Assembly (NCBI RefSeq): GCF_015864665.1
Contig: NZ_JADYWU010000003.1
Location: 127,399-191,398 of the forward strand
Direction: 5' to 3'
Length of the DNA: 64,000 bases
DNA from: Salinibacterium sp. SWN167
Lineage (GTDB): Bacteria; Actinomycetota; Actinomycetes; Actinomycetales; Microbacteriaceae
The notes beneath the pieces are model-generated. The model saw only the letters and a program-made list of their open reading frames with translations, did no database searches and was not told where the DNA came from. This document shows, piece after piece, positions 1 through 64,000 of this stretch (within the stretch, counting starts at the first letter, position 1; the number at the start of each line of letters is the position of its first letter). The position numbers were made by a program, and so were the translations under genes.

Positions 1-1468
1 GTTCAACGAAGATCACTCGCTTGGGCACTTTGAATTTGGCGAGACTTGCCCGCGCAAACTCGAGAACGTCGGTCTCGTCGGTCGATGCTCCTGATCGCAC
101 GACCACCCAGGCGATAGCGACCTCGCCCCACGTTTCGTCGGGAACCCCAACGACAGCAACGTCGGCAATCGCCGGATGCCCGAAGAGCACGCCTTCGATC
201 TCGGCGGGGGCGACAGATTCTCCCCCGGTGATGAAGATGTCTTTGAGACGGTCGAGCACGCGATAGTAGCCCTCCGCGTCGCGACTGACGAGATCGCCGG
301 TTGCCAGCCAGCCGTTGCGGAGCGCGAGCGCTGTAGCTTCGGGGGCACGAAAGTAGCCGCTGAAAACTCCGGGACCGTGCACGAGCAATTCGCCCTGGCC
401 TTCGCCCTCGATACGTTCTCCCGTCACGGGGTCGGCGATATCGACATCCACGTGAGGGTAGGGCTTGCCTGCAGAACCGATGCGGGTGCGTGCTTCTTCA
501 TCGGGCAGGCACAGCACGTTGGGCGCCGCTTCGGTGAGGCCATAACCCTGAGTGAGGGCGACGCCGCGGCTGTGCCAGACGCGCAAGAGCGGTTCGGGCA
601 TCGGGGCTCCGCCGACAATGGCGTGGGCAAGGCTTGAGAGATCGCTTGAGGCGAATCGCGGATGCTGCGAGAGGATCAAGTAGTTGGCGGGCACACCCAT
701 CATCGTGGTGATGCGACGGTCGGCGATGAGCTGCAGCACTCGGGCCGGATCAAATGTGCGCTCGAGAACGACGGTCGCGCCCATCCACCAGGCCAGCAGC
801 GGCTGGATGTTCCAGCCACCGACGTGGTACTGCGGCATGACGGCGAGCACGGTGTCAGCACTCGTAATCTCGGCCGTGCGCGAGAGCGAGAGGTTGGTCC
901 AGAAGCAATTGGCGTGGCTGAGAATAGCGCCCTTGGCCTGATCGAGGGTTCCCGACGTGAAAATGATGAGCAGAGGATCGTCGTCGCGCACGGCACGTCG
1001 CACGGGGTCGACGCTCGCGTGCTGGAGCGGGGCGACAATGTCGCGTTCAATACCGTGAGTGCCGAGGATGCCGCGAGCGATTGGTGCAATGAGGCGGTCG
1101 GTGGCGAGGGTTGCCAGGGTCGCGAACTCGTCCTCAACGAGCAGCAGTGCGGGGTCTGCCTGTTCGAGCTGTTGCGCGATCTCCCGCGGCGACAACCGCC
1201 ACGAGAGCGGAACGAGCACGAGCCCAGCCTTGGCGCACGCGAAGAACACGACGACGTGGTCCGAGCTATTGCCCGTGATGGTGGCGATGCGATCGCCAAC
1301 ACCGTAGCCGCCATCGAGGAAGGCTTCGGCGAGCGCCGTAGCCCGATCATCCAGTTGGCGGTAGGTCAGCACGACACCGCGGTCATCGACAGCAACTCTG
1401 TCTGGCGTCGCGAGTGCGCGGTCGGCGGTCCACCGCCCTAGCGTGTGTAGCCCTTCAGACTGGGTCAT
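1..1468 (-). CDS. Acyl-CoA synthetase (AMP-forming, FadD/MenE-like), C-terminus cut by window edge
   Basis: ANL-superfamily ligase that would activate a carboxylic acid with ATP and join it to CoA in the cytoplasm. About 489 codons are visible from the ATG at 1466-1468. The last visible residues (AKFKVPKRVIFVE) are the C-terminal segment before the catalytic Lys region, so few residues are missing. Visible landmarks are the GYGLTEA adenylate motif, the ATGDL motif and DRLKDIFITGGE. The P-loop (A3) reads FTSGTLDQAKG, where the family has (Y/F)TSGTTGxPKG, an odd substitution. The start overlaps the stop of the upstream Liv permease (ATGA), so it is the last gene of the transporter operon. That context suggests activation of an acid imported by the transporter. 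The substrate is unknown; family assignment is firm. Confidence 0.9.
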   Translation of the reverse strand, partial: MTQSEGLHTLGRWTADRALATPDRVAVDDRGVVLTYRQLDDRATALAEAFLDGGYGVGDRIATITGNSSDHVVVFFACAKAGLVLVPLSWRLSPREIAQQLEQADPALLLVEDEFATLATLATDRLIAPIARGILGTHGIERDIVAPLQHASVDPVRRAVRDDDPLLIIFTSGTLDQAKGAILSHANCFWTNLSLSRTAEITSADTVLAVMPQYHVGGWNIQPLLAWWMGATVVLERTFDPARVLQLIADRRITTMMGVPANYLILSQHPRFASSDLSSLAHAIVGGAPMPEPLLRVWHSRGVALTQGYGLTEAAPNVLCLPDEEARTRIGSAGKPYPHVDVDIADPVTGERIEGEGQGELLVHGPGVFSGYFRAPEATALALRNGWLATGDLVSRDAEGYYRVLDRLKDIFITGGESVAPAEIEGVLFGHPAIADVAVVGVPDETWGEVAIAWVVVRSGASTDETDVLEFARASLAKFKVPKRVIFVE

Positions 1469-2544
1469 TCCGCCTCCTCAAGCAGCTTGCGCTCTGACGG
1501 TGTGGCAGAGGTGCCTGTGGAGAGGCGCTTCACCGCACCGGCGATTCCTCCGGGAAGGAACAACACCACAAGGATAAACAGGGTGCCGAGAATAAAGAGC
1601 GGTTCGGAGAGAGGAATGCGCAAGATTGCCGGAAGTCCGTCGATGGCATCCGAGCTGGCCAGAGCCGTGAGGCGCTGATCGAGCAGGGTATAGATGATGC
1701 CGCCGACGATTGCACCCCAGCGCGAGCCGACACCTCCGAGCACAACAATCACCAGGATCGTGAGCGTGAAGTCAGCCGAGGTTGCCCGCGGTGTTGTGCC
1801 GCTCTGCAGCAGCAAGTGCACCATTCCCACGAGCGAGGCCAGCACAGAGGCGATGACAAACGCCATGAGCTTCACGCCGAAGGGACGGAGGCCGAGCACC
1901 CGCACGCGCAACTCGTTTTCGCGGGTTGCTGTCACAGCATGACCGGCACGGGAGTTTTCGAACCACGCGACAACCACGAACACCACGACGAGCAGTGCGA
2001 GTGAGAGCCAGTACAGGTTACGGGTGTTAACCACTCCGATGAAGAAATCTGGGATGTGCTCGGTGTCGAGTCGCAACCCTTCCTCACCGCCCGTGAGGCC
2101 GGGGTTGCGTCGCACGAGCACGTTGCCGGCTTGAGCGAAGGCGAGCGTCACCATGGCAAAGGAGATCCCCGTGACACGCAGACTCAGCGAACCCAGAAGA
2201 TACGCGGCGGCAATGACAACCGCGAGAGTGAGCCCGAGAGCGGGAATCAGTGTCAGTTCGGTCTGCTGCAGCACGATGCCGAGACCATAGGCACCGAGCG
2301 CGAAGTACAGCGCGTGGCCGAAGGACAGCATCCCTGCCGTGCCAAAGAGCAAGTGGTAGCTGAGCGCCAGCGACGCAAAGAGCAAAGCGAGCGCGAGCAG
2401 TTGAAGCGTGCCAGGCGTGTAGGTTGCGCCCGGCAGCACGCCGGGGATCGAAAGGTTGAGCAGTGGCAGCAGTGCGGCTACGACGACGAGAACGCCGCCG
2501 ACGATCCACCAGGTGCGCTGACTCAGGTTTGCGAGCGACTTCAT
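1465..2544 (-). CDS. Branched-chain amino acid-type ABC transporter permease (LivM-like)
   Basis: Polytopic inner-membrane permease of 359 residues, one of the two membrane subunits of a LivFGHMK-type importer. Hydrophobic segments run through the whole chain. The conserved cytoplasmic loop with the REN and GVKLMAF elements, and the stretch VLGGVGSRWGAIVGG that contacts the ATPase, are present. Its start overlaps the LivH-like stop by four bases, and its stop overlaps the acyl-CoA synthetase start, so the genes are translationally coupled. The hydrophilic C-terminal tail (about 25 residues) is typical. Members of this family also carry urea, amides and aromatic or short organic acids, and the linked CoA ligase favours an organic acid here (inference). 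Confidence 0.93.
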   Translation of the reverse strand: MKSLANLSQRTWWIVGGVLVVVAALLPLLNLSIPGVLPGATYTPGTLQLLALALLFASLALSYHLLFGTAGMLSFGHALYFALGAYGLGIVLQQTELTLIPALGLTLAVVIAAAYLLGSLSLRVTGISFAMVTLAFAQAGNVLVRRNPGLTGGEEGLRLDTEHIPDFFIGVVNTRNLYWLSLALLVVVFVVVAWFENSRAGHAVTATRENELRVRVLGLRPFGVKLMAFVIASVLASLVGMVHLLLQSGTTPRATSADFTLTILVIVVLGGVGSRWGAIVGGIIYTLLDQRLTALASSDAIDGLPAILRIPLSEPLFILGTLFILVVLFLPGGIAGAVKRLSTGTSATPSERKLLEEAE

Positions 2545-3416
2545 GCTTTCTTCCCCAAGATTCCGGTTGGGCGCACCAACAAGACGACGGCGAGCAGGAG
2601 AACGACCATGAGGTCACCTGTTCCACCCCAGAAGTAATTGGCAAACTGCTGCAGGATGGCGACCACCACCGACGCGATAGCGGCGCCAGCGAGTGAACCC
2701 AGGCCACCGATCACGGTGACAATGAACGCGAAGATCAGTAGCGATCCGCCGAGCTGGGGCGAAACGTAGCCGAAGTAGTGCGAGGCAAGGACGCCACCCA
2801 AACCGGCGGCAGCGCCACCGATCGCGAACACGACCGTGAAGGCTTTGCGCACATCGATACCGAGCGCCGTGACCATGGATCGGTTTTCAACACCGGCCCG
2901 AATGATGAGGCCGAAGCGGGTGTAGCGCAAGAAGGCAACGATTCCGAGCAGCACGAGCACTGCCGCCCCGATCATCAAGAACCGGTCGTTGGGAACGCGT
3001 GCCCCCAAGATCTCAGTGGTCTGCGACAACCACGGAGGTGCTGTCACGTAGATCGGGTCGGTACCCCAGATGCCCTCAAAGAGAGCAACCGTCGCGAGCG
3101 CCAAACCGACCGTCACGAGCACTTGTTCGATATGCCGGTTGTAGAGGCGTCGGATGAGCAGAAACTCGGTCGCGGCAGCAACAGCAGCGCCGACGACCAT
3201 TCCGAGCAGCATCGAGGCGATGAGGGTGCCCCAGCTTTCGCCGCCCATCCGTCTCGATAGCTCCCAGCCGGCAAATGCACCAAGCGTGAGGAAGGAACCG
3301 TGCGCAAAGTTCAGCACGCCCATGAGGCCGTAAATCAGCGAGAGACCGGATGCGACCAGGAAGTAGAGCGCACCGAGGCCGAGTCCTGTAATGAGCAGGA
3401 GAATTATGGTGCTCAC
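2541..3416 (-). CDS. Branched-chain amino acid-type ABC transporter permease (LivH-like)
   Basis: Second membrane subunit of the importer, 291 residues, with about eight hydrophobic segments. Signature elements of LivH are visible: GLSLIYGLMGVLNFAHGSF near the N-terminus, RAGVENR in the mid-cytoplasmic loop, and VIGGLGSLAGA before the last helices. It overlaps both neighbours by four bases (LivF-like upstream, LivM-like downstream), so subunits are made in sequence from one mRNA. Length is normal for the family, with no sign of damage. Confidence 0.94.
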   Translation of the reverse strand: MSTIILLLITGLGLGALYFLVASGLSLIYGLMGVLNFAHGSFLTLGAFAGWELSRRMGGESWGTLIASMLLGMVVGAAVAAATEFLLIRRLYNRHIEQVLVTVGLALATVALFEGIWGTDPIYVTAPPWLSQTTEILGARVPNDRFLMIGAAVLVLLGIVAFLRYTRFGLIIRAGVENRSMVTALGIDVRKAFTVVFAIGGAAAGLGGVLASHYFGYVSPQLGGSLLIFAFIVTVIGGLGSLAGAAIASVVVAILQQFANYFWGGTGDLMVVLLLAVVLLVRPTGILGKKA

Positions 3417-4120
3417 GCGACCCCCAACAATTCTTTCGTGAGGGCTTCGTTGCCCAAGAGTTCTTCGGCGCTGCCGTCGTAGACCACTCGACCGCCTTCG
3501 AGCACGATCGCTTTGTCGGCGAGCATCCGCACGACCTGCAAGTTTTGTTCCACCAAGAGCACCGGCACTGTTTGAGCGGCACGTTCGAGTGCTTTCGCGA
3601 CATCCATCACGATCAATGGCGCCAGGCCCTTGGTCGGTTCGTCGACGAGGAGGACCCTGTTGTCGTTCACGAGCGCTCGTGCCAGTGACACCATCTGCTG
3701 CTGGCCACCCGAGAGGGTGCCGGCAAGCTGACCGGCCCGCGCAATGAGGTCCGGAAAAAGTTCTTCTATGAGTTGGCGGTTCGGCGTGGAATCACGCTCA
3801 GCCAAACGGAGATTCTCGTTCACGGTGAGCGAGGCAAAGACTTCGCGGTCTTCGGGAACATAACCAACGCCCCGCTGCACGATGCGGTGAGTCGGTTCGC
3901 GATCAACGCGCTCCCCCGCAATCGTTACTTCACCCGAGCGCTCAATGAGGCCCATGATGGCGCGCAGCGTGCTTGTCTTACCGACACCATTGCGGCCGAG
4001 AAGCGCCGTCACGCCGACGGGGAGCATCTCAAAGCTCACGTCCTCGACCACTTGCTGACCTTCGATGCTGGCGTTCAAACCAGCGACCGTCAGAATCGAC
4101 TCGGTCACACTGTTGGTCAT
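3413..4120 (-). CDS. Branched-chain amino acid-type ABC transporter ATP-binding protein (LivF-like)
   Basis: Cytoplasmic ATPase subunit of 235 residues. Walker A is GRNGVGKTS (residues 42-50), the signature is LSGGQ (136-140), Walker B is VLLVDEP (156-162) and the switch histidine is replaced by VEQN, as is usual in LivF. The start codon overlaps the stop of the LivG-like gene (ATGA). It pairs with the LivG-like ATPase as a heterodimer to drive the LivH/LivM-like permeases. Confidence 0.94.
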   Translation of the reverse strand: MTNSVTESILTVAGLNASIEGQQVVEDVSFEMLPVGVTALLGRNGVGKTSTLRAIMGLIERSGEVTIAGERVDREPTHRIVQRGVGYVPEDREVFASLTVNENLRLAERDSTPNRQLIEELFPDLIARAGQLAGTLSGGQQQMVSLARALVNDNRVLLVDEPTKGLAPLIVMDVAKALERAAQTVPVLLVEQNLQVVRMLADKAIVLEGGRVVYDGSAEELLGNEALTKELLGVA

Positions 4121-4872
4121 AGTGGCGCCCCCAAATAGGCCTTCTGCACCGCTTCGTCTGCCATGACGGCATCCGGGGTGTCACACGCGAGCAAACTGCC
4201 ATGGTGCATAACGGCGACTCGGTCGACCAGGCCGAGCACGACATCCATGTGATGTTCGACCATAAGCACGGTGCGACCCGACTGATGAACCTGACGAATC
4301 ACTTCGGTGAGCCCGGCAACGTCGCCCGAAGCGACACCGGCCATCGGCTCGTCGAGCAGGATGACGCTGGGATCGGTAGCCAACAACATGGCGATTTCGA
4401 GCTTGCGCTTGTCACCGTGCGACAGCACCCCCGCCTCCGTAGCGGCGTGGTGGCTGAGCCCGACTTCGTCGAGGCGAGCTCGAGCAATTGTGGTCGCTTT
4501 GTCGTGCGACCGCGGAAAGCGCAGTACCGAGGTGGCACCGCCCAGCTTCACTTGAGCGGCGAGGCGCACGTTCTCCAGCGCACTGAGCGCCGGGAAGAGG
4601 CTGGATGTTTGAAAGGTTCTGCCGAGCCCAGCCCGGGCCCGCGCATCAATGGTCTGATTCGTGACATCACGCCCTTCAAGAGTGACGGCTCCCGTCGTGG
4701 GAGTCATCACCCCCGAGATGAGATTGAAGAGCGTGGTTTTTCCGGCCCCATTCGGGCCGATCACGCCGAGCATCTCACCCTGGGCGATCGAGAGGGACAC
4801 GTCATCGATGATGACGGCTCCCCCGATCGTGAGGGCAAGGTGCTCGACCGTGAGCACGGGCTGGTTCGACAT
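4117..4872 (-). CDS. Branched-chain amino acid-type ABC transporter ATP-binding protein (LivG-like)
   Basis: Cytoplasmic ATPase subunit, 251 residues. Walker A GPNGAGKT (39-46), the LivG-type signature LSHGDKRKLEIA (150-161), Walker B ILLDEP (171-176) and the H-loop VEHHMD (205-210) are all intact. It lies 14 bases after the binding-protein stop and overlaps the LivF-like gene by four bases. The signature variant (LSHG instead of LSGG) is normal for LivG members. Confidence 0.94.
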   Translation of the reverse strand: MSNQPVLTVEHLALTIGGAVIIDDVSLSIAQGEMLGVIGPNGAGKTTLFNLISGVMTPTTGAVTLEGRDVTNQTIDARARAGLGRTFQTSSLFPALSALENVRLAAQVKLGGATSVLRFPRSHDKATTIARARLDEVGLSHHAATEAGVLSHGDKRKLEIAMLLATDPSVILLDEPMAGVASGDVAGLTEVIRQVHQSGRTVLMVEHHMDVVLGLVDRVAVMHHGSLLACDTPDAVMADEAVQKAYLGAPL

Positions 4873-4886
4873 AGTTCTCTAGGTAC

Positions 4887-6077
4887 TTACTCTGCGATGG
4901 GCGGGGTTACGGCGTCAGCATCAACGGCCGTGACGAGCTCAGGAATCCACGAGTCGCCATCGGCAACAAGCGACACCTGGAACATCGGCTGGATCATCGC
5001 GTGGTCTTCAGCACGAACCGTGATCGATCCCTTGACGGAATCGAAGGTCCAGCCTTCGAGCGCGGCGATCATAGCGTCGACATCGTCGCCACCTTCACGC
5101 ACTGCCTGAACAACCATCTGAGCGGCAACGAAGCCGTCGGGCGAGAACAGGTCGGCCTGCTTGCCCTCTGCTTCGAGGTAGCTGACCATCGCGCTGTTGG
5201 CGTCATTGTCGGTTGCTCCTGCAAAGTAGTGGTTGAGGAAGCTGATCTGGTCGCTCGCGGCGCCGTAAGCGCCATAGGTCGAGATGTCACCAAGACCGGT
5301 TGCGACAGGAACGCTGTCGAACACGCCCTGCTGGCTGAGTGCCTCCCACATTGCCCCCGAGGTTGCTCCGGCCCACGCGACGAACACGAGGTCAGGCTGA
5401 GCATCAACGATCTGCTGCGCGAAAGGGGTGAACTCGGTGGCATCTTCGGGAACAAGCAGGCTCGTCACGTCAGCGCCCTGGCCTCCAAGAACAGCGGTTG
5501 CTGCCGCTACGTTGCCCTGACCGAAAGCGGTGTCCTGAGCGAAGACCAGAACGGACTGGCCTGCCGGGTCACCGATGAAGGTACCGGCGGTTGCGACGTC
5601 TTGGTAGCTCTGACGACCCGAGCGGAACGTGTAGTCGTTCACGCCAGTGATGCCGTCAGCCGCGGCCGGCCCTGAAATGTAGAGAACCTTGTTCTGCTCG
5701 GCTTGCTCAGCAAGCGCGAGTGCGATTCCCGACGAGACCGTGCCGATGATGATCTTCTGGCCTTGGCCAATCACATCTTTCGCTGCCGTGACGGCTTTGT
5801 CAGCGTCGCCAGCGTCATCCGTGATTTCGATGTTTAGCTCGCGACCATCGACGGTGCCTGTTCCGTCGGTGGCGTAATCGAGACCAGCGTCGAAGCCGGC
5901 GAGGTAGGCCTCACCGTAGGCCGCGAGGGGGCCAGTTTGGGAAGTGATGATGGAGATGTCGACGGGGGCGAGTTCATCGCCGCCAGTTCCGCCGTCAGTA
6001 CTGGGGGCACAGCCCGCCAGTGTGAGTGCAACCGTCGCAATTAACGCCGGAGCGAGGTACTTTTTACTGACCCGCAT
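4887..6077 (-). CDS. Liv-type ABC transporter substrate-binding lipoprotein
   Basis: Solute-binding protein of 396 residues, first gene of the transporter operon. The N-terminus is a lipoprotein signal with lipobox LAGC (Cys near residue 23), so it is anchored to the outer face of the membrane. The mature part is a type I periplasmic-binding fold (Peripla_BP_6): ITSQTGPLAAYGEAYLAG near the start and DAFGQGNV-like hinge elements in the middle. The start is the ATG at 6075-6077, about 8 bases after GGAAAGG. A TTGACA-17-TAGGCT promoter and an inverted repeat lie just upstream. The ligand cannot be named from sequence; the linked CoA ligase and divergent thiolase suggest an organic acid rather than leucine (inference). 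Confidence 0.92.
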   Translation of the reverse strand: MRVSKKYLAPALIATVALTLAGCAPSTDGGTGGDELAPVDISIITSQTGPLAAYGEAYLAGFDAGLDYATDGTGTVDGRELNIEITDDAGDADKAVTAAKDVIGQGQKIIIGTVSSGIALALAEQAEQNKVLYISGPAAADGITGVNDYTFRSGRQSYQDVATAGTFIGDPAGQSVLVFAQDTAFGQGNVAAATAVLGGQGADVTSLLVPEDATEFTPFAQQIVDAQPDLVFVAWAGATSGAMWEALSQQGVFDSVPVATGLGDISTYGAYGAASDQISFLNHYFAGATDNDANSAMVSYLEAEGKQADLFSPDGFVAAQMVVQAVREGGDDVDAMIAALEGWTFDSVKGSITVRAEDHAMIQPMFQVSLVADGDSWIPELVTAVDADAVTPPIAE

Positions 6078-6114
6078 GATGGGACCTTTCCTGCTGCCTT
6101 AGGAGGATTGTGAT

Positions 6115-6139
6115 CTGAACCTGAGACCCGGTTCAGGTT
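6115..6139. promoter_or_regulatory. Candidate operator: nested inverted repeats at the liv-operon transcription start
   Basis: Perfect arms CTGAACC (6115-6121) and GGTTCAG (6130-6136) are separated by 8 bases. A second overlapping pair, AACCTGA (6118-6124) and TCAGGTT (6133-6139), uses the same bases. The repeat lies immediately downstream of the -10 hexamer of the minus-strand promoter, where a bound repressor would block initiation or elongation. The regulator is not encoded in the window; a TetR- or GntR-type protein is a guess. Confidence 0.6.
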
Positions 6140-6145
6140 TCATGT

Positions 6146-6174
6146 AGCCTATGGTTGCGCAACCGCGCTGTCAA
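6146..6174 (-). promoter_or_regulatory. Strong sigma-70-type promoter of the binding protein/liv/CoA-ligase operon
   Basis: On the minus strand a consensus -35 TTGACA (6174-6169) is followed by a 17-base spacer and a TAGGCT -10 (6151-6146, TAnnnT class). The spacer contains a perfect 12-base palindrome GGTTGCGCAACC (6153-6164), a second possible binding site that would also cover the 5' flank of the divergent thiolase gene. Confidence 0.7.
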
Positions 6175-6204
6175 CAACGGCGCCCAAACAAAGGAGTTTG
6201 CACA

Positions 6205-7401
6205 GTGGCCAACACCCCCGCACCCAATGACGTAGTGATCCTCTCTGCGACACGCACCCCACAAGGGAAACTGCGCGGACAGCTCGCTTCGCTCACCGCC
6301 GTCGAGCTAGGTGCAATCGCACTTCGAGCCGCCGTTGAACGCTCCGGCGTGGATGTCGACGCCATCGATCAGGTGATCTTCGGACAAGTGATCCAGGCCG
6401 GCGCTGGCCAAAACCCCGCCCGCCAGACCTCCATCGCGGCAGGCCTCGCCTGGAAAACCCCGGCCGTCACCGTCAACAAGGTCTGCCTCTCCGGACTTGC
6501 CGCCATTGTGGATGCTGCGCGCCTCATCCGTCTCGGAGAAGCCAACGTGGTAGCTGCCGGCGGCCAAGAATCAATGACCAATGCCCCTCACGTACTCCCC
6601 GGGTCACGCCTGGGTTGGGCGTACGGAACCGTGTCAGCACTCGACACCGCAGCCCACGACGCCCTCACAGATGCCTTCGATGCTGAGTCGATGGGCGCAA
6701 GTACCGAACGCCACAACGGACGCCTCGAGATCGGTCGCACCGAACAGGACGAGATCGCAGCCGCCTCGCACCAGCGGGCAGCCGCCGCCATTGACGCCGG
6801 AGTATTTGCCGACGAGATCGTGCCGGTCACGATCCCCCAGCGCAAGGGTGACGACCTCGTTCTCGACACCGATGAGGGCGTTCGCGCCAACACCACCGTC
6901 GAAACCCTTGCTGGGTTGCGGCCCGCCTTCGACCCCGAAGGCACCATCACTGCAGGCAACTCGTCGCCACTGAGCGACGGTGCTTCTGCCGTGATTCTGG
7001 CCAGCCGTTCGTGGGCCGAAGAGCACGATCTTCCGTGGCTTGCGGTGCTCGACCGCTCGGGTCACGTTGCCGGCCCCGATAACTCGTTGCACTCGCAGCC
7101 TGCTCGCGCGATCGCGGCAGCCCTCAACAACGCGGGTTGGACGGCCGACGACCTCGACTTCGCCGAAATTAACGAAGCCTTTGCCGCGGTAAGCCTGCGC
7201 TCAACGGCCGAGCTTGGGTTGAGCCACGACATCGTAAACATCCACGGCGGCGCTATTGCGATCGGCCACCCGGTCGGAGCATCCGGTGCTCGCCTCGTCG
7301 TTCATGCCGCGCACGAGCTGGCACGCCGCGGCTCAGGCCGCGCTGCCGTCGCTCTCTGTGGCGGTGGCGGTCAGGGCGACGCGCTGCTGCTCACGCGCTA
7401 A
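6205..7401 (+). CDS. Acetyl-CoA acetyltransferase (thiolase)
   Basis: Thiolase of 398 residues that would cleave 3-ketoacyl-CoA with CoA, or run the reverse condensation. The GTG at 6205 is chosen because AAAGGAG lies about 8 bases upstream; the open frame continues to an earlier start without a ribosome site. Catalytic residues are visible: Cys94 in NKVCLSG, the NEAFA segment, the GHPVGASGAR histidine motif and the second Cys in LCGGGGQG near the C-terminus. It is divergent from the liv/CoA-ligase operon and shares its regulatory region, which suggests a joint role in uptake, activation and thiolytic breakdown of an acid. Confidence 0.92.
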   Translation: MANTPAPNDVVILSATRTPQGKLRGQLASLTAVELGAIALRAAVERSGVDVDAIDQVIFGQVIQAGAGQNPARQTSIAAGLAWKTPAVTVNKVCLSGLAAIVDAARLIRLGEANVVAAGGQESMTNAPHVLPGSRLGWAYGTVSALDTAAHDALTDAFDAESMGASTERHNGRLEIGRTEQDEIAAASHQRAAAAIDAGVFADEIVPVTIPQRKGDDLVLDTDEGVRANTTVETLAGLRPAFDPEGTITAGNSSPLSDGASAVILASRSWAEEHDLPWLAVLDRSGHVAGPDNSLHSQPARAIAAALNNAGWTADDLDFAEINEAFAAVSLRSTAELGLSHDIVNIHGGAIAIGHPVGASGARLVVHAAHELARRGSGRAAVALCGGGGQGDALLLTR

Positions 7402-7410
7402 AGCTGCCTA

Positions 7411-7444
7411 GCTGTGGTCGCGTTCAGTCGAACGCGACCACAGC
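7411..7444 (+). terminator. Perfect 15-bp hairpin after the thiolase gene
   Basis: Arms GCTGTGGTCGCGTTC (7411-7425) and GAACGCGACCACAGC (7430-7444) pair perfectly around a 4-base loop. It lies 10 bases after the thiolase stop, between convergent genes. There is no T tract on either side, so it would be a U-less actinobacterial-type terminator or an mRNA-end stabiliser, usable in both directions. Confidence 0.6.
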
Positions 7445-7476
7445 GCCAGCCAGAGCCTCTGACTTAGCTAATACAG

Positions 7477-7530
7477 CCCGCTTCGCTAGAACGGCCCGCT
7501 TCGCTAGAACGGCCCGCTTCGCTAGAACGG
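7477..7530. repeat. Three perfect tandem copies of an 18-bp unit at the 3' end of the site-2 protease gene
   Basis: The unit CCCGCTTCGCTAGAACGG occurs at 7477-7494, 7495-7512 and 7513-7530 without a mismatch. The copy at 7513-7530 contains the natural TAG stop (7522-7524) and the codons for the last two residues (Pro-Phe) of the minus-strand protease. Because 18 is a multiple of three, the other copies repeat Pro-Phe-stop in the same frame. This looks like a recent slippage duplication of the gene terminus. Confidence 0.9.
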
Positions 7531-8850
7531 CGAGATTGGCTTCACGATGTCTGCGTACACCAACAGCAGTGTCATGATGCCGAGAAGCACTACCACCACG
7601 AGGGTGAGCGGCACGAACTTGGCGGTGTCGAGCGGACCAGGATCGGGCTTGCCGAATAGTTTCGCGAAGAAGCGGCGCACACCTTCGAACAGCGCGCCCG
7701 CTACGTGCCCACCATCGAGCGGCAGCAGAGGCACAAGGTTGAAGACGAAGAGCGCAACGTTGAGCGATCCCACCAAACTGATGAGGTAAGCGGCACGGTC
7801 GGCAACGGTTGCCGCCTGCAAGCTCGTTGCCTCTCCGGCGATACGGCCGACGCCGACGAGTCCGATGGGACCGTTCGGGTCGCGTTCCTCCGGACCAAAC
7901 GCGGCAATTACCACGTCGACCATGCGCTGCGGGAGAGTCAGGACGACTTTGGCCACAGCCACGATGTTGTCCCCTACAGCAGGCAATACAGCGGTCACGG
8001 GCTGCTGCACAGTCTCCGCCGCGGGGCCAATTCCCAAGAAGCCGTACTCCTCGGTCAGGGCTTCGCCGTCATCGTTCTCAGCGATCTGCCCGCTGTCGTC
8101 ATACACGTATCGTTCCGCGAGCAGAGGCTCAGCGGTGAGAGTGACTTCTTCCCCCGCACGCTCGACCACGATCGTGAGCTGATCCCCCGCGGCAGCACGA
8201 ATGTGCTCAGTGATCTCATCCCAAGTTGCGATTGGCTCACCGTCCATCGAGACGATGCGATCGTCGGGTTGAATGCCGGCAGCAAGAGCAGGGGCAACAG
8301 GGTCGCTGTCGATGCACGCGTCGCGGTCAGCGGAAGCGGGGATCACACACTCCGAGACGCTACTGATCGTCGTCGATGCCTGAGCGGTGCCAAAGCCCAT
8401 CAACAGAATCGCGAACATCACGATCGCAATGAGCAAGTTCATGAACGGACCACCGAGCATGATGATGATGCGCTTGAACACCGGGAGTTTGTAGAACGCC
8501 CGCGACTCATCGACATCGGTGAGCGTATCGGCACTGGACTCCCGGGCATCCTGCACAAGAGCTTGGAAAACACCCGTGGTGGCACTGCGTGAATTGTTGT
8601 GTGATTTGCCGGGTGGGAACATGCCCGCCATGGAGATATATCCGCCGAGTGGAATGGCCTTGAGACCGTACTCAGTCTCACCGCGCTTGCGGGAGAAAAG
8701 AGTCGGGCCGAACCCGATCATGTACTGACTCACGCGCACGCCGAAGAGCTTCGCCGGCACCAAATGACCAATTTCATGCAGGCCAATAGAGATAGCAAGC
8801 CCAACCACAAGAATCAGGACACCAAGAATGTACAAGAGCACGTTTTCCAC
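7522..8850 (-). CDS. Site-2 zinc metalloprotease of the RseP/Rip family (M50)
   Basis: Intramembrane protease of 442 residues that cleaves membrane-bound anti-sigma factors or similar substrates. HEIGH (residues 25-29) in the first helix supplies two zinc ligands, and PLLPLDGGH near residue 385 supplies the third. A PDZ domain lies between (GIQPDDRIVSMDG, roughly residues 190-220). GTG at 8848-8850 is the start, and a TATTCT hexamer ends exactly 6 bases upstream, so the transcript may be leaderless. It follows dxr by 89 bases, the usual actinobacterial order. The extreme 3' end lies in an 18-bp tandem repeat that leaves the protein sequence intact. Confidence 0.93.
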   Translation of the reverse strand: MENVLLYILGVLILVVGLAISIGLHEIGHLVPAKLFGVRVSQYMIGFGPTLFSRKRGETEYGLKAIPLGGYISMAGMFPPGKSHNNSRSATTGVFQALVQDARESSADTLTDVDESRAFYKLPVFKRIIIMLGGPFMNLLIAIVMFAILLMGFGTAQASTTISSVSECVIPASADRDACIDSDPVAPALAAGIQPDDRIVSMDGEPIATWDEITEHIRAAAGDQLTIVVERAGEEVTLTAEPLLAERYVYDDSGQIAENDDGEALTEEYGFLGIGPAAETVQQPVTAVLPAVGDNIVAVAKVVLTLPQRMVDVVIAAFGPEERDPNGPIGLVGVGRIAGEATSLQAATVADRAAYLISLVGSLNVALFVFNLVPLLPLDGGHVAGALFEGVRRFFAKLFGKPDPGPLDTAKFVPLTLVVVVLLGIMTLLLVYADIVKPISPF

Positions 8851-8856
8851 TCGCTA

Positions 8857-8862
8857 AGAATA
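8857..8862 (-). promoter_or_regulatory. -10 hexamer of a possible leaderless transcript of the site-2 protease gene
   Basis: TATTCT (TAnnnT class) ends 6 bases before the GTG start on the minus strand, which places the predicted transcription start on or next to the start codon. No good -35 is visible. An internal promoter would let the protease be expressed independently of dxr. Confidence 0.45.
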
Positions 8863-8939
8863 GTCACGAGCACCGACGCTCGCCTGTACTCGTGCTGTGG
8901 AAGCCCCAGAACTGCCCCAGATTGGGGGCGAATCCCACG

Positions 8940-10022
8940 CTAGGAGCGGGTCGCTACAACGTCATCCGCCGTGCGTCGCGCCCATGACTCGGCATCCGAT
9001 AGCGCATCGAGAGTGAGCTCGGTCGCCTCGTGGCTCTGCACAACTTGCTCAACGACGTCCAAAATATCAAGGTAGCCAATGGCACCAGCGTGGAATGCAA
9101 GCACCGCCTGCTCGTTGGCGGCGTTGAACACAGCCGGAAACGTGAGACCGGCGGCGCCAACGGCTTTGGCCATTTCCACAGCGGGGAACACCTCGTTATC
9201 GAGAGGTTCGAAGCTCCACGTGCTCGCCTTCGTCCAATCGAGCGGCGCTCCGACGCCGGCAACCCGCTCTGGCCAAGCCAAGCCGAGAGAGATCGGCAAA
9301 CGCATGTCGGGAGGACTCGCCTGAGCGATCGTCGAGCCATCGACGAATTCAACCATCGAGTGAACGATCGACTGCGGATGCACAGTGACCGCAATGCGGT
9401 CATACGGCACCCCGAACAACAGATGCGCCTCGATCACTTCGAGACCCTTGTTCACGAGAGTCGATGAATTCGTCGTCACCACGAGGCCCATGTCCCACGT
9501 GGGATGCGCGAGTGCTTCACGCGGGGTCACGGTGTGGAGCGACTCCCGAGTGCGACCACGGAACGGTCCCCCGGATGCCGTCAGCACCAGGCGTCGCACT
9601 TCCGAGTGTTCGCCGGAACGCAACGCTTGGGCTATCGCCGAGTGCTCCGAATCAACCGGAACGATTTGGCCGGGCTTCGCTCTCGACATGACGAGCTCAC
9701 CGCCGACGATGAGGCTCTCTTTGTTGGCGAGGGCGAGCATGGCGCCGGACTCGAGGGCCGCGAGCGTTGGCCCGAGGCCTACAGAACCGGTGATTCCATT
9801 AACGACGACATCGGCAGGGACATCCCGGACCAGCTGGGCGGCCTGCTCAGCGCCGAAAGCAATGTGCTGCACGCCAAAACGTGCCGCCTGTTCTTCTACG
9901 AGAGTGCGGTTGCTGCCTGCCGCCAGACCGACGACCTCGAATCGATCACGGTTTGCCTCGATAACTTCGAGGGTTTGCGTGCCGATCGAGCCCGTCGATC
10001 CGAGCAGAATTATCTTGCGCAT
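8940..10022 (-). CDS. dxr: 1-deoxy-D-xylulose 5-phosphate reductoisomerase
   Basis: NADPH-dependent enzyme of the MEP pathway that makes 2-C-methyl-D-erythritol 4-phosphate. The N-terminal dinucleotide motif [14 protein letters not shown] (7-20), [13 protein letters not shown], the metal-binding VDSEHSAI and the substrate loop [10 protein letters not shown] are present. At 360 residues it is at the short end for the family (about 380-400) but complete at both ends. ATG at 10020-10022 is preceded by TAAAGT at 6 bases, consistent with a leaderless mRNA, and no Shine-Dalgarno is needed. It lies upstream of the site-2 protease, as is common in actinobacteria. Confidence 0.95.
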
Positions 10023-10028
10023 CCCGCT

Positions 10029-10059
10029 ACTTTAGTTGGCTCGCACAAATGTGCGTCAA
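10029..10059 (-). promoter_or_regulatory. dxr promoter with a palindrome in the spacer
   Basis: On the minus strand TTGACG (10059-10054) is followed by 19 bases, then TAAAGT (10034-10029), then 6 bases and the dxr ATG. The spacer overlaps an inverted repeat CGCACA-AA-TGTGCG (10042-10055), a possible operator between the two promoter boxes. Confidence 0.6.
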
Positions 10060-10072
10060 CGCTAGGGCTAAA

Positions 10073-11059
10073 TTAGCCGATGCCGAGGATGTCAACGACG
10101 AACACGATGGTGTCGGTGCCAGAAATTCCCGCGCTTTCGCTGCCTGCTTCGCCATAGCCTTCGCTTGGCGGAAGAACGGCAATGATCTGCGAGCCGACCT
10201 GCTGACCCTCAAGAGCGGTCTTGAACCCACTAACGACTTGGCCAGTGTTGAACGTCGACGGTTCTCCGCGAGCCCAGCTTTCGTCAAAGATTTCGCCGGT
10301 GGTCCAGTTCATACCCACGTAGTGAACAACAACATCCGAGTTCTCTTCGATAGTCTCGCCGTCGCCCTGCTTCAGCACAGCAACTTCGAGCTCCGTGGGA
10401 GCGTCAGCGTCGGGGATGGTGATTGTGGGGCGACCGTCATCGTCGAGTTCGACAGTCGGGAAGCCTTCTACTGCAGGCTGGTCTTCACCATCGGCACGCG
10501 GAAGGGCAGGCTCAGCGGGCTCGTCGACGGAAATGACATCAACAACGAAAACGATGTCGTCATCTGCGCCGACTCCGAGCGATTCGCGGCTCTCATCGTC
10601 GGCGAATGATTCCTCGGGAGGAATAACACCGACAACGCGTGTGCCTGCCGTGGAGCACTCGATGGTCTTAACGATTCCGACCAAGAACTGCTCAGCGTCC
10701 ACGGGGAACGGGGTGAGGCCAGTTTCGTCGTACGTCGTGGAGGAAAGTTCCTCTCCGGTCGCACCGCTGTACAACGAGAACTGAACATTCGCGGTGGAAG
10801 CTTCGACCGCCATCAGGTCACCGTCGCCGGCGATAGCAACCGTGCGCTCAGTTTCTGAAACGTCGGTCGGGAAGTCGATAGTGACCTCCGGCTTTACGCC
10901 AAAGTCGCCGCTGACTTCAACCGCGTCCGAAGCGGAACCGGATGACGTCGGAACACAGTCGCCGGCGGCGCTCTCACTCGTGGTTGTATCAGCGGGCGAA
11001 CACGCCGCAAGCGACGCCACAACGCCGATGGTCAACAAAAATGGAATCGCTTTACGCAC
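10073..11059 (-). CDS. FKBP-type peptidyl-prolyl isomerase lipoprotein with a second, degenerate FKBP-like half
   Basis: Secreted lipoprotein of 328 residues with lipobox LAAC (Cys20). The C-terminal half (about 235-328) is a regular FKBP domain: VVVHYVGMNWTTGEIFDESW, the FNTGQVVSGF segment and VLPPSEGYGE. An earlier block (about 85-175) follows the same order in weakened form, with PPEESFADDE and DDDIVFVVDV matching the later PPSEGYGE and TDTIVFVVDI, which suggests an internal duplication in which the first copy lost the active site. GTG start with GAAGGG upstream. Likely a foldase for exported proteins. The actinobacterial family with two FKBP-like domains is common. Confidence 0.9.
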   Translation of the reverse strand: MRKAIPFLLTIGVVASLAACSPADTTTSESAAGDCVPTSSGSASDAVEVSGDFGVKPEVTIDFPTDVSETERTVAIAGDGDLMAVEASTANVQFSLYSGATGEELSSTTYDETGLTPFPVDAEQFLVGIVKTIECSTAGTRVVGVIPPEESFADDESRESLGVGADDDIVFVVDVISVDEPAEPALPRADGEDQPAVEGFPTVELDDDGRPTITIPDADAPTELEVAVLKQGDGETIEENSDVVVHYVGMNWTTGEIFDESWARGEPSTFNTGQVVSGFKTALEGQQVGSQIIAVLPPSEGYGEAGSESAGISGTDTIVFVVDILGIG

Positions 11060-11200
11060 AAGAACCCTTCACAACACGAACACGGAGCACCAATCCTGCC
11101 GTACCGCGGCTGTACAAAGCGTGTGGAATCGCCGCCGAAACCTCGACAGTTCTCCCTATAACCGCTATGACACTCCCGCAGCAAGCAGGTGAAGGCGCGA

Positions 11201-11680
11201 TTACTCGGCCTCAGCCTCCACAATGATGCGGGGTTGGTGCAAAACAGGAAAGTTGACGGAGGAGGCGATGAAGCACTTCTGGCTGGCCTCAGCGTGAGCA
11301 TCCATGGCGTCTTCCACACTGCCGGCCGCAATCGTGACCACCGGTCGCAGCGTGACCGACGTGAAGTGCCCGCCACCGTTATCCGTCTGCTTCATCGTGC
11401 CGGAAACTTCGTCGTGATACGCCGTGACGACAATGCCTCGGCTCACAGCCACATGCAGATAGCTCAACATGTGGCACTGGCTGAGCGCCGCGATGAGCAG
11501 CTCTTCAGGATTCCAGCGATCTGCCGAGCCGTGAAAGACACGGGCGCTCGAACCGTCAATGGGATGCTTGCCCACGGCAGTGATGTCGTTGTGGCGCGAG
11601 TACCCACGGTAGCTAGTGGTGCCGTCGCCCAGATTGCCCGACCATTCCACGCGCACTTCAAAGTTGTGGTCGATGTTCAT
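11201..11680 (-). CDS. OsmC/Ohr-family peroxiredoxin-like protein
   Basis: OsmC-fold protein of 159 residues that reduces organic hydroperoxides with two reactive cysteines. The first Cys is in LSQCHMLSYL (near residue 88) and the second in SQKCFIAS (near residue 137); the buried Glu pair of NPEELLIAALSQC is also present. ATG start with GGAGG about 7 bases upstream. It is upstream of the FKBP lipoprotein on the same strand, but the 141-base gap makes separate transcription likely. The substrate class is inferred from the family. Confidence 0.9.
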   Translation of the reverse strand: MNIDHNFEVRVEWSGNLGDGTTSYRGYSRHNDITAVGKHPIDGSSARVFHGSADRWNPEELLIAALSQCHMLSYLHVAVSRGIVVTAYHDEVSGTMKQTDNGGGHFTSVTLRPVVTIAAGSVEDAMDAHAEASQKCFIASSVNFPVLHQPRIIVEAEAE

Positions 11681-11837
11681 AGGGACCTCCTTGGCCTGCT
11701 TGAAAAGCCAGCGTTGTTAATCGCACCGGGCGATCGGGCAGACTTCGCTCATGATCACGCTAGCGGTCAACGCTGGGAGTGAGCGACACTATTCCCCATC
11801 CTGAAGACTGCGGTGCCCACACGCGCTTTGGCGGCGA

Positions 11838-11843
11838 TAACGT
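11838..11843 (+). promoter_or_regulatory. -10 hexamer for a leaderless asparaginase transcript
   Basis: TAACGT is followed by 6 bases and the GTG at 11850. The only Shine-Dalgarno-like run (AGGAGA) touches the start codon and is too close to work as one, so leaderless initiation explains the arrangement better. Confidence 0.5.
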
Positions 11844-11849
11844 AGGAGA

Positions 11850-12833
11850 GTGAATTCCCCCTCGACCTCCCCCGCAACCGCTCTCACCGTCAACGACACC
11901 GTTCAGCTTGCTGTCCTTGAACGCTCGGGGATGATCGAGTCACGCCACTTGGGTGCCGCGGTAGTGCTCTCCCCCGACGGCACTGAGCTACGCCGCCTCG
12001 GCAACCCCGACGCGCTCATCTATCCGCGTTCGACGCTCAAGCCCATGCAGGCGATCACTGTGCTTCGTGCGGGAGTTACCCTCACCGACGAACAGCTCGT
12101 GCTCGCGAGCGCCAGCCACACCGGCAGCCAACGTCACCAAGATGTCGTGGCTTCGACCCTAGCCGCGTACGGCCTTACCGAAGACGACCTCCGCTGCCCG
12201 CCCGACTGGCCAGCCGACTCCGAAACCCGACGCGCCTCCGACGCTCCTCGTCGCCTCGCCATGAACTGTTCAGGCAAGCACGCGAGCTTCTTGGCGGCCT
12301 GCGTCGTGAATGAGTGGCCGCTGGAAAGTTACCTCGAGCACGGGCATCCGCTGCAGGAACGCATCCGACAGACCGTAGTCGAGTTCACGGGCGCACCGCT
12401 TGCTCATGAGGGAACGGATGGATGCGGGGCTCCCGTCTTTGCCATGAGCCTTGTCTCACTCGCCACCGCCATTCAGCGCGTGGTTACCGCCACGGAAGAA
12501 ACCGATCCTCACGCCGCTGCCCTCGTAGACGCAATTCGGGCCAACGCGTGGGGCCTCGACATGCCCCAAGTGGCCGAAGCAATGGACACGCTCGGGATTA
12601 TCGCGAAGCGAGGGGCTGAGGGTGTTCTCATTGCGACAGCCCCCGACGGCACCACGGTGACCCTCAAGATTCTTGACGGATCGATCCGCCCGCTGCTTCC
12701 CGTCGGGCTCTCGCTGTTAGCCGAAGCTGGCGCGCTCGATGCGGATGCCGTCGCTGGTGTACTGAAAGCCACGACCGAGCAGGTGCTTGGCCGTGGACTC
12801 CCCGTCGGCGAACTCCGTTTCGAGCTCGCCTAA
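11850..12833 (+). CDS. L-asparaginase, PF06089 (asparaginase II of the Rhizobium type)
   Basis: Cytoplasmic protein of 327 residues. The landmarks of this thermolabile-type asparaginase family are visible: YPRSTLKPMQA near residue 60, LASASHTG near 85, MNCSGKHASFLAAC near 137, and GTDGCGAPVFAM near 190. The conserved Ser and Lys of SGKH are the proposed catalytic residues. It is a single gene, convergent with the PotD-like gene 21 bases downstream. It is unrelated to the AnsA/AnsB fold. Function is assigned from family resemblance. Confidence 0.88.
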   Translation: MNSPSTSPATALTVNDTVQLAVLERSGMIESRHLGAAVVLSPDGTELRRLGNPDALIYPRSTLKPMQAITVLRAGVTLTDEQLVLASASHTGSQRHQDVVASTLAAYGLTEDDLRCPPDWPADSETRRASDAPRRLAMNCSGKHASFLAACVVNEWPLESYLEHGHPLQERIRQTVVEFTGAPLAHEGTDGCGAPVFAMSLVSLATAIQRVVTATEETDPHAAALVDAIRANAWGLDMPQVAEAMDTLGIIAKRGAEGVLIATAPDGTTVTLKILDGSIRPLLPVGLSLLAEAGALDADAVAGVLKATTEQVLGRGLPVGELRFELA

Positions 12834-12854
12834 AGTTCTCCGCGAACTCGCGCG

Positions 12855-14060
12855 CTAGCCCTTGCCTGTTATGCGGCGGAACTCAGCATTGAATGACTGA
12901 TCGTCGGTAGTGCTAAGCGTGCGGAAAGTGCGCGCTCGCGACATTGCCGTCGCGTTCGGGAAAGTGAACTGATTCGACGCCAGCTTGGGGAAGTTCTCAA
13001 TGGCGTACTCAAGGGTTCCGTCGACGGGACTCACGCAGTGGATCCACTCCACAACTTCAGTCGCCACCGCAGGGTCGTAGTAGAAGTTCATGAGCTTTTC
13101 GGCGCTCGCTTTATGTTGAGCACCGGCAGGAATCACAAGCGAGTCAGTGAAGAATGTTCCGCCTGAGCCTGGGAGCAAGAACTTGAATTTCTCGTAACCA
13201 GCTTGCGCGTTAAGAACGACAACGTCTCCAGCACGAGCGAACCCAGCGATGGCTTCGCCCGACTTGAGCTTCTCTAGGTAATCACTACCGTAAACACCAA
13301 GAATGTGCTTCGACGTCAAGTGCTCTTCGAGCACGGCGCTTGCCTTCTTGTATTCCTCGATACCCCAGTCTTCCTCGGCAATATCGATGCCCTGAGCAAG
13401 CAGCAGCATGCCCATGGTGTGGCGCATTTCTGCGAGAACGACAACTTTGCCCTTGAGCTCCTCGTTCCAGAGCTGATCGACCGAGAGCACTCCGCGAGGG
13501 TACTCTTCAGCGTTCCACGCCAGTCCGATAAAGCCACTTTGCCAGGGCAGCGAGTAGCTGCGATCGGGGTCAAAGTCTGGACTCGCAAGCGACTCGGTGA
13601 GATTGGCTTTGTTGGGGATGTTGGCGGCATCCATTTCTTGGGCGTACCCGAAACGGATGAGTCGTGCGGCCATCCAGTCACTGACACAGATAATATCTAC
13701 ACCAGTCGGCTCGCCCAATGAGAGCTGATCTTTCATCGTAAGGTAGAAACCAACGTTGTCTTCAATGACAGCCTTGTACTCGACCTCGACCCCGGACTCC
13801 TCATAGAACGCTTTGAGCGTGGGAGAGCCTCCGCTGAGGTCTTCGTCGATGTACGACGGCCAGCTTGCCCAGACAAGCTTATTGTCGCTGTCGGAAATAT
13901 CATTCGCATCTGACCCATCCGGCGCAGCACATGCTGCGAGAGCGAGCGCGGACGCGCCAAGCCCCGCTCCTTGCAGCAGTCGCCTGCGGCTGAGTTGAGA
14001 TTGCTTCGCCTGCAGCATTAGCTGCTGGATCGCAGGATCCTGCGGAAGTGGTCTCGTCAC
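12855..14060 (-). CDS. PotD-like (spermidine/putrescine-type) substrate-binding lipoprotein, orphan
   Basis: Extracytoplasmic solute-binding protein of 401 residues. The GTG at 14058-14060 is chosen because GAAGGAG lies 7 bases upstream; the frame stays open far upstream but that part looks non-coding. The N-terminus carries SRRRLLQ (24-30), a hydrophobic run and a lipobox ending in Cys44, i.e. a twin-arginine-type lipoprotein signal. The body begins with LVWASWPSYIDED, typical of PotD-like proteins, and contains LPWQSGFIGLAWN. No permease or ATPase gene is adjacent, so it must act with a transporter encoded elsewhere or as a sensor. An amine-degradation cluster lies at 34-37.6 kb, but a link is only inference. 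The 233 bases between it and the FtsK-like gene hold no gene I can support. Confidence 0.87.
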   Translation of the reverse strand: MTRPLPQDPAIQQLMLQAKQSQLSRRRLLQGAGLGASALALAACAAPDGSDANDISDSDNKLVWASWPSYIDEDLSGGSPTLKAFYEESGVEVEYKAVIEDNVGFYLTMKDQLSLGEPTGVDIICVSDWMAARLIRFGYAQEMDAANIPNKANLTESLASPDFDPDRSYSLPWQSGFIGLAWNAEEYPRGVLSVDQLWNEELKGKVVVLAEMRHTMGMLLLAQGIDIAEEDWGIEEYKKASAVLEEHLTSKHILGVYGSDYLEKLKSGEAIAGFARAGDVVVLNAQAGYEKFKFLLPGSGGTFFTDSLVIPAGAQHKASAEKLMNFYYDPAVATEVVEWIHCVSPVDGTLEYAIENFPKLASNQFTFPNATAMSRARTFRTLSTTDDQSFNAEFRRITGKG

Positions 14061-14293
14061 TGTTTCTCCTTCGCCCCCACCAGTTACCCCGATGGTAGTG
14101 AGCGCGGTCTTCTTTGTTATAGCCCCAGTTAGGAGGGGCATTGCGGGTCCGTTGCAATAATTCCATGTTTCCGCGGTAATTTCGCCCAATAATTGTGCCC
14201 AATTCGGGTACCGCCGGGTTTCGTGCACGCCCGCAAGAATTGCTGTTCCCGTTGAGGTCGAGAACACGTACCTGCGGCGTCTCAGCAAGTGGC

Positions 14294-17272
14294 CTAGCAC
14301 GGTGGGGCCCCACCGTCGCTGTGGGCGCTGTGGGGCAGCCGCACGCGTTGCGTTGGCCCCGTGTCGGTGAGACACCAGTATTCGCCTGAGCCGGCCGTCA
14401 GTGGCGGCGGGAGCTCGCGAGTGCGGGCAAGCTGGCGGTAGTCGCTGAGGCTGCAGCCATCGAGCACGATCGTGGCGTGATGCCGCAACGCCGCCAGCGC
14501 GCCCCAGCGTGATTGCCACTCATCAACGGATCCGATCAAAGCAATGGGAGAACGTGACGCTGCAGGGCGGACCAAGAGCTCCTGTTCGCTCCCTGGCGAC
14601 CCCTCGACATAGCGAATCTCCCATCCAGCGGCCGCGTATGCAGTCGCAGTGGCCGACGGGCGACTGCTCGCGACGACGACGTGGTCGCTGCGCGAGAGGG
14701 TCGTTGACGAGCTTCGTTCTGCAACCGGAAGGTACTGGCCGCTCTGCGCGACCTGGACTCTCTTTCCCCGCCAGAGACCTCCCCCTGATGGCAAGGACGG
14801 GAGGTATTCATCAGTAGCGCCACCCGAGAGGATGAACTCTTGCCGACTACTGAATCGGAGACGAAGAATGCTCGGCATGAGTTGTGACAGTGACTGCAAC
14901 GGCGATGTGATTCGTTGGGCACTAGCAATAGCCCAGATGCCGTTCGCAGGCCCCTCCCTCAGCACACGAGTGAGCCGTTCAACGACTACCGCGCGGTATT
15001 CATCATCGAAGCGAGCCAGCACAGCATCGATGTCGTCGATCACGACGTGGGTCGGGGATGACGGATGCGCTGCTTCAGCGCTGTAGTCGAGCCGACCGTA
15101 TAATCCGGCGAGAGTATCCCAGAAGGCGGCGGGCTCAGCACTCATCACGACCACGGCTGCCGTGCTGACGTGGGCAAGGCTGGTGAGTGCCGTTGTCTTT
15201 CCGCTACCAGATGCCCCTAACAGCAGCAGGGGTCCGTCTGTTTTGGGAACCCAAACAGCCCGACCGTGGCGTTGAAGCTCAGGCAGGTCGGTCAGCCCAA
15301 AGTGAAGAGTGTCGGTGTCTGCCTCACCCGGCGACTCACGGCCTTCTTTCTCCGCCGTCGCCTGCAGCACTGAAGCGAGAGGGATGTGCTCGCTCAGTGG
15401 TTCGCACCAGGGCCGTCTGGGTGGAGCGGCGATCGGCCAGCGCTCCGCTACCTCGTGAATGTCGCGGGGCGAGACGAGCGCGAACTGAACGAGCTCCGCT
15501 GAAGACGAGCCATGCGCCACCCACGCGCGACCCTTTGCTTCGGCGGGCAGTTCTGCGGCGCGATCGCTGCCGATGACGGCAGAACTGTCGGCACCGTTGT
15601 TGACGCGGAGAGAAATCCGTAAATCCGCATTGGCGAGAAGCGCATCGCGTACGACTCCGGATGGTCGTTGCGTGCACAGGATGAGGTGCACTCCCAGCGA
15701 ACGTCCGCGCGCCGCAATGTCGCTGAAGAGCACATGGAGTTGGGGGTACTCGGCCATCATGGCCGCAAACTCGTCAACCACGATGACGAGGCGCGGCACG
15801 CTCGCAAGTTCTGAAATATCACGCACGCCCGCCCGGGCGAGAGCACGCTCTCGGTACCGCAGCTCCGCGCTAAGGCTAGAGAACGCCCGTGCGGCAGCGG
15901 TCTCGTCGAGATCGGTAATTATTCCCACGGTGTGGGGCAGTTCTGTCAGAGCGGTGAAGGCGGAGCCACCTTTGAAATCGACGAGCAAAAAAGTGACGTC
16001 TTCTGGAGATACTTCGGCGGCCATTGCAAGCACCCACGCAATGAGTAATTCGCTCTTTCCACTGCCTGTGGTGCCGCCCACAATGGCGTGGGGGCCATTG
16101 ACGACAAGATCGATGGTGAGCTCCCCCGACGCCGCGACAGCGGGGCGAGCGGCTAGCGATCGACGACTATCGGGGCGCGAGGCGAGCATCGAAACGGGAC
16201 GTTTTTCGAGTTCGGCAAAGGCAAAGGAATCGGGAAGGGCGTCCTGCCCCGAAGCCAGTCCATCGCGGGCCGCGATATCGTGGGCCGCTCGCACCCAGAC
16301 CAACGCTTGCTCTCTGCCGAGGAACGACGGCTCAAAGTCGCGGCGTTGATGGCGGTCAGGATGCCGCACCACGGCCACACTTGCAGCGTTCGTGCGGATC
16401 ACAATGCGATGCCCGCTCGGCACCTGTTTTTCTTCCGAGACGATCGTGATGGAGACACGGGGGCTGGGATCGCCAAGTGCTCCCCACTGCACGCTCGCGA
16501 TCTCACCGCTCGCACTGGCTGCATCCGCTACCCGCCCTGGCGCCCCGCTCGATCGCAGCAGGCGGTGGGGCAGGCGTTCTCCCCAAATTTCTGTTGCAAA
16601 CACGCCCGTGAGCCGCACCCAGCTTGAGGTGGGCGCGAGCGTGCGAGCGAGTTGAATCGCCAGTGAGCGCGCGAGTGACAAAGCCATGAGGTTGTTACCG
16701 AATAGTGCGATGCCGAGACGGGCATTAACTGCGATGGGCGCCCGACTCAAATGTTCTGCTTGCTCGGTCAGGCTGCGGTAAGTCTCTTCAACATCCTGCG
16801 ACACGGAATCGTGCGAGGCGGTGCGATCGATTGCGATGCTGCTGCGGACGCTGCCGTAGCCGAGATGGACAGGAAGAACATTGTCGGGTTCGCGCATCCA
16901 CTTCGACGCGTCGGTGAGAACGTCATTGACCAACATGATGGACGAGGGGGTTTTCTCCGCCAGTTCAACGAGTTCGCGGCGATGGTAGGCCTGAATCTCT
17001 TTCGTCGTGGTCGCGGCATCCGCCGCGAAGCGCGACCGCTCGGCGCGCACTGTTTTGCGCGCGGTTACTCGCGAATCGATGTAGCTTCCGGTCGCGGCCA
17101 AAGGCCCCAGAGCCGCAAAGATGAGTGCAAACGTCGAGCCAGTAATCAACCAGATCGCCACCGAGGCGACTACCGGCACTGTGGCGGCGATAAGCGGAAA
17201 TCGAAAAGGAGTTGGTGCTTGCGGCGGAGCGGGCAGGAAGATGCGCGCGTCGGGGGTTCGGGATTCGGTCAC
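14294..17272 (-). CDS. EccC-like FtsK/SpoIIIE membrane ATPase (type VII secretion motor family)
   Basis: Membrane-anchored ATPase of 992 residues, last gene of the cluster. Two hydrophobic helices lie at about 26-62, as in EccC N-termini. The first FtsK/SpoIIIE domain has Walker A GGTTGSGKS (399-407), VDFKGGSAF (431-439), the EccC-like segment LPHTVGIITDLDE, Walker B VIVVDEFA (496-503) and RGRSLGVHLILCTQRPSG. A second ATPase domain has GASGSGKTT (686-694) and HVVIDDIDA (742-750). EccC normally has three ATPase domains; only two are recognisable here. The GTG at 17272 is chosen (GGAGTAGGG upstream); the frame is open 34 codons further. No WXG100 substrate gene is nearby. Role inferred: force generator for export or assembly. 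Confidence 0.88.
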   Translation of the reverse strand: MTESRTPDARIFLPAPPQAPTPFRFPLIAATVPVVASVAIWLITGSTFALIFAALGPLAATGSYIDSRVTARKTVRAERSRFAADAATTTKEIQAYHRRELVELAEKTPSSIMLVNDVLTDASKWMREPDNVLPVHLGYGSVRSSIAIDRTASHDSVSQDVEETYRSLTEQAEHLSRAPIAVNARLGIALFGNNLMALSLARSLAIQLARTLAPTSSWVRLTGVFATEIWGERLPHRLLRSSGAPGRVADAASASGEIASVQWGALGDPSPRVSITIVSEEKQVPSGHRIVIRTNAASVAVVRHPDRHQRRDFEPSFLGREQALVWVRAAHDIAARDGLASGQDALPDSFAFAELEKRPVSMLASRPDSRRSLAARPAVAASGELTIDLVVNGPHAIVGGTTGSGKSELLIAWVLAMAAEVSPEDVTFLLVDFKGGSAFTALTELPHTVGIITDLDETAAARAFSSLSAELRYRERALARAGVRDISELASVPRLVIVVDEFAAMMAEYPQLHVLFSDIAARGRSLGVHLILCTQRPSGVVRDALLANADLRISLRVNNGADSSAVIGSDRAAELPAEAKGRAWVAHGSSSAELVQFALVSPRDIHEVAERWPIAAPPRRPWCEPLSEHIPLASVLQATAEKEGRESPGEADTDTLHFGLTDLPELQRHGRAVWVPKTDGPLLLLGASGSGKTTALTSLAHVSTAAVVVMSAEPAAFWDTLAGLYGRLDYSAEAAHPSSPTHVVIDDIDAVLARFDDEYRAVVVERLTRVLREGPANGIWAIASAQRITSPLQSLSQLMPSILRLRFSSRQEFILSGGATDEYLPSLPSGGGLWRGKRVQVAQSGQYLPVAERSSSTTLSRSDHVVVASSRPSATATAYAAAGWEIRYVEGSPGSEQELLVRPAASRSPIALIGSVDEWQSRWGALAALRHHATIVLDGCSLSDYRQLARTRELPPPLTAGSGEYWCLTDTGPTQRVRLPHSAHSDGGAPPC

Positions 17273-17404
17273 ATCCCTACTCCAGCAGGGCTGGCTCGCG
17301 CTGCGTTGAGCGCACTCACGTCGGTGGAGAGCGCCACTCAGCGTGCGCTGTGTAGGGGTGGATGCGGCAATCACAACGCGCTGAACATCGGATGCCGCAG
17401 ACCA

Positions 17405-20400
17405 CTAGCTCACTATGAAGAACTGTTCCCCAATTTCAACTCGCGTTCCGCGGACGACGCGATACCTCTTCCCAGGCTCGCAGCGCTTGGGCTCGCCGCC
17501 TGGTTCGCGCACGATCGATCCGTTACCGGAATACCGGTCGCTGATCCAGAACACTCCACTCATCTGCCCAAACTCCAAGTGAGTCTTGGACACTGATTTG
17601 CTGGGGTCAGTGATCGGCACGATGATGTCGAACTTTTCTGAGGGTTCCGGGATCGGGTTACGACCGACGAGGCCGTTTCCGGTCACGATCACGCTGTCCC
17701 CTGTGCTGAATTGGAGCACAAACCGGGTTCCAGTGACGCTGCGCTCCACGATGCGCGTATCTTCGATGTCTTCGTCATCACCACCAACGGTTGCCAGTGG
17801 AACCGGCGGTGAGATGGGAAGTTCAACACGTTGGTGGGACTTCGGCGGCGGCGCAAGCACAGAGAATGGCTTCGAGCCTGTGGAGAGCGCGGCAGCGGCC
17901 TCACCAGCGTCGTCATGCTCGGTCTCAGGCTCAAGATCCGGCGCTGCTACCAGATCGGACGCTGCTGAATACTGCGGCTCTGGTTCGAGCAACGGCTCCG
18001 GTTCGGTCATGATTTCGGGAGCGTCAGGCTCGGCTGCTTCAGCAGAGAAGTGCTCATCGGTAACGACGACATGCTCAGCAACCGGGTCTTCTATCGGCTC
18101 TGATGGCGCTGGCGATTCTGATGCGGCCGGTGTTGCTTCTTCGATCGCCGCAGGCATCTCCGACTCCACGTTCACGTCGTTCGGAGCTTCATCGTTCGCC
18201 GTGGATTCTGCCGACGATTCGGCGGTGGAGACGATTGGAGCCTCATCGGCTGCAGGGGCACCGTCGTCGATCGCATCCGACACAGCGCGTGTGCCTTCGT
18301 CGGCGGCAGAGGTTTCATGCACGATGGCGGCGCGTGCGGGGGCTGCGACGCGAGCACCCGGGCCCACGCCGTGGCGCACAAAGCCGCAGGAACCGCAGAA
18401 GATATCGGATTCAGCCAACACTGTGCCGCACTGCTGGCACGTCTCGATGGCTGAGTCAGTCGGTTCGGCTGGCTGCCCTGCTTCGTCACCCTTAAGTTGT
18501 GTTTCGACGGCCGCTACCACCGCAGCAACTTCACTACGCGGTTGGGTGCCGTGATCGCCGGCGGCGTGGGATTCCGCTCCTGACGCTGTTGCAACTGATT
18601 CTTCCGGCGCCGCCATAGTTTCGGGAGCTGGCTGGCCATCGACACGTTCGGAGGCGACCGGAGCGAAGGCAGATGCACGCAAGCGGTCTGCGGTCGTGAA
18701 GAGTGGTTCTTCTCCGAGTCGGCGCACGGGTTTCACCCGCAGTGACGCTGGCTCCTCGTCGACGATATCTGGCCGTCCCAACTTGCTCAGATCGGGCTCA
18801 AAAGCCGACCGTGAGAGCGGTGCTGGCTCTACGAGGGGCTCAGGTTCGGGTTCCGGTTCGGGTTCCGGTTCGAGTTCCGGCTCCGGCTCCGGCTCCGGCT
18901 CCGGTTCGGGTTCCGGCTCCGACTCGTGCTCAGGCTCAACTAGTGCCTCGACGTCTGACTCCGGCGCAGTGTCTGGCTCAGAATCGCCATTCATAGCAGC
19001 AACGTTCTCTATTTCAGAATCTGCGACAGTTTCAGGCTCTTCGAACTCGGGCGCGACATTGGGGGTCTTTGCCGTCGTCACGTCTTCAGCATCAGCATCA
19101 GCATCAGCATCAGCATCAGCATCAGCATCAGCATCAGCATCAGCATCAGGCTGAGACTCCAGGTGGGCCGGGGACTCGTCCGTGGCTTCGGCGAGAGCTT
19201 CGTCGGTCTGTTCGGATTCGAGTTCAACTGGTGTCGCAGTCGCAAGCTCGACGGGAGCTTCGGACTCGTCAACGGCCGCATTAGCATCAGACTCGTGAGC
19301 GTCGATGGCGGAGTTAGTATCCCCAGCATCCGCATCTACATTCGGCTCAACGACTTCGTGCACTGCTACCTCTGGCGCGCGCACAATCTCGACCTCATCA
19401 ACTGCGAGCGAGAAGAACTCCGCAGCGTTCGAAAGCGGAATGGATTCTTCTAGGGTCGGTGCTGGCATACCCCGCCAGCTCTCGTTCGTTTCGCCAAGCG
19501 GCTCTTCGGTCGCGGCATCAGCGCCAGCAACACCTTCACCGTCAGCGCTGAGCGTTACCGCGGGCTCGGGCTCGTCCGTAGCGGCGACGGGCTCAACCTC
19601 GTCGGCTACCGCACGCTCGGTTTCGTCGGCTACCGCACGCTCGGTTTCGTCGGCTGCCGCAGGCTCAGGCTCAGGCTCGGGCTCGGGCTCCATGGCAGGC
19701 GCAGCTTCCGCTTCGAAGGCCGGGGCGATCTCCGGCCCAGTGGCAGACACAACCAGAAGGTTCTGGTCGAAAGTAAGAAGCGCGGGATTCGCGACCTCGT
19801 CGTAAGGACCGTCTTCGTCAAATGGAAGCACCTCGTCGTACGGGCCATCTTCGTCAAACGGAAGAGGGTGATCCTGTTCCTCAGCATCGACAGCCGACGC
19901 CGCATCGTTGGGGATCTCAGAAGCAGCGATATCAGCGACGCCCGACTCCTCGGTCTCCGCCTCGCTCGCAGCCTCAGAATCGGCACGAACTACATCAGCG
20001 GCAGCTGACAACACCAGCGGTTCACCCAATCGCAGCGTGCGGGCGCCATCTGCCAGCACATCCGGTGTCGATTCGAGGGCGTCACGAAGTGCTGCAGGAA
20101 GCTCCGCATCATCCGTGGGAATCTCAGCAACGGGCGCGGCTTCGAGAAGACTCTCGGCACGCTCAGGATCCCGCTCCGTTGGCGTGGAAGCAGGAGCATC
20201 CACAACGTCGGATGTCGCGACCGGGTTCTGCACAGCCGCCACCTCTTCAGCATGCTCGTGAGCGGTTGTCGTCACGGCCGGAGCTGACGCACTCGCAGTC
20301 GCAGTCGCTGCAGAGCCACGATTGCGGCGGCGACGCAAATTGTCCGGTGTTTCGTCGCTGACGCGGTCTGAACGCTCAGTGGCGACGGCGGCAGCAGGAG

Positions 20401-20515
20401 CTGCACCATTTGCGGCAGCACCCCTGCGGGCGCGACGAGACATCGCAGGCCGCCCACACTCAGCACAGTAGACGGCATCGGCGGGCAGTTGCGTCGCGCA
20501 GAAAGAGCAATTCAC
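17405..20515 (-). CDS. Zinc-ribbon / long acidic repeat region / FHA-domain protein
   Basis: Protein of 1036 residues in three parts. The N-terminus is a zinc ribbon with Cys3, Cys6, Cys17 and Cys20. A very long Glu/Asp/Ala/Pro-rich region follows, with no hydrophobic helix, built from several tandem repeats (Asp-Ala, Glu-Pro, and two 12-residue [12 protein letters not shown] copies). A second zinc ribbon (CQQC..CGSC) lies near residue 690. The last 110 residues are an FHA domain: [17 protein letters not shown] and [11 protein letters not shown] domains bind phosphothreonine, so it could read phosphorylation by the kinase of this cluster. GTG at 20513-20515 is used since an earlier start would run into the upstream gene. 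It may be a scaffold; this is inference. Confidence 0.85.
18835..18935. repeat. Glu-Pro dipeptide-encoding tandem repeat
   Basis: Degenerate copies of GGTTCCGGTTCG/GGCTCC on the plus strand encode about a dozen Glu-Pro dipeptides on the minus strand. The pattern suggests slippage and a stiff, extended acidic linker. Confidence 0.8.
19086..19149. repeat. Nearly 11 perfect copies of the hexamer TCAGCA, coding for an Asp-Ala tract
   Basis: An uninterrupted run of a 6-base unit lies inside the zinc-ribbon/FHA gene. Each unit encodes Asp-Ala on the minus strand. Because the unit is a multiple of three, copy-number changes would alter length without a frameshift. Confidence 0.92.
19609..19664. repeat. 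In-frame direct repeat encoding two ETERAVAD copies
   Basis: GGCTACCGCACGCTCGG and its flanks recur back to back with a 24-base period. The encoded peptide [16 protein letters not shown] belongs to the acidic region of the zinc-ribbon/FHA protein. Confidence 0.75.
19794..19866. repeat. Two in-frame copies of a 36-bp unit encoding [12 protein letters not shown]
   Basis: The unit is repeated with a few silent changes, so the peptide is conserved while the DNA has drifted. That suggests the acidic/aromatic motif itself is under selection, unlike the perfect hexamer tract. Confidence 0.75.
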
Positions 20516-20525
20516 GGGTAGTCCT

Positions 20526-22817
20526 CTATCGCTTAAACAGACTTGTGACACTATAACCACCGAGCGATCGCAGCGATATTTTGGTCTTGAACCGCGCCCA
20601 GCGCGACAGTCCAGTATTGAGTTGAGTTTCCAGTTCCGTCACGTTCGTCCAGAACGCATCGGCTTCAACAGTTTCCGGTTCAGCACCGGAGAAAATGGCA
20701 CGGTCAGCGTGCTCAGCGAGTGTGCGAGCATCCGGAGTCGCCATTACAGCAGCAACTTCTGTTCGCGTTCCCGAAAGGGGCGGTGAATAGCCGTGGTCGA
20801 TCAGCGAATCTTCGAATTCCTGCCATCCACCACTGATCTGTTCCACCGTCGAGTCGGCGCGCTTGCGCAGCTGTCGACGGCGCACCTTGGCCGCAATAAT
20901 GAGTAGGAACGGCGCCGCGAGTACCACGAGCACCAACAGCGACCAGCCCGCAACGCGCAACACTGCAAGAACCGCCTGGAGTACGGGGTCGAGGTCAGGC
21001 TGCAGCGCTTGCTCACTGTCAGGATTCGACTGACCGTTGGTCGTGTCCGACTCGATTTCGGGCGGCAGAACCACAGTTTGGGGTCGCGCAACCTGCGCGA
21101 TATCGTCGGGATTCTCTTCCGGGATTTCCCGCAGCGGCGGGTTGGGGTCGATCGTCACCCATCCATACTCTGCGGTGTTTACTTCGATCCATGCAGAGAC
21201 ATCGTCGCCTCGAATCTGAGGATCTGAGGTGATGAATCCGAGAACCACGCGGGTCGGGAAGCCCAATTCATTCGCCATCATGGACGCCGCAACCGCATAC
21301 TGCTCACCATCGCCAATCATGCGGGGCGCTGTGAACAGTTCTGCGATGCGATCAGCAGAGTGGCCGGACCGGCTGACGGGCTCGTCAACGCCAACCCCGT
21401 GGCTGATGTAGCCGTCGGCGGCGAGCCCATCGAGCATCGCCGCGAGGCGCTCCCCCGGCGTCGTGACGCCGCGAACGTATTGGTCGAGTCGCTCAGTGAG
21501 CTCCTCTGGGGAGTCTTGAACGGGCGGAACCTCTGCGAGACCGGGAGTGAGAGCACTGAGCTCTTCGGCACTCGGCTGCACAGGAATAACGCCCTCAAAG
21601 GTGTAGGTATCGCCACTTTCAAGACCGCCAACGACGGCGGCTGTCCCGGATATTTTGTTGTAGTAGAAAGAATCGCGAAGATCCACTGCGCGCGACCCCG
21701 AAAAGTCGACTTGCTCGAACAGTCCGACAGTGGGGAGCCAGACACCCTCATAGCCGGCAATCGTGATGGTCATGTCGACTTGATCACCGTCAACTTCAGA
21801 CTGGTCAAAACGAGATGGCACACGAGAGAACGAACCTGATGCGCCCGACACGAGTCCACTACCGACCGCATACACAACACCGTTGTAGCTATCGAGTGTC
21901 GCGAGTCTCACTCGGGTACCCAGTGGAACCCCTGAAACTTCAAATAACACAGAGTTCGCGGTACTCGGCTGCCAGTAGCGACGGAATCCGGAAAGCGGGC
22001 TCACATAGTCGCGGGGATCGAATGGTTCCACAATCGCCGTCCGCAGCACTGCTCGATTGTTAGTCGGTGGAGCGAGGTTCACCGCCACCAGCGCGACTCC
22101 CGAGGCAATAGCCAAAATGACCACAGCACTGATCATGGTGCGCACACCCGCGAACCCAAACTCGCGTTTGCGTCGCGCAACTCCGGGCGCGTCCATTGCC
22201 GCTTCAAGCGCGTTGACGGTGTCTCGACGCCGGCGCCACCGGAACCACACCATGGCGAGCGCAATCACAATCAGAAGGGCGAGAGCGAGAGGAACGGGCT
22301 GGTCGGGGTAGGTCGGGCCCAACGCGATCGCCATCACAAAAATGACGATCGACGGCACGACAGACAACTCTGCGACCGCCGTGCGGAATGCGATGCTCAG
22401 CGAAATCACGGTGCCGAAGAAGACGAGGACGAGAGCAGGAACGAGAAGAGCTTGATAGTTTCCGACCGGCAGCGAGATGGTCAGCAACTGTTTCCAGCCG
22501 AGCGCGACGCCAAGCACAAGGTCGCTCAGACCTTCCAGCGTCGGAACTACTCCCCATTGCGTCTCTGATGGGACAGCCACAGGAACGCCGATGACCACGA
22601 ACATGATTACTGCGACTATCGACGTTGTCAGGAATGACCAGCGGCGCCAGAGCGAAGCAAGCGCGACTATTGAGCCTGCAAGGACTCCGGCAACGATCAA
22701 GATGGTGAGATCTGTCGTGCGATAGATCGGCCAGAGCGCTGCCGAAGCGAGCGCGACTGTAAGCCAGAGCAGAGCTCCGGAGACGACAACGAAAGATCGA
22801 GTAACAGGGGCGGTCAT
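20526..22817 (-). CDS. Polytopic transglutaminase-like (TgpA-type) protein with the catalytic Cys and His replaced
   Basis: Membrane protein of 763 residues. Several hydrophobic helices span residues 8-190, another lies at 228-248, an extracytoplasmic transglutaminase-like core follows (about 440-565), and one more helix near 635 precedes a cytoplasmic tail. The core aligns with TgpA proteins, where the nucleophile sits in G(F/Y)CEHYA; here the segment reads GDGEQYA with Gly504 at the Cys position. The histidine of the HAWVE motif is Ser541 (SAWIEV). Only the Asp of IDPNPP (557) remains. It should therefore be catalytically dead and work as a structural or ligand-binding module. The stop lies 10 bases before the zinc-ribbon/FHA start, and it overlaps the DUF58 gene by four bases. 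Confidence 0.88.
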
Positions 22818-24244
22818 GCACCCGCCGATCTCGCGAGGGCTCTCTTCAGCTCTTCAAGATACCCAATGGTGAGCACGCTGAGGCCAGAAACCCGTCGGAG
22901 CCCCGGGACCGCTTCTGGGTCGCACACGATCGCTACCACTTCGACATTCGTCGCAAACTTGGTAGACGCCGCCCGCAACTGCTGCGAAGTCACAGTCGAC
23001 CCACAAATCAGGAACGCAACAGAAACTCCACTGGTCTGTTCGGAGGTGACGCGCGCGACATCGATGAGGCGTAGTGCCGTGTTGGCACGCTGAACGCGCG
23101 TGAGGTCATCCAGCAAACGGGTTCCGGTGAGCGTCGATAGCGCCCGCACTGCAAAAATCTTTCGCTTCGCAAACTGGGGTGTTTGCTCACTCGCCACGAC
23201 TGTTACCGTGCGGGCATCACGAATCGCCTGAGCACCGAGCGAACCGGCAACGCTCACCGCCATTTCGAACTCGTAATCATTCGCATAGTCAGTGGTAGCC
23301 AAGCTCAACGCGATCACGAGGTGGCTTCGTCGTGTCTCTTCAAACTGGCGCACCATGTAGCGGCCGGTGCGAGCAGTGGTCTTCCAATGGATGTTGCGTC
23401 GCTCGTCACCACGCACGTACTCCCGCAGCGCGTGAAACGAAATGTCGTTGTTCGCGAGGTCCTTGGTGGGGTTGCCTTCCAAGTCGCGAATAAGCCCCGT
23501 GCTCACACTCGGGATGCTGATGGTGCGCGGATGCACGAAAACTTCGGCAGAATCAGTCCACACCAACTCGCGGCGCACGAGTCCCACCGGGTCAGCACGC
23601 ACGGTGCGCACGGGCCCGACCGTGATTACTCCACGTCGATGAGTGGGGATCGGAAATTCGTGTGTCGCCGCAGCGCCAGGACGCAGACTCGGCAACACCG
23701 CTTCAGCATAGGTCGCTGCGATAGGAATCTCTGCAACAACACCGAGGCTCCGCCGCTTGCCCTCGTTCTCGCCTCGCACCTCACCACTTGCGTTCTCTCC
23801 AACGACAACGCGATGGTGGCCGACATGCAGACTGATCGTCAGCTGGCTGCGCCCAAAGAGATAAATCGCGGCCATTAGCGCAATCGCGGCGAGGGCGAAC
23901 CCTACGACGACTAGTTCTTGCCATGCGATCGTGTACCCCACGATGAGCGTCACCGGCACGAGCAGAAGAACTACCCAGCCAACCGGGGTGACCACGGCCG
24001 TGATGCGCTTGGCGTACCGGGAGAAAGTAGCTCGCGCGAGCACCGCAAACCGTACAAGCCCGACAATCAGGTCAGCAAGAAACCCCGTACGGTAGCCGAC
24101 AATTCGTGTTCGCGCGTTGTCTAGACCGCGAATAGCGGTGGGAAAGTCCGCATCCGAGCGCGACTTTTCACCGCTCGGACTCGATTGTTCCGGCGCGGTG
24201 AATTGTGGCTGCCCTTTCGCCGAGCGGTTGAGAATTGAACTCAC
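22814..24244 (-). CDS. DUF58-domain membrane protein
   Basis: Protein of 476 residues with two hydrophobic helices at about 88-130 and a long C-terminal region. The DUF58 hallmark lies near residues 275-300: YVRGDERRNIHWKTTARTG followed by MVRQFEE. DUF58 proteins carry a vWA-like fold and almost always accompany MoxR ATPases and TgpA-type proteins, exactly as here. It overlaps the MoxR stop by four bases and the transglutaminase-like start by four bases, so the three are translationally coupled. Biochemical function is unknown for the family. Confidence 0.9.
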   Translation of the reverse strand: MSSILNRSAKGQPQFTAPEQSSPSGEKSRSDADFPTAIRGLDNARTRIVGYRTGFLADLIVGLVRFAVLARATFSRYAKRITAVVTPVGWVVLLLVPVTLIVGYTIAWQELVVVGFALAAIALMAAIYLFGRSQLTISLHVGHHRVVVGENASGEVRGENEGKRRSLGVVAEIPIAATYAEAVLPSLRPGAAATHEFPIPTHRRGVITVGPVRTVRADPVGLVRRELVWTDSAEVFVHPRTISIPSVSTGLIRDLEGNPTKDLANNDISFHALREYVRGDERRNIHWKTTARTGRYMVRQFEETRRSHLVIALSLATTDYANDYEFEMAVSVAGSLGAQAIRDARTVTVVASEQTPQFAKRKIFAVRALSTLTGTRLLDDLTRVQRANTALRLIDVARVTSEQTSGVSVAFLICGSTVTSQQLRAASTKFATNVEVVAIVCDPEAVPGLRRVSGLSVLTIGYLEELKRALARSAGA

Positions 24245-25212
24245 ACGGCTTGCCGTTCTGTGGGCGGTGGGTTCTCGATCAGGATCTGAGCGATCACGCT
24301 TGAGGCAGTGACTCCCTCGAATTCGGCCTCGGCATCGATCACGAGACGATGAGCGAGAACTGATTCGGCAAGAGCCTTGACGTCATCCGGCACGACATAG
24401 TGACGACCATTGGATGCTGCGAGCGTCTTAGCTGCCCGGATCAGCGCCAACGCACCGCGCACACTCACACCGAGTCGCACTTCGGCAGCACTACGGGTCG
24501 CTTCGACCAGACGGCTTACGTAGTCGTTGATGGTTGGATCAACGTGCACGGTGCGTGCGAGTTGCGCCATTTCGACAACAAGTTCCGCGCTCACGACGGG
24601 CTCGATCGCGGTCGAGTGTGCAGCAACGCCGGCGCCATCCAAGATGCGCAGTGTGGACGCACGATCGGGGTAGCCGATGGAAGCCTTCATCAAGAAACGG
24701 TCAAGCTGAGCTTCGGGCAAGCGGTATGTTCCGGCCTGCTCGATGGGGTTCTGGGTGGCGATCACCATGAACGGGGCGCCGACAGGGTGCGTGACTCCGT
24801 CGACGGTGACTTGCCCCTCTTCCATGACTTCGAGAAGGGCTGCCTGAGTTTTGGGGCTCGCCCGGTTGATCTCATCCGCGAGAACGATGTTGGAAAAAAT
24901 AGGTCCAGCGTGAAACTCGAACTCGTTATCGCGCTGATCAAAAATGCTGACACCCGTGATGTCACCCGGCAGAAGGTCGGGCGTGAACTGGATACGGTTT
25001 GTCGTTCCCGAGACACTCTGTGCGATGGCGCGAGCGAAGGAGGTCTTTCCCGTTCCCGGGTAGTCCTCAAGGAGTAGGTGTCCTTCGCTCAGTAGGGCGG
25101 TGAAGCCGAGTCGCACTACAAACGTCTTTCCGAGGAGAACTTGTTCGACGTTCGTGACGAGTCGGTTGAAGCTTTCCGCGAACCATGCGGCTTCGTCGGG
25201 AGTCATGGTCAT
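24241..25212 (-). CDS. MoxR-family AAA+ ATPase
   Basis: Cytoplasmic AAA+ ATPase of 323 residues. Walker A is GTGKT (53-57) in LEDYPGTGKTSFARA, Walker B is LADEIN (111-116), and sensor 1 is the ATQNP motif near residue 153. The LPEAQLDRF segment is a MoxR signature. MoxR proteins act as chaperone-like assembly factors, usually through vWA-fold partners; the DUF58 protein encoded next is the likely partner. It starts 9 bases after the stop of the giant Ig/Fn3 gene, with AGGTGCG in the gap as a weak ribosome site. Confidence 0.93.
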   Translation of the reverse strand: MTMTPDEAAWFAESFNRLVTNVEQVLLGKTFVVRLGFTALLSEGHLLLEDYPGTGKTSFARAIAQSVSGTTNRIQFTPDLLPGDITGVSIFDQRDNEFEFHAGPIFSNIVLADEINRASPKTQAALLEVMEEGQVTVDGVTHPVGAPFMVIATQNPIEQAGTYRLPEAQLDRFLMKASIGYPDRASTLRILDGAGVAAHSTAIEPVVSAELVVEMAQLARTVHVDPTINDYVSRLVEATRSAAEVRLGVSVRGALALIRAAKTLAASNGRHYVVPDDVKALAESVLAHRLVIDAEAEFEGVTASSVIAQILIENPPPTERQAV

Positions 25213-25221
25213 AGCGCACCT

Positions 25222-28200
25222 CTAGTCATAGTCATATCCGTTATAAGTTCTCTCGTAGATCTGCCCACCGTTGGCAACTACACGAACGACGAGGGTCGGG
25301 TTTGCCAGCAGAAGCACCACATCAGCGTGACAGCTTCCCCCAGGAACGGTGGTGTCTGCCGTCTGCCATGGTCCCAGGGTGAGTCCACCGCAGCGGTAGC
25401 GCACGCTCTCGTAGGTTCCGCTTGGCCAGTCGAGCCAAGCGAAGGTCCCGCTGTCGTTCAGCACGTCATTGTCTGAGGTAAAGGTCAAGCCTGCTACTGA
25501 CGGGTTCACCGGAACCCCGAGAGCGAAGGGTGCCGACCACTCGGGCTGGCAGATGGGTCCTGAACCGTAGCTACGGCATGCGCGCACCTCAACGGAGATA
25601 TCTTGACCGTACTGCTGGCCACCATCCGCGGTGAGGAAGGAGCCGAGAGCTACTGGCCCGTAGATGGTTCCAGGAACGCTGCCACCGCTGAGCCGGTAGT
25701 ACAGGGTGTAGTCGCTGTTGAGCGTGTCAGAGCCCATCGCTCCCCCGTTAACGGTGAAGTCGAAGCGGTTTCCGTTAGCCACCGGACCGGCGGTGCTGAG
25801 CGCTGTGACGACTGCCGGCGGGGTATGAGCAACGACGGTGGGCGATGCCGCGCAACCCTGACCGTTGTAGGCGAATACCACCATCGTGTAGGTGCGGTTA
25901 GGTGTGAGCCCGTTGAACGTCGCTGACGTGCTCGAGCCAACCGACGCTAGCTTTGCACCGTTGCCAGTGATCGATCCGTTCGCTGAACAGGTTGGCTCGG
26001 TGCCGGTGTAGGCAGCTGCTGTGTAGGCGGTTACCGGGCGCCCGTTCTCGTTGAACGCACCGGGCCACGTGAGTCCGGCGGTCGTGTCGTTGACAACAGT
26101 GGCGACAGGCGCAGCGAGAGCGATAGGCGGGCCAGCGGGAATGGCGCTACGCGGTTCGCTCGTGTTCCACACTGAGAGCGCTGTGTAAGCGGCATTTCGA
26201 GGGCTCACGGTGTACGTCACGGCTACACCGTTATCGAGAACCCACGATGATGGAGTCTCCCAGGTGCAGGTCGTGTCGTCGCACTGAGCTAGGCCGAGCG
26301 TGGTTTCGAAACCACCGACGGCAATGCGATAGCGGTCAACAGCGGAACCACCGGCCGGTGTGGGCACCGCATTCCATGTCAACCGAAGCCCGTGATCAAG
26401 TGGCGATGCGCTGAGCGATGTTGGCGCTACCGGAATGATGTCCGACCAGACCGAGTCAGCGAGAGTAACGGGCTCCGATTCGCCAATGGCGTTGATCGCC
26501 ACAACAGTGACCTTGACCGAGTTGGTCGGGCCGTTTCCGGTCGTCGGAATCGCGCACGTAGTTCCGGCACAGTCGGTTGTGTTGACCAGGACACCAGCGG
26601 ACTTCGTCGTCACCCTATACGAGGTAATGGCGGAGTTGTTCGCTGGCCCGGCGTTCCAACGCATCATGATGGTCTTGTCACCAAAGCCACTCGGCCCGAG
26701 GTTGGATACCGGGTCTGGTGTGTCCTGAACCGAGATTACAACGGTGCCCCAGACATACCGCGTCTCATCGTTGGTGGCATCCGCGACGCGATATTGAAGG
26801 TTCACGTCACCAGGCGCTGCTTCGCTGGAGACGGTGACGGTGAGTGTGCTGTTGTCATTGCTCGGGACGATCGAGATCCCTGCAGGAATAGCTCCCCCGC
26901 CAAGTCCACGGATATCGACCACTCGCAGCGGTGCCCCCGGGAACGGGTTCGTAGACGCATCGTTTGCAAGCACATCAACGACAGTGGTCTCGCCACGTTT
27001 CACGATGGCGAGGTCCGCGGCCGGGCTCGCGAGCGGGCGCGTCGACGGTACGACGTTCAGCTCGATCCGGCCAGATTTACCTTCGGAGAGATCATCGCGA
27101 ACGCCGAGAGATATCGAGGTTCGTGTGCCCTTGAACGCACTGTTGTTGGCCCGAAGCATCAACGTTGTGCCTTCGAGCGAATACGTGAAGCCTTCCGGCA
27201 ACGGGCTCAACACCGAGTAAGCGAGCTCGTCGAGGTCGTCAGGGTATGGGTAGGTGGTCAGCTTGAGGAGGTCGATCTCTTTCTCTTGGCCAGGTTCAAA
27301 ATCGATTACAGCGCCGCCAAACACGGGAGCCTGGTTGTCGCGAGGGAGCACGTCGATAGGCAGCACCAAAATAGCGGTACGGCCCTCAGGGTCAGATGCC
27401 GAGCTACCATCCGTTACTTCGAAGGATATGGATGCCGGCCCAAAGTAGTTCTCTGCCGATGTGAAAACGAGAGTGTCCTCGTCACGCACGAGATCAGTGC
27501 CATCGCTGTGAGTGGCGAGTACGGTGCTGGAGTCGGTGAGGCGCACAGGCTTATCGCCGACGGCGATGATGTAGTCGTTGAGGTCGATCACGAGCGTGCT
27601 CTCGCTATTGATACTCAGTTTGGGGGCGCGGCGGTCGATTTGCGGCAGGGCGTCGTTGTATCCCGGAACCTTGATAAACGCGTAGCTGAAGACGGTGGGG
27701 TCGGCGGGGTTCGTGACGCGGAACGGGATGATTTGTCCCACATCCCCCACCGAGACCTCGATCTGCTTGTCTGGCGTCACTCGAGCGGCGTCGCCATACC
27801 CGGGGTAGATACCCAGCGTGAGAGTTCCGGGGTCACCGTCGGCAAAGAACACTCCCGAGAGCACATCGACGGTAACGCGGTTGCGATCCAATACGTCCGA
27901 AAGGGTCAAGACGCTATCGGTGGCGATCGGGTAAGCAGGTTTAGCCTCGGGGTCGACAGTGACCCGAATGAAGTTTTGGCTCGAACCGCCCGTCTCGTTT
28001 TCGATGACGTAGATGATGCCGTAGTCACCCGGTTCTTCTGGTGGAGTGACTTTCACCACGTCCCCATCAATTTCTGCGACAGTGTTGGGATCGTTGGGTT
28101 CCACTGACACCACCGACAGCGGGCTACCGTCGGGATCGGAGTCGTTGGCGAGAACCTGCACCGAGACGGTAATTCCCGGTTTGACTGTCACTTCGTCGAT

Positions 28201-31131
28201 GATCGCAACGGGGTTGCGGGCGCCATCAAGTCGCGGGCTAATTCCGATGTTGATCTCGCCGTTTGCACGCGCACCAAGTGAGTCGATCAGCGTGTAGCTG
28301 AAGGTGTCGGTTCCGGCCGAGTACTCACCGGCTTGGTAAACGAAGGTATTGGATTCCACATCGATGACGGCACCCTTGCTCGGGTTCGTTGCCTGACCGA
28401 GCAACTGTACCGAGTCCCCGTCGGGGTCGGCCGATGTCAACGGAATCTGCACCCGCACGGTGTCACCGGCCAGCACGCGGGCCGTGACCGTCGGTGGCAC
28501 GGGAGGATTATTGCTGGAGGCGTCGAGTTCACGCACGGCGATATTCACGATTGCGGTTGCTGATTGCCCATCGGGGCCAGCGACTTGATATGCGGCCGTG
28601 AAGTTTCCCGTGCGATCAGGGGCAAGGTAGCGCAGCACGTCGCCCGAAGCAAAGAGCAGTCCCGAGTCGTCGGGGAGATCTTGCGCCAGCTTTGGCACCA
28701 GAGTCAGTTCAAGCCCGTCAGGGTGTTCGTCATTGTCGAGAACACTGATGTCGATGGCTTGTCCCACGCGAACCGTCACGGAATCATCGTTAGCGATGGG
28801 GGCTTGAAGTTGAGACGGAGCCGCAATTTCAACGACGGTAATAACGCCGATGGCATCCGCGAGCCCGTTGCTGATGCGGTAGTTGAAACTCACTGGCCCA
28901 TCATCGAGCGGGGCTTCCAAGCTCACACGAACGAGTCGTTGTTCCAAGATTTCCGCGCGCACGCCTGAGCTCACGGGGAGGTTCATGATTTCGGTGACGA
29001 GAAGCACACCACCGGCCGGGTCAACGTCAGTGCCGGCGACATCGATGCGTTCGTTCTGAAGCGTTTGAACAAAGACAGTCTTGGGAACGGTGATCGGCGA
29101 AGTGTTGGCATCGGGTGGAGACACCACGTCAATTCGCACGATTGCCGTGTAGGTGAGATTGCCATCCGTGACGACGTATTCGAGGTTGTAGCTGCGAATC
29201 TCATCGCTTTGGAACCGGAAGGTTCCCGTTTCATAACTGGGCAGGATTTGAGCGCCGGTCTTCGCGGGAACGCTATTGAGGCGGATGTTGCCGTTGCCAC
29301 CGCGCACATGGCTCAGCGGCGAAACGGTGATTTCTTTGCCGGCATACGCAAGCACAACGAAGGGATCAGCTTCGATGGGGACTTCGCCCGCCGGTTTCAC
29401 TGAGACGGAGACACCGCCCGAACTTTCGCTTGTGCCATCCGACACGACGAGGGTGACGACTTTAAGCTCTCCGCCAGCACCGGAGTCTGAGAAGACTAGA
29501 TCTCCCCCGGGCTTGTAGCTGACAGCATCGGGAGCCGCAACAGAGGCACTAGTCAGGTAGAAGGGATCGCCATCTGGGTCGACCCAATCACCCAAGATCT
29601 GGTTCGATACACGGCCGCCAGCTTGCACCGTAAGCTTCGTCGACCGCACTTGTTCTGGCGGCGAGTTCTCGGAGTCCAAGCGAATCTCAACCGTCACGGT
29701 CGCACTGGCGGTGCCACCGCGACCATCGCTCACGGTGTAGTTGAAGCTCACTTGACCGCTGGCCCCGGCTTCGAGAGTGATTTGAATCTGTTGACGCTCG
29801 TTGATGCGATCGATTCGCCCGATGCTGGCATCAATGGTCGGCAGTTCCTCGACAACCAGCACGTCACCATTGGGATCGTAGTCGTTGAGCAAAATGGGCA
29901 ATACGGTCGCTCGCCCAGGGCGAGCCCCAAAGCTGTCGTCTACTGCAACCGGCGGTTGCTGCACGCTGTCGACTTCAGGCTCGACATCGAGAAGGTTCTG
30001 CTCGACCTCAGGCTCCTCATCTTCTGCGGTGATGAGTTGGTTCCAGTTGTCAATCAACTCGCCGGAGCTTTGCACCGCCCACGTGCGGCCGGTAAGGCGG
30101 TCGTTGAGCACGGCACGCGATCCGTTGACCGAGTAAGAGAGCTGAGCGTTCGCTTCCATCTCACTCAGTTGCAGCATGACGCCTTCACCGGCATCACTCG
30201 GGCAGCGACGCCAGTTCTCGCCACTTGTCCACGCCGCGAACTCGCAATCGCCCAAGCGCAGCGGAGCTGCCGCAACACCGGACTGGCCAGTGGCGAGGCC
30301 GACTGCGGCAGCGCCGCTGAGCGGAACGCTAATAACGCCTTGGCTGTAACCGATGAGCACGCGCTCACCGCCGACAGACGGAAGCTGCACTACGGTGCCG
30401 TTTCCCCCGTCGACAAGGCCGGTGAGGTCAACTGTGCGGCCGTCCATGTACAGCAATTCGGTATCCGAATCGAGAACGGCCCACTGGCCAGCCACTGAAG
30501 TGATGCTGAGCTCAGCATTGGGGTCGAGCTCAAGGCTCACGCTTGACTCAGCGGTGTCGGAAATCGCCGCATTCACGCGGAAAAGTTGGCTCGTTGACGG
30601 CGAATACGCGAAAAGCAACCCGTCGTCGTCAACGCTGACAATTGCGTCAGCACCCAGACTCAAGGATGCCGGTGATTCCGCGTCGAAATTGAGGAAGTCC
30701 TCGTAGGACCGAATCCAGAGTTCGCCCGTGCCATGTTCGAGAACAACAACGTTGTCCCCGGCGAAGTACACCTCGGGCCGGTTGGGCGGAAGAGCGACGC
30801 TTTCCTCGATCTCCGACACCGCCGGATCGACTACATCGATTGCACTTTCCGAGCGGTCAAACAGCAACACGCTATCGCCTTGTTGAATGACTTCTAGATC
30901 AGCACTTTGTGCACTTACAACAGAGTTGATCTCGAGAACTTCCGTGCTTGCGCGCCCGATTGCCTGCTCTTGATTATTCGCGACCCAGACGGCACCGTCT
31001 GCCAAGTCCACTTGTTGGGCGGTATAGCCGGTCGAAACAATGGCGACCGTGGCGACTAGCGCCACGATCGCAGAAACACTCACCGCACCGGTCACTGTTG
31101 AACGACGCGCCTTACCCCAGCGCTTAATCAC
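25222..31131 (-). CDS. Giant membrane-anchored Ig-like/fibronectin type III surface protein
   Basis: Protein of 1969 residues. A single hydrophobic helix at about 15-38 follows a basic N-terminus, giving a type II anchor, and there is no LPxTG motif at the C-terminus. Residues 40-370 look like a beta-propeller-type domain. From about 395 to 1465 there are about eleven Ig/cadherin-like repeats recognisable by VAVDDS..LPILLNDYDPNGD-type motifs. Then come three to four Fn3 domains (about 1470-1870) with paired cysteines (DCAGTTC, QCDDTTC). The GTG start is 15 bases from the kinase stop. It may be an adhesin, stalk or ligand-presenting partner of the kinase ectodomain (inference). Base composition and codon use match its neighbours. 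Confidence 0.88.
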   Translation of the reverse strand: MIKRWGKARRSTVTGAVSVSAIVALVATVAIVSTGYTAQQVDLADGAVWVANNQEQAIGRASTEVLEINSVVSAQSADLEVIQQGDSVLLFDRSESAIDVVDPAVSEIEESVALPPNRPEVYFAGDNVVVLEHGTGELWIRSYEDFLNFDAESPASLSLGADAIVSVDDDGLLFAYSPSTSQLFRVNAAISDTAESSVSLELDPNAELSITSVAGQWAVLDSDTELLYMDGRTVDLTGLVDGGNGTVVQLPSVGGERVLIGYSQGVISVPLSGAAAVGLATGQSGVAAAPLRLGDCEFAAWTSGENWRRCPSDAGEGVMLQLSEMEANAQLSYSVNGSRAVLNDRLTGRTWAVQSSGELIDNWNQLITAEDEEPEVEQNLLDVEPEVDSVQQPPVAVDDSFGARPGRATVLPILLNDYDPNGDVLVVEELPTIDASIGRIDRINERQQIQITLEAGASGQVSFNYTVSDGRGGTASATVTVEIRLDSENSPPEQVRSTKLTVQAGGRVSNQILGDWVDPDGDPFYLTSASVAAPDAVSYKPGGDLVFSDSGAGGELKVVTLVVSDGTSESSGGVSVSVKPAGEVPIEADPFVVLAYAGKEITVSPLSHVRGGNGNIRLNSVPAKTGAQILPSYETGTFRFQSDEIRSYNLEYVVTDGNLTYTAIVRIDVVSPPDANTSPITVPKTVFVQTLQNERIDVAGTDVDPAGGVLLVTEIMNLPVSSGVRAEILEQRLVRVSLEAPLDDGPVSFNYRISNGLADAIGVITVVEIAAPSQLQAPIANDDSVTVRVGQAIDISVLDNDEHPDGLELTLVPKLAQDLPDDSGLLFASGDVLRYLAPDRTGNFTAAYQVAGPDGQSATAIVNIAVRELDASSNNPPVPPTVTARVLAGDTVRVQIPLTSADPDGDSVQLLGQATNPSKGAVIDVESNTFVYQAGEYSAGTDTFSYTLIDSLGARANGEINIGISPRLDGARNPVAIIDEVTVKPGITVSVQVLANDSDPDGSPLSVVSVEPNDPNTVAEIDGDVVKVTPPEEPGDYGIIYVIENETGGSSQNFIRVTVDPEAKPAYPIATDSVLTLSDVLDRNRVTVDVLSGVFFADGDPGTLTLGIYPGYGDAARVTPDKQIEVSVGDVGQIIPFRVTNPADPTVFSYAFIKVPGYNDALPQIDRRAPKLSINSESTLVIDLNDYIIAVGDKPVRLTDSSTVLATHSDGTDLVRDEDTLVFTSAENYFGPASISFEVTDGSSASDPEGRTAILVLPIDVLPRDNQAPVFGGAVIDFEPGQEKEIDLLKLTTYPYPDDLDELAYSVLSPLPEGFTYSLEGTTLMLRANNSAFKGTRTSISLGVRDDLSEGKSGRIELNVVPSTRPLASPAADLAIVKRGETTVVDVLANDASTNPFPGAPLRVVDIRGLGGGAIPAGISIVPSNDNSTLTVTVSSEAAPGDVNLQYRVADATNDETRYVWGTVVISVQDTPDPVSNLGPSGFGDKTIMMRWNAGPANNSAITSYRVTTKSAGVLVNTTDCAGTTCAIPTTGNGPTNSVKVTVVAINAIGESEPVTLADSVWSDIIPVAPTSLSASPLDHGLRLTWNAVPTPAGGSAVDRYRIAVGGFETTLGLAQCDDTTCTWETPSSWVLDNGVAVTYTVSPRNAAYTALSVWNTSEPRSAIPAGPPIALAAPVATVVNDTTAGLTWPGAFNENGRPVTAYTAAAYTGTEPTCSANGSITGNGAKLASVGSSTSATFNGLTPNRTYTMVVFAYNGQGCAASPTVVAHTPPAVVTALSTAGPVANGNRFDFTVNGGAMGSDTLNSDYTLYYRLSGGSVPGTIYGPVALGSFLTADGGQQYGQDISVEVRACRSYGSGPICQPEWSAPFALGVPVNPSVAGLTFTSDNDVLNDSGTFAWLDWPSGTYESVRYRCGGLTLGPWQTADTTVPGGSCHADVVLLLANPTLVVRVVANGGQIYERTYNGYDYD

Positions 31132-31143
31132 GGCTACCCATCA

Positions 31144-32571
31144 TTACTGCAACACCGCACACTTCTGCGCGCTCGCTGCACCAGATTTGCCGTCGCGAGT
31201 TACCGTTACCGAGATACAGACGTTCTCTCCCGACTCCGCGTCAACCACGAAGCTGGGCTCTAGCTGCTGCACGGGAGGCTGATTGTCTGTCGTAGTGATT
31301 TGGTACCGGTCGCCCGGCTCAAGACCGGGGTCGAGCCACGAGAACTCCACGACATCAGTCGAAACCGAAGCGCTGATATCGCTCACGGTCGGGATGTCAG
31401 TCGAGCCCGACTGCAATTGGACAAGCGTGACGGTGGCACCGAGAACGACTACGAGAGCTGCAACCGCTACACCGATCCAGGCGATCGTCTGCATGCCGCG
31501 GGTACGAGGAATCGGGCTCATCCCTGTCTTGCGGCGAGACATCTTGCCTTCAGCCGCTTCGCTTTCGAACGAGCCAAAGCTGTCATCGATGGCGGCAGGG
31601 CGTCGGCGCTTGCGACGCTGTGACGACGTCATCGGCGCGGCCTGACCCGGACGCACTCGCGTGCGGTCTTCAAGCTCAGCGACAGTCGCGAGCGCCCAGT
31701 CATCCATGGCAACTTCGATGGCAGTCTGCGAGAGCCCCAATTCGGATTCCACGGCCTGCAGTTCATGCACGAGTTCCAGCACGCTGCCCTGGCGCGCTTC
31801 AGGCTTGCGCGACATGGCACGGTTGAGCGCACGCTCCAGGCTCTCGGGCACATCGCTGCGACCGGTCGCGCGTGGCTTTGCGCGGTTGATTCGAGAAATG
31901 AGGTCGGTCGACTTGTTCGATTCCCCCGGAACTTCGAAGGGTGAGCGCCCGGCCAAGAGCGAGTACACGGTCGCGGCATAGGACCACAACTCGGACTCAA
32001 TCGTGCCGGCCGTCTCATCCATCAGCACTTCTGGAGCAGACCACGGGATCGACATACCAACGGCTTCGAGATTTTCAGACTCGCTCAGCGTTGCGGCAAT
32101 GCCAAAGTCAGACAGCACCGGATGCCCATAAGCGGTCGTCAATATGTTGGACGGCTTAATGTCTCGGTGCAATACGCCCGCACGGTGGGCCGTCTCGATG
32201 GCGCTGCCGATCTTGATCGCGATCCGCAGCACTTCGGGCACCGGCAGTCGCTCCATGCGGTAGCGCTGGCTGAGAGTGGAGGAACACAGTTCCATCACCA
32301 AATAGGGGCGACCATCAGACGAGACACTCGCCTGGTACACCGTGAGGATTGAGGGGTGCGAACTGAGCTGTGCCATAAGGTTCGCTTCAGCCTGAAACAT
32401 GAGGCGAACCTGGTCGTTGACGACCTCGCTGAGCATAACCTTGACGGCGACTTGGCGACGCGGCATATTCTGCTCATACAAGAACACATCGGCGAATCCA
32501 CCGGAGCCCAAAACGTGCACATGTGAGAACCCGGGCAGGGCAGGCGGATCTGAGGGCAGTCTTCGAGCCAC
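31144..32571 (-). CDS. Transmembrane Ser/Thr protein kinase (Hanks-type) with a small Fn3-like ectodomain
   Basis: PknB-like kinase of 475 residues. The cytoplasmic domain (about 14-275) has the glycine loop LGSGGFADVF (21-30), Lys44, the catalytic loop HRDIKPSN (135-142), DFG (155-157) and SAPE, so it should be active. A juxtamembrane basic stretch, one helix at about 365-388 and a roughly 85-residue extracytoplasmic domain follow. That domain has an Fn3-like pattern (VEFSWLDPGLEPGDRYQ) and two cysteines, and lacks PASTA repeats. GTG start. It lies between PP2C and the giant Ig/Fn3 gene, and the phosphatase and two FHA proteins are likely partners. The external signal is unknown. Confidence 0.93.
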   Translation of the reverse strand: MARRLPSDPPALPGFSHVHVLGSGGFADVFLYEQNMPRRQVAVKVMLSEVVNDQVRLMFQAEANLMAQLSSHPSILTVYQASVSSDGRPYLVMELCSSTLSQRYRMERLPVPEVLRIAIKIGSAIETAHRAGVLHRDIKPSNILTTAYGHPVLSDFGIAATLSESENLEAVGMSIPWSAPEVLMDETAGTIESELWSYAATVYSLLAGRSPFEVPGESNKSTDLISRINRAKPRATGRSDVPESLERALNRAMSRKPEARQGSVLELVHELQAVESELGLSQTAIEVAMDDWALATVAELEDRTRVRPGQAAPMTSSQRRKRRRPAAIDDSFGSFESEAAEGKMSRRKTGMSPIPRTRGMQTIAWIGVAVAALVVVLGATVTLVQLQSGSTDIPTVSDISASVSTDVVEFSWLDPGLEPGDRYQITTTDNQPPVQQLEPSFVVDAESGENVCISVTVTRDGKSGAASAQKCAVLQ

Positions 32572-32691
32572 AGAAACACCCCTAACATGTCGTCGAGTTC
32601 GATCATTCTAAGTGAGGAAAGCACTCACAAATCGGATTCTGCCCCTTGTCTGGGGTCAGATTGTCTGTCCCCAGTATGGAGGACTAGACGA

Positions 32692-33486
32692 CTATGTCGC
32701 TGTAGGCACTTCTAACACGTCGATCACAATGGCCGTGATGTTGTCGCGACCGCCGCTGTCGAGTGCGGAATCAATGAGTTCTGTCACAGTTTCCTCCGCC
32801 GAATTATGCTGTGCGAAAATCCGTGAAATCTCAACGTCTGAAACCTCGCGGGTGAGGCCGTCCGAGCAGATCAAGAGCCGCTGACCGCGCTGAATCGGAA
32901 GTATCCAGAAGTCGGGCGACGGGGTCGCGTTGAAGCCCACTGCGCGAGTGATGATGTTGGCATCAGGATGATCTTCCGCTTCTTCGCGGGAAATCACCCC
33001 GGCATCCACAAGATCCTGAACAACCGAGTGGTCTCGCGTGACCTGTACCAGTCGATCGTTCTCGTAGTCGTATACGCGGCTGTCACCGACGTTGAAGACA
33101 GCGAAGCTTGCCGATTCGTGGTGCTCTGTGATCACGACGCCGGTGACGGTCGTGCCAACCCCCAACTCGCTGTCTTGAGCGATGAGGCTGATGTAGTCGG
33201 TCGCCCGTTCGAGAGCGCGTTCCACGGCGCGAGCAGGCAAAAAATCACCCGTAATCGCGTCGTCGAGCCTCTCCACGACCGCAGCGCTCGCCAAATCGCC
33301 AGCGGAGTGACCGCCCATGCCATCGGCCACAGCGAACATGGGAGAACGCGCGACGTAGCTGTCCTCATTTGCGGCGCGCCGATGGCCCGTATGAGTTCCC
33401 GCAGCCCACGCAAACGTAAACGTTTGTTGTTCTCGCCCTGGTAGAGCGATGGTGTGCTTCGGGTTGTTGCCGCCGATTTCGGTCAC
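32692..33486 (-). CDS. PP2C-family Ser/Thr protein phosphatase (PstP-like)
   Basis: Soluble phosphatase of 264 residues that would counteract the neighbouring kinase. All metal-binding motifs are present: NEDSY (40-44), VADGMGGH (53-60), NVGDSRVY, CSDGLTREV and GGRDNITAIV. GTG at 33484-33486 is chosen because AGGAAGG lies at a good distance; the longer frame would overlap the FHA gene. The start lies 19 bases after the FHA stop. It has no membrane helix, unlike mycobacterial PstP. The 120-base gap before the kinase has no visible terminator. Confidence 0.93.
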   Translation of the reverse strand: MTEIGGNNPKHTIALPGREQQTFTFAWAAGTHTGHRRAANEDSYVARSPMFAVADGMGGHSAGDLASAAVVERLDDAITGDFLPARAVERALERATDYISLIAQDSELGVGTTVTGVVITEHHESASFAVFNVGDSRVYDYENDRLVQVTRDHSVVQDLVDAGVISREEAEDHPDANIITRAVGFNATPSPDFWILPIQRGQRLLICSDGLTREVSDVEISRIFAQHNSAEETVTELIDSALDSGGRDNITAIVIDVLEVPTAT

Positions 33487-33505
33487 GGCTACCTTCCTGC
33501 CCGTT

Positions 33506-34123
33506 TTACTCCAGACGCCGCCGAGGCAGAATCCGAATAATGTTTCCGTCCCCAATATCCACCAGCGTGCCGGTCGAAACGACCACCGACTCACCCTGAC
33601 GGAGTTTTCGTGCAGCATTGCCTGGCACTTGAACGATGGAACCGTTCGTTGATCGCAGATCAGTCACGATCACCGAAGCTCCCAATTGTCGCACTTCGAC
33701 GTGCGTCTCAGAGACTTCGCGCAGCGGAGATTGCACCGCAACCAAGCGTGGCCCAACGCCCTTGACGATGCGCGGCGGTCGTGGATCACGACCGAATACG
33801 CACGCGTGCTCAAGTGAATGAGCCTGCCCCGTTCCGTCGAGTTGCACTCGGTAGTACATCGCAGATGACTCGGATGCCGCCGGCGGCGAAGTCTGCTGAG
33901 GAGGCTTCACTTGGGCTGCGGCGCGCGCCCGTAATCGCGCCGCCTCCTGAGCGGAGGTCGCTGACGCCTGCTTCGCGTGGGCCTCCACCGGACGCTCGTA
34001 CGGCTGCACGGTAACCGGTCGACGTCGAGAACTGAGAATGACTGTGTCATCGAGGTCAGGAACGTTCGACCACGCTGTGGGCCGCTGGCCCGCCGTTATC
34101 GTGTCATCAAAGTCTTGCCTCAC
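33506..34123 (-). CDS. FHA-domain protein with N-terminal Asp-Asp-Thr motifs, first gene of the cluster
   Basis: Protein of 205 residues. The N-terminal tail carries DFDDTITAG and DLDDTVIL, acidic threonine sites resembling kinase target sites of GarA/FhaB-type proteins. A variable basic/proline linker (about 45-90) and a C-terminal FHA domain follow, with VFGRDP, SETHVEV and RSTNGSIV. It probably binds phosphothreonine on the kinase or another partner and may itself be phosphorylated (inference). GTG start at 34123 with TAAGAT exactly 6 bases upstream, so the cluster could start with a leaderless message. The aldehyde dehydrogenase stop is 43 bases upstream on the same strand. Confidence 0.9.
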   Translation of the reverse strand: MRQDFDDTITAGQRPTAWSNVPDLDDTVILSSRRRPVTVQPYERPVEAHAKQASATSAQEAARLRARAAAQVKPPQQTSPPAASESSAMYYRVQLDGTGQAHSLEHACVFGRDPRPPRIVKGVGPRLVAVQSPLREVSETHVEVRQLGASVIVTDLRSTNGSIVQVPGNAARKLRQGESVVVSTGTLVDIGDGNIIRILPRRRLE

Positions 34124-34129
34124 GCCGCA

Positions 34130-34135
34130 ATCTTA
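34130..34135 (-). promoter_or_regulatory. -10 hexamer of a possible leaderless promoter driving the FHA/kinase/EccC-like cluster
   Basis: TAAGAT lies on the minus strand, followed by 6 bases and the GTG start of the FHA gene. No clear -35 is present. No Shine-Dalgarno sequence sits between it and the start codon, which supports leaderless translation. Confidence 0.5.
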
Positions 34136-34166
34136 GACACGCTTGACGTTTTCTCGTGGGAGCGCG

Positions 34167-35603
34167 TCACGCTTGTCCGATAAAACTCATCACGTGTTTG
34201 ATTCGCGTGTAGTCCTCGAAGCCGTAGCTCGAGAGATCTTTGCCATATCCGGAGTGCTTGAAACCGCCGTGGGGCATTTCCGCGACAATCGGAATGTGGG
34301 TGTTAATCCACACGCAACCGAAGTCGAGGTGCTTTGCGAATCGCATTGCGCGACCGTGATCGCGAGTCCACACGCTCGAAGCCAAACCGTAGTTGACGTC
34401 GTTGGCCCACTCCAGCGCTTGGTTCTCATCCGTGAATTTCTGGACGGTGATGACGGGGCCGAAGATTTCATTCTGCACGGCGGAGTCGTGTTGCTGCAGC
34501 CCAGAAACGATCGTGGCTTCGTAGAAGTAGCCCTGGCTGCCTTGGCGCGTGCCTCCGAGCTCGACGTGAGCGTGCGAGGGCAACTCCTCGATCACGCGTG
34601 ACACTTGAGCAAGCTGGTTCGCGTTGTTGACGGCACCGAAATAGACGTCTTCGTTTGGCGCACCCGTTGTCGCGTTGTCACGCGTCCAGGCTACGAGGGC
34701 TGCCACGAATTCGTCGTGTACTTGCTCGTGCACGATCACTCGGGTGGCCGCGGTGCAGTCTTGGCCCGCGTTGAAATAGCCTGCGGCCCCAATTCCGGCG
34801 ACGGCGGACTCGATGTCGGCATCGTCAAAGACGATGACCGGAGCCTTGCCGCCCAGTTCCAAGTGCACACGCTTGAGATCAACGGATGCTGCCTTAGCGA
34901 CTTCCATTCCCGCCCGCACCGATCCCGTAATCGACACCATCTGTGGCGTCTTATGGTCGATCATGAGACCGCCAGTGGTGCGGTCTCCCGTCAGAACATT
35001 GAAGACGCCGGCTGGCAGGAACTCCGAGGCGATCTCGGCGAACAGCAGGGTAGCCGAGGGTGTCGTGTCGCTGGGCTTCAGCACCGTCGTGTTGCCTGCG
35101 GCGATTGCCGGGGCAACTTTCCAGACGGCCATGTTGAGTGGGTAGTTCCACGGCGCTACTTGACCAATTACGCCGATCGGCTCGCGGCGAATCGATGACG
35201 TGTGGTCCTTCATATACTCGGCAGAGGCCATGCCCGAGAGGTGTCGAGACTCTCCCGCAAAGAATCGGATCTGGTCAACGGAGAGCATGATCTCGTCCGC
35301 GACGAGACTGGCGCGAGGCTTTCCGGTGTCTTTCGATTCAAGGTCAGCGAATTCGTCGGCGCGTGCTTCCATGGCATCGGCGATGCGGAACAGGGCGAGT
35401 TGGCGCTCCGAGGGGGTGGTTTCGCCCCAGGTCTCGAAGGCGGTGGATGCGGCAGCGTAGGCAGCGTCGACGTCGGCCGCCGACGAAACAGGCGACTCTG
35501 CGTAGCTGTGTTCAGTCGCGGGGTCGATCACGTCGAAACTGGACTCGGTGCGCGCGGCTACATACTCGCCGTTGATGAAGTTCTTGATTTCTGAAGCGCT
35601 CAT
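34167..35603 (-). CDS. Aldehyde dehydrogenase, probably gamma-aminobutyraldehyde dehydrogenase-like
   Basis: NAD(P)-dependent aldehyde dehydrogenase of 478 residues. Asn153 (APWNYP), Glu249 (LELGGKAP) and the nucleophile Cys283 ([12 protein letters not shown]) are in place. The [12 protein letters not shown] sequence is typical of aminobutyraldehyde/betaine-aldehyde-type members. It is divergent from an Lrp regulator followed by a class III aminotransferase, which fits a route amine to amino-aldehyde to amino acid, for example putrescine to GABA. The exact substrate is inferred from context. Confidence 0.9.
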
Positions 35604-35662
35604 GCGTCAACGATAGCGAGGGTGTCCTCCGGAATCTACCCGCAGACTGACGGTTTCCGCAG

Positions 35663-35678
35663 CAAAATCACTATTTTG
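35663..35678. promoter_or_regulatory. Candidate Lrp-type operator between the aldehyde dehydrogenase and Lrp genes
   Basis: Inverted repeat CAAAAT-CACT-ATTTTG in an otherwise GC-rich region. A further CAAAAT occurs at 35714-35719 and serves as the -10 of the Lrp gene. AT-rich dyads like this are typical targets of Lrp/AsnC proteins, so autoregulation plus control of the divergent dehydrogenase is plausible. Confidence 0.5.
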
Positions 35679-35690
35679 ATTCGGAATCGC

Positions 35691-35719
35691 TTGCAGAAGC
35701 GGGTTTGAACTGACAAAAT
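35691..35719 (+). promoter_or_regulatory. Promoter of the Lrp/aminotransferase unit
   Basis: TTGCAG (35691-35696), a 17-base spacer and CAAAAT (35714-35719), followed by 6 bases and the ATG at 35726. The geometry predicts a leaderless transcript, although GAGG also lies in the 6-base gap. Confidence 0.55.
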
Positions 35720-35725
35720 CGAGGC

Positions 35726-36208
35726 ATGACCACCCCGTCGCGTAGTTCCGCAAACAAGCCTGTGCATCTTGACGACGTTTCAAAGGCCATCATCGAGCAG
35801 CTTCAGAACGATGGCCGACGCTCCTACGCTGAGATCGGTAAGGCAGTTGGCCTCAGTGAAGCCGCCGTGCGTCAGCGCGTGCAGAAGCTGACAGACTCCG
35901 GCGTCATGCAGGTCGTCGCGGTTACCGACCCCATGCAGCTTGGCTTTTTTCGCCAAGCCATGATTGGCATTCAGGTCTCGGGAGACACAACCGTCGTTGC
36001 CGAAACGATCGGAAAACTGCCCGCTGTCGACTATGTCGTTCTCACCGCTGGCAGCTTCGACATCCTCGCCGAAGTGGTCTGCGAAAACGACGACGACTTG
36101 ATCGACCTTCTCAACCGCGACATTCGCGGGATCGACGGCGTGCGTTCGACGGAAACCTTCGTCTATCTGCGCCTCCACAAGCAGTTCTACAACTGGGGAA
36201 CACGCTAA
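35726..36208 (+). CDS. Lrp/AsnC-family transcriptional regulator
   Basis: DNA-binding regulator of 160 residues. The N-terminal winged helix-turn-helix (about 18-65) contains DDVSKAIIEQLQNDGR, RSYAEIGKAVGLSEAAVRQRV and a recognition helix. The C-terminal half is the RAM/AsnC ligand domain that forms octamers. It lies between the divergent aldehyde dehydrogenase and the downstream aminotransferase, 33 bases from the latter, so it most likely senses an amine or amino acid and controls both. The acidic-aromatic C-terminal tail is unremarkable. Confidence 0.93.
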   Translation: MTTPSRSSANKPVHLDDVSKAIIEQLQNDGRRSYAEIGKAVGLSEAAVRQRVQKLTDSGVMQVVAVTDPMQLGFFRQAMIGIQVSGDTTVVAETIGKLPAVDYVVLTAGSFDILAEVVCENDDDLIDLLNRDIRGIDGVRSTETFVYLRLHKQFYNWGTR

Positions 36209-36241
36209 GCGTTCCTCACAACCCTCAAGAAAGCGTCAGCC

Positions 36242-37624
36242 ATGTCAGAGTACGACGAAGCCGATCTTCAACAAAAAGCCAAAGACCACCTGTGGATGCA
36301 CTTTTCTCGCCAATCGGTGATGGAAGACGGTGCCGGGGTTCCCATCATTGTGCGCGGCGAAGGCCACCACATTTATGACAGCAAAGGAAACAAGTACTTC
36401 GACGGCTTGAGCGGACTTTTCGTGGTCAATGCTGGCCACGGCCGCAAGCGCCTCGCCGAGGTTGCCGCCAAGCAGGCCGAAGAGCTCGCGTTCTTCCCGA
36501 TCTGGTCCTACGCGCACCCCAACGCCATCGAATTGGCAGATCGTCTGGCTGGCTACGCGCCCGGCGACCTCAACCGTGTGTTCTTCTCCACCGGCGGCGG
36601 CGAAGCCGTTGAGACTGCATTCAAGCTGGCTAAGCAGTACTGGAAGCTGCAGGGCCGTCACACTAAGCACAAAGTAATCTCCCGCGCGGTTGCCTACCAC
36701 GGCACCCCTCAGGGCGCTCTGGCCATCACCGGCATCCCCGGAATGAAGGAGATGTTTGAGCCTCTCGTTCCTGGTGGCTTCCGCGTGCCGAACACCAACT
36801 ATTACCGCGCAGAGGAAATGGGCTTCCACGGCACCGAAGAAGAATTCGGACTGTGGGCGGCCAACCGCATCGAAGAAATGATCCTCTTCGAAGGCCCTGA
36901 GACTGTTGCAGCCGTATTCCTCGAGCCCGTGCAAAACTCGGGTGGATGCTTCCCGCCTCCCCCCGGCTACTTCCAACGTGTTCGCGAGATCTGTGACGAA
37001 TACGACGTACTGCTGGTCAGCGACGAAGTCATTTGTGCCTTTGGTCGCCTTGGCCACATGTTTGCGTGCGACGCCTACGACTACGTTCCCGACATGATCA
37101 CGTGTGCCAAGGGAATGACGAGTGGCTACTCGCCCATCGGCGCCACAATCGTGTCTGACCGCATCTACGAGCCCTTCAAGCACGGCGCTACAACCTTCTA
37201 CCACGGCTACACCTTCGGCGGACATCCGGTTTCCGCTGCGGTTGCCCTGGAGAACCTCGACATTTTCGAAGAAGAGAAGATCAACGAGCACGTTCGCGAG
37301 AACTCACCGAAGTTCCGGGCTGCCCTTGAGCGCCTGCTCGACCTTCCTATCGTCGGCGATGTGCGTGGCGATGGATACTTCTTTGGCATCGAGCTTGTGA
37401 AAAATAAGGCGACAAAAGAAACCTTTAACGAGGACGAATCAGAGCGCCTGCTCCGCGGGTTCTTGTCGAAGGCGCTCTACGAAGCCGGCTTGTATTGCCG
37501 AGCGGATGACCGTGGCGATCCTGTGATTCAGCTGGCACCACCGCTCACGATCGGACCTGCCGAGTTTGACGAGATAGAATCAATCCTGCGCTCGGTCTTG
37601 ACCGAAGCATGGAGCCGTCTCTAG
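36242..37624 (+). CDS. Class III aminotransferase (putrescine/omega-amino acid-pyruvate type)
   Basis: PLP-dependent transaminase of 460 residues. The PLP lysine is Lys290 in TCAKGMTSGY, preceded by the DEV metal/cofactor motif (LLVSDEVICAFG), and the FSTGGGEAVETA phosphate-binding loop is near residue 117. The overall pattern, with a long N-terminus and RQSVMEDG, resembles putrescine- or beta-alanine-pyruvate aminotransferases (SpuC-like). With the aldehyde dehydrogenase it could convert a diamine to an amino acid. GABA or beta-alanine as substrate is equally possible. Confidence 0.9.
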   Translation: MSEYDEADLQQKAKDHLWMHFSRQSVMEDGAGVPIIVRGEGHHIYDSKGNKYFDGLSGLFVVNAGHGRKRLAEVAAKQAEELAFFPIWSYAHPNAIELADRLAGYAPGDLNRVFFSTGGGEAVETAFKLAKQYWKLQGRHTKHKVISRAVAYHGTPQGALAITGIPGMKEMFEPLVPGGFRVPNTNYYRAEEMGFHGTEEEFGLWAANRIEEMILFEGPETVAAVFLEPVQNSGGCFPPPPGYFQRVREICDEYDVLLVSDEVICAFGRLGHMFACDAYDYVPDMITCAKGMTSGYSPIGATIVSDRIYEPFKHGATTFYHGYTFGGHPVSAAVALENLDIFEEEKINEHVRENSPKFRAALERLLDLPIVGDVRGDGYFFGIELVKNKATKETFNEDESERLLRGFLSKALYEAGLYCRADDRGDPVIQLAPPLTIGPAEFDEIESILRSVLTEAWSRL

Positions 37625-37679
37625 AACTCACCAGGTTCGCCCCTCCCTCTGACCCCACGGCTCAGATAGAGTTCTTTTC

Positions 37680-38732
37680 GTGAGCACTGAGGATAAATCG
37701 CTAACGCAGCGTCCCCACGAAAGCGATGCGCGCATTACCGTTGCGCGCGTTATCGCGATCGTGCTCGCTGTCGCGCTCAATCTCGTGGTCATTGCGGGTG
37801 GTGTCTGGGCGCTGACCAACCAGCAGCGCATCTCGGATCAGTTCGCGGTGTGGGACTTTGAGCCATCGGCGACGGTGAAAGCGTATGTAACTACCGCTGC
37901 CATGTCCGAAGAGGGCCAGTTCCTGTTCTACGCCAGTCATCCCAAGATTGAAACGAACCCGATTTTCAACACCACGTGCTCCAACGTGGAAGAGAATTTC
38001 GGCGTGCTCGGGTGCTACTTTCCGAGCAGCAAGTCGATCTTTCTCTTTGATGTGACGGATGAGCGACTCGACGGCATCGAAGAAGTCGTCGCTGCCCACG
38101 AAATGTTGCACGCCGCGTGGGATCGCATGTCGAGTGAAGAGCAAGACGCTTTGACTCCCCTACTTGAGGCAGCCGCCGAAAGCATGAAGGATGATCCCGA
38201 GTTTGCGACGACCCTTGAGTTCTACGCGAAGACGGAGCCTGGCGAGCGCGCGAACGAACTGCATTCCATCATCGGTACCGAGTTTGCTGATCTCACTCCG
38301 GAACTTGAGGCTCACTACGCGACATACTTCACCGACCGTGCCACCGTTGTAGCGCTTCACGAGAAGTCGAACGCTGTCTTCACCGAACAGTTGGAGGCCA
38401 GCACGAAACTCGTCGAGCAGCTGGACACTCTTCGCGCGAGCATCGATGACGACTACGCGACCTACAACTCTGGCTATGACCAGCTCAACGACGATATCGA
38501 CAGCTTCAATTCACGCGCCGATGAGGGCGATTTCAACACCCTCGATCAGTTCAACAGCGAACGCAACGAACTCATAAGTCGTCAGGATTTCCTCAACACT
38601 CTCTATGATTCCATCGAAGCGGATGTCGATACCTACGACGACCTGGTGAAGCAGCTTGAGGCGCTCAACACGACGATTAGCGAACTCAACCAGAGCATCA
38701 ACATCGAGCCGCGCAACGAAGACGGCATCTAA
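37680..38732 (+). CDS. Membrane-anchored extracytoplasmic protein with an HExxH zinc-peptidase-like motif and a coiled-coil tail
   Basis: Protein of 350 residues with no firm named family. A short cytoplasmic tail, a single hydrophobic helix (about 21-45) and an extracytoplasmic region follow. Two cysteines (100 and 112) could form a disulfide. The segment AAHEMLHAAWDRM has HEMLH (140-144), matching the HExxH zinc site, with Asp148 four residues on, and acidic NELHSIIGTEF lies further down. Residues about 225-340 are heptad-rich and acidic, probably coiled coil. GTG start with TAGAGT 7 bases upstream. I infer a possible surface metallopeptidase; activity is untested. Confidence 0.72.
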   Translation: MSTEDKSLTQRPHESDARITVARVIAIVLAVALNLVVIAGGVWALTNQQRISDQFAVWDFEPSATVKAYVTTAAMSEEGQFLFYASHPKIETNPIFNTTCSNVEENFGVLGCYFPSSKSIFLFDVTDERLDGIEEVVAAHEMLHAAWDRMSSEEQDALTPLLEAAAESMKDDPEFATTLEFYAKTEPGERANELHSIIGTEFADLTPELEAHYATYFTDRATVVALHEKSNAVFTEQLEASTKLVEQLDTLRASIDDDYATYNSGYDQLNDDIDSFNSRADEGDFNTLDQFNSERNELISRQDFLNTLYDSIEADVDTYDDLVKQLEALNTTISELNQSINIEPRNEDGI

Positions 38733-38812
38733 CACCTCTCCTCACCAGCATCCCAATTCCTCTCGGAATTGCAATGTCCGAAAATAGCCAGCGGCCCAGA
38801 AACAGCACAGCG

Positions 38813-38818
38813 TACGCT
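38813..38818 (+). promoter_or_regulatory. -10 hexamer for a leaderless ogt transcript
   Basis: TACGCT is followed by 6 bases (CGACAC) and the ATG at 38825. This supports ATG 38825 over the upstream in-frame ATG at 38774. Confidence 0.45.
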
Positions 38819-38824
38819 CGACAC

Positions 38825-39337
38825 ATGCACACGATCACATCCCCCTCCACAGAGGTCGCGTACCTACTCAGAGTGCCGTCACCTATCGGCCGCATCGAGC
38901 TTACGAGCGACGGCGAGCACGTCACAGGGCTCGCCATCGAAAGCTCGGGCGCACTCCCTCACGATCAGCAGCCTGAAGCTTCGTGCGCGGTGCTCGTGCA
39001 GGCTGCTCAGCAGCTCGCCGAGTATTTCGCGGGAACGCGTCGATCCTTCGACCTCCCGCTATCCATGATTGGCACCGAGTTTCAGCGTTCGGTGTGGCTC
39101 CAGCTCGGTCAGCTCCCCTTCGGCGCTGCAGTGTCATATGCCGACATCGGGCGCGCTACCGGGCGACCGAGTGCGGGCAGAGCCGTCGGCGGCGCTGTCG
39201 GAGCCAATCCCATCCCGATCATCGTCCCCTGCCACCGCGTACTGGCTTCAAACCAGCGCATCACCGGCTATAGCGGTGGCGAAGGCGTTCCCACCAAGGT
39301 GTGGCTGCTCAAGCACGAGGAGATCGCTCACAAGTGA
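38825..39337 (+). CDS. ogt: Methylated-DNA--protein-cysteine methyltransferase
   Basis: Suicide repair enzyme of 170 residues that removes methyl groups from O6-methylguanine. The acceptor motif VPCHRVLASN (Cys near residue 134) and the helix-turn-helix region ADIGRATGRPSAGRAVGGAVGANP are intact, and GYSGG follows. The ATG at 38825 gives the normal family length; an in-frame ATG 17 codons upstream is possible. The stop overlaps the start of the next glycosylase gene (GTGA), so both alkylation-repair genes are co-translated. Confidence 0.93.
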   Translation: MHTITSPSTEVAYLLRVPSPIGRIELTSDGEHVTGLAIESSGALPHDQQPEASCAVLVQAAQQLAEYFAGTRRSFDLPLSMIGTEFQRSVWLQLGQLPFGAAVSYADIGRATGRPSAGRAVGGAVGANPIPIIVPCHRVLASNQRITGYSGGEGVPTKVWLLKHEEIAHK

Positions 39338-39924
39338 GCGATCGTGAAGCACTGATTGTCGGCCCCGACGGCCGAGCTCGGTGCAGCTGGGTGGGCGACG
39401 ACGAGCTGTATCGCAAGTACCACGATGACGAGTGGGGAAATCCGCTGCGCGGCGATCACCGCCTATTCGAGAAGATCATGCTCGAAGCATTCCAGGCTGG
39501 GTTGTCGTGGATCACGATCCTGCGTCGGCGCGAGGGCATCCGCGAAGCCTTCGATCAGTTTGATGCGGCAACGATCGCGAACTACGGCGATGACGACGTG
39601 GCCCGGCTCCTCGACGATCCGCGCATCATTCGCAATCGCCTCAAAGTCTCCGCCGCCATCACCAACGCGAAAGCGACTCTCGCGCTGACGGAGAACGCCC
39701 CGGGCGCCCTCGACACCCTTCTCTGGAGCTTCGCTCCCCCCGCTCGCCATGAACGGCTGCGCACTTTTACTGAAGTACCGGCCATCACCCCCGAGTCCAC
39801 CGCCATGAGCAAAGCGCTCAAGGCACACGGCTTTCGCTTTGTGGGACCGACGACGATGTACGCGCTCATGCAGTCTGCCGGCATGGTTGATGACCACCTC
39901 GAGGGCTGCTGGCGCGTGGCGTAG
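39334..39924 (+). CDS. tag: DNA-3-methyladenine glycosylase I
   Basis: Base-excision enzyme of 196 residues that removes 3-methyladenine. Family features are clear: RCSWVGDDELYRKYHDDEWGNPL at the N-terminus (zinc Cys and the catalytic region Glu/Trp), EAFQAGLSWITILRRR, the HhH-like IIRNRLKV, and FRFVGPTTMYALMQSAGMVDDH with the C-terminal zinc His/Cys (EGCW). GTG at 39334 overlaps the ogt stop; the longer frame would lie within ogt. The pairing with ogt makes a compact alkylation-repair operon. Confidence 0.94.
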   Translation: MSDREALIVGPDGRARCSWVGDDELYRKYHDDEWGNPLRGDHRLFEKIMLEAFQAGLSWITILRRREGIREAFDQFDAATIANYGDDDVARLLDDPRIIRNRLKVSAAITNAKATLALTENAPGALDTLLWSFAPPARHERLRTFTEVPAITPESTAMSKALKAHGFRFVGPTTMYALMQSAGMVDDHLEGCWRVA

Positions 39925-39941
39925 TCGCAGCGCTGCGTGAG

Positions 39942-40691
39942 CTATGCGTTCTCCACGACGAGGTCTAGCTCGCCAGGGGCACCATGCTCAAGACGGAAGC
40001 CTGCGCCGTTCGCCCAAGTAAGGAGCGAATCGATCGAGTTATGGTCGATTCCCGCTCTGATGAGAGCACGCGCAAAGAGTCCTTTGGACTTTTTGTTGAA
40101 GTGACTGAGCGCGACCCGTTTGCCGTCAGCGCCTTCGGTCACCACCCGGAGGTAAATGCTGTCGGCGGATGCAGCACCCAGTTGGGTGTAAGCCTCCGAC
40201 CGAAAGTCGAGCTGGAGCCCCTCAACCGCGGCAAGCGCCGCAGATACTGGTGCACGCCAGTACCGCTTCAACGGGAGGCCGGGCACCTTTGAATTGTGGG
40301 AAAGTCGGTAGGCCGGGATGGGATCTCCCGCGCCGATCGGACCAAACAATGCGGAGTGCACGACCACGCTTTTTTCAGCGAAGGCCCATTCTTCAGGAGT
40401 GAGCGACGCGGCATCCAGTCCATCGAAAAGAACACCCGTATAGCGCTTGAGGGCGGGCATCACTGGTGAAGCCTCAAGAGTGCGGTTACGTTCAACCTCG
40501 AACAGCTGCTTCGCGCTGATACCTAAAGCCCGCTGCGCTGCGTCAGTATCGCCCGCCAGCTCAATGAGAGCGTGCGACAGCGCATTTCGTTCCTCAGTAA
40601 GTTGAGGGAACGAGAGCTGAGTTAAGTCGAGCGCGGCGTTATCGTCTCCCCCGTCACGCTTTGTTTCAGAGGGTGGGAGAAGAATGATCAC
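39942..40691 (-). CDS. yaaA: YaaA-family (DUF328) peroxide-stress protein
   Basis: Soluble protein of 249 residues. Hallmarks are the N-terminal ILLPPSETKR and the C-terminal basic FNKKSKGLFARAL. E. coli YaaA lowers free iron and limits Fenton damage under peroxide stress. GTG at 40689-40691 overlaps the stop of the P-loop kinase-like gene; a longer frame lies inside that gene. It is convergent with tag, from which it is separated by 17 bases. Confidence 0.88.
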   Translation of the reverse strand: MIILLPPSETKRDGGDDNAALDLTQLSFPQLTEERNALSHALIELAGDTDAAQRALGISAKQLFEVERNRTLEASPVMPALKRYTGVLFDGLDAASLTPEEWAFAEKSVVVHSALFGPIGAGDPIPAYRLSHNSKVPGLPLKRYWRAPVSAALAAVEGLQLDFRSEAYTQLGAASADSIYLRVVTEGADGKRVALSHFNKKSKGLFARALIRAGIDHNSIDSLLTWANGAGFRLEHGAPGELDLVVENA

Positions 40692-41209
40692 GCGTCGAGG
40701 AACGCGGATGCCCGTTCGACGTTCACGCCGATGGGGCCTGCCGAGTCGAGAGTGATGCGCGCGACAGCGCCGCTCACTCCGCCCCACGGAGAATACTCTT
40801 CAACGCTCTGCTCTACTGCGTCACGATCGGGTGCGCCCGCGAGTGCACGCTTCGCAGCGCGTTCCACAAGTCGTTCTTCGTGCACAGCTTCGTCCGAGCA
40901 CACCACTTCGATGAAGCGGATGCCGGAGCCGGTGCGTTCCGCGAGACTGACCCATTGTTCACGGGCCGGATCTACCGCGTTGACGGCATCGATGATGATG
41001 TCATCGTCGTTAAGCAAGACTGATTCTGCTAGCGCCTCAGCCACCAGATAGGCAGCAAGTCCGATGGGTTGTCCGGCACTGATGCCGGCCTTCAGAATTG
41101 CTGTCTCGATCTGGTCGACTGAGAGCACGGTGGTCTTGCGCCGGGCGCCCACGACCTCTGCGATCGTGGTTTTTCCTGCGCCCGGCAACCCGGCCATCGC
41201 TATAAGCAT
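40688..41209 (-). CDS. Small P-loop NTPase, AAA/nucleotide-kinase-like
   Basis: Cytoplasmic protein of 173 residues. Walker A AGLPGAGKTT lies at 7-16; a Walker B-like DDIIIDAV lies near residue 74, and basic residues (ERLVERAAKR) form a possible lid near 115. The pattern resembles small kinases such as chloramphenicol phosphotransferase-like or shikimate-kinase-like AAA_33 proteins that phosphorylate small molecules. The substrate cannot be named. It starts 10 bases after atpC on the same strand, so it and yaaA may be read through from the ATP synthase operon. Confidence 0.8.
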   Translation of the reverse strand: MLIAMAGLPGAGKTTIAEVVGARRKTTVLSVDQIETAILKAGISAGQPIGLAAYLVAEALAESVLLNDDDIIIDAVNAVDPAREQWVSLAERTGSGIRFIEVVCSDEAVHEERLVERAAKRALAGAPDRDAVEQSVEEYSPWGGVSGAVARITLDSAGPIGVNVERASAFLDA

Positions 41210-41219
41210 GATTAGAAAA

Positions 41220-41480
41220 CTAGACGAGTTCAGCGGTGCTTGCCACCACTGTTACGGTGTTGTGCTCAACCGAGAGGAAGCCGTTGTCCGCGGTAGCGGT
41301 CACGTTCTTGCCATCTACGGTGGTCACACGAACTTCTCCCTGAGCCAGAATCGCGAGAAGCGGTTCGTGGCCGGGAAGGATACCGATCTCACCTTCAGTG
41401 GTGCGAGCGACGAGCTGGCTCGCCTCCCCCGACCAGATTTCCTGGTCGGCGGAGACGACGCTCACTGTCAGAACTGCCAT
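41220..41480 (-). CDS. atpC: ATP synthase F1 subunit epsilon
   Basis: Epsilon subunit of 86 residues, made of the N-terminal beta-sandwich domain (TVSVVSADQEIWSGEAS, IGILPGHEPLLAIL). The C-terminal helical hairpin of longer homologues is absent, as in other short actinobacterial forms. ATG at 41478-41480, two bases after the atpD stop. A longer frame upstream lies in atpD and has no support. Confidence 0.95.
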   Translation of the reverse strand: MAVLTVSVVSADQEIWSGEASQLVARTTEGEIGILPGHEPLLAILAQGEVRVTTVDGKNVTATADNGFLSVEHNTVTVVASTAELV

Positions 41481-41482
41481 TG

Positions 41483-43971
<2,489 letters not shown>

Positions 43972-44021
43972 GGCTTTCTAACTTTCTATGTCGTGTTGGT
44001 CGATGATCACTGGTGCAGAGC

Positions 44022-45659
44022 TCAGCGCTTCTGCTTGACGATCTTCTCTTGAGCGATGTCTTCTTCAGCGATCTCTTCGAACTGCTCAGAACCAACGGAG
44101 TTGAGGGACTTACCCTCACCCGTCTGGAAGCCAAGCTTGAAGGCTTCAACTCCGGCATCCATGTCGGCGATCAGCTGGTCGTCGAGGGCGTTCTTCTCGC
44201 GAAGGGTGTCGAGAACCTTGGTGTTGCGGGCGAGGTAGTCGTGCAGCTCGCTCTCAAAACGCAGGATGTCTTCAACAGGAACCTCATCGAGCTTGCCGTT
44301 GGTGCCGGCCCAGATCGAAACGACCTGCTTCTCGACGGGGAACGGCGAGTACTGCGGCTGGCGAAGCAGCTCGGTGAGGCGAGCGCCTCGAGCAAGCTGG
44401 CGACGGCTGGTGGGGTCGAGGTCGGATGCGAACATCGCGAATGCTTCGAGCGAGCGGTACTGAGCAAGCTCAAGCTTCAGCGTTCCCGAGACCTTCTTGA
44501 TCGACTTGACCTGAGCGTCACCACCCACACGCGAAACCGAGATTCCGACGTCGACGGCGGGGCGCTGGTTAGCGTTGAAGAGGTCAGACTGCAGGAAGAT
44601 CTGGCCGTCGGTGATCGAGATCACGTTGGTCGGGATGTACGCTGCGACGTCGTTGGCCTTGGTCTCGATGATGGGAAGACCCGTCATCGATCCGGCACCT
44701 AGCTCGTCCGAGAGCTTGGCACAACGCTCGAGCAGACGGGAGTGCAGGTAGAACACGTCACCGGGGTATGCCTCACGCCCTGGCGGACGGCGCAGGAGCA
44801 GCGATACCGCACGGTAGGCCTCAGCCTGCTTCGAGAGGTCATCGAAAATGATCAGTACGTGCTTGCCGCCGTACATCCAGTGCTGGCCGATGGCCGAACC
44901 GGTGTAAGGAGCAAGGTACTTGAAACCTGCGGGGTCGGATGCGGGAGCAGCCACGATGGTGGTGTACTCCATGGCGCCGGCTTCTTCGAGTGCGCCCTTG
45001 ACGGCAGCAATCGTCGAACCCTTCTGGCCGATAGCGACGTAGATGCAGCGAACCTGCTTGTTCTCGTCGCCGGACTCCCAGTTTTCCTTCTGGTTGATGA
45101 TGGTGTCGATCGCGATGGCCGTCTTACCGGTCTGGCGGTCACCAATGATGAGCTGACGCTGTCCACGGCCGATCGGGATCATGGCGTCGATTGCCTTGAT
45201 ACCGGTCTGCATGGGCTCGTGGACACTCTTGCGGTCCATGACGCCGGGAGCCTGAAGTTCAAGAGCACGACGGCCCTCAGCCTTGATCTCACCCAGACCA
45301 TCGATCGGGGCGCCCAGGGGGTCAACCACACGACCGAGGAATGCGTCTCCGACGGGCGCGGAAAGGACTTCGCCTGTGCGAGTTACTTCCATGCCCTCGA
45401 CGATGCCGGTGAATTCACCGAGGATTACAACACCGATCTCGTCTTCGTCGAGGTTCTGAGCGAGGCCCAGAGTTCCGTCAGCGAAGCGAATGAGTTCGTT
45501 GGCCATGACGCCGGGGAGGCCGTCAACGTGAGCGATACCGTCGGCAGCGTCTACGACGGTGCCCGTTTCGGTTGTCGCAGCCTTGCCAGGCTCGTAAGCC
45601 TTGACGAAGTCCTTGAGCGCGTCGCGGATCTCGTCCGGACTGATGCTGAGTTCTGCCAT
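44022..45659 (-). CDS. atpA: ATP synthase F1 subunit alpha
   Basis: Regulatory nucleotide-binding subunit of 545 residues. P-loop [11 protein letters not shown], the QKGSTIAAV region, the alpha signature [17 protein letters not shown], and the C-terminal helical domain are complete. The C-terminus is extended by roughly 20 charged residues ([14 protein letters not shown]), as in other actinobacteria. Confidence 0.97.
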
Positions 45660-45696
45660 TGTGTTTTCCTATTCCGTGGAAAGGTCTGCTAACTCG

Positions 45697-46491
45697 CTAG
45701 CCCGCGAGTTGGATCCTGAGGTCATTGAGCTTGGTGGAAACGCTGCCGTCGATGACTTCGTCACCGATTTGAACGCGTACCCCACCGATGAGCGAGGGGT
45801 CAATACGAACGTTGAGCTTGAGCTCGCGTCCGTAATTCTTGGTAAGGCCGGCGCGCAGACGTTCGAGCTGTGCGGCCTTCAACGGCGCGGCAGTCGTAAT
45901 TGTCGCGACTGACTTGCCCGCTTGGTCAGCCACGATGTCAGCGGCTGTTGCGACGAGCTCGCCGATGCGGCGGCCACGCGGCTGCTGCACGAGCTGGTCG
46001 ATGATGGCGATTGACTGATCGGAGGCTTTGCCTGCGAGCAGTTCGCGAACCAAGGACGACTTCGATGCAGCGGAACCAAGTTTGCTTCCGACAGCGAGTT
46101 CCAACTCAGCATCGGATGACACAGTGTCGCCGAAAGCGAACAGTTCGTCATCAATGGAGAGCTTCGCCGGAGCGGACTTAGCGATTGCGCGAATGCCGAT
46201 CTCTTCGATTCCTGCAAGCAGGTCATCGGCATCCGACCAACGAACACTCACGATGGCTGTAAGTACGGTGCGCGCTGACGCGCTCAGCGACGAGAAAACC
46301 GAACCGACAATGGCGGCCTTGTCTTTCGCAGCGGCGGCAGGATCGGCCAAAGCGGAGCGCAGTTGAGCGGAATCGCCCACGACACGCCCTGCTTCAAACA
46401 GCTCTGCGCCAGTGGCCAGAGAGTTCTTGACAGTGACGGATGACAGAGCATCCTTCGCTGCTACAAGCGCTTCTCTCGTAGCTGATCCCAT
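45697..46491 (-). CDS. atpH: ATP synthase F1 subunit delta
   Basis: Peripheral stalk subunit of 264 residues, longer than the roughly 180 of enterobacteria. The C-terminal motif DPSLIGGVRVQIGDEVIDGSV is the delta hallmark. The N-terminal extension (about 80 residues) is shared by actinobacterial forms. The start overlaps the atpF stop by one base. Unlike in mycobacteria there is no b-delta fusion; the two genes remain separate. Confidence 0.95.
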   Translation of the reverse strand: MGSATREALVAAKDALSSVTVKNSLATGAELFEAGRVVGDSAQLRSALADPAAAAKDKAAIVGSVFSSLSASARTVLTAIVSVRWSDADDLLAGIEEIGIRAIAKSAPAKLSIDDELFAFGDTVSSDAELELAVGSKLGSAASKSSLVRELLAGKASDQSIAIIDQLVQQPRGRRIGELVATAADIVADQAGKSVATITTAAPLKAAQLERLRAGLTKNYGRELKLNVRIDPSLIGGVRVQIGDEVIDGSVSTKLNDLRIQLAG

Positions 46492-47054
46492 TACTTCTTC
46501 GCCTTCGCCTTCTCTGAAGCCTCAAGGTCAGCCAGGAACTGGTCGACGAGTGCGGAGGACTTCTTGTCGTCCGTCAAGCTCTGCCCGATAACGCCCGATG
46601 CGAGGTCGATGGCCATGGAGCCAACTTCGCTGCGGAGCGAGACGAGAGCTGCTTGGCGCTCTGCTTCGATCGTGGCTTGTGCGTTCGCAGTGATGCGAGC
46701 AGCCTCAACCGTTGCCTGCTCTTTGAGCTCGTTGACGATCTCGGTGCCCTCAAGTCGTGCCTGTTCGCGAATCTTCGCGGCCTCGGCACGCCCTTCGGCG
46801 AGTTGCGTCTTGTACTGCTCAAGAGCTTCAGCGGCTTCAGCCTGAGCGATCTCAGCCTTCTTGATGCCACCTTCGATGGCCTCAGCGCGAGCATCGAGCG
46901 TCTTCGTCAGTGCCGGAAGAAACTTCTTCCAGAAGAAGAACAAGATGATCGCGAAGCAAACCAACGACCAAATGATGTCGTAATCTGCGGGAAGAAGCGG
47001 GTTGATTACATCAGCCTCAGTGTCTTCTGCAGCAGCCAGTAGTGCGCTAAGCAT
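46491..47054 (-). CDS. atpF: ATP synthase Fo subunit b
   Basis: Peripheral stalk subunit of 187 residues. One membrane helix (about 27-45, YDIIWSLVCFAIILFFFWKKFLP) is followed by a long charged helix rich in Glu, Ala, Gln and Lys, which forms the stalk dimer. It lies between the c and delta subunits, with one base of overlap with atpH. Confidence 0.95.
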   Translation of the reverse strand: MLSALLAAAEDTEADVINPLLPADYDIIWSLVCFAIILFFFWKKFLPALTKTLDARAEAIEGGIKKAEIAQAEAAEALEQYKTQLAEGRAEAAKIREQARLEGTEIVNELKEQATVEAARITANAQATIEAERQAALVSLRSEVGSMAIDLASGVIGQSLTDDKKSSALVDQFLADLEASEKAKAKK

Positions 47055-47082
47055 CCCAGCCTCCTCAATCAGTTGTTAGTAA

Positions 47083-48184
<1,102 letters not shown>

Positions 48185-48303
48185 CGCTGTCTCCAGAATC
48201 GGGGCGTGTAACTACGCGGCGATGAAAATTGGGGGGTTGTAACAGGAACTAACTCTATCAAGAGAATTACGCTCACGACGAATCTGCGGGCGAATCCGCC
48301 AGA

Positions 48304-48753
48304 TTAGTTTGACGTCGAGGTATCTTCACCCGGCAACTGCACTCCGGGCACGTAACTTTCCCGCGCACGAACAAACGCCAGCACGTCGACGATGAGGCTA
48401 CCGAGCACCGCCGCGAGGATCGAGAAGAAGAATACGACAGGCTCCAGGAACGGTTGGCCGCGCAGCACAACCAAGATGGCGATGAACAAGACGAACTTGA
48501 TCAGCCACGCGCCCAGAACGATCGCGAAGAAAATGGTGCTCGATGAATCGCCACCGGTTGCCCGCGACGCGACGACAATACTGCCGGCAGTAAGCGCCAT
48601 AAAGAGGGCCGTGAGCCCAGCGCCGATCAAGGCACTGATCAGCCCGGAGGTGTCTGCGACGAGGTACCCCACGATGGAGCCGACCACAGCGATGCTGACG
48701 GTCAAGATCGCGCCATAGGCGATCGCACGGCCGAGGATTGAGGAGGACTTCAT
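48304..48753 (-). CDS. AtpI-like small membrane protein
   Basis: Protein of 149 residues with about four hydrophobic helices (LTVSIAVVGSIVGYLVAD and following). Its position directly before atpB matches AtpI, an assembly factor for the c-ring and for cation uptake, but sequence similarity is too weak to be sure. The start overlaps the wecA stop by four bases. It ends in an acidic/Ser-Thr-rich tail (EDTSTSN). Confidence 0.75.
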   Translation of the reverse strand: MKSSSILGRAIAYGAILTVSIAVVGSIVGYLVADTSGLISALIGAGLTALFMALTAGSIVVASRATGGDSSSTIFFAIVLGAWLIKFVLFIAILVVLRGQPFLEPVVFFFSILAAVLGSLIVDVLAFVRARESYVPGVQLPGEDTSTSN

Positions 48754-49982
48754 TCGGTGGGTTCCTTTGTGTTGTGCTGGGTCGAACTGTCGTTGGAGGC
48801 GGCATCCAGACCGTCATATCGTGCATCGTCGAGAGACTCTTGCTCGGCCGCGAGGCGCTGCGCAGCAGCCTCACGCGACTTGCGACGACTGAGAGGTGCG
48901 AGCGTGAGAGCTGCGCAGCCAGCGAGACCGACGACGAACATAAGCGCCGCCCACCGCCACGGCACGAAGGTGAAGGCGAGGACGCCGACCGAGGCCACAA
49001 ACGTCCAGCTGTACAGGATGAGAACAGCGTGCAGGTGGGAGTGCCCCATGTCGAGCAGGCGGTGATGCAAATGTTTGCGGTCTGCAGTGAAGGGCGATTT
49101 GCCTGCCCGGAGCCGTCGCAAGATGGCAAGCCCAAAATCTAACAACGGGATCACTAAGACTGCAACCGGGAGAAGGATCGGGATGAAGGCCGGCAAGAAA
49201 CTGAGCGTGAATTGGTCAGGCTGAGCCAATTCTGTGTTGTCCACTTGGCCCGTCACGGAGATTGCAGACGCCGCCATCACGAGTCCGACGAGTAGAGCAC
49301 CGGAGTCGCCCATGAACATCTTGGCAGGATGGAAGTTAACGGGAAGCAGCCCGACGCAGGCACCGATTAAGATGGCTGTCGCGAGGGACGCCAAGTTGAA
49401 GTATTCCGTTTGCGCTTGCCCCTGCAATAGATAGGCATACACAAAGAAAACGCTGCTCGCGATGATCGCGACGCCCGCAACAAGGCCGTCGAGACCGTCG
49501 ATGAAGTTCACCGCGTTCATCACGAGAACTATCGCGAAGATAGTGATGATGAGCGAGATATGGGGCGACACGATCGTCTTGCCCCCGATTGGGAGCGTAG
49601 AAAGCTGCACGCCGGGCCACGCGACGACAAAAGCCGCGATGATCTGGCCCGCCAACTTGGTGAGCCAATCAAGATCCCAAATGTCGTCAGCAACGCCAAT
49701 CACCACGACAATGAGAGCTCCACCGAGCAAACCAAACACTTTGCTTGGCTCGTCGAAAATCAAAGAAAAGTTGTCAAAGCTCGACGCCACCGCGAAAGCG
49801 ACGACAATTCCGAAGAACATCGCCACACCACCGAGTCGTGGTGTCGGAGTCGTGTGCACATCACGCTGGCGAACCTGCGGATACAGCTTGTACTTGAGGC
49901 TCATTTTGAGCACAACCAGCGACAAGGCATAGGTGACCATTGCGGCGATACCCGCAATGAGGAAGTAAAAAACTATTCGCAC
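48750..49982 (-). CDS. Undecaprenyl-phosphate alpha-N-acetylglucosaminyl 1-phosphate transferase (WecA/TagO/MraY family)
   Basis: Polytopic enzyme of 410 residues that loads a sugar-1-phosphate onto the undecaprenyl carrier, starting wall polymer synthesis. Motifs visible: VADDIWDLDW, NAVNFIDGLDGLVAGV, GDSGALLVG and HLHHRLLDMGHSHLHAVL. The last roughly 50 residues form a hydrophilic tail (QHNTKEPTE at the end). It sits between tsaC and atpI-like, the standard actinobacterial order, and is one of the genes known as rfe/wecA there. Confidence 0.92.
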   Translation of the reverse strand: MRIVFYFLIAGIAAMVTYALSLVVLKMSLKYKLYPQVRQRDVHTTPTPRLGGVAMFFGIVVAFAVASSFDNFSLIFDEPSKVFGLLGGALIVVVIGVADDIWDLDWLTKLAGQIIAAFVVAWPGVQLSTLPIGGKTIVSPHISLIITIFAIVLVMNAVNFIDGLDGLVAGVAIIASSVFFVYAYLLQGQAQTEYFNLASLATAILIGACVGLLPVNFHPAKMFMGDSGALLVGLVMAASAISVTGQVDNTELAQPDQFTLSFLPAFIPILLPVAVLVIPLLDFGLAILRRLRAGKSPFTADRKHLHHRLLDMGHSHLHAVLILYSWTFVASVGVLAFTFVPWRWAALMFVVGLAGCAALTLAPLSRRKSREAAAQRLAAEQESLDDARYDGLDAASNDSSTQHNTKEPTE

Positions 49983-50629
49983 CGATCGGCCCCGATCAGA
50001 TCGCGAATGGCGTCGGCCGAAATGACGCCCTCACGCACGATGCGCAGTTTGCCGCCGTCGACAAGCAAACCCGTAGCATCCACAATCGTTGAAGCGAGCT
50101 CGCCGCCCTCGCCATCGTCGAGGTAGACCGAAACCGACTCCCCCAGCATCTCCTTTGCCGCGGCCGCCGAGCGTGCCGCCGGCAGACCCGTGCTGTTAGC
50201 GCTCGAGACCGCAAGCGGACCCGTCTCTGACAACAGTTCGAGAGCAATACGGCTCGACGGCATCCGCAACGCCACTGTGCCCTGAGTCTCGCCCAGATCC
50301 CAGATCAGCGAAGGCTGCGCCGGAAGAATGATCGTGAGGCCACCGGGCCAAAACTCGGCAACCAGTTCGCGAACCTCGTCAGGGACCTGGGCGGCAAGCG
50401 CATCAAGGGTTGGGATGCCCGGGATCAACACCGGCGGAGGAGACTGCCTCGTGCGCCCTTTGGCATCAATCAACTTCTGCACCGCCTCGGGCTGGAACGC
50501 GTCAGCCGCCACCCCGTAAACAGTGTCAGTAGGGATCACAACGAGATCGCCGCGGCCAATAGCGACGCGAGCGAGTCGCATGCCGGTCAAGAGCTGCGCT
50601 TCGTCGGCACAATCAAAAAGGTCATCCAT
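49973..50629 (-). CDS. tsaC: Threonylcarbamoyl-AMP synthase (TsaC/Sua5/YrdC)
   Basis: Enzyme of 218 residues for the first step of t6A tRNA modification, making threonylcarbamoyl-AMP from Thr, bicarbonate and ATP. PTDTVYGVAADAF near residue 35, the KGRTRQSPPPVL motif near 54, and the VSSANSTGLPA loop are intact. The SUA5 C-terminal domain is absent. It overlaps the wecA start by ten bases. Confidence 0.93.
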   Translation of the reverse strand: MDDLFDCADEAQLLTGMRLARVAIGRGDLVVIPTDTVYGVAADAFQPEAVQKLIDAKGRTRQSPPPVLIPGIPTLDALAAQVPDEVRELVAEFWPGGLTIILPAQPSLIWDLGETQGTVALRMPSSRIALELLSETGPLAVSSANSTGLPAARSAAAAKEMLGESVSVYLDDGEGGELASTIVDATGLLVDGGKLRIVREGVISADAIRDLIGADRCE

Positions 50630-50697
50630 GTCCCCAACATGGTACCGGGCGAAACAGTGAAAGACTGATCACGACTAACAGATAGCGAAGGCCAACA

Positions 50698-51312
50698 ATG
50701 ACGCTGCTTTTCATCTTTGACATGGATGACGTGCTCTATGAGTACGACTGGCGCGCACGAATGGCCGCTCTCAGCGAGCTAACCGGCCGCAGTTTTCTCG
50801 AATTGCGACGCCTCTGGTGGCACGACAATGGCGAATTTGGTGCCGAAGCAGGGCTGTATCCGACCGGCGAAGAGTACCTCGCGGCCTTTGAAGAAGCGAT
50901 CGGCCACAGCGTGGATGTCGAGCGCTGGCTAGAGATTCGATCCAATGCGATGACGGCTTGGCCCGATTCGCTCGCCGCTGCCCGACGCGCGTCCGAACTG
51001 GGCCAAGCGACCCTGCTCACCAACAACGGATCACTGCTCGGAGATAACCTTCCCGTGGTCGCTCCCGAGCTTGTGGATATTTTCGGCACCCACTTGCGCA
51101 CATCGAGTTTCTACGGCGCTCGCAAACCTAACCCGGTCGTGTTCGAGCGCACGTTGGAGGCGTACGGCATCGACGCCGATAACGCGTTCTTCGCCGACGA
51201 TCTAGCCGAGAACGTGACGGGTGCCGAATCCCTCGGCATCACCGGACACCACTTTCGCAGCGGAGCAGAACTGCACCAGGCGATTGAAGAGTTTGCGGCT
51301 GCTCGCACCTAG
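50698..51312 (+). CDS. HAD-superfamily hydrolase
   Basis: Phosphatase-like protein of 204 residues, the only plus-strand gene in the 40-62 kb region. The nucleophile motif FDMDDVLY (8-15) has both aspartates; the second motif TLLTNNGS (near 103) and the Lys of GARKPNPVVFE (near 144), then FFADDLAENV (near 166), complete the HAD set. The cap is small and helical. A phosphosugar or phosphoglycolate-type substrate is possible, but no specific reaction can be assigned. It is convergent with prmC. Confidence 0.9.
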   Translation: MTLLFIFDMDDVLYEYDWRARMAALSELTGRSFLELRRLWWHDNGEFGAEAGLYPTGEEYLAAFEEAIGHSVDVERWLEIRSNAMTAWPDSLAAARRASELGQATLLTNNGSLLGDNLPVVAPELVDIFGTHLRTSSFYGARKPNPVVFERTLEAYGIDADNAFFADDLAENVTGAESLGITGHHFRSGAELHQAIEEFAAART

Positions 51313-51362
51313 AGCGCCTCTGCACACGCGCTGCGGGCGGTGAACCCGGCGAAACCCGGTCG

Positions 51363-52235
51363 TTACAGCAGCGCTGTAGTGGCGCGGTCGCGGCCGAGGA
51401 GGTCTTTGTGGTGAGCTACGGCGTTCCAGCCGTCCGCCGTGAGCAGCGCGGCCAATGCCGGAGCTTGCTCCTCGCCGTGCTCGAGCACGAGAGTGCCACC
51501 CTGGTGCAACAGACGGCGAGCCGTCGTTGAGACGCGGCGTACGACATCCATACCGTCTTCTCCGCCGTAGAGCGCCAGAGCGGGGTCGTGGAGTTGCACT
51601 TCGATATCGCGCGGGATTGCGGCGGCCGGGATGTACGGCGGGTTCGAAATGACCACGTCAACGGTGCCGTTGAGCTCGGGAAAAGCGTCCCCCAGGTCGG
51701 CGTTGATGAGCGTCGCGTTATCGGCGCCGTAGCGACGAAAGTTCTCGCTTGTGTACGGCATCGCGTCCGGTGACAACTCGACCGCATAAATACGAGCGCG
51801 CGGCACCTCGGTGGCCATCGAGAGTGCAATCGCGCCGCTTCCGGTGCCAAGATCGACACCGATCGGCTCAGGCGTTGCGCTGAGAGTGAGGGCATCGATC
51901 GCGAACTGCACGACAGTTTCTGTTTCGGGCCGCGGCACAAAGACGCCGGGGCCAACACGCAATTCAAGATTGCGGAACGGCGCGATACCAGTGATGTGCT
52001 GCAACGGCTCGCGGGCAGCACGGCGGGCAAACAATTCGCGAACGGTAGCTTCTGCGGCAGAGGGCACCAGCGCACCGGTGACCAGGCGAACCCGCAACTC
52101 GCCACGGCTCAGCTCGAGCACGTGAGCGACCAGCAGTTCCGCATCGACCGTCGGAGACGGAACTCCTGCAGCACCCAACAATTCAGTGCCGCTGCCTACA
52201 AGGTCAGCGACACTGATGTTGTGCTCGGCAGTCAT
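51363..52235 (-). CDS. prmC: Peptide chain release factor N5-glutamine methyltransferase
   Basis: S-adenosylmethionine-dependent enzyme of 290 residues that methylates the Gln of the GGQ motif in release factors. The SAM motif VDLGTGSGAIALS and the catalytic NPPYIP (in VVISNPPYIP) are intact, and FVPRPETE marks the family. It follows prfA, its substrate gene, by 8 bases. Confidence 0.95.
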   Translation of the reverse strand: MTAEHNISVADLVGSGTELLGAAGVPSPTVDAELLVAHVLELSRGELRVRLVTGALVPSAAEATVRELFARRAAREPLQHITGIAPFRNLELRVGPGVFVPRPETETVVQFAIDALTLSATPEPIGVDLGTGSGAIALSMATEVPRARIYAVELSPDAMPYTSENFRRYGADNATLINADLGDAFPELNGTVDVVISNPPYIPAAAIPRDIEVQLHDPALALYGGEDGMDVVRRVSTTARRLLHQGGTLVLEHGEEQAPALAALLTADGWNAVAHHKDLLGRDRATTALL

Positions 52236-52243
52236 TGCCTCGT

Positions 52244-53323
52244 TCAGGAGTCGTTTCCTACCGCAGCCAAACGAGCCTCTTCATCGGCCATGATGCACGA
52301 CTGGATGACAGGCTCGAGGGCGCCGTTGATCGCCTGGTCAAGGTTGTAGGCCTTGTACCCGGTGCGGTGATCTGCAATACGGTTTTCTGGGAAGTTGTAC
52401 GTGCGAATGCGCTCGGAGCGATCCATCGTGCGGATCTGGCTCTTGCGGTACTCGCTCGCCTCGGCATCCGCTTCTTCTTGGTATCGAGCCAAGATGCGCG
52501 CGCGCAGCACTCGCATACCGGCTTCGCGGTTTTGCAGTTGCGATTTCTCGTTCTGCATCGCCACGACGATACCGGTCGGAAGGTGAGTAATACGAACAGC
52601 GGAGTCAGTGGTGTTCACCGACTGGCCACCGGGACCCGAGGAGCGATACACGTCGATCTTGAGATCGTTCTGGCTGATCTCAACTTCTTCAGGCTCGTCG
52701 ACCTCGGGGAACACGAGCACACCAGCAGCAGAGGTGTGGATGCGACCTTGAGACTCGGTGGCGGGCACACGCTGAACGCGGTGCACTCCCCCCTCGTACT
52801 TCAAGTGCGCCCAGACGCCCTCAGCAGGATCGCTCGAGTTGCCCTTGACAGCCAACTGAACATCTTTGATGCCACCGAGGTCGCTCGAGGTCTGCTCGAT
52901 GATCTCTGTCTTCCACTTCTTTGACTCTGCATAGTGCAAGTACATGCGCAGCAGGTCGCCAGCGAAGAGCGCCGATTCGGCGCCGCCCTCCCCCATCTTG
53001 ATTTCCATGATCACGTCACGGGAATCGTTGGGGTCACGCGGAATCAGAATGCGACGAAGCTTTTCTTGGGCGGCCTCGAGAGTCTCGGTGAGCCCGGGGA
53101 TCTCTGCAGCGAATGACTCATCTTCGTCAGCCATTTCGGTGGCTGCCGCAAGGTCATCCGTCAACTGACGCCAGTTGTGGTACGCCGCAACAATGCGCGA
53201 CAACTCGGCGTAACGTCGGTTGACTTTCTTCGAGCGGACCGGGTCTGAGTGGAGCTCGGGGTCAGCTAGCTGACCTTCGAGCTCCCCATGCTCGGTCAGC
53301 AGCGACTGTACTGACTCGAACAT
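52244..53323 (-). CDS. prfA: Peptide chain release factor 1
   Basis: Release factor for UAA and UAG, 359 residues. The catalytic GGQ is in [25 protein letters not shown], and the recognition region around [14 protein letters not shown] (with the PxT element as PAT) is as expected for RF1. It starts 2 bases after the rho stop, which suggests co-translation with rho and prmC. Confidence 0.96.
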
Positions 53324-53325
53324 CG

Positions 53326-55590
53326 TTAGTCCTCTTTTGTGCCGTTAGTGGAAGGAAGTGACTTCTGGATCTGCATGAGGAACTCAACGTTCGACTGCGT
53401 CTCCTTCAGCTTATTCAACACGATCTCGAGTGCAGCCTGCTGGTCGAGACCGGCGAGGGCACGACGCAAGTTCCAAGTGACCTTGACTTCGTCGGCCCCG
53501 AGAAGCATCTCTTCGCGACGTGTTCCGGATGCGTTGAAGTCGACGGCGGGGAAGATGCGCTTGTCAGCCAGCTGGCGCGACAGACGCAGTTCCATGTTGC
53601 CAGTGCCCTTGAACTCTTCGAAGATAACCTCGTCCATCTTCGAACCGGTCTCGACGAGCGCGGTAGCGATGATGGTGAGCGAGCCACCCTCTTCAACGTT
53701 GCGAGCCGCACCGAAGAAACGCTTCGGCGGGTACAGCGCTGCGGAGTCGACGCCACCGGAAAGAACGCGACCCGAGGCCGGTGCAGTCAGGTTGTAGGCA
53801 CGGCCGAGGCGCGTGATCGAGTCGAGCAGTACGACTACGTCATGACCCAGCTCGACGAGACGCTTAGCGCGCTCGATAGCCAATTCGGCAACGGTGGTGT
53901 GGTCTTCAGCGGGGCGGTCGAAGGTCGAAGCAATAACTTCGCCCTTGACGGTGCGCTGCATGTCCGTAACTTCTTCTGGGCGTTCGTCAACGAGAACAAC
54001 CATGAGGTGAACCTCGGGGTTGTTCTTGGAGATCGCGTTCGCGATGGCCTGAAGAATCTGCGTCTTGCCTGCCTTGGGCGGCGAGACGATTAGTCCGCGC
54101 TGGCCCTTACCGATCGGAGCAGCAAGGTCGATGATGCGCGTCGACAGCATCGACGGCTCAGTCTCGAGACGCAAACGATCCTGCGGGTAGAGCGGTGTGA
54201 GCTTGCCGAATTCAACGCGGTTCGCAGCCTCTTCAACGGGAAGACCGTTGATCGAGTCGATGCGCACGATCGCGTTGTACTTCTGGCGGCCCTGGCTGTT
54301 GTCACCCTCACGCGGCTGGCGAATAGCGCCAACAACGGCGTCACCCTTGCGGAGATTGTACTTCTTGACCTGGCCAAGCGACACGTACACGTCGCTGTTA
54401 CCGGGAAGGTAACCAGTGGTGCGCACGAAAGCGTAGTTGTCGAGAACGTCGAGGATGCCGGCAACCGGGATCAGTACGTCGTCATCGGTGATCTCGGGCT
54501 CGAAGTCGTCGCCCATGTTTCCACGGCCACGCTTGCGGTCACGGTAACGACCGCGTCCACCGCGCTCGGAGTCGACGTCGCCGCCGCGCGAGTCATCGTT
54601 GTTACGGCTGTTTCCGCCATTGTTGTTGCCGTTGCGGTTTCCGCCGTTGTTGCCCTCAGCGTTGTTGCCATCGTTGTTGTTGTTCTGACGACGGTTGTTG
54701 TTTTGACGGCCCGAACCCTCAGCGTTTTGGCTGCTGCCATTACGGCTGCGGTTGCGGTTGCGGCCACGGCCCGAACCCGACTCGTTGTCGGAATCGTTGT
54801 CGTCGCTGTTGTCAGAACCGCTGTTCTTGTCAGCGTTGCTGTTCTTGTCAGCGTTGCCGTTCTTGTCAGCGTTGCCGTTCTTGTCGTCGGAATTCTTGTC
54901 AGAGTTGTCGGCGTTGTTGCTGCCCTTGTCACTCTTGTTGTTGTTGCGGTTGTCGTTCTTGTTGCCGCCCTTGGCAGCCTTGCTGTCGTTGTCGGTCGAC
55001 TTCACGTCGGCCGACTTCGCGTCGGCCGAAGCCGAGGTCTCGTCGTTCGATGCGTCCGCAGGTGCAGCGCTACGGCTGGAGCTGCGACGGTTGCGCTTGG
55101 GGGCTGCATCGGCTGCGGGAGCATCGGTGGATGCTGCTGCGCTGGTCGATGCGGTGGTGCTTGCTGCGGCATCCGACTCGGGAGCAACTGCAGCCTCAGT
55201 CTTCTTCTTACGAGGAGCCGTCTTCGGCTTCTCCGCTGCGGCGTCGGCGGCAGGTGCCTGAGCAGCTGATTCCTTCGACGATGAAGCGCTCTTGTCTACC
55301 TGAGGAGCGCCAGCGGGGCTCTCGGTGCCAGCGATGGCGGCACCGTCAGTGCTCGTGACACGGCGCGAAGCGCGCTTGCGAACCGGAGCTGCTGCAGCCT
55401 CGGTGGGTGGGGTTGATGCGGTGTTGCTGTTGTTCTTCTCGTTAATTGCGTCCACGAGATCTCCTTTGCGAAGTTTGGAAGTACCGGTGATGCCGCGTTC
55501 GGCTGCCATAGCTTGAAGCTCGGGCAGTCGCAACGCGCTCAGCGCGGCACGGGAATCCACGCTTGATGCGTGGTTGTTGACGTCAGTCAC
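53326..55590 (-). CDS. rho: Transcription termination factor Rho with a long Asn/Asp-rich insert
   Basis: RNA-dependent helicase/ATPase of 754 residues. The N-terminus has the Rho_N helical fold ([20 protein letters not shown]). An Ala/Lys/Ser-rich segment follows, and then a roughly 140-residue tract (about 213-355) almost wholly of Asn, Asp, Gly, Lys, Ser and Arg, with 18-bp tandem repeats. The primary RNA-binding region (about 360-440), the P-loop [13 protein letters not shown] (about 495-507), [13 protein letters not shown] and the secondary-site loop [17 protein letters not shown] are intact. The GTG start sits beneath a hairpin that carries the ribosome site. Actinobacterial Rho often has inserts, but this one is notably prion-like. 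Confidence 0.95.
54831..54895. repeat. 18-bp tandem repeats in the Rho insert
   Basis: About three and a half copies of a unit close to GTTCTTGTCAGCGTTGCC, encoding DKNxNA on the minus strand. The near identity suggests recent expansion within the disordered region. Confidence 0.8.
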
Positions 55591-55594
55591 TACT

Positions 55595-55611
55595 TGGGGT
55601 TCCTTTCCCCA
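55595..55611 (-). promoter_or_regulatory. Hairpin presenting the rho ribosome binding site in its loop
   Basis: On the minus strand TGGGG and CCCCA pair around the loop AAAGGAA, which is the Shine-Dalgarno sequence, 4 bases before the GTG start region. Such a hairpin could tune translation and is a candidate site for Rho autoregulation. Confidence 0.55.
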
Positions 55612-55722
55612 GCCAAGATTGATTTCCTTGGTGGAGAGCTAGTCGCTCACCGATGTCTGCGCGGATGCGCAGGAATCTAAATTCGGGGATACGACGGGTG
55701 AAGTGCGACCGGGAGGCTACGA

Positions 55723-56661
55723 CTACGCCGTAGCTTCTACCTGGTGCTCATTCACTGTAGCACCTTTGAAGTCCACGGCTAAGAGGAGGCTTTCCCACGG
55801 CGTTGCGGCGTGCTCCTGCACGAGAGCCGCGGCCTCGAGACGCCTCGCGGGGTCATCAGCCAGCACCAGAACCGAGGGCCCGGCACCGGAAACGACCGCA
55901 GCATGGCCGTGCGAGCGCAGCATCCGGATCAGCTCTGTGGTCTGCGGCATCGCTGCAGCCCGGTAGTCCTGATGCAGGCGATCGCCGGTGGCTTCGAGCA
56001 ACACTTCAGGGCTCTGCGTGAGTGCCGCAATGAGGAGCGCAGCCCGCGAAACGTTGTAGACAGCGTCGGCGTAGGGCACTGCATCCGGCTGCAAACTGCG
56101 CGCATGCGCCGTCGAGACCCGGAAGTCGGGCACAAGAACAAGAGGTGACACTCCACGGTGCACCATCAGCTTCTTGGCCTGCGGCCCCGAGTCGGTGGTC
56201 CACGCGATCGTGAGGCCGCCCAAGAGAGCAGGCGCGACGTTATCGGGGTGTCCCTCAAGTTCTGTTGCGAGCACGAGGAGAGTTGCGGCATCCATTTCGA
56301 CGATGCCCTCAAGCAGCCCCTTGGCCGCCATGACGCCCGAAACGATTGCCGCAGCAGACGAACCAAGTCCCCCACCGTGCGGGATGACATTGGTCGCCGA
56401 CACCTGCAGCGCTGGCATCATCTGCCCAAAGTGTGTGAAGCAGTGCTGAATCGCCTGAATGACGAGGTTTGATTCATCGGTCGCGACAATTCCGGCGCCA
56501 ACACCCGTGACATCAATCGTGACGCCAGAGCCATCGACCGCAGTGACGATCAACTCGTCATAGTGCGACAGCGCAAGCCCGAGCGTGTCAAACCCCGGGC
56601 CGAGGTTGGCCGAAGTCGCCGGCACACGCACGACGACACTGCGACCGACGAGCGAGGTCAT
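55723..56661 (-). CDS. thrB: Homoserine kinase
   Basis: GHMP kinase of 312 residues in threonine synthesis. The ATP loop PHGGGLGSSAAAIVSG, the N-terminal VRVPATSANLGPGFD and the C-terminal SGAGPSVL are intact. Its ATG overlaps the stop of a 28-residue upstream open frame. In mycobacteria thrC lies between hom and thrB; here it does not. A 132-base gap separates it from rho. Confidence 0.95.
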   Translation of the reverse strand: MTSLVGRSVVVRVPATSANLGPGFDTLGLALSHYDELIVTAVDGSGVTIDVTGVGAGIVATDESNLVIQAIQHCFTHFGQMMPALQVSATNVIPHGGGLGSSAAAIVSGVMAAKGLLEGIVEMDAATLLVLATELEGHPDNVAPALLGGLTIAWTTDSGPQAKKLMVHRGVSPLVLVPDFRVSTAHARSLQPDAVPYADAVYNVSRAALLIAALTQSPEVLLEATGDRLHQDYRAAAMPQTTELIRMLRSHGHAAVVSGAGPSVLVLADDPARRLEAAALVQEHAATPWESLLLAVDFKGATVNEHQVEATA

Positions 56662-56744
56662 GCCTTCGCCATCGTCATACCCAGACGGTCGGCGCGCTCC
56701 TGAAGAAGACTTTCCCGCTGCCGGTTGCTGATTTCACTGCCCAT
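56658..56744 (-). CDS. Possible 28-residue small protein or coupling peptide between hom and thrB
   Basis: ATG at 56742-56744 starts 3 bases after the hom stop, with GAAGGA about 9 bases upstream. The peptide begins MGSEISNRQ and ends GMTMAKA; it is charged and helical in appearance, with no hydrophobic segment. Its TGA overlaps the thrB ATG (ATGA), so its translation would feed ribosomes into thrB. It sits in the spot where thrC occurs in mycobacteria, but I see no ThrC homology in so short a sequence. Could be translated for coupling only. Confidence 0.5.
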   Translation of the reverse strand: MGSEISNRQRESLLQERADRLGMTMAKA

Positions 56745-56747
56745 TGG

Positions 56748-58064
56748 CTACAGTCCTTCGACTCTCAAAACAGACACAACATCGCGCACCACCGAGTTCT
56801 CGGTCAGCGCTGCCACCGTGGCGGCTAGCGATTCATCGGTCGCTTCGTGCGTGACCGTAATAAGGGTAGCGCTCGGCACGCCCTCCGTTACCGCGCCGAC
56901 AGTCTGATTGACCGCCTCGACAGAGACGCCATTATCGCTAAAGACGGCAGCGATCTTAGCGAGCACACCAGACTCATCCACGACCGTCAAGGTGATCTGG
57001 TAGCGCGTCGTAACGCGAGAGATCGGCAAGATGGGCAGGTTAGCGTGCGTCGACTCGGCAACGCCAGGACCACCAATGACGTGGCGGCGAGCAGCGGATA
57101 CGACATCACCGAGAACAGCGGATGCGGTTTCGATTCCGCCAGCACCAGCGCCATAGAACATGAGGCTGCCTGCAGCTTCGGCCTCAACAAACACAGCGTT
57201 GTTCGCGCCGTGCACCGCAGCGAGCGGGTGAGTCAGCGGAACGAGTGCGGGATGCACGCGAGAGCTGACTCCAGCGGTGGTGCCGTCAACGTTGAGGATG
57301 CGTTCGCAAATGGCGAGGAGCTTGACGACATAGCCAGCCTTGCGGGCCGCAATAACCTGCTCGGCGGTGACGCCCGTGATTCCCTCACGGTGGACCGATT
57401 CCAGCGGAACGCGAGTGTGGAACGCGAGGCTCGAGAGCAGGGATGCCTTCTGGGCGGCGTCATAGCCTTCGATGTCTGCAGTGGGGTCAGCTTCGGCATA
57501 CCCGAGGCGAGTCGCCTCGGCGAGGGCGTCGTCGAAACTGTCGCCCGTGGCATCCATGCGGTCAAGAATGTAGTTCGTGGTGCCGTTGACGATGCCGAGG
57601 ATGCGCTTGACGCGGTCACCAGCGAGGCTGTCGCGCAACGGGCGAATGATGGGGATCGCGCCAGCAACAGCAGCTTCGTAGTAGAGCTGCGCGCCGACTT
57701 GGGCTGCCTCTTCGAAGAGTTCAGCGCCGTGGTGAGCCAGCAGAGCCTTGTTGGCGGTGATGACGTCAGCGCCTGAATGCAGAGCCTTGAGAATCCAGGT
57801 GCGAGCGGGCTCGAGGCCACCAATGAGTTCGATGACGATGTCGGCTCCGACGATGAGCGACTCTGCATCGGTCGTCAGGAGTTCTTGGGGGATGTTGGTG
57901 TCGCGAGGAGCGTCGAGGTCGCGCACGGCAACGCCGACGACTTCAAGTCCGGCTCCGGCACGGGCGGCGAGTTCGTCAGCGTGTTCAAGCAACAGTGCGG
58001 TGACCTGCGATCCGACACTCCCTCCGCCCAAAACTGCGACGCGAAGGTTGCGATATTCGATCAT
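56748..58064 (-). CDS. hom: Homoserine dehydrogenase
   Basis: NAD(P)-dependent enzyme of 438 residues that reduces aspartate semialdehyde to homoserine. The N-terminal Rossmann motif GGGSVGSQV, ANKALLAHHG, and EADPTADIEGYDAAQK with the catalytic Lys are present. The last roughly 80 residues form an ACT domain (LTVVDESGVLAKIAAVFSDNGVS), suggesting feedback control by threonine. It overlaps the lysA stop by four bases. Confidence 0.95.
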   Translation of the reverse strand: MIEYRNLRVAVLGGGSVGSQVTALLLEHADELAARAGAGLEVVGVAVRDLDAPRDTNIPQELLTTDAESLIVGADIVIELIGGLEPARTWILKALHSGADVITANKALLAHHGAELFEEAAQVGAQLYYEAAVAGAIPIIRPLRDSLAGDRVKRILGIVNGTTNYILDRMDATGDSFDDALAEATRLGYAEADPTADIEGYDAAQKASLLSSLAFHTRVPLESVHREGITGVTAEQVIAARKAGYVVKLLAICERILNVDGTTAGVSSRVHPALVPLTHPLAAVHGANNAVFVEAEAAGSLMFYGAGAGGIETASAVLGDVVSAARRHVIGGPGVAESTHANLPILPISRVTTRYQITLTVVDESGVLAKIAAVFSDNGVSVEAVNQTVGAVTEGVPSATLITVTHEATDESLAATVAALTENSVVRDVVSVLRVEGL

Positions 58065-59464
58065 TCAGAGTCTCCCGATGGTGTGATTCCCGCGTCGCGG
58101 CTGAGTAGGTCGTCTTCGGTTTCGCCGCGCACAATGATGCGGGCGTGGCCATCGCGCACCGCAACGACGGGCGGGCGCGCAAGATAGTTGTAGTTGTTGG
58201 ACATCGCCCAACCGTAGGCACCAGTGGCAGGCACGGCGATCACGTCGTCAATCTCGACGTCACCAGGCAAGTACTCGGCGCGCACGACAATGTCGCCCGC
58301 CTCGCAGTGCTTGCCCACAATGCGTGCAAGCTCAGGGGCGGCATCCGAAATCCGATTCGCGATGCGAGCCGAATAGTCGGCCTCATACAAAGCAGGACGA
58401 ATGTTGTCGCTCATGCCGCCATCAACGCTGACGTACTTGCGCACGGCGACACCATCAACGAGCACATCCTTAATCGTGCCGACCGTGTAGAGCGTGGTTG
58501 TCGACGGGCCAATGATCGACCGGCCGGGCTCAATCGCAATGATCGGTACCGGAATCTCGAGCCGCGCGCACTCGGCCTCAACGATGGTAGCCAGCGACGC
58601 GGCAAGCTCAGCAACCGGCAAAGCCTGATCAACCGAGGTATACGCGATGCCAAAACCGCCACCCAGATTGAGCTCGGGCACCGGAGCAACCACCGACAAC
58701 CGCGCGTGCAACTCAAGCAAACGACGTGCCGCCTCAGCAAAGCCCGCAGTATCAAAAATCTGCGAACCAATATGCGAATGGATGCCCACAAAATCCAGCG
58801 AAGGATGCGAGCGGATCTGCGCCACGAGAGTTTCAGCCTCAGCAAGCGGGACACCAAACTTCTGGTCCTCCCGCGCCGTCGCCAAGTACTCGTGGGTTGA
58901 TGCGTGAACCCCGCTATTGATGCGCAAACGCACCCGCTGGGTTCGACCGTGCCGTGTGGCGGCTTCAGCAACCCGACCGATTTCGACGACGCTGTCGATA
59001 ACGATGGGGCCGATGCCCGCGCGCACGGCACGGTCGATCTCGGAAAGACTTTTGTTGTTGCCGTGAAAACCCAAACGCGACGCATCTGTGCCAGCCGCGA
59101 GCGCAACCGCCATCTCGCCAGCCGAGGCGACATCAATGTTGAGGCCAGCAGCCGTCATCCACCGAACGACCTCCGTGCAGAGGAACGCCTTGCCCGCGTA
59201 ATACACCTTGACTCCGGAGCCGATGCGAGAGAACTCGGAATCGAACGCCGCCTTGATTTCGGTGGCACGAGCAATGGCATCCGCTTCGTCCACAACGTAG
59301 ACCGGAGTGCCGAAGGCAGAAACGAGCTCGCTCGCTGTGACCCCCGCAATCGTCAGTTCACCGTTCTCGGCGCGCGCTGACGTGCGTGACCAGACGGTCG
59401 ATGGCAAAGAATTTGCTTCGGCGGGAGTTTCGAGCCACTCGGGCGCCAGCGGGTTCGCGAACAC
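58061..59464 (-). CDS. lysA: Diaminopimelate decarboxylase
   Basis: PLP enzyme of 467 residues making L-lysine. PLP-binding Lys is in KVYYAGKAFLC, GGGFGIAYT binds the phosphate, and EPGRSII and the C-terminal CEAGDIVV complete the fold. GTG start at 59464 with GTGAGGTG upstream. On the 5' side there is a short GCGGA-CACAA-TCCGC hairpin (about 59492-59506) of unclear relevance. It begins the lysA-hom-thrB unit. Confidence 0.96.
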   Translation of the reverse strand: MFANPLAPEWLETPAEANSLPSTVWSRTSARAENGELTIAGVTASELVSAFGTPVYVVDEADAIARATEIKAAFDSEFSRIGSGVKVYYAGKAFLCTEVVRWMTAAGLNIDVASAGEMAVALAAGTDASRLGFHGNNKSLSEIDRAVRAGIGPIVIDSVVEIGRVAEAATRHGRTQRVRLRINSGVHASTHEYLATAREDQKFGVPLAEAETLVAQIRSHPSLDFVGIHSHIGSQIFDTAGFAEAARRLLELHARLSVVAPVPELNLGGGFGIAYTSVDQALPVAELAASLATIVEAECARLEIPVPIIAIEPGRSIIGPSTTTLYTVGTIKDVLVDGVAVRKYVSVDGGMSDNIRPALYEADYSARIANRISDAAPELARIVGKHCEAGDIVVRAEYLPGDVEIDDVIAVPATGAYGWAMSNNYNYLARPPVVAVRDGHARIIVRGETEDDLLSRDAGITPSGDSE

Positions 59465-59569
59465 AGTCGCACCTCACAGAGATGTAGACGGAAAACGGCG
59501 GATTGTGTCCGCACAGGCGTTGGGGATGCTGACCACTCTAACGGCTGGCGCGGCTAGCGCTGAATCGAG

Positions 59570-60475
59570 CTACGGCGCTGGACACGTGCCGTATTGTTGC
59601 CAGGCCGCATCGTCGAGCGCGATGCCGTCAGCACTGAGTTGGATGACGAGGTTGTCGTTCGCCACTTCAACCGAATCGATCGTCAAGGCGGTCGGCAATG
59701 ATGACGCGACACAGAACTCTTGAGAGCTCAATAGGCTGCCAGCCAGCCCCGAGACGAGCGGGTTCTCGCGCAGGTCAGCAACTGAGATCTGTTGATCCCC
59801 CAGAATGACCGACTCCGGTTCAAACGCAACGGCGTCTCCGGCAGCAACCGGCACCAAATCAAGGGCGACCGGGATCTCAAAGAACAAGAGCTTGAAGACA
59901 GTCGACACTCGGATGGCGCTGCCTTCGAGTTCGATCGAATCGAGCCCGGTGCCGCTCAACGTTGTCGCAAGCTTGGTCACTTCGCTGCCCGCAATAGAGA
60001 CATCCATCGAGAGAGTGCCCACAGGCTGCGAGGTCATTATCGGAACACCTGTCGCCTCAACGCTGACGGAAGACTCAAGGCCGTTCACTTCGAAGCTATC
60101 GACGTCGATCGTGACGACATCGAGGCCGCCCGTGAGAGCTTGCACGATGAGCGAACCGGAGCCGAGATCAACAGCAACGCCCTCGGTCGTTTCGAGGTTG
60201 AGCGACGAGGCAATCTCATCCCGCACCAGATTCGTCGCGAAAGTACGACCGACTGTTTCCACGAGAATGACGCCCGTGATCAGGATGATCGCCACGACCG
60301 CAAGAACGACCCACCAGATCCAACGACGTCGCCGCCGGGGTTTCGCCGCGGGCGCAGCCGTCTCAGCGAGACGCAACTCGACGGTGGACTGAACGCCCAA
60401 ATCGAGCGTCGGCGCCGTGCCATCCTCGGAGCCGGCAAGCTCTTCGTCGTGACCGGGCCGTTCGTCTGAAGTCAC
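59570..60475 (-). CDS. DUF2993 (LmeA-like) membrane-anchored protein
   Basis: Protein of 301 residues. A basic cytoplasmic segment precedes one helix (about 55-78, WIWWVVLAVVAIILITGVILVE) and an extracytoplasmic DUF2993 domain, recognisable by LNLETTEGVAVDLGS near its start and VEVANDNLVIQLSADGI near its end. In mycobacteria LmeA acts in lipomannan elongation. GTG at 60473-60475 is used as it starts 6 bases after argS; the longer frame overlaps argS. Confidence 0.85.
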   Translation of the reverse strand: MTSDERPGHDEELAGSEDGTAPTLDLGVQSTVELRLAETAAPAAKPRRRRRWIWWVVLAVVAIILITGVILVETVGRTFATNLVRDEIASSLNLETTEGVAVDLGSGSLIVQALTGGLDVVTIDVDSFEVNGLESSVSVEATGVPIMTSQPVGTLSMDVSIAGSEVTKLATTLSGTGLDSIELEGSAIRVSTVFKLLFFEIPVALDLVPVAAGDAVAFEPESVILGDQQISVADLRENPLVSGLAGSLLSSQEFCVASSLPTALTIDSVEVANDNLVIQLSADGIALDDAAWQQYGTCPAP

Positions 60476-60480
60476 GAAAG

Positions 60481-62142
60481 CTACATCCGCTCGGGTGCAC
60501 TGACCCCGAGCATCCAAAGGCTGTTGCGCAGAACCTGACCGACAGCGTCGTTGACCCAGAGTCGGGTGCGGTGAACGTCGGTGACCTCTTCATCGTTCAA
60601 GGGAGTGACCCGGCACTGGTCGTACCACCGGTGATAGCTGCCCGCGAGCTCTTCCGCGAAGCGCGCGATGCGGTGCGGTTCACGCAACTCCGCCGCCTGA
60701 GCGACGATGCGCGGGAACTCAGCAAGCACTCCAAGCAGGATGCTCTCAGATTCGTTCGTGAGAAGCGAAGCATCGAAGACGCTGCGATCCACTCCCGACT
60801 CCCCCGCGTTGCGAGCAACGCTGTGAGTGCGCGCGTGAGCGTACTGCACGTAGAAGACGGGGTTATCGTTCGTGCGCTTTTGCAGAATCTCGGGGTCGAG
60901 GCTGAGCGGCGAATCGGAGGGGTAGCGACCGAGCGAGTAGCGCAGCGCATCTGTTCCGAGCCATTCACGCAAGTCGTCGAGTTCGATGATGTTGCCGGCA
61001 CGCTTCGAAAGGCGAGCACCATTGATGCTCACGAGCTGCCCGATGAGCACCTCAATGTCTTTGTTGGGGTCGTCACCGGCAGCACCCGCGAGCGCCTTGA
61101 GGCGGTGGACATAGCCGTGGTGGTCTGCACCGAGCAAGTAGATCTTGTGGGCGAAGCCACGGTCGCCCTTGCTCAAGTAGTAGGCCGCATCGGCTGCAAA
61201 GTAGGTATAAATGCCGTTGCCGCGCTTGATGACGCGGTCTTTGTCATCGCCGAAATCGGTGGTCTTGACCCACACGGCATCGTCGATGTCGGCGACATGG
61301 CCCTGGGCACGCAAACGCTCGACGGCAGTATCGATCGCACTCTTGCCGTCGGCGTTGACAGCATGAAGCTCGCGCTCACTAAACCAGACGTCAAAGTGCA
61401 CGTTGAATGCGGCGAGCGACTTCTTAATTTCGCCGAGCTGAAGCTCATAGCCCCGCTCGCGCGCAACAGCGATCGCCTCGTCGTGGTCGAGTTCGAGAAT
61501 TTCGGGGTTCGAGGCGAGCACGCGCTGAGCGAGCTCGGCAACATAAGCGCCCGGGTAGCCGTTCTCCGGAGTGGGCTCACCCTTCGCCGACGCGAGAATT
61601 GACGCCCCAAAGTTGTCCATCTGGTTTCCGGCGTCATTGATGTAGAACTCGCTCACCAGCTCTGCACCGGCAGCTTTCAGGATGCGGGCAAGCGAATCGC
61701 CGAGAGCCGCCCACCGCGTGTGGCCGATGTGCAGCGGGCCCGTGGGGTTGGCCGAAACGAACTCCAAGTTGATGGTCTGACCCGCGAGGGAATCATTGCG
61801 ACCGTAGGCCTCGCCCTGCTCAACGATTGTCTTCGCGAGCGCACCAGCGGCAGCGGCATCCAGGGTGATGTTGATGAAGCCGGGGCCTGCAACATCCACC
61901 GAAGCAATTCCATCGATAGCGCGCGCCTGCTCAGCGATTTCTGTCGCAAGTTCACGAGGGTTCGCCCCCAACGGCTTCGCCAGCTTCATAGCGATGTTGG
62001 ATGCCCAGTCGCCATGATCGCGGTTGCGCGGACGCTCCAGCACCAGATCGTTCACAGTCAGGCCCAGATCGGGCGTGCCGCGGTCAGCCGCAATGCGGGA
62101 GACGACAGAGAGCAAGGTGGCAGAAAGGTCAGCAGGATTCAC
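60481..62142 (-). CDS. argS: Arginyl-tRNA synthetase
   Basis: Class I aminoacyl-tRNA synthetase of 553 residues. The HIGH motif is in NPTGPLHIGHTRW, KMSKS is replaced by the arginyl-type LSKRAGN, and the N-terminal Add-1 and C-terminal DALR domains are complete. The GTG start at 62140-62142 has TACTCT 6 bases upstream, suggesting a leaderless message. It shares the intergenic region with a divergent lipoprotein. A tRNA-Arg gene lies 1.7 kb away. Confidence 0.96.
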   Translation of the reverse strand: MNPADLSATLLSVVSRIAADRGTPDLGLTVNDLVLERPRNRDHGDWASNIAMKLAKPLGANPRELATEIAEQARAIDGIASVDVAGPGFINITLDAAAAGALAKTIVEQGEAYGRNDSLAGQTINLEFVSANPTGPLHIGHTRWAALGDSLARILKAAGAELVSEFYINDAGNQMDNFGASILASAKGEPTPENGYPGAYVAELAQRVLASNPEILELDHDEAIAVARERGYELQLGEIKKSLAAFNVHFDVWFSERELHAVNADGKSAIDTAVERLRAQGHVADIDDAVWVKTTDFGDDKDRVIKRGNGIYTYFAADAAYYLSKGDRGFAHKIYLLGADHHGYVHRLKALAGAAGDDPNKDIEVLIGQLVSINGARLSKRAGNIIELDDLREWLGTDALRYSLGRYPSDSPLSLDPEILQKRTNDNPVFYVQYAHARTHSVARNAGESGVDRSVFDASLLTNESESILLGVLAEFPRIVAQAAELREPHRIARFAEELAGSYHRWYDQCRVTPLNDEEVTDVHRTRLWVNDAVGQVLRNSLWMLGVSAPERM

Positions 62143-62148
62143 CTCTTA

Positions 62149-62154
62149 AGAGTA
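62149..62154 (-). promoter_or_regulatory. -10 hexamer for a leaderless argS transcript
   Basis: TACTCT (TAnnnT) on the minus strand, then 6 bases (TAAGAG) and the GTG start. No convincing -35 is visible. Confidence 0.45.
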
Positions 62155-62241
62155 CTGGGTGACGACTGCGGATCTGGCGCAGTTCGCGACAATGCCGGGT
62201 CACTGCACTTCGTCAGCGCTGCGGGTCAGCAGAATGGAACT

Positions 62242-62862
62242 ATGGCTTCTCGACTTCGCATTATTCCTGCAGTGATCGCACTGAGCGCATCCGTTCTTCT
62301 CTTGAGCGCATGTGTTCCGACCGAATCAGTGCCGAGCGCCTCCCTCACCAGTACCGTGCCGTCGAGCACCGCAACGCCAACCGCTACATCGACGAGTGGC
62401 TCAGACCCCACAAGCGCCCCAACGACCCCGGTTGAACCAACTTCGGCACCCGCTCCTGAAGCCACCCCTGTAGACATTGCCTGCTCAGCGCTCATCACGC
62501 CCCAGGAAATGTACGACTTCAACCCCAACTATGTGTTGCTGAGCAACTTCACCCCCGCCGCCGGGTCAACCGCAGCAGCGGCAGTTGGTTCGCAGGGCAC
62601 CGCCTGCCGCTGGGAGAACGGAACCAGCGGAACCACTATCGATGTCTCAGTCGCGCAACCAACCCCCAGCGCGATCAGTACACTCAAGGCAAACGCTGGC
62701 GCAAGCACCGATAGCTACGCTGGCTACTTTTCATCCCAAGGCGGCACAGGAACAGCTCAAGTCTTCACCGGCCCGTATTGGGTGACCATCAGCTCGCCGC
62801 TGTTCTCGCGTGCCAGCAATGCGACCGCCCTGGTTGCGGATGTCACTGCCGCACTGAAGTAA
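62242..62862 (+). CDS. Secreted lipoprotein of unknown function
   Basis: Protein of 206 residues with lipobox LSAC (Cys24). A Ser/Thr/Pro-rich linker (about 27-80) that may be glycosylated follows, then a C-terminal domain with two cysteines (in DIACSAL and TACRWEN) resembling DUF3558-type lipoproteins. ATG at 62242 with CAGAAT 6 bases upstream. No operon partner; it is divergent from argS. Function unknown. Confidence 0.8.
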   Translation: MASRLRIIPAVIALSASVLLLSACVPTESVPSASLTSTVPSSTATPTATSTSGSDPTSAPTTPVEPTSAPAPEATPVDIACSALITPQEMYDFNPNYVLLSNFTPAAGSTAAAAVGSQGTACRWENGTSGTTIDVSVAQPTPSAISTLKANAGASTDSYAGYFSSQGGTGTAQVFTGPYWVTISSPLFSRASNATALVADVTAALK

Positions 62863-62932
62863 CACCCGCCGGTTCGCCGCACAACGCTCGGCGGCGGCGC
62901 GGGCAGTTGTTGCACCCACAAGGCACGGACAG

Positions 62933-63727
62933 TTAGGGAAGCTGCACCGGCGACCGATGATCGTCGGCGGGCAGCGTATCTGCCGTCACCGTGATCGAAA
63001 GATTCTGCAAGAACAAATCAGCCCAGTGATTGGTGAGGAAGGCCGTATCGGCTGCATCCCGGCCCGCAGCGATGCGCACAAGAGACTGACGCGGAGCAAG
63101 CCCGGTGGAATCAACGATCCACCACGCGCCGTCGACATACGCCTCGGCTACGGCATGGAAGTCCATGGGGCTCAGCCCGGGCGCGTACACCGAGGTATAC
63201 CGCGCCGGCACATCTTTGGCACGCAGCATCGAAATCGTGAGGTGCGCGTAGTCCCGGCAAACACCCTGGCGCGCCAACATCGAATGGGCTGCCCCATCGG
63301 TCGCCAATGAGATACCTGGCGTGTACCGCATATTCGCGCCGACCCAATCACGCACTGCCTGAAGCAACTCGTGACCGGTCTGGCTCGGGAACAACGAACG
63401 AGCGCTCGGAAGCAGAACATCGGACTCGCAATAGCGACTCGGTCGCAAAAACTCGATCAGGTCGATCTCGTTGACCGGCGCAGGTTCGGGAGTTTCCTCC
63501 ACGGTCGCGGCGTAGTCCACGACGAGACGCCCCGGGCCAGCAGTGAGCGAATGCAGTCGGGTTCCGCGCGCATCGACCAACTCTGTTGGCTGCTGGGGCT
63601 CACCATCCAACACAAAATCGATGGACTCGGATGCCTTAGGCCAGTAAGCGGAGACCGCAATACTGAAGACCATTTCGGTGCGACCCCGAAGGTCGAGTTC
63701 TTGGTGGGATGACACAGTGCGCAGCAT
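62933..63727 (-). CDS. Transglutaminase-like cysteine protease-fold protein (intact catalytic triad)
   Basis: Soluble protein of 264 residues. Cys is in QGVCRDYAH, His in PMDFHAVAEAYVDG and Asp in WWIVDST, all in correct order, so it should be active as a peptidase or acyltransferase. The N-terminal part is a beta-rich domain. This contrasts with the dead TgpA-type protein at 20.5 kb. ATG start with CAGTAT and ATGACC promoter-like boxes upstream (spacer 17). It ends 71 bases after the convergent lipoprotein gene. Confidence 0.88.
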   Translation of the reverse strand: MLRTVSSHQELDLRGRTEMVFSIAVSAYWPKASESIDFVLDGEPQQPTELVDARGTRLHSLTAGPGRLVVDYAATVEETPEPAPVNEIDLIEFLRPSRYCESDVLLPSARSLFPSQTGHELLQAVRDWVGANMRYTPGISLATDGAAHSMLARQGVCRDYAHLTISMLRAKDVPARYTSVYAPGLSPMDFHAVAEAYVDGAWWIVDSTGLAPRQSLVRIAAGRDAADTAFLTNHWADLFLQNLSITVTADTLPADDHRSPVQLP

Positions 63728-63733
63728 CCTCCG

Positions 63734-63762
63734 ATACTGTCACGAGAAGCTGAACTGGTCAT
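63734..63762 (-). promoter_or_regulatory. Candidate promoter of the small transglutaminase gene
   Basis: ATGACC, 17 bases, CAGTAT, then 6 bases and the ATG on the minus strand. The 6-base gap contains GGAGG as well, too close to the start to act as a normal ribosome site. Confidence 0.45.
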
Positions 63763-63799
63763 CCCCACAGCGTGCTAATAGTGGGCGGCAATTGCTTGC

Positions 63800-63805
63800 T
63801 AAGAT
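63800..63805 (+). promoter_or_regulatory. -10 hexamer of the tRNA-Arg gene
   Basis: TAAGAT lies 9 bases upstream of the mature tRNA 5' end. No -35 consensus is seen. Confidence 0.45.
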
Positions 63806-63814
63806 GGAGCCCTT

Positions 63815-63887
63815 GCCTTCGTAGCTCAGGGGATAGAGCGCCGGTTTCCGGTACCGTAGGTCGGGGGTTCGATTCCCTCCGGGGGCA
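63815..63887 (+). tRNA. tRNA-Arg(CCG)
   Basis: A 73-base cloverleaf: acceptor GCCTTCG with CGGGGGC, D stem GCTC/GAGC, anticodon loop TTCCGGT with anticodon CCG, variable loop of 5, T stem GGGGG/CCCTC with loop TTCGATT, discriminator A. CCA is not encoded. The first anticodon-stem pair (C with T) is a mismatch; all other stems are sound. Confidence 0.93.
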
Positions 63888-63903
63888 CTGTTATCAGCTC
63901 AAC

Positions 63904-63922
63904 GCCGCACACTTTGTGCGGC
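63904..63922 (+). terminator. Hairpin terminator after tRNA-Arg
   Basis: GCCGCACA and TGTGCGGC pair perfectly around a 3-base loop, followed by the T-rich TGTTCTGCTTT. It lies 17 bases after the tRNA and could also serve a gene entering from the right. Confidence 0.75.
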
Positions 63923-63945
63923 TGTTCTGCTTTCTCGCGCGGGAG

Positions 63946-64000
63946 CTAATTCGCGACGACACAGCAGGCCTCAGCGCCAGCATCGGTGCTCGTCGCGACA
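63946..64000 (-). CDS. Possible C-terminal end of a gene entering from the right edge
   Basis: A minus-strand frame with a TAG stop at 63946-63948 reads an Ala/Cys/Val-rich peptide ending ACCVVAN. It is only 17 codons long in the window, so this is a weak suggestion based on position before the hairpin at 63904-63922. Confidence 0.25.
   Translation of the reverse strand, partial: VATSTDAGAEACCVVAN

Follow-up and report, generated by a model that had tools for sequence, protein, structure and literature searches.

The stretch of DNA analysed here (the window, 64,000 nucleotides of a Salinibacterium-like genome, Microbacteriaceae) carries nine minus-strand open reading frames at positions 14294-34123, all of which were confirmed, with spacings between adjacent genes of -113 to +120 nt. 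Pfam searches returned the family set FHA, PP2C, Ser/Thr kinase, Big_9/cadherin-like/fn3, AAA_3 MoxR, DUF58, Transglut_core, zinc ribbon with FHA, and FtsK_SpoIIIE (Table 1), so that the packed nine-gene arrangement proposed in a sequence-only reading of this DNA was recovered in full, families included.

Table 1. Genes of the cluster, with window positions and supporting domains
Feature	Position	Strand	Domains and remarks
FHA1, FHA-domain protein, 205 aa	33506..34123	-	PF00498
PP2C phosphatase	32692..33618	-	PF13672; candidate inner start 33486
Transmembrane Ser/Thr kinase, Pkb2/TsdD counterpart	31144..32571	-	PF00069
Giant Ig/cadherin-like/Fn3 protein, 1969 aa, FN3/TsdI counterpart	25222..31131	-	Big_9, Cadherin_5, Cadherin_4, fn3
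MoxR AAA+ ATPase	24241..25212	-	PF07726 (AAA_3)
DUF58 membrane protein	22814..24244	-	PF01882
Pseudo-transglutaminase (TGM), TgpA-like membrane protein	20526..22817	-	PF01841 (Transglut_core)
Zinc-ribbon / acidic low-complexity / C-terminal FHA protein, 1051 aa	17405..20560	-	PF13240, PF00498
Membrane ATPase (motor), type VII (EccC/EssC) superfamily, two P-loop modules	14294..17374	-	PF01580; candidate inner start 17272

All nine genes stand in this order at 32 of 56 Microbacteriaceae loci, and the gene order on which the sequence-only reading had staked its idea of one machine is thus found in related genomes. Neighbouring genes were scored by six-frame profiles; antisense ORFs in GC-rich DNA mask genes in longest-ORF calls. 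The gene set is distributed across Microbacteriaceae and other actinobacterial families. Of 57 window-type motors, 37 have a TGM gene no more than 8 kb away, and 18 of 59 places with a T7SSd-like ATPase (see below) lie within 25 kb of one. Among 100 Microbacteriaceae genomes, 79 contain both ATPase and TGM, 6 TGM alone (with neither a window-type nor a T7SSd-like ATPase), 3 ATPase alone and 12 neither. The genome-level co-occurrence is weak in the 83 genomes of at least 2 Mb (p = 0.034; p = 0.005 in the 17 smaller ones) and, since it is confounded by genome reduction, gene linkage was given more weight.

At 19 of the 56 loci the motor and the FN3-to-TGM block stand apart, with PP2C still adjoining the motor in 15 of these. 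At three loci a window-type block has no window-type motor nearby in the fetched stretch (L175, L176, and L177, where only a 51-bit ATPase fragment was found). Together with the genomes that hold TGM without an ATPase, this separation indicates that the parts are separable. Searched across the phylum, the single window TGM matched 122 of 296 genomes at E <= 0.001, mostly as weak generic transglutaminase-like matches; FN3, MoxR, DUF58 and TGM shared one strand at 13 of 20 fetched places, chosen by score, and did not at the remaining 7. The same genome carries a paralogous cluster in which a giant-Ig/MoxR/DUF58/TGM block is combined with WXG100 and an FHA-bearing ATPase of 1497 aa. In other genomes and families such a block again sits beside an FHA-bearing full-length ATPase, and WXG100 proteins accompany it in such clusters as well. 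In trees of the four partner genes, there is almost no mixing of window-type with T7SSd-linked versions.

The motor scored 269 bits with the EssC model (TIGR03928), 205.8 with the EccC model TIGR03924 (cut-off 509.15) and 153.9 with the other EccC model (cut-off 346.55); the EssC score is also below the cut-off of its model, yet higher than both EccC scores. In the tree, the clade of the motor (98/99), made up of 57 window-type rows plus two odd ones, joins 27 of 33 T7SSd-like ATPases (98/78), while canonical EccC is separate (100/100) and the FtsK of the same genome, the one row on the FtsK side, sits on a very long separate branch. Judged by these scores and this tree, the motor is sister to the FHA-bearing EssC-like (T7SSd-like) ATPases, outside canonical EccC. 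A chromosomal FtsK origin, under which the single-machine idea would have lapsed, is ruled out by the tree and by a score of 69 bits against the FtsK cut-off of 1566. The earlier label of an EccC-like motor holds at the level of the type VII ATPase superfamily, on both profile scores and tree, with the motor lying outside the canonical EccC clade; the sequence-only reading as a whole is partly supported, its conserved set, type VII motor and non-ESX nature having stood.

The motor shares with EccC of ESX (T7SSa) an N-terminal transmembrane stretch (residues 56-94, hydrophobic enough for two helices by hydropathy) and FtsK-like ATPase modules. ATPases of the EccC/EssC superfamily have three such modules, whereas profile alignment found two P-loop modules in the motor and the third missing; most T7SSd-like ATPases extend past the part that the motor matches, or match that part twice. 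The FHA pattern occurs in 23 of 31 T7SSd-like ATPases versus 0 of 57 window-type ones. Walker A Lys and Walker B Asp-Glu of the first module are retained in 57/57 window-type sequences, and the P-loop of the second is variable among them (Lys 32, Arg 19, Val 3, others). In an excerpt of work on ESX-1, ATPase3 is described as binding the WXG100 export signal, and Arg at the P-loop position as present also in a working EccC ATPase3 (PMC6954902).

Canonical ESX identity was excluded by profile scores and tree, the motor lying far below the EccC cut-offs and outside that clade, and Pfam detected no EccB, EccD, EccE or mycosin domain among the nine proteins. Two further claims of the sequence-only reading, that the system is distinct from canonical ESX and that WXG100 and these four components are missing, are in line with this, the WXG100 part through profile searches of the window: PF06013, run over the whole genome, and an iterated WXG100 profile gave no match there. 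WXG100-like genes were seen at 23 of 33 T7SSd-like loci and at 0 of 56 window-type loci, which reach a median of 1.6 kb downstream and 15.5 kb upstream of the motor. The iterated profile was likewise negative at 11 named loci over up to 10 kb on each side, and the idea of a WXG100 gene hidden near the cluster was set aside after negative results with it in the window, the 56 loci and the 11 named ones. Canonical EccC loci, used as comparison, had a WXG100 match at only 3 of 9 within 12.5-13 kb; given this figure and the short downstream reach, nearby absence is not proof of absence.

Elsewhere in the same genome, at C1:1013768, an orphan WXG100 gene lies beside an ORF that is GroEL-like by eye. 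Some WXG100 is present in 96 of 100 Microbacteriaceae genomes and in 56 of 57 genomes with a window-type motor, as well as in genomes with no window-type or T7SSd-like ATPase listed (e.g. G013, G039, G066). Among the matches listed, the nearest WXG100 on the contig of a window-type motor is at least 57 kb away (23 genomes with both on one contig). With WXG100 nearly universal in Microbacteriaceae, the orphan is unsupported as dedicated cargo.

Hydropathy gives the giant Ig/Fn3 protein a single N-terminal transmembrane stretch (residues 11-39) and no C-terminal one; a beta-propeller suspected by eye at its N-terminus was unsupported by PDB or Pfam searches. MoxR retains the P-loop Lys-Thr and the D-E-I-N motif in 37/37 sequences. 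The DUF58 fold is vWA-like. In MoxR-vWA chaperone pairs the vWA partner bears a metal (MIDAS) motif, whereas the presumed metal-site Asp of the DUF58 protein is mostly lost (Ser in 32/37, Asp in 3/37); this protein also has a long hydrophobic stretch at 54-133 by hydropathy. TGM has many hydrophobic stretches by the same measure. Active transglutaminases and TgpA use a Cys-His-Asp triad, in contrast to TGM, whose catalytic Cys position is occupied by Ala, Gln, Gly or Glu in 38/38 window-type sequences, which makes the earlier label 'pseudo' correct. The Cys is missing as well from 19/19 phylum-wide sequences (six common to the 38) and 2/2 from Bifidobacteriaceae, in total retained in 0 of 53 distinct sequences; among the 19 phylum-wide rows, 4 retain the His. 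Excerpts on MoxR Proper subfamily neighbourhoods and the mycobacterial moxR operon describe MoxR with DUF58 and, in many species, a transglutaminase gene (PMC12067865, PMC6803598). What sets the block in the window apart from these neighbourhoods is the company of a giant Ig protein and a type VII ATPase in a cluster under kinase control, together with its non-catalytic TGM.

The phospho-signalling genes named earlier have intact motifs in nearly all orthologues. Phosphothreonine-binding residues (G-R, S, H, N-G) are intact in 35/35 aligned FHA1 sequences, and the FHA phospho-binding residues of the zinc-ribbon protein in 42/42. Catalytic motifs are retained in orthologues of both the kinase, which has one transmembrane stretch at 358-389 (hydropathy), and the phosphatase, which reaches 215 bits with the Stp1-type model, under its cut-off of 230. 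The small extracytoplasmic domain of the kinase is Ig/Fn3-like by eye, and its tail matched an Ig-like Pfam model below cut-off.

Among secretion systems, T7SSd (Garrett, Higginson and Palmer 2024, PMC11217815), and not ESX, is the closest relative of the cluster. It likewise has a membrane ATPase of EssC kinship, a Ser/Thr kinase (TsdD, a counterpart by kind only, from the description of the Olsenella protein) and a giant Ig-like protein, TsdI, which, compared by description, has a signal peptide and a C-terminal transmembrane segment where the window protein has only the N-terminal one. Unlike T7SSd, the window locus has no WXG100 (TsdA), and its ATPase is without the N-terminal FHA domain and the third module; MoxR, DUF58, TGM, the FHA proteins and PP2C are extras of the window cluster. 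The published parts of T7SSd, among them the single-TM protein TsdH, stop at five, and MoxR, DUF58, transglutaminase and fibronectin have 0 matches in that paper.

The second relative is the PFNA operon of Bifidobacterium, which its authors call unique to bifidobacteria and whose published order is pkb2-fn3-aaa-atp-duf58-tgm, with prpC, a hypothetical gene and fha added in some species. The kinase-FN3-MoxR-DUF58-TGM order is identical at two Bifidobacteriaceae loci (L192 and L194; one of the source genomes matches the Bif164 probe), with profile bits of 1000/987 for FN3, 425/443 for MoxR, 304/290 for DUF58, 372/371 for TGM and 279/288 for the kinase. By these matches, the five core genes are homologous, in order, to PFNA. 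The window cluster differs from PFNA in its additional type VII ATPase and zinc-ribbon/FHA protein, in having FHA and PP2C first, and in its marine genus; both Bifidobacteriaceae genomes examined do encode a short ATPase, at a distance from PFNA. An excerpt on B. longum reports phosphorylation of MoxR by Pkb2 (PMC6803598). The PFNA core, the T7SSd kinship and the paralogous cluster in the same genome had escaped the sequence-only reading.

We slightly favour the view that the cluster encodes one envelope-spanning, phosphorylation-controlled complex, a Microbacteriaceae form of PFNA derived from a T7SSd-like type VII system. The giant protein would be anchored at its N-terminus and form an outer stalk, loaded or remodelled by MoxR as assembly chaperone with DUF58 and TGM as non-catalytic membrane partners. 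With its outer domain the kinase may sense the envelope, and the threonines it phosphorylates, read by the two FHA proteins, could recruit the motor to the complex until PP2C resets it. Since the module that reads the WXG100 signal has been lost, the motor would most likely power assembly or the passage of a narrow, non-WXG100 cargo.

Other accounts of the cluster differ in what, if anything, is moved. Nothing may be moved any longer, the products forming an envelope-stress signalling and scaffold complex with the ATPase as regulator. Intact motifs in the kinase, the phosphatase and both FHA proteins would suit this, as would the decay of two other enzymes by name (TGM and DUF58) and the variable second-module P-loop, though Arg there is shared with working EccC ATPase3; the invariant Walker residues of the first module argue for hydrolysis, and we consider the scaffold account rather unlikely. 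A working type VII system with its WXG100 substrate encoded elsewhere, for instance by the orphan gene, would agree with the presence of WXG100 in nearly all genomes with the motor, but the substrate-reading third module is gone, WXG100 also occurs where neither ATPase type is listed, and the distances given above are large, which leaves this account improbable.

Host immune sensing, as proposed for bifidobacterial PFNA, draws on excerpts reporting that B. longum FN3 fragments bind TNF-alpha and that PFNA genes are under positive selection (PMC8430577, PMC6803598). The nearest named genomes, however, come from Salinibacterium and a marine actinobacterium, and the distribution of the gene set extends through Microbacteriaceae to other actinobacterial families, so for the window cluster sensing of a host seems very improbable. 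A chance neighbourhood of several unrelated operons, which the separate standing of subsets might suggest, has a negligible probability: the order is kept at most loci, and recurrence of the block in paralogous and distant clusters refutes it in practice. An anti-phage role was also dismissed, as PADLOC models, compared with seven of the nine proteins (the giant and zinc-ribbon proteins were left out), matched only the kinase (31 models) and the ATPase (mad8, two SspH), which we read as generic fold matches.

Returning to the single-complex interpretation, the shared core and the pared-down export motor suggest that PFNA and the window cluster belong to one type VII machine family and are not a host-immune sensor. 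A bolder proposition, possible if on balance doubtful, is that PFNA and T7SSd constitute one machine superfamily, in which MoxR, DUF58 and pseudo-transglutaminase form an assembly module that has been overlooked, and in which the window lineage converted a type VII secretion system into a WXG100-independent builder or extruder of a 2000-residue Ig/Fn3 stalk under kinase control. This would join PFNA, which has been promoted as a host-immunity sensor of bifidobacteria, with T7SSd; in the literature searched neither mentions the other and no PFNA-T7SS link was found, the PFNA review text having 0 matches to FtsK and 0 to the word 'secretion'. If they are one family, a function of PFNA in envelope assembly or secretion becomes directly testable, the enzyme name 'transglutaminase' should be dropped for its TGM, and a candidate assembly module is added to T7SSd. 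The window type would then serve as a natural experiment on a type VII motor deprived of both its substrate and the substrate-reading module.

The window is part of contig C3 in the 3.0-Mb genome of Salinibacterium sp. SWN167, a member of the Microbacteriaceae. Open reading frames and domain searches agreed with the sequence-only reading on the places and domains of its nine minus-strand genes: FHA, PP2C, kinase, giant Ig/Fn3 protein (FN3), MoxR, DUF58, pseudo-transglutaminase (TGM), zinc-ribbon/FHA and ATPase (the motor). Over the best segment, the closest named relatives of the ATPase were in Salinibacterium sp. NG253 (96% identity), SWN248 (85%), S. amurskyense (68%) and marine actinobacterium PHSC20C1 (64%).

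We searched 100 family genomes with the window ATPase and divided the matches listed by score, length and identity, excluding weaker matches (canonical EccC, FtsK). Among the matches listed, window-type ATPases (long matches, open frames of 822-1441 aa) occurred in 57 genomes, and 60 other ATPase places, mostly with open frames of ~1500 aa, in 54. The first module of the latter was mostly 40-54% identical to the window ATPase (two at 30 and 32%); one, the 864-aa ATPase of G012, turned out window-like, and its removal leaves 59 places in 53 genomes. These we label T7SSd-like by features, not by comparison with published T7SSd sequences.

A total of 56 window-type loci were extracted, each of at most 20 kb and four clipped by contig ends, and their gene neighbours were scored by six-frame profiles. 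All nine genes stood on one strand and in order at 32 loci. The block FN3-MoxR-DUF58-TGM was present at 36, and 19 had no gene of it, 15 of these retaining PP2C on the motor's side. Two more genomes (loci L175 and L176) carried a window-type block without a window-type motor within the extracted stretch. The gene set is therefore strongly conserved yet able to split: the conserved order that the sequence-only reading expected of one machine stood at the 32 loci, and the 19 lack the block beside the motor. Genome-wide, 55 of the 57 genomes carrying the window-type motor also had a TGM gene (E <= 1e-15), and in 37 it lay within 8 kb of the motor; six of the 100 genomes had TGM without either ATPase type. 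Co-occurrence of ATPase and TGM, calculated ignoring relatedness, gave p = 0.034 (83 genomes of at least 2 Mb) and p = 0.005 (17 smaller ones).

A 102-row tree built on the first ATPase module placed the 57 window-type rows, with two odd rows, in one clade (branch supports 98/99; the 57 by themselves, 45/78) that joined 27 of 33 T7SSd-like rows (98/78). Since group labels derive from profile scores, and EccC naming from three scanned members, the tree tests the grouping and is no independent test of the labels. The motor, described earlier as EccC-like, is indeed far from chromosomal FtsK, the window genome's own FtsK being very distant, but it falls outside the separate clade of nine canonical EccC (100/100). 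The remaining six T7SSd-like rows lay weakly on the EccC side (91/37, 97/73); all lacked the FHA motif by pattern, and two (L172, L144) adjoin the block. A second ATPase group, at L169-L172 and L144, measures ~1470-1740 aa, with no readable FHA motif and with WXG100 genes nearby; at L172, and at L144 with L124, it sits beside the giant-Ig/MoxR/DUF58/TGM block.

The FHA pattern was carried by 23 of 31 T7SSd-like ATPases and by none of the 57 window-type ones, which, by profile comparison, also lack the third module. The longer T7SSd-like proteins mostly had 150-280 extra residues past the matched part, or a second match to that part. WXG100-like genes were found at 23/33 loci of the T7SSd-like type, the other ten mostly extending only a short way downstream, and at 3/9 canonical EccC loci (12.5-13 kb stretches). 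The absence of WXG100 genes noted from the window held at window-type loci (0/56, median reach 1.6 kb downstream of the motor) and at named loci (0/11, up to 10 kb each side). Among the matches listed, PF06013 occurred in 96 of the 100 family genomes, and in the 23 genomes where such a match and the window-type motor share a contig, none lay less than 57 kb from the motor. As ATPase3 of ESX-1 is described as binding the C-terminal export signal of EsxB (PMC6954902), the missing third module and the lack of WXG100 genes at the locus fit together. The window genome also has an orphan WXG100 gene; it directly follows, in opposite orientation, the downstream end of an ORF that is GroEL-like by eye.

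T7SSd is reported by Garrett, Higginson and Palmer (PMC11217815) in Actinomycetota including Bifidobacterium, and they define it by five components: a WXG100 protein, an ATPase with an FHA domain, a kinase, a protein with one TM segment, and a giant Ig-like protein. On contig C1, the window genome carries a T7SSd-like locus with PP2C, FHA, kinase, a 239-aa ORF, a giant Ig protein, MoxR, DUF58, pseudo-TGM, an RDD-FHA protein, a 1497-aa FHA-bearing ATPase, WXG100 and more. In six genomes (G002, G007, G011, G107, G307, G355) the block adjoins an ATPase of this kind and shares its strand. In G004 the two adjoin on opposite strands, and in G233 they lie ~12.6 kb apart, again on opposite strands. 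By distance alone, among the matches listed, a TGM gene was within 25 kb of 18/59 T7SSd-like places. No block was found at the nine canonical EccC loci (12.5-13 kb stretches).

We took family f72 to be the Bifidobacteriaceae from a 16S probe, which matched 17 of its 34 sampled genomes and 19 of 396 order genomes, the remaining two both in one other family. The pseudo-TGM profile matched 26 of the 34, one weakly. The PFNA operon of Bifidobacterium is described as pkb2-fn3-aaa-atp-duf58-tgm, with prpC, a hypothetical gene and fha added in some species, and is termed unique to bifidobacteria (PMC8430577; PMC6803598). In loci of G734 (probe-positive) and G622 (probe-negative), kinase, FN3, MoxR, DUF58 and TGM followed the PFNA order and scored strongly with the profiles, and the window core, which shares these five genes, is thus the PFNA gene set. 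Phylum-wide, the block stood on one strand at 13 of 20 extracted places, seven of which come from six families other than Microbacteriaceae; a host-specific function is hard to square with this spread. A 2025 review likens the mycobacterial moxR operon to PFNA (PMC12067865). Among the open-access papers listed in our searches, we found no entry or passage that connects PFNA to type VII secretion, or MoxR/DUF58/TGM to T7SSd. A short type VII superfamily ATPase (open frames 473-761 aa) occurred in 29 of the 34 Bifidobacteriaceae genomes, situated away from PFNA in both extracted cases; G468, G523 and G643 each have a 1524-aa ATPase, separated from their pseudo-TGM gene by ~32-33 kb.

In quick trees of MoxR, DUF58, TGM and kinase, with group switches counted against shuffles, window-type, T7SSd-linked and bifidobacterial versions were almost separate (3-5 changes versus ~15-16). 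Well-supported branches force a few exceptions, most of them in TGM. Such near-separation is what one would predict had most of the set's divergence been shared by all its genes.

Kinase, phosphatase, MoxR and FHA motifs were intact in nearly all aligned orthologues. The transglutaminase deserved its 'pseudo' label: with the catalytic places taken to be those of the family, the catalytic Cys was absent from 38/38 window-type, 19/19 phylum-wide and 2/2 Bifidobacteriaceae sequences (53 distinct, six of the 19 being also among the 38). The adjacent E-Q pair was invariant in the 19. In DUF58, Ser replaces the presumed metal-site Asp in 32/37. Sequence analysis shows intact phospho-signalling motifs, an intact first ATPase module, degenerate TGM and DUF58, and membrane topology as predicted by hydropathy. 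In the working we propose, the giant Ig/Fn3 protein would be a stalk anchored by its N-terminus and assembled by MoxR together with its partners DUF58 and pseudo-TGM. Gating of the motor would fall to the kinase and both FHA proteins, and PP2C would reset this control. In B. longum, MoxR is reported to be phosphorylated by the kinase (PMC6803598). Against a single complex stand the loci where motor and block occur apart, the six family genomes with TGM but neither ATPase type, the siting of the short Bifidobacteriaceae ATPase away from PFNA, and the weak ATPase-TGM co-occurrence in the genomes of at least 2 Mb.

Positions of features within and beyond the cluster
Feature	Position	Setting	Remark
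Solute-binding-protein ORF	window 12855-14519	same strand as ATPase gene	226-nt overlap with ATPase gene end
Zinc-ribbon/FHA protein	window 17405-20560		
Aldehyde dehydrogenase, AsnC/Lrp regulator, class III aminotransferase	window 34167-37624	flank of cluster	domain matches
Orphan WXG100 gene	L041:5742-6068	window genome	
Short ATPase	L191:5732-7819 and L193:5775-7667	Bifidobacteriaceae	neighbours WhiB-like, LytR-like by eye

The true start of the solute-binding-protein ORF is probably internal, ahead of a twin-arginine lipoprotein-like signal (by eye); taken together, this protein and the flanking enzymes and regulator look like an amine-use region surrounding the cluster. The zinc-ribbon/FHA protein, which in the window contains a long acidic low-complexity stretch, is highly variable in length, with open frames of 915-1321 aa at L180-L184 and 285-326 aa at L185-L189; two of the short-frame loci also bear the label Salinibacterium.
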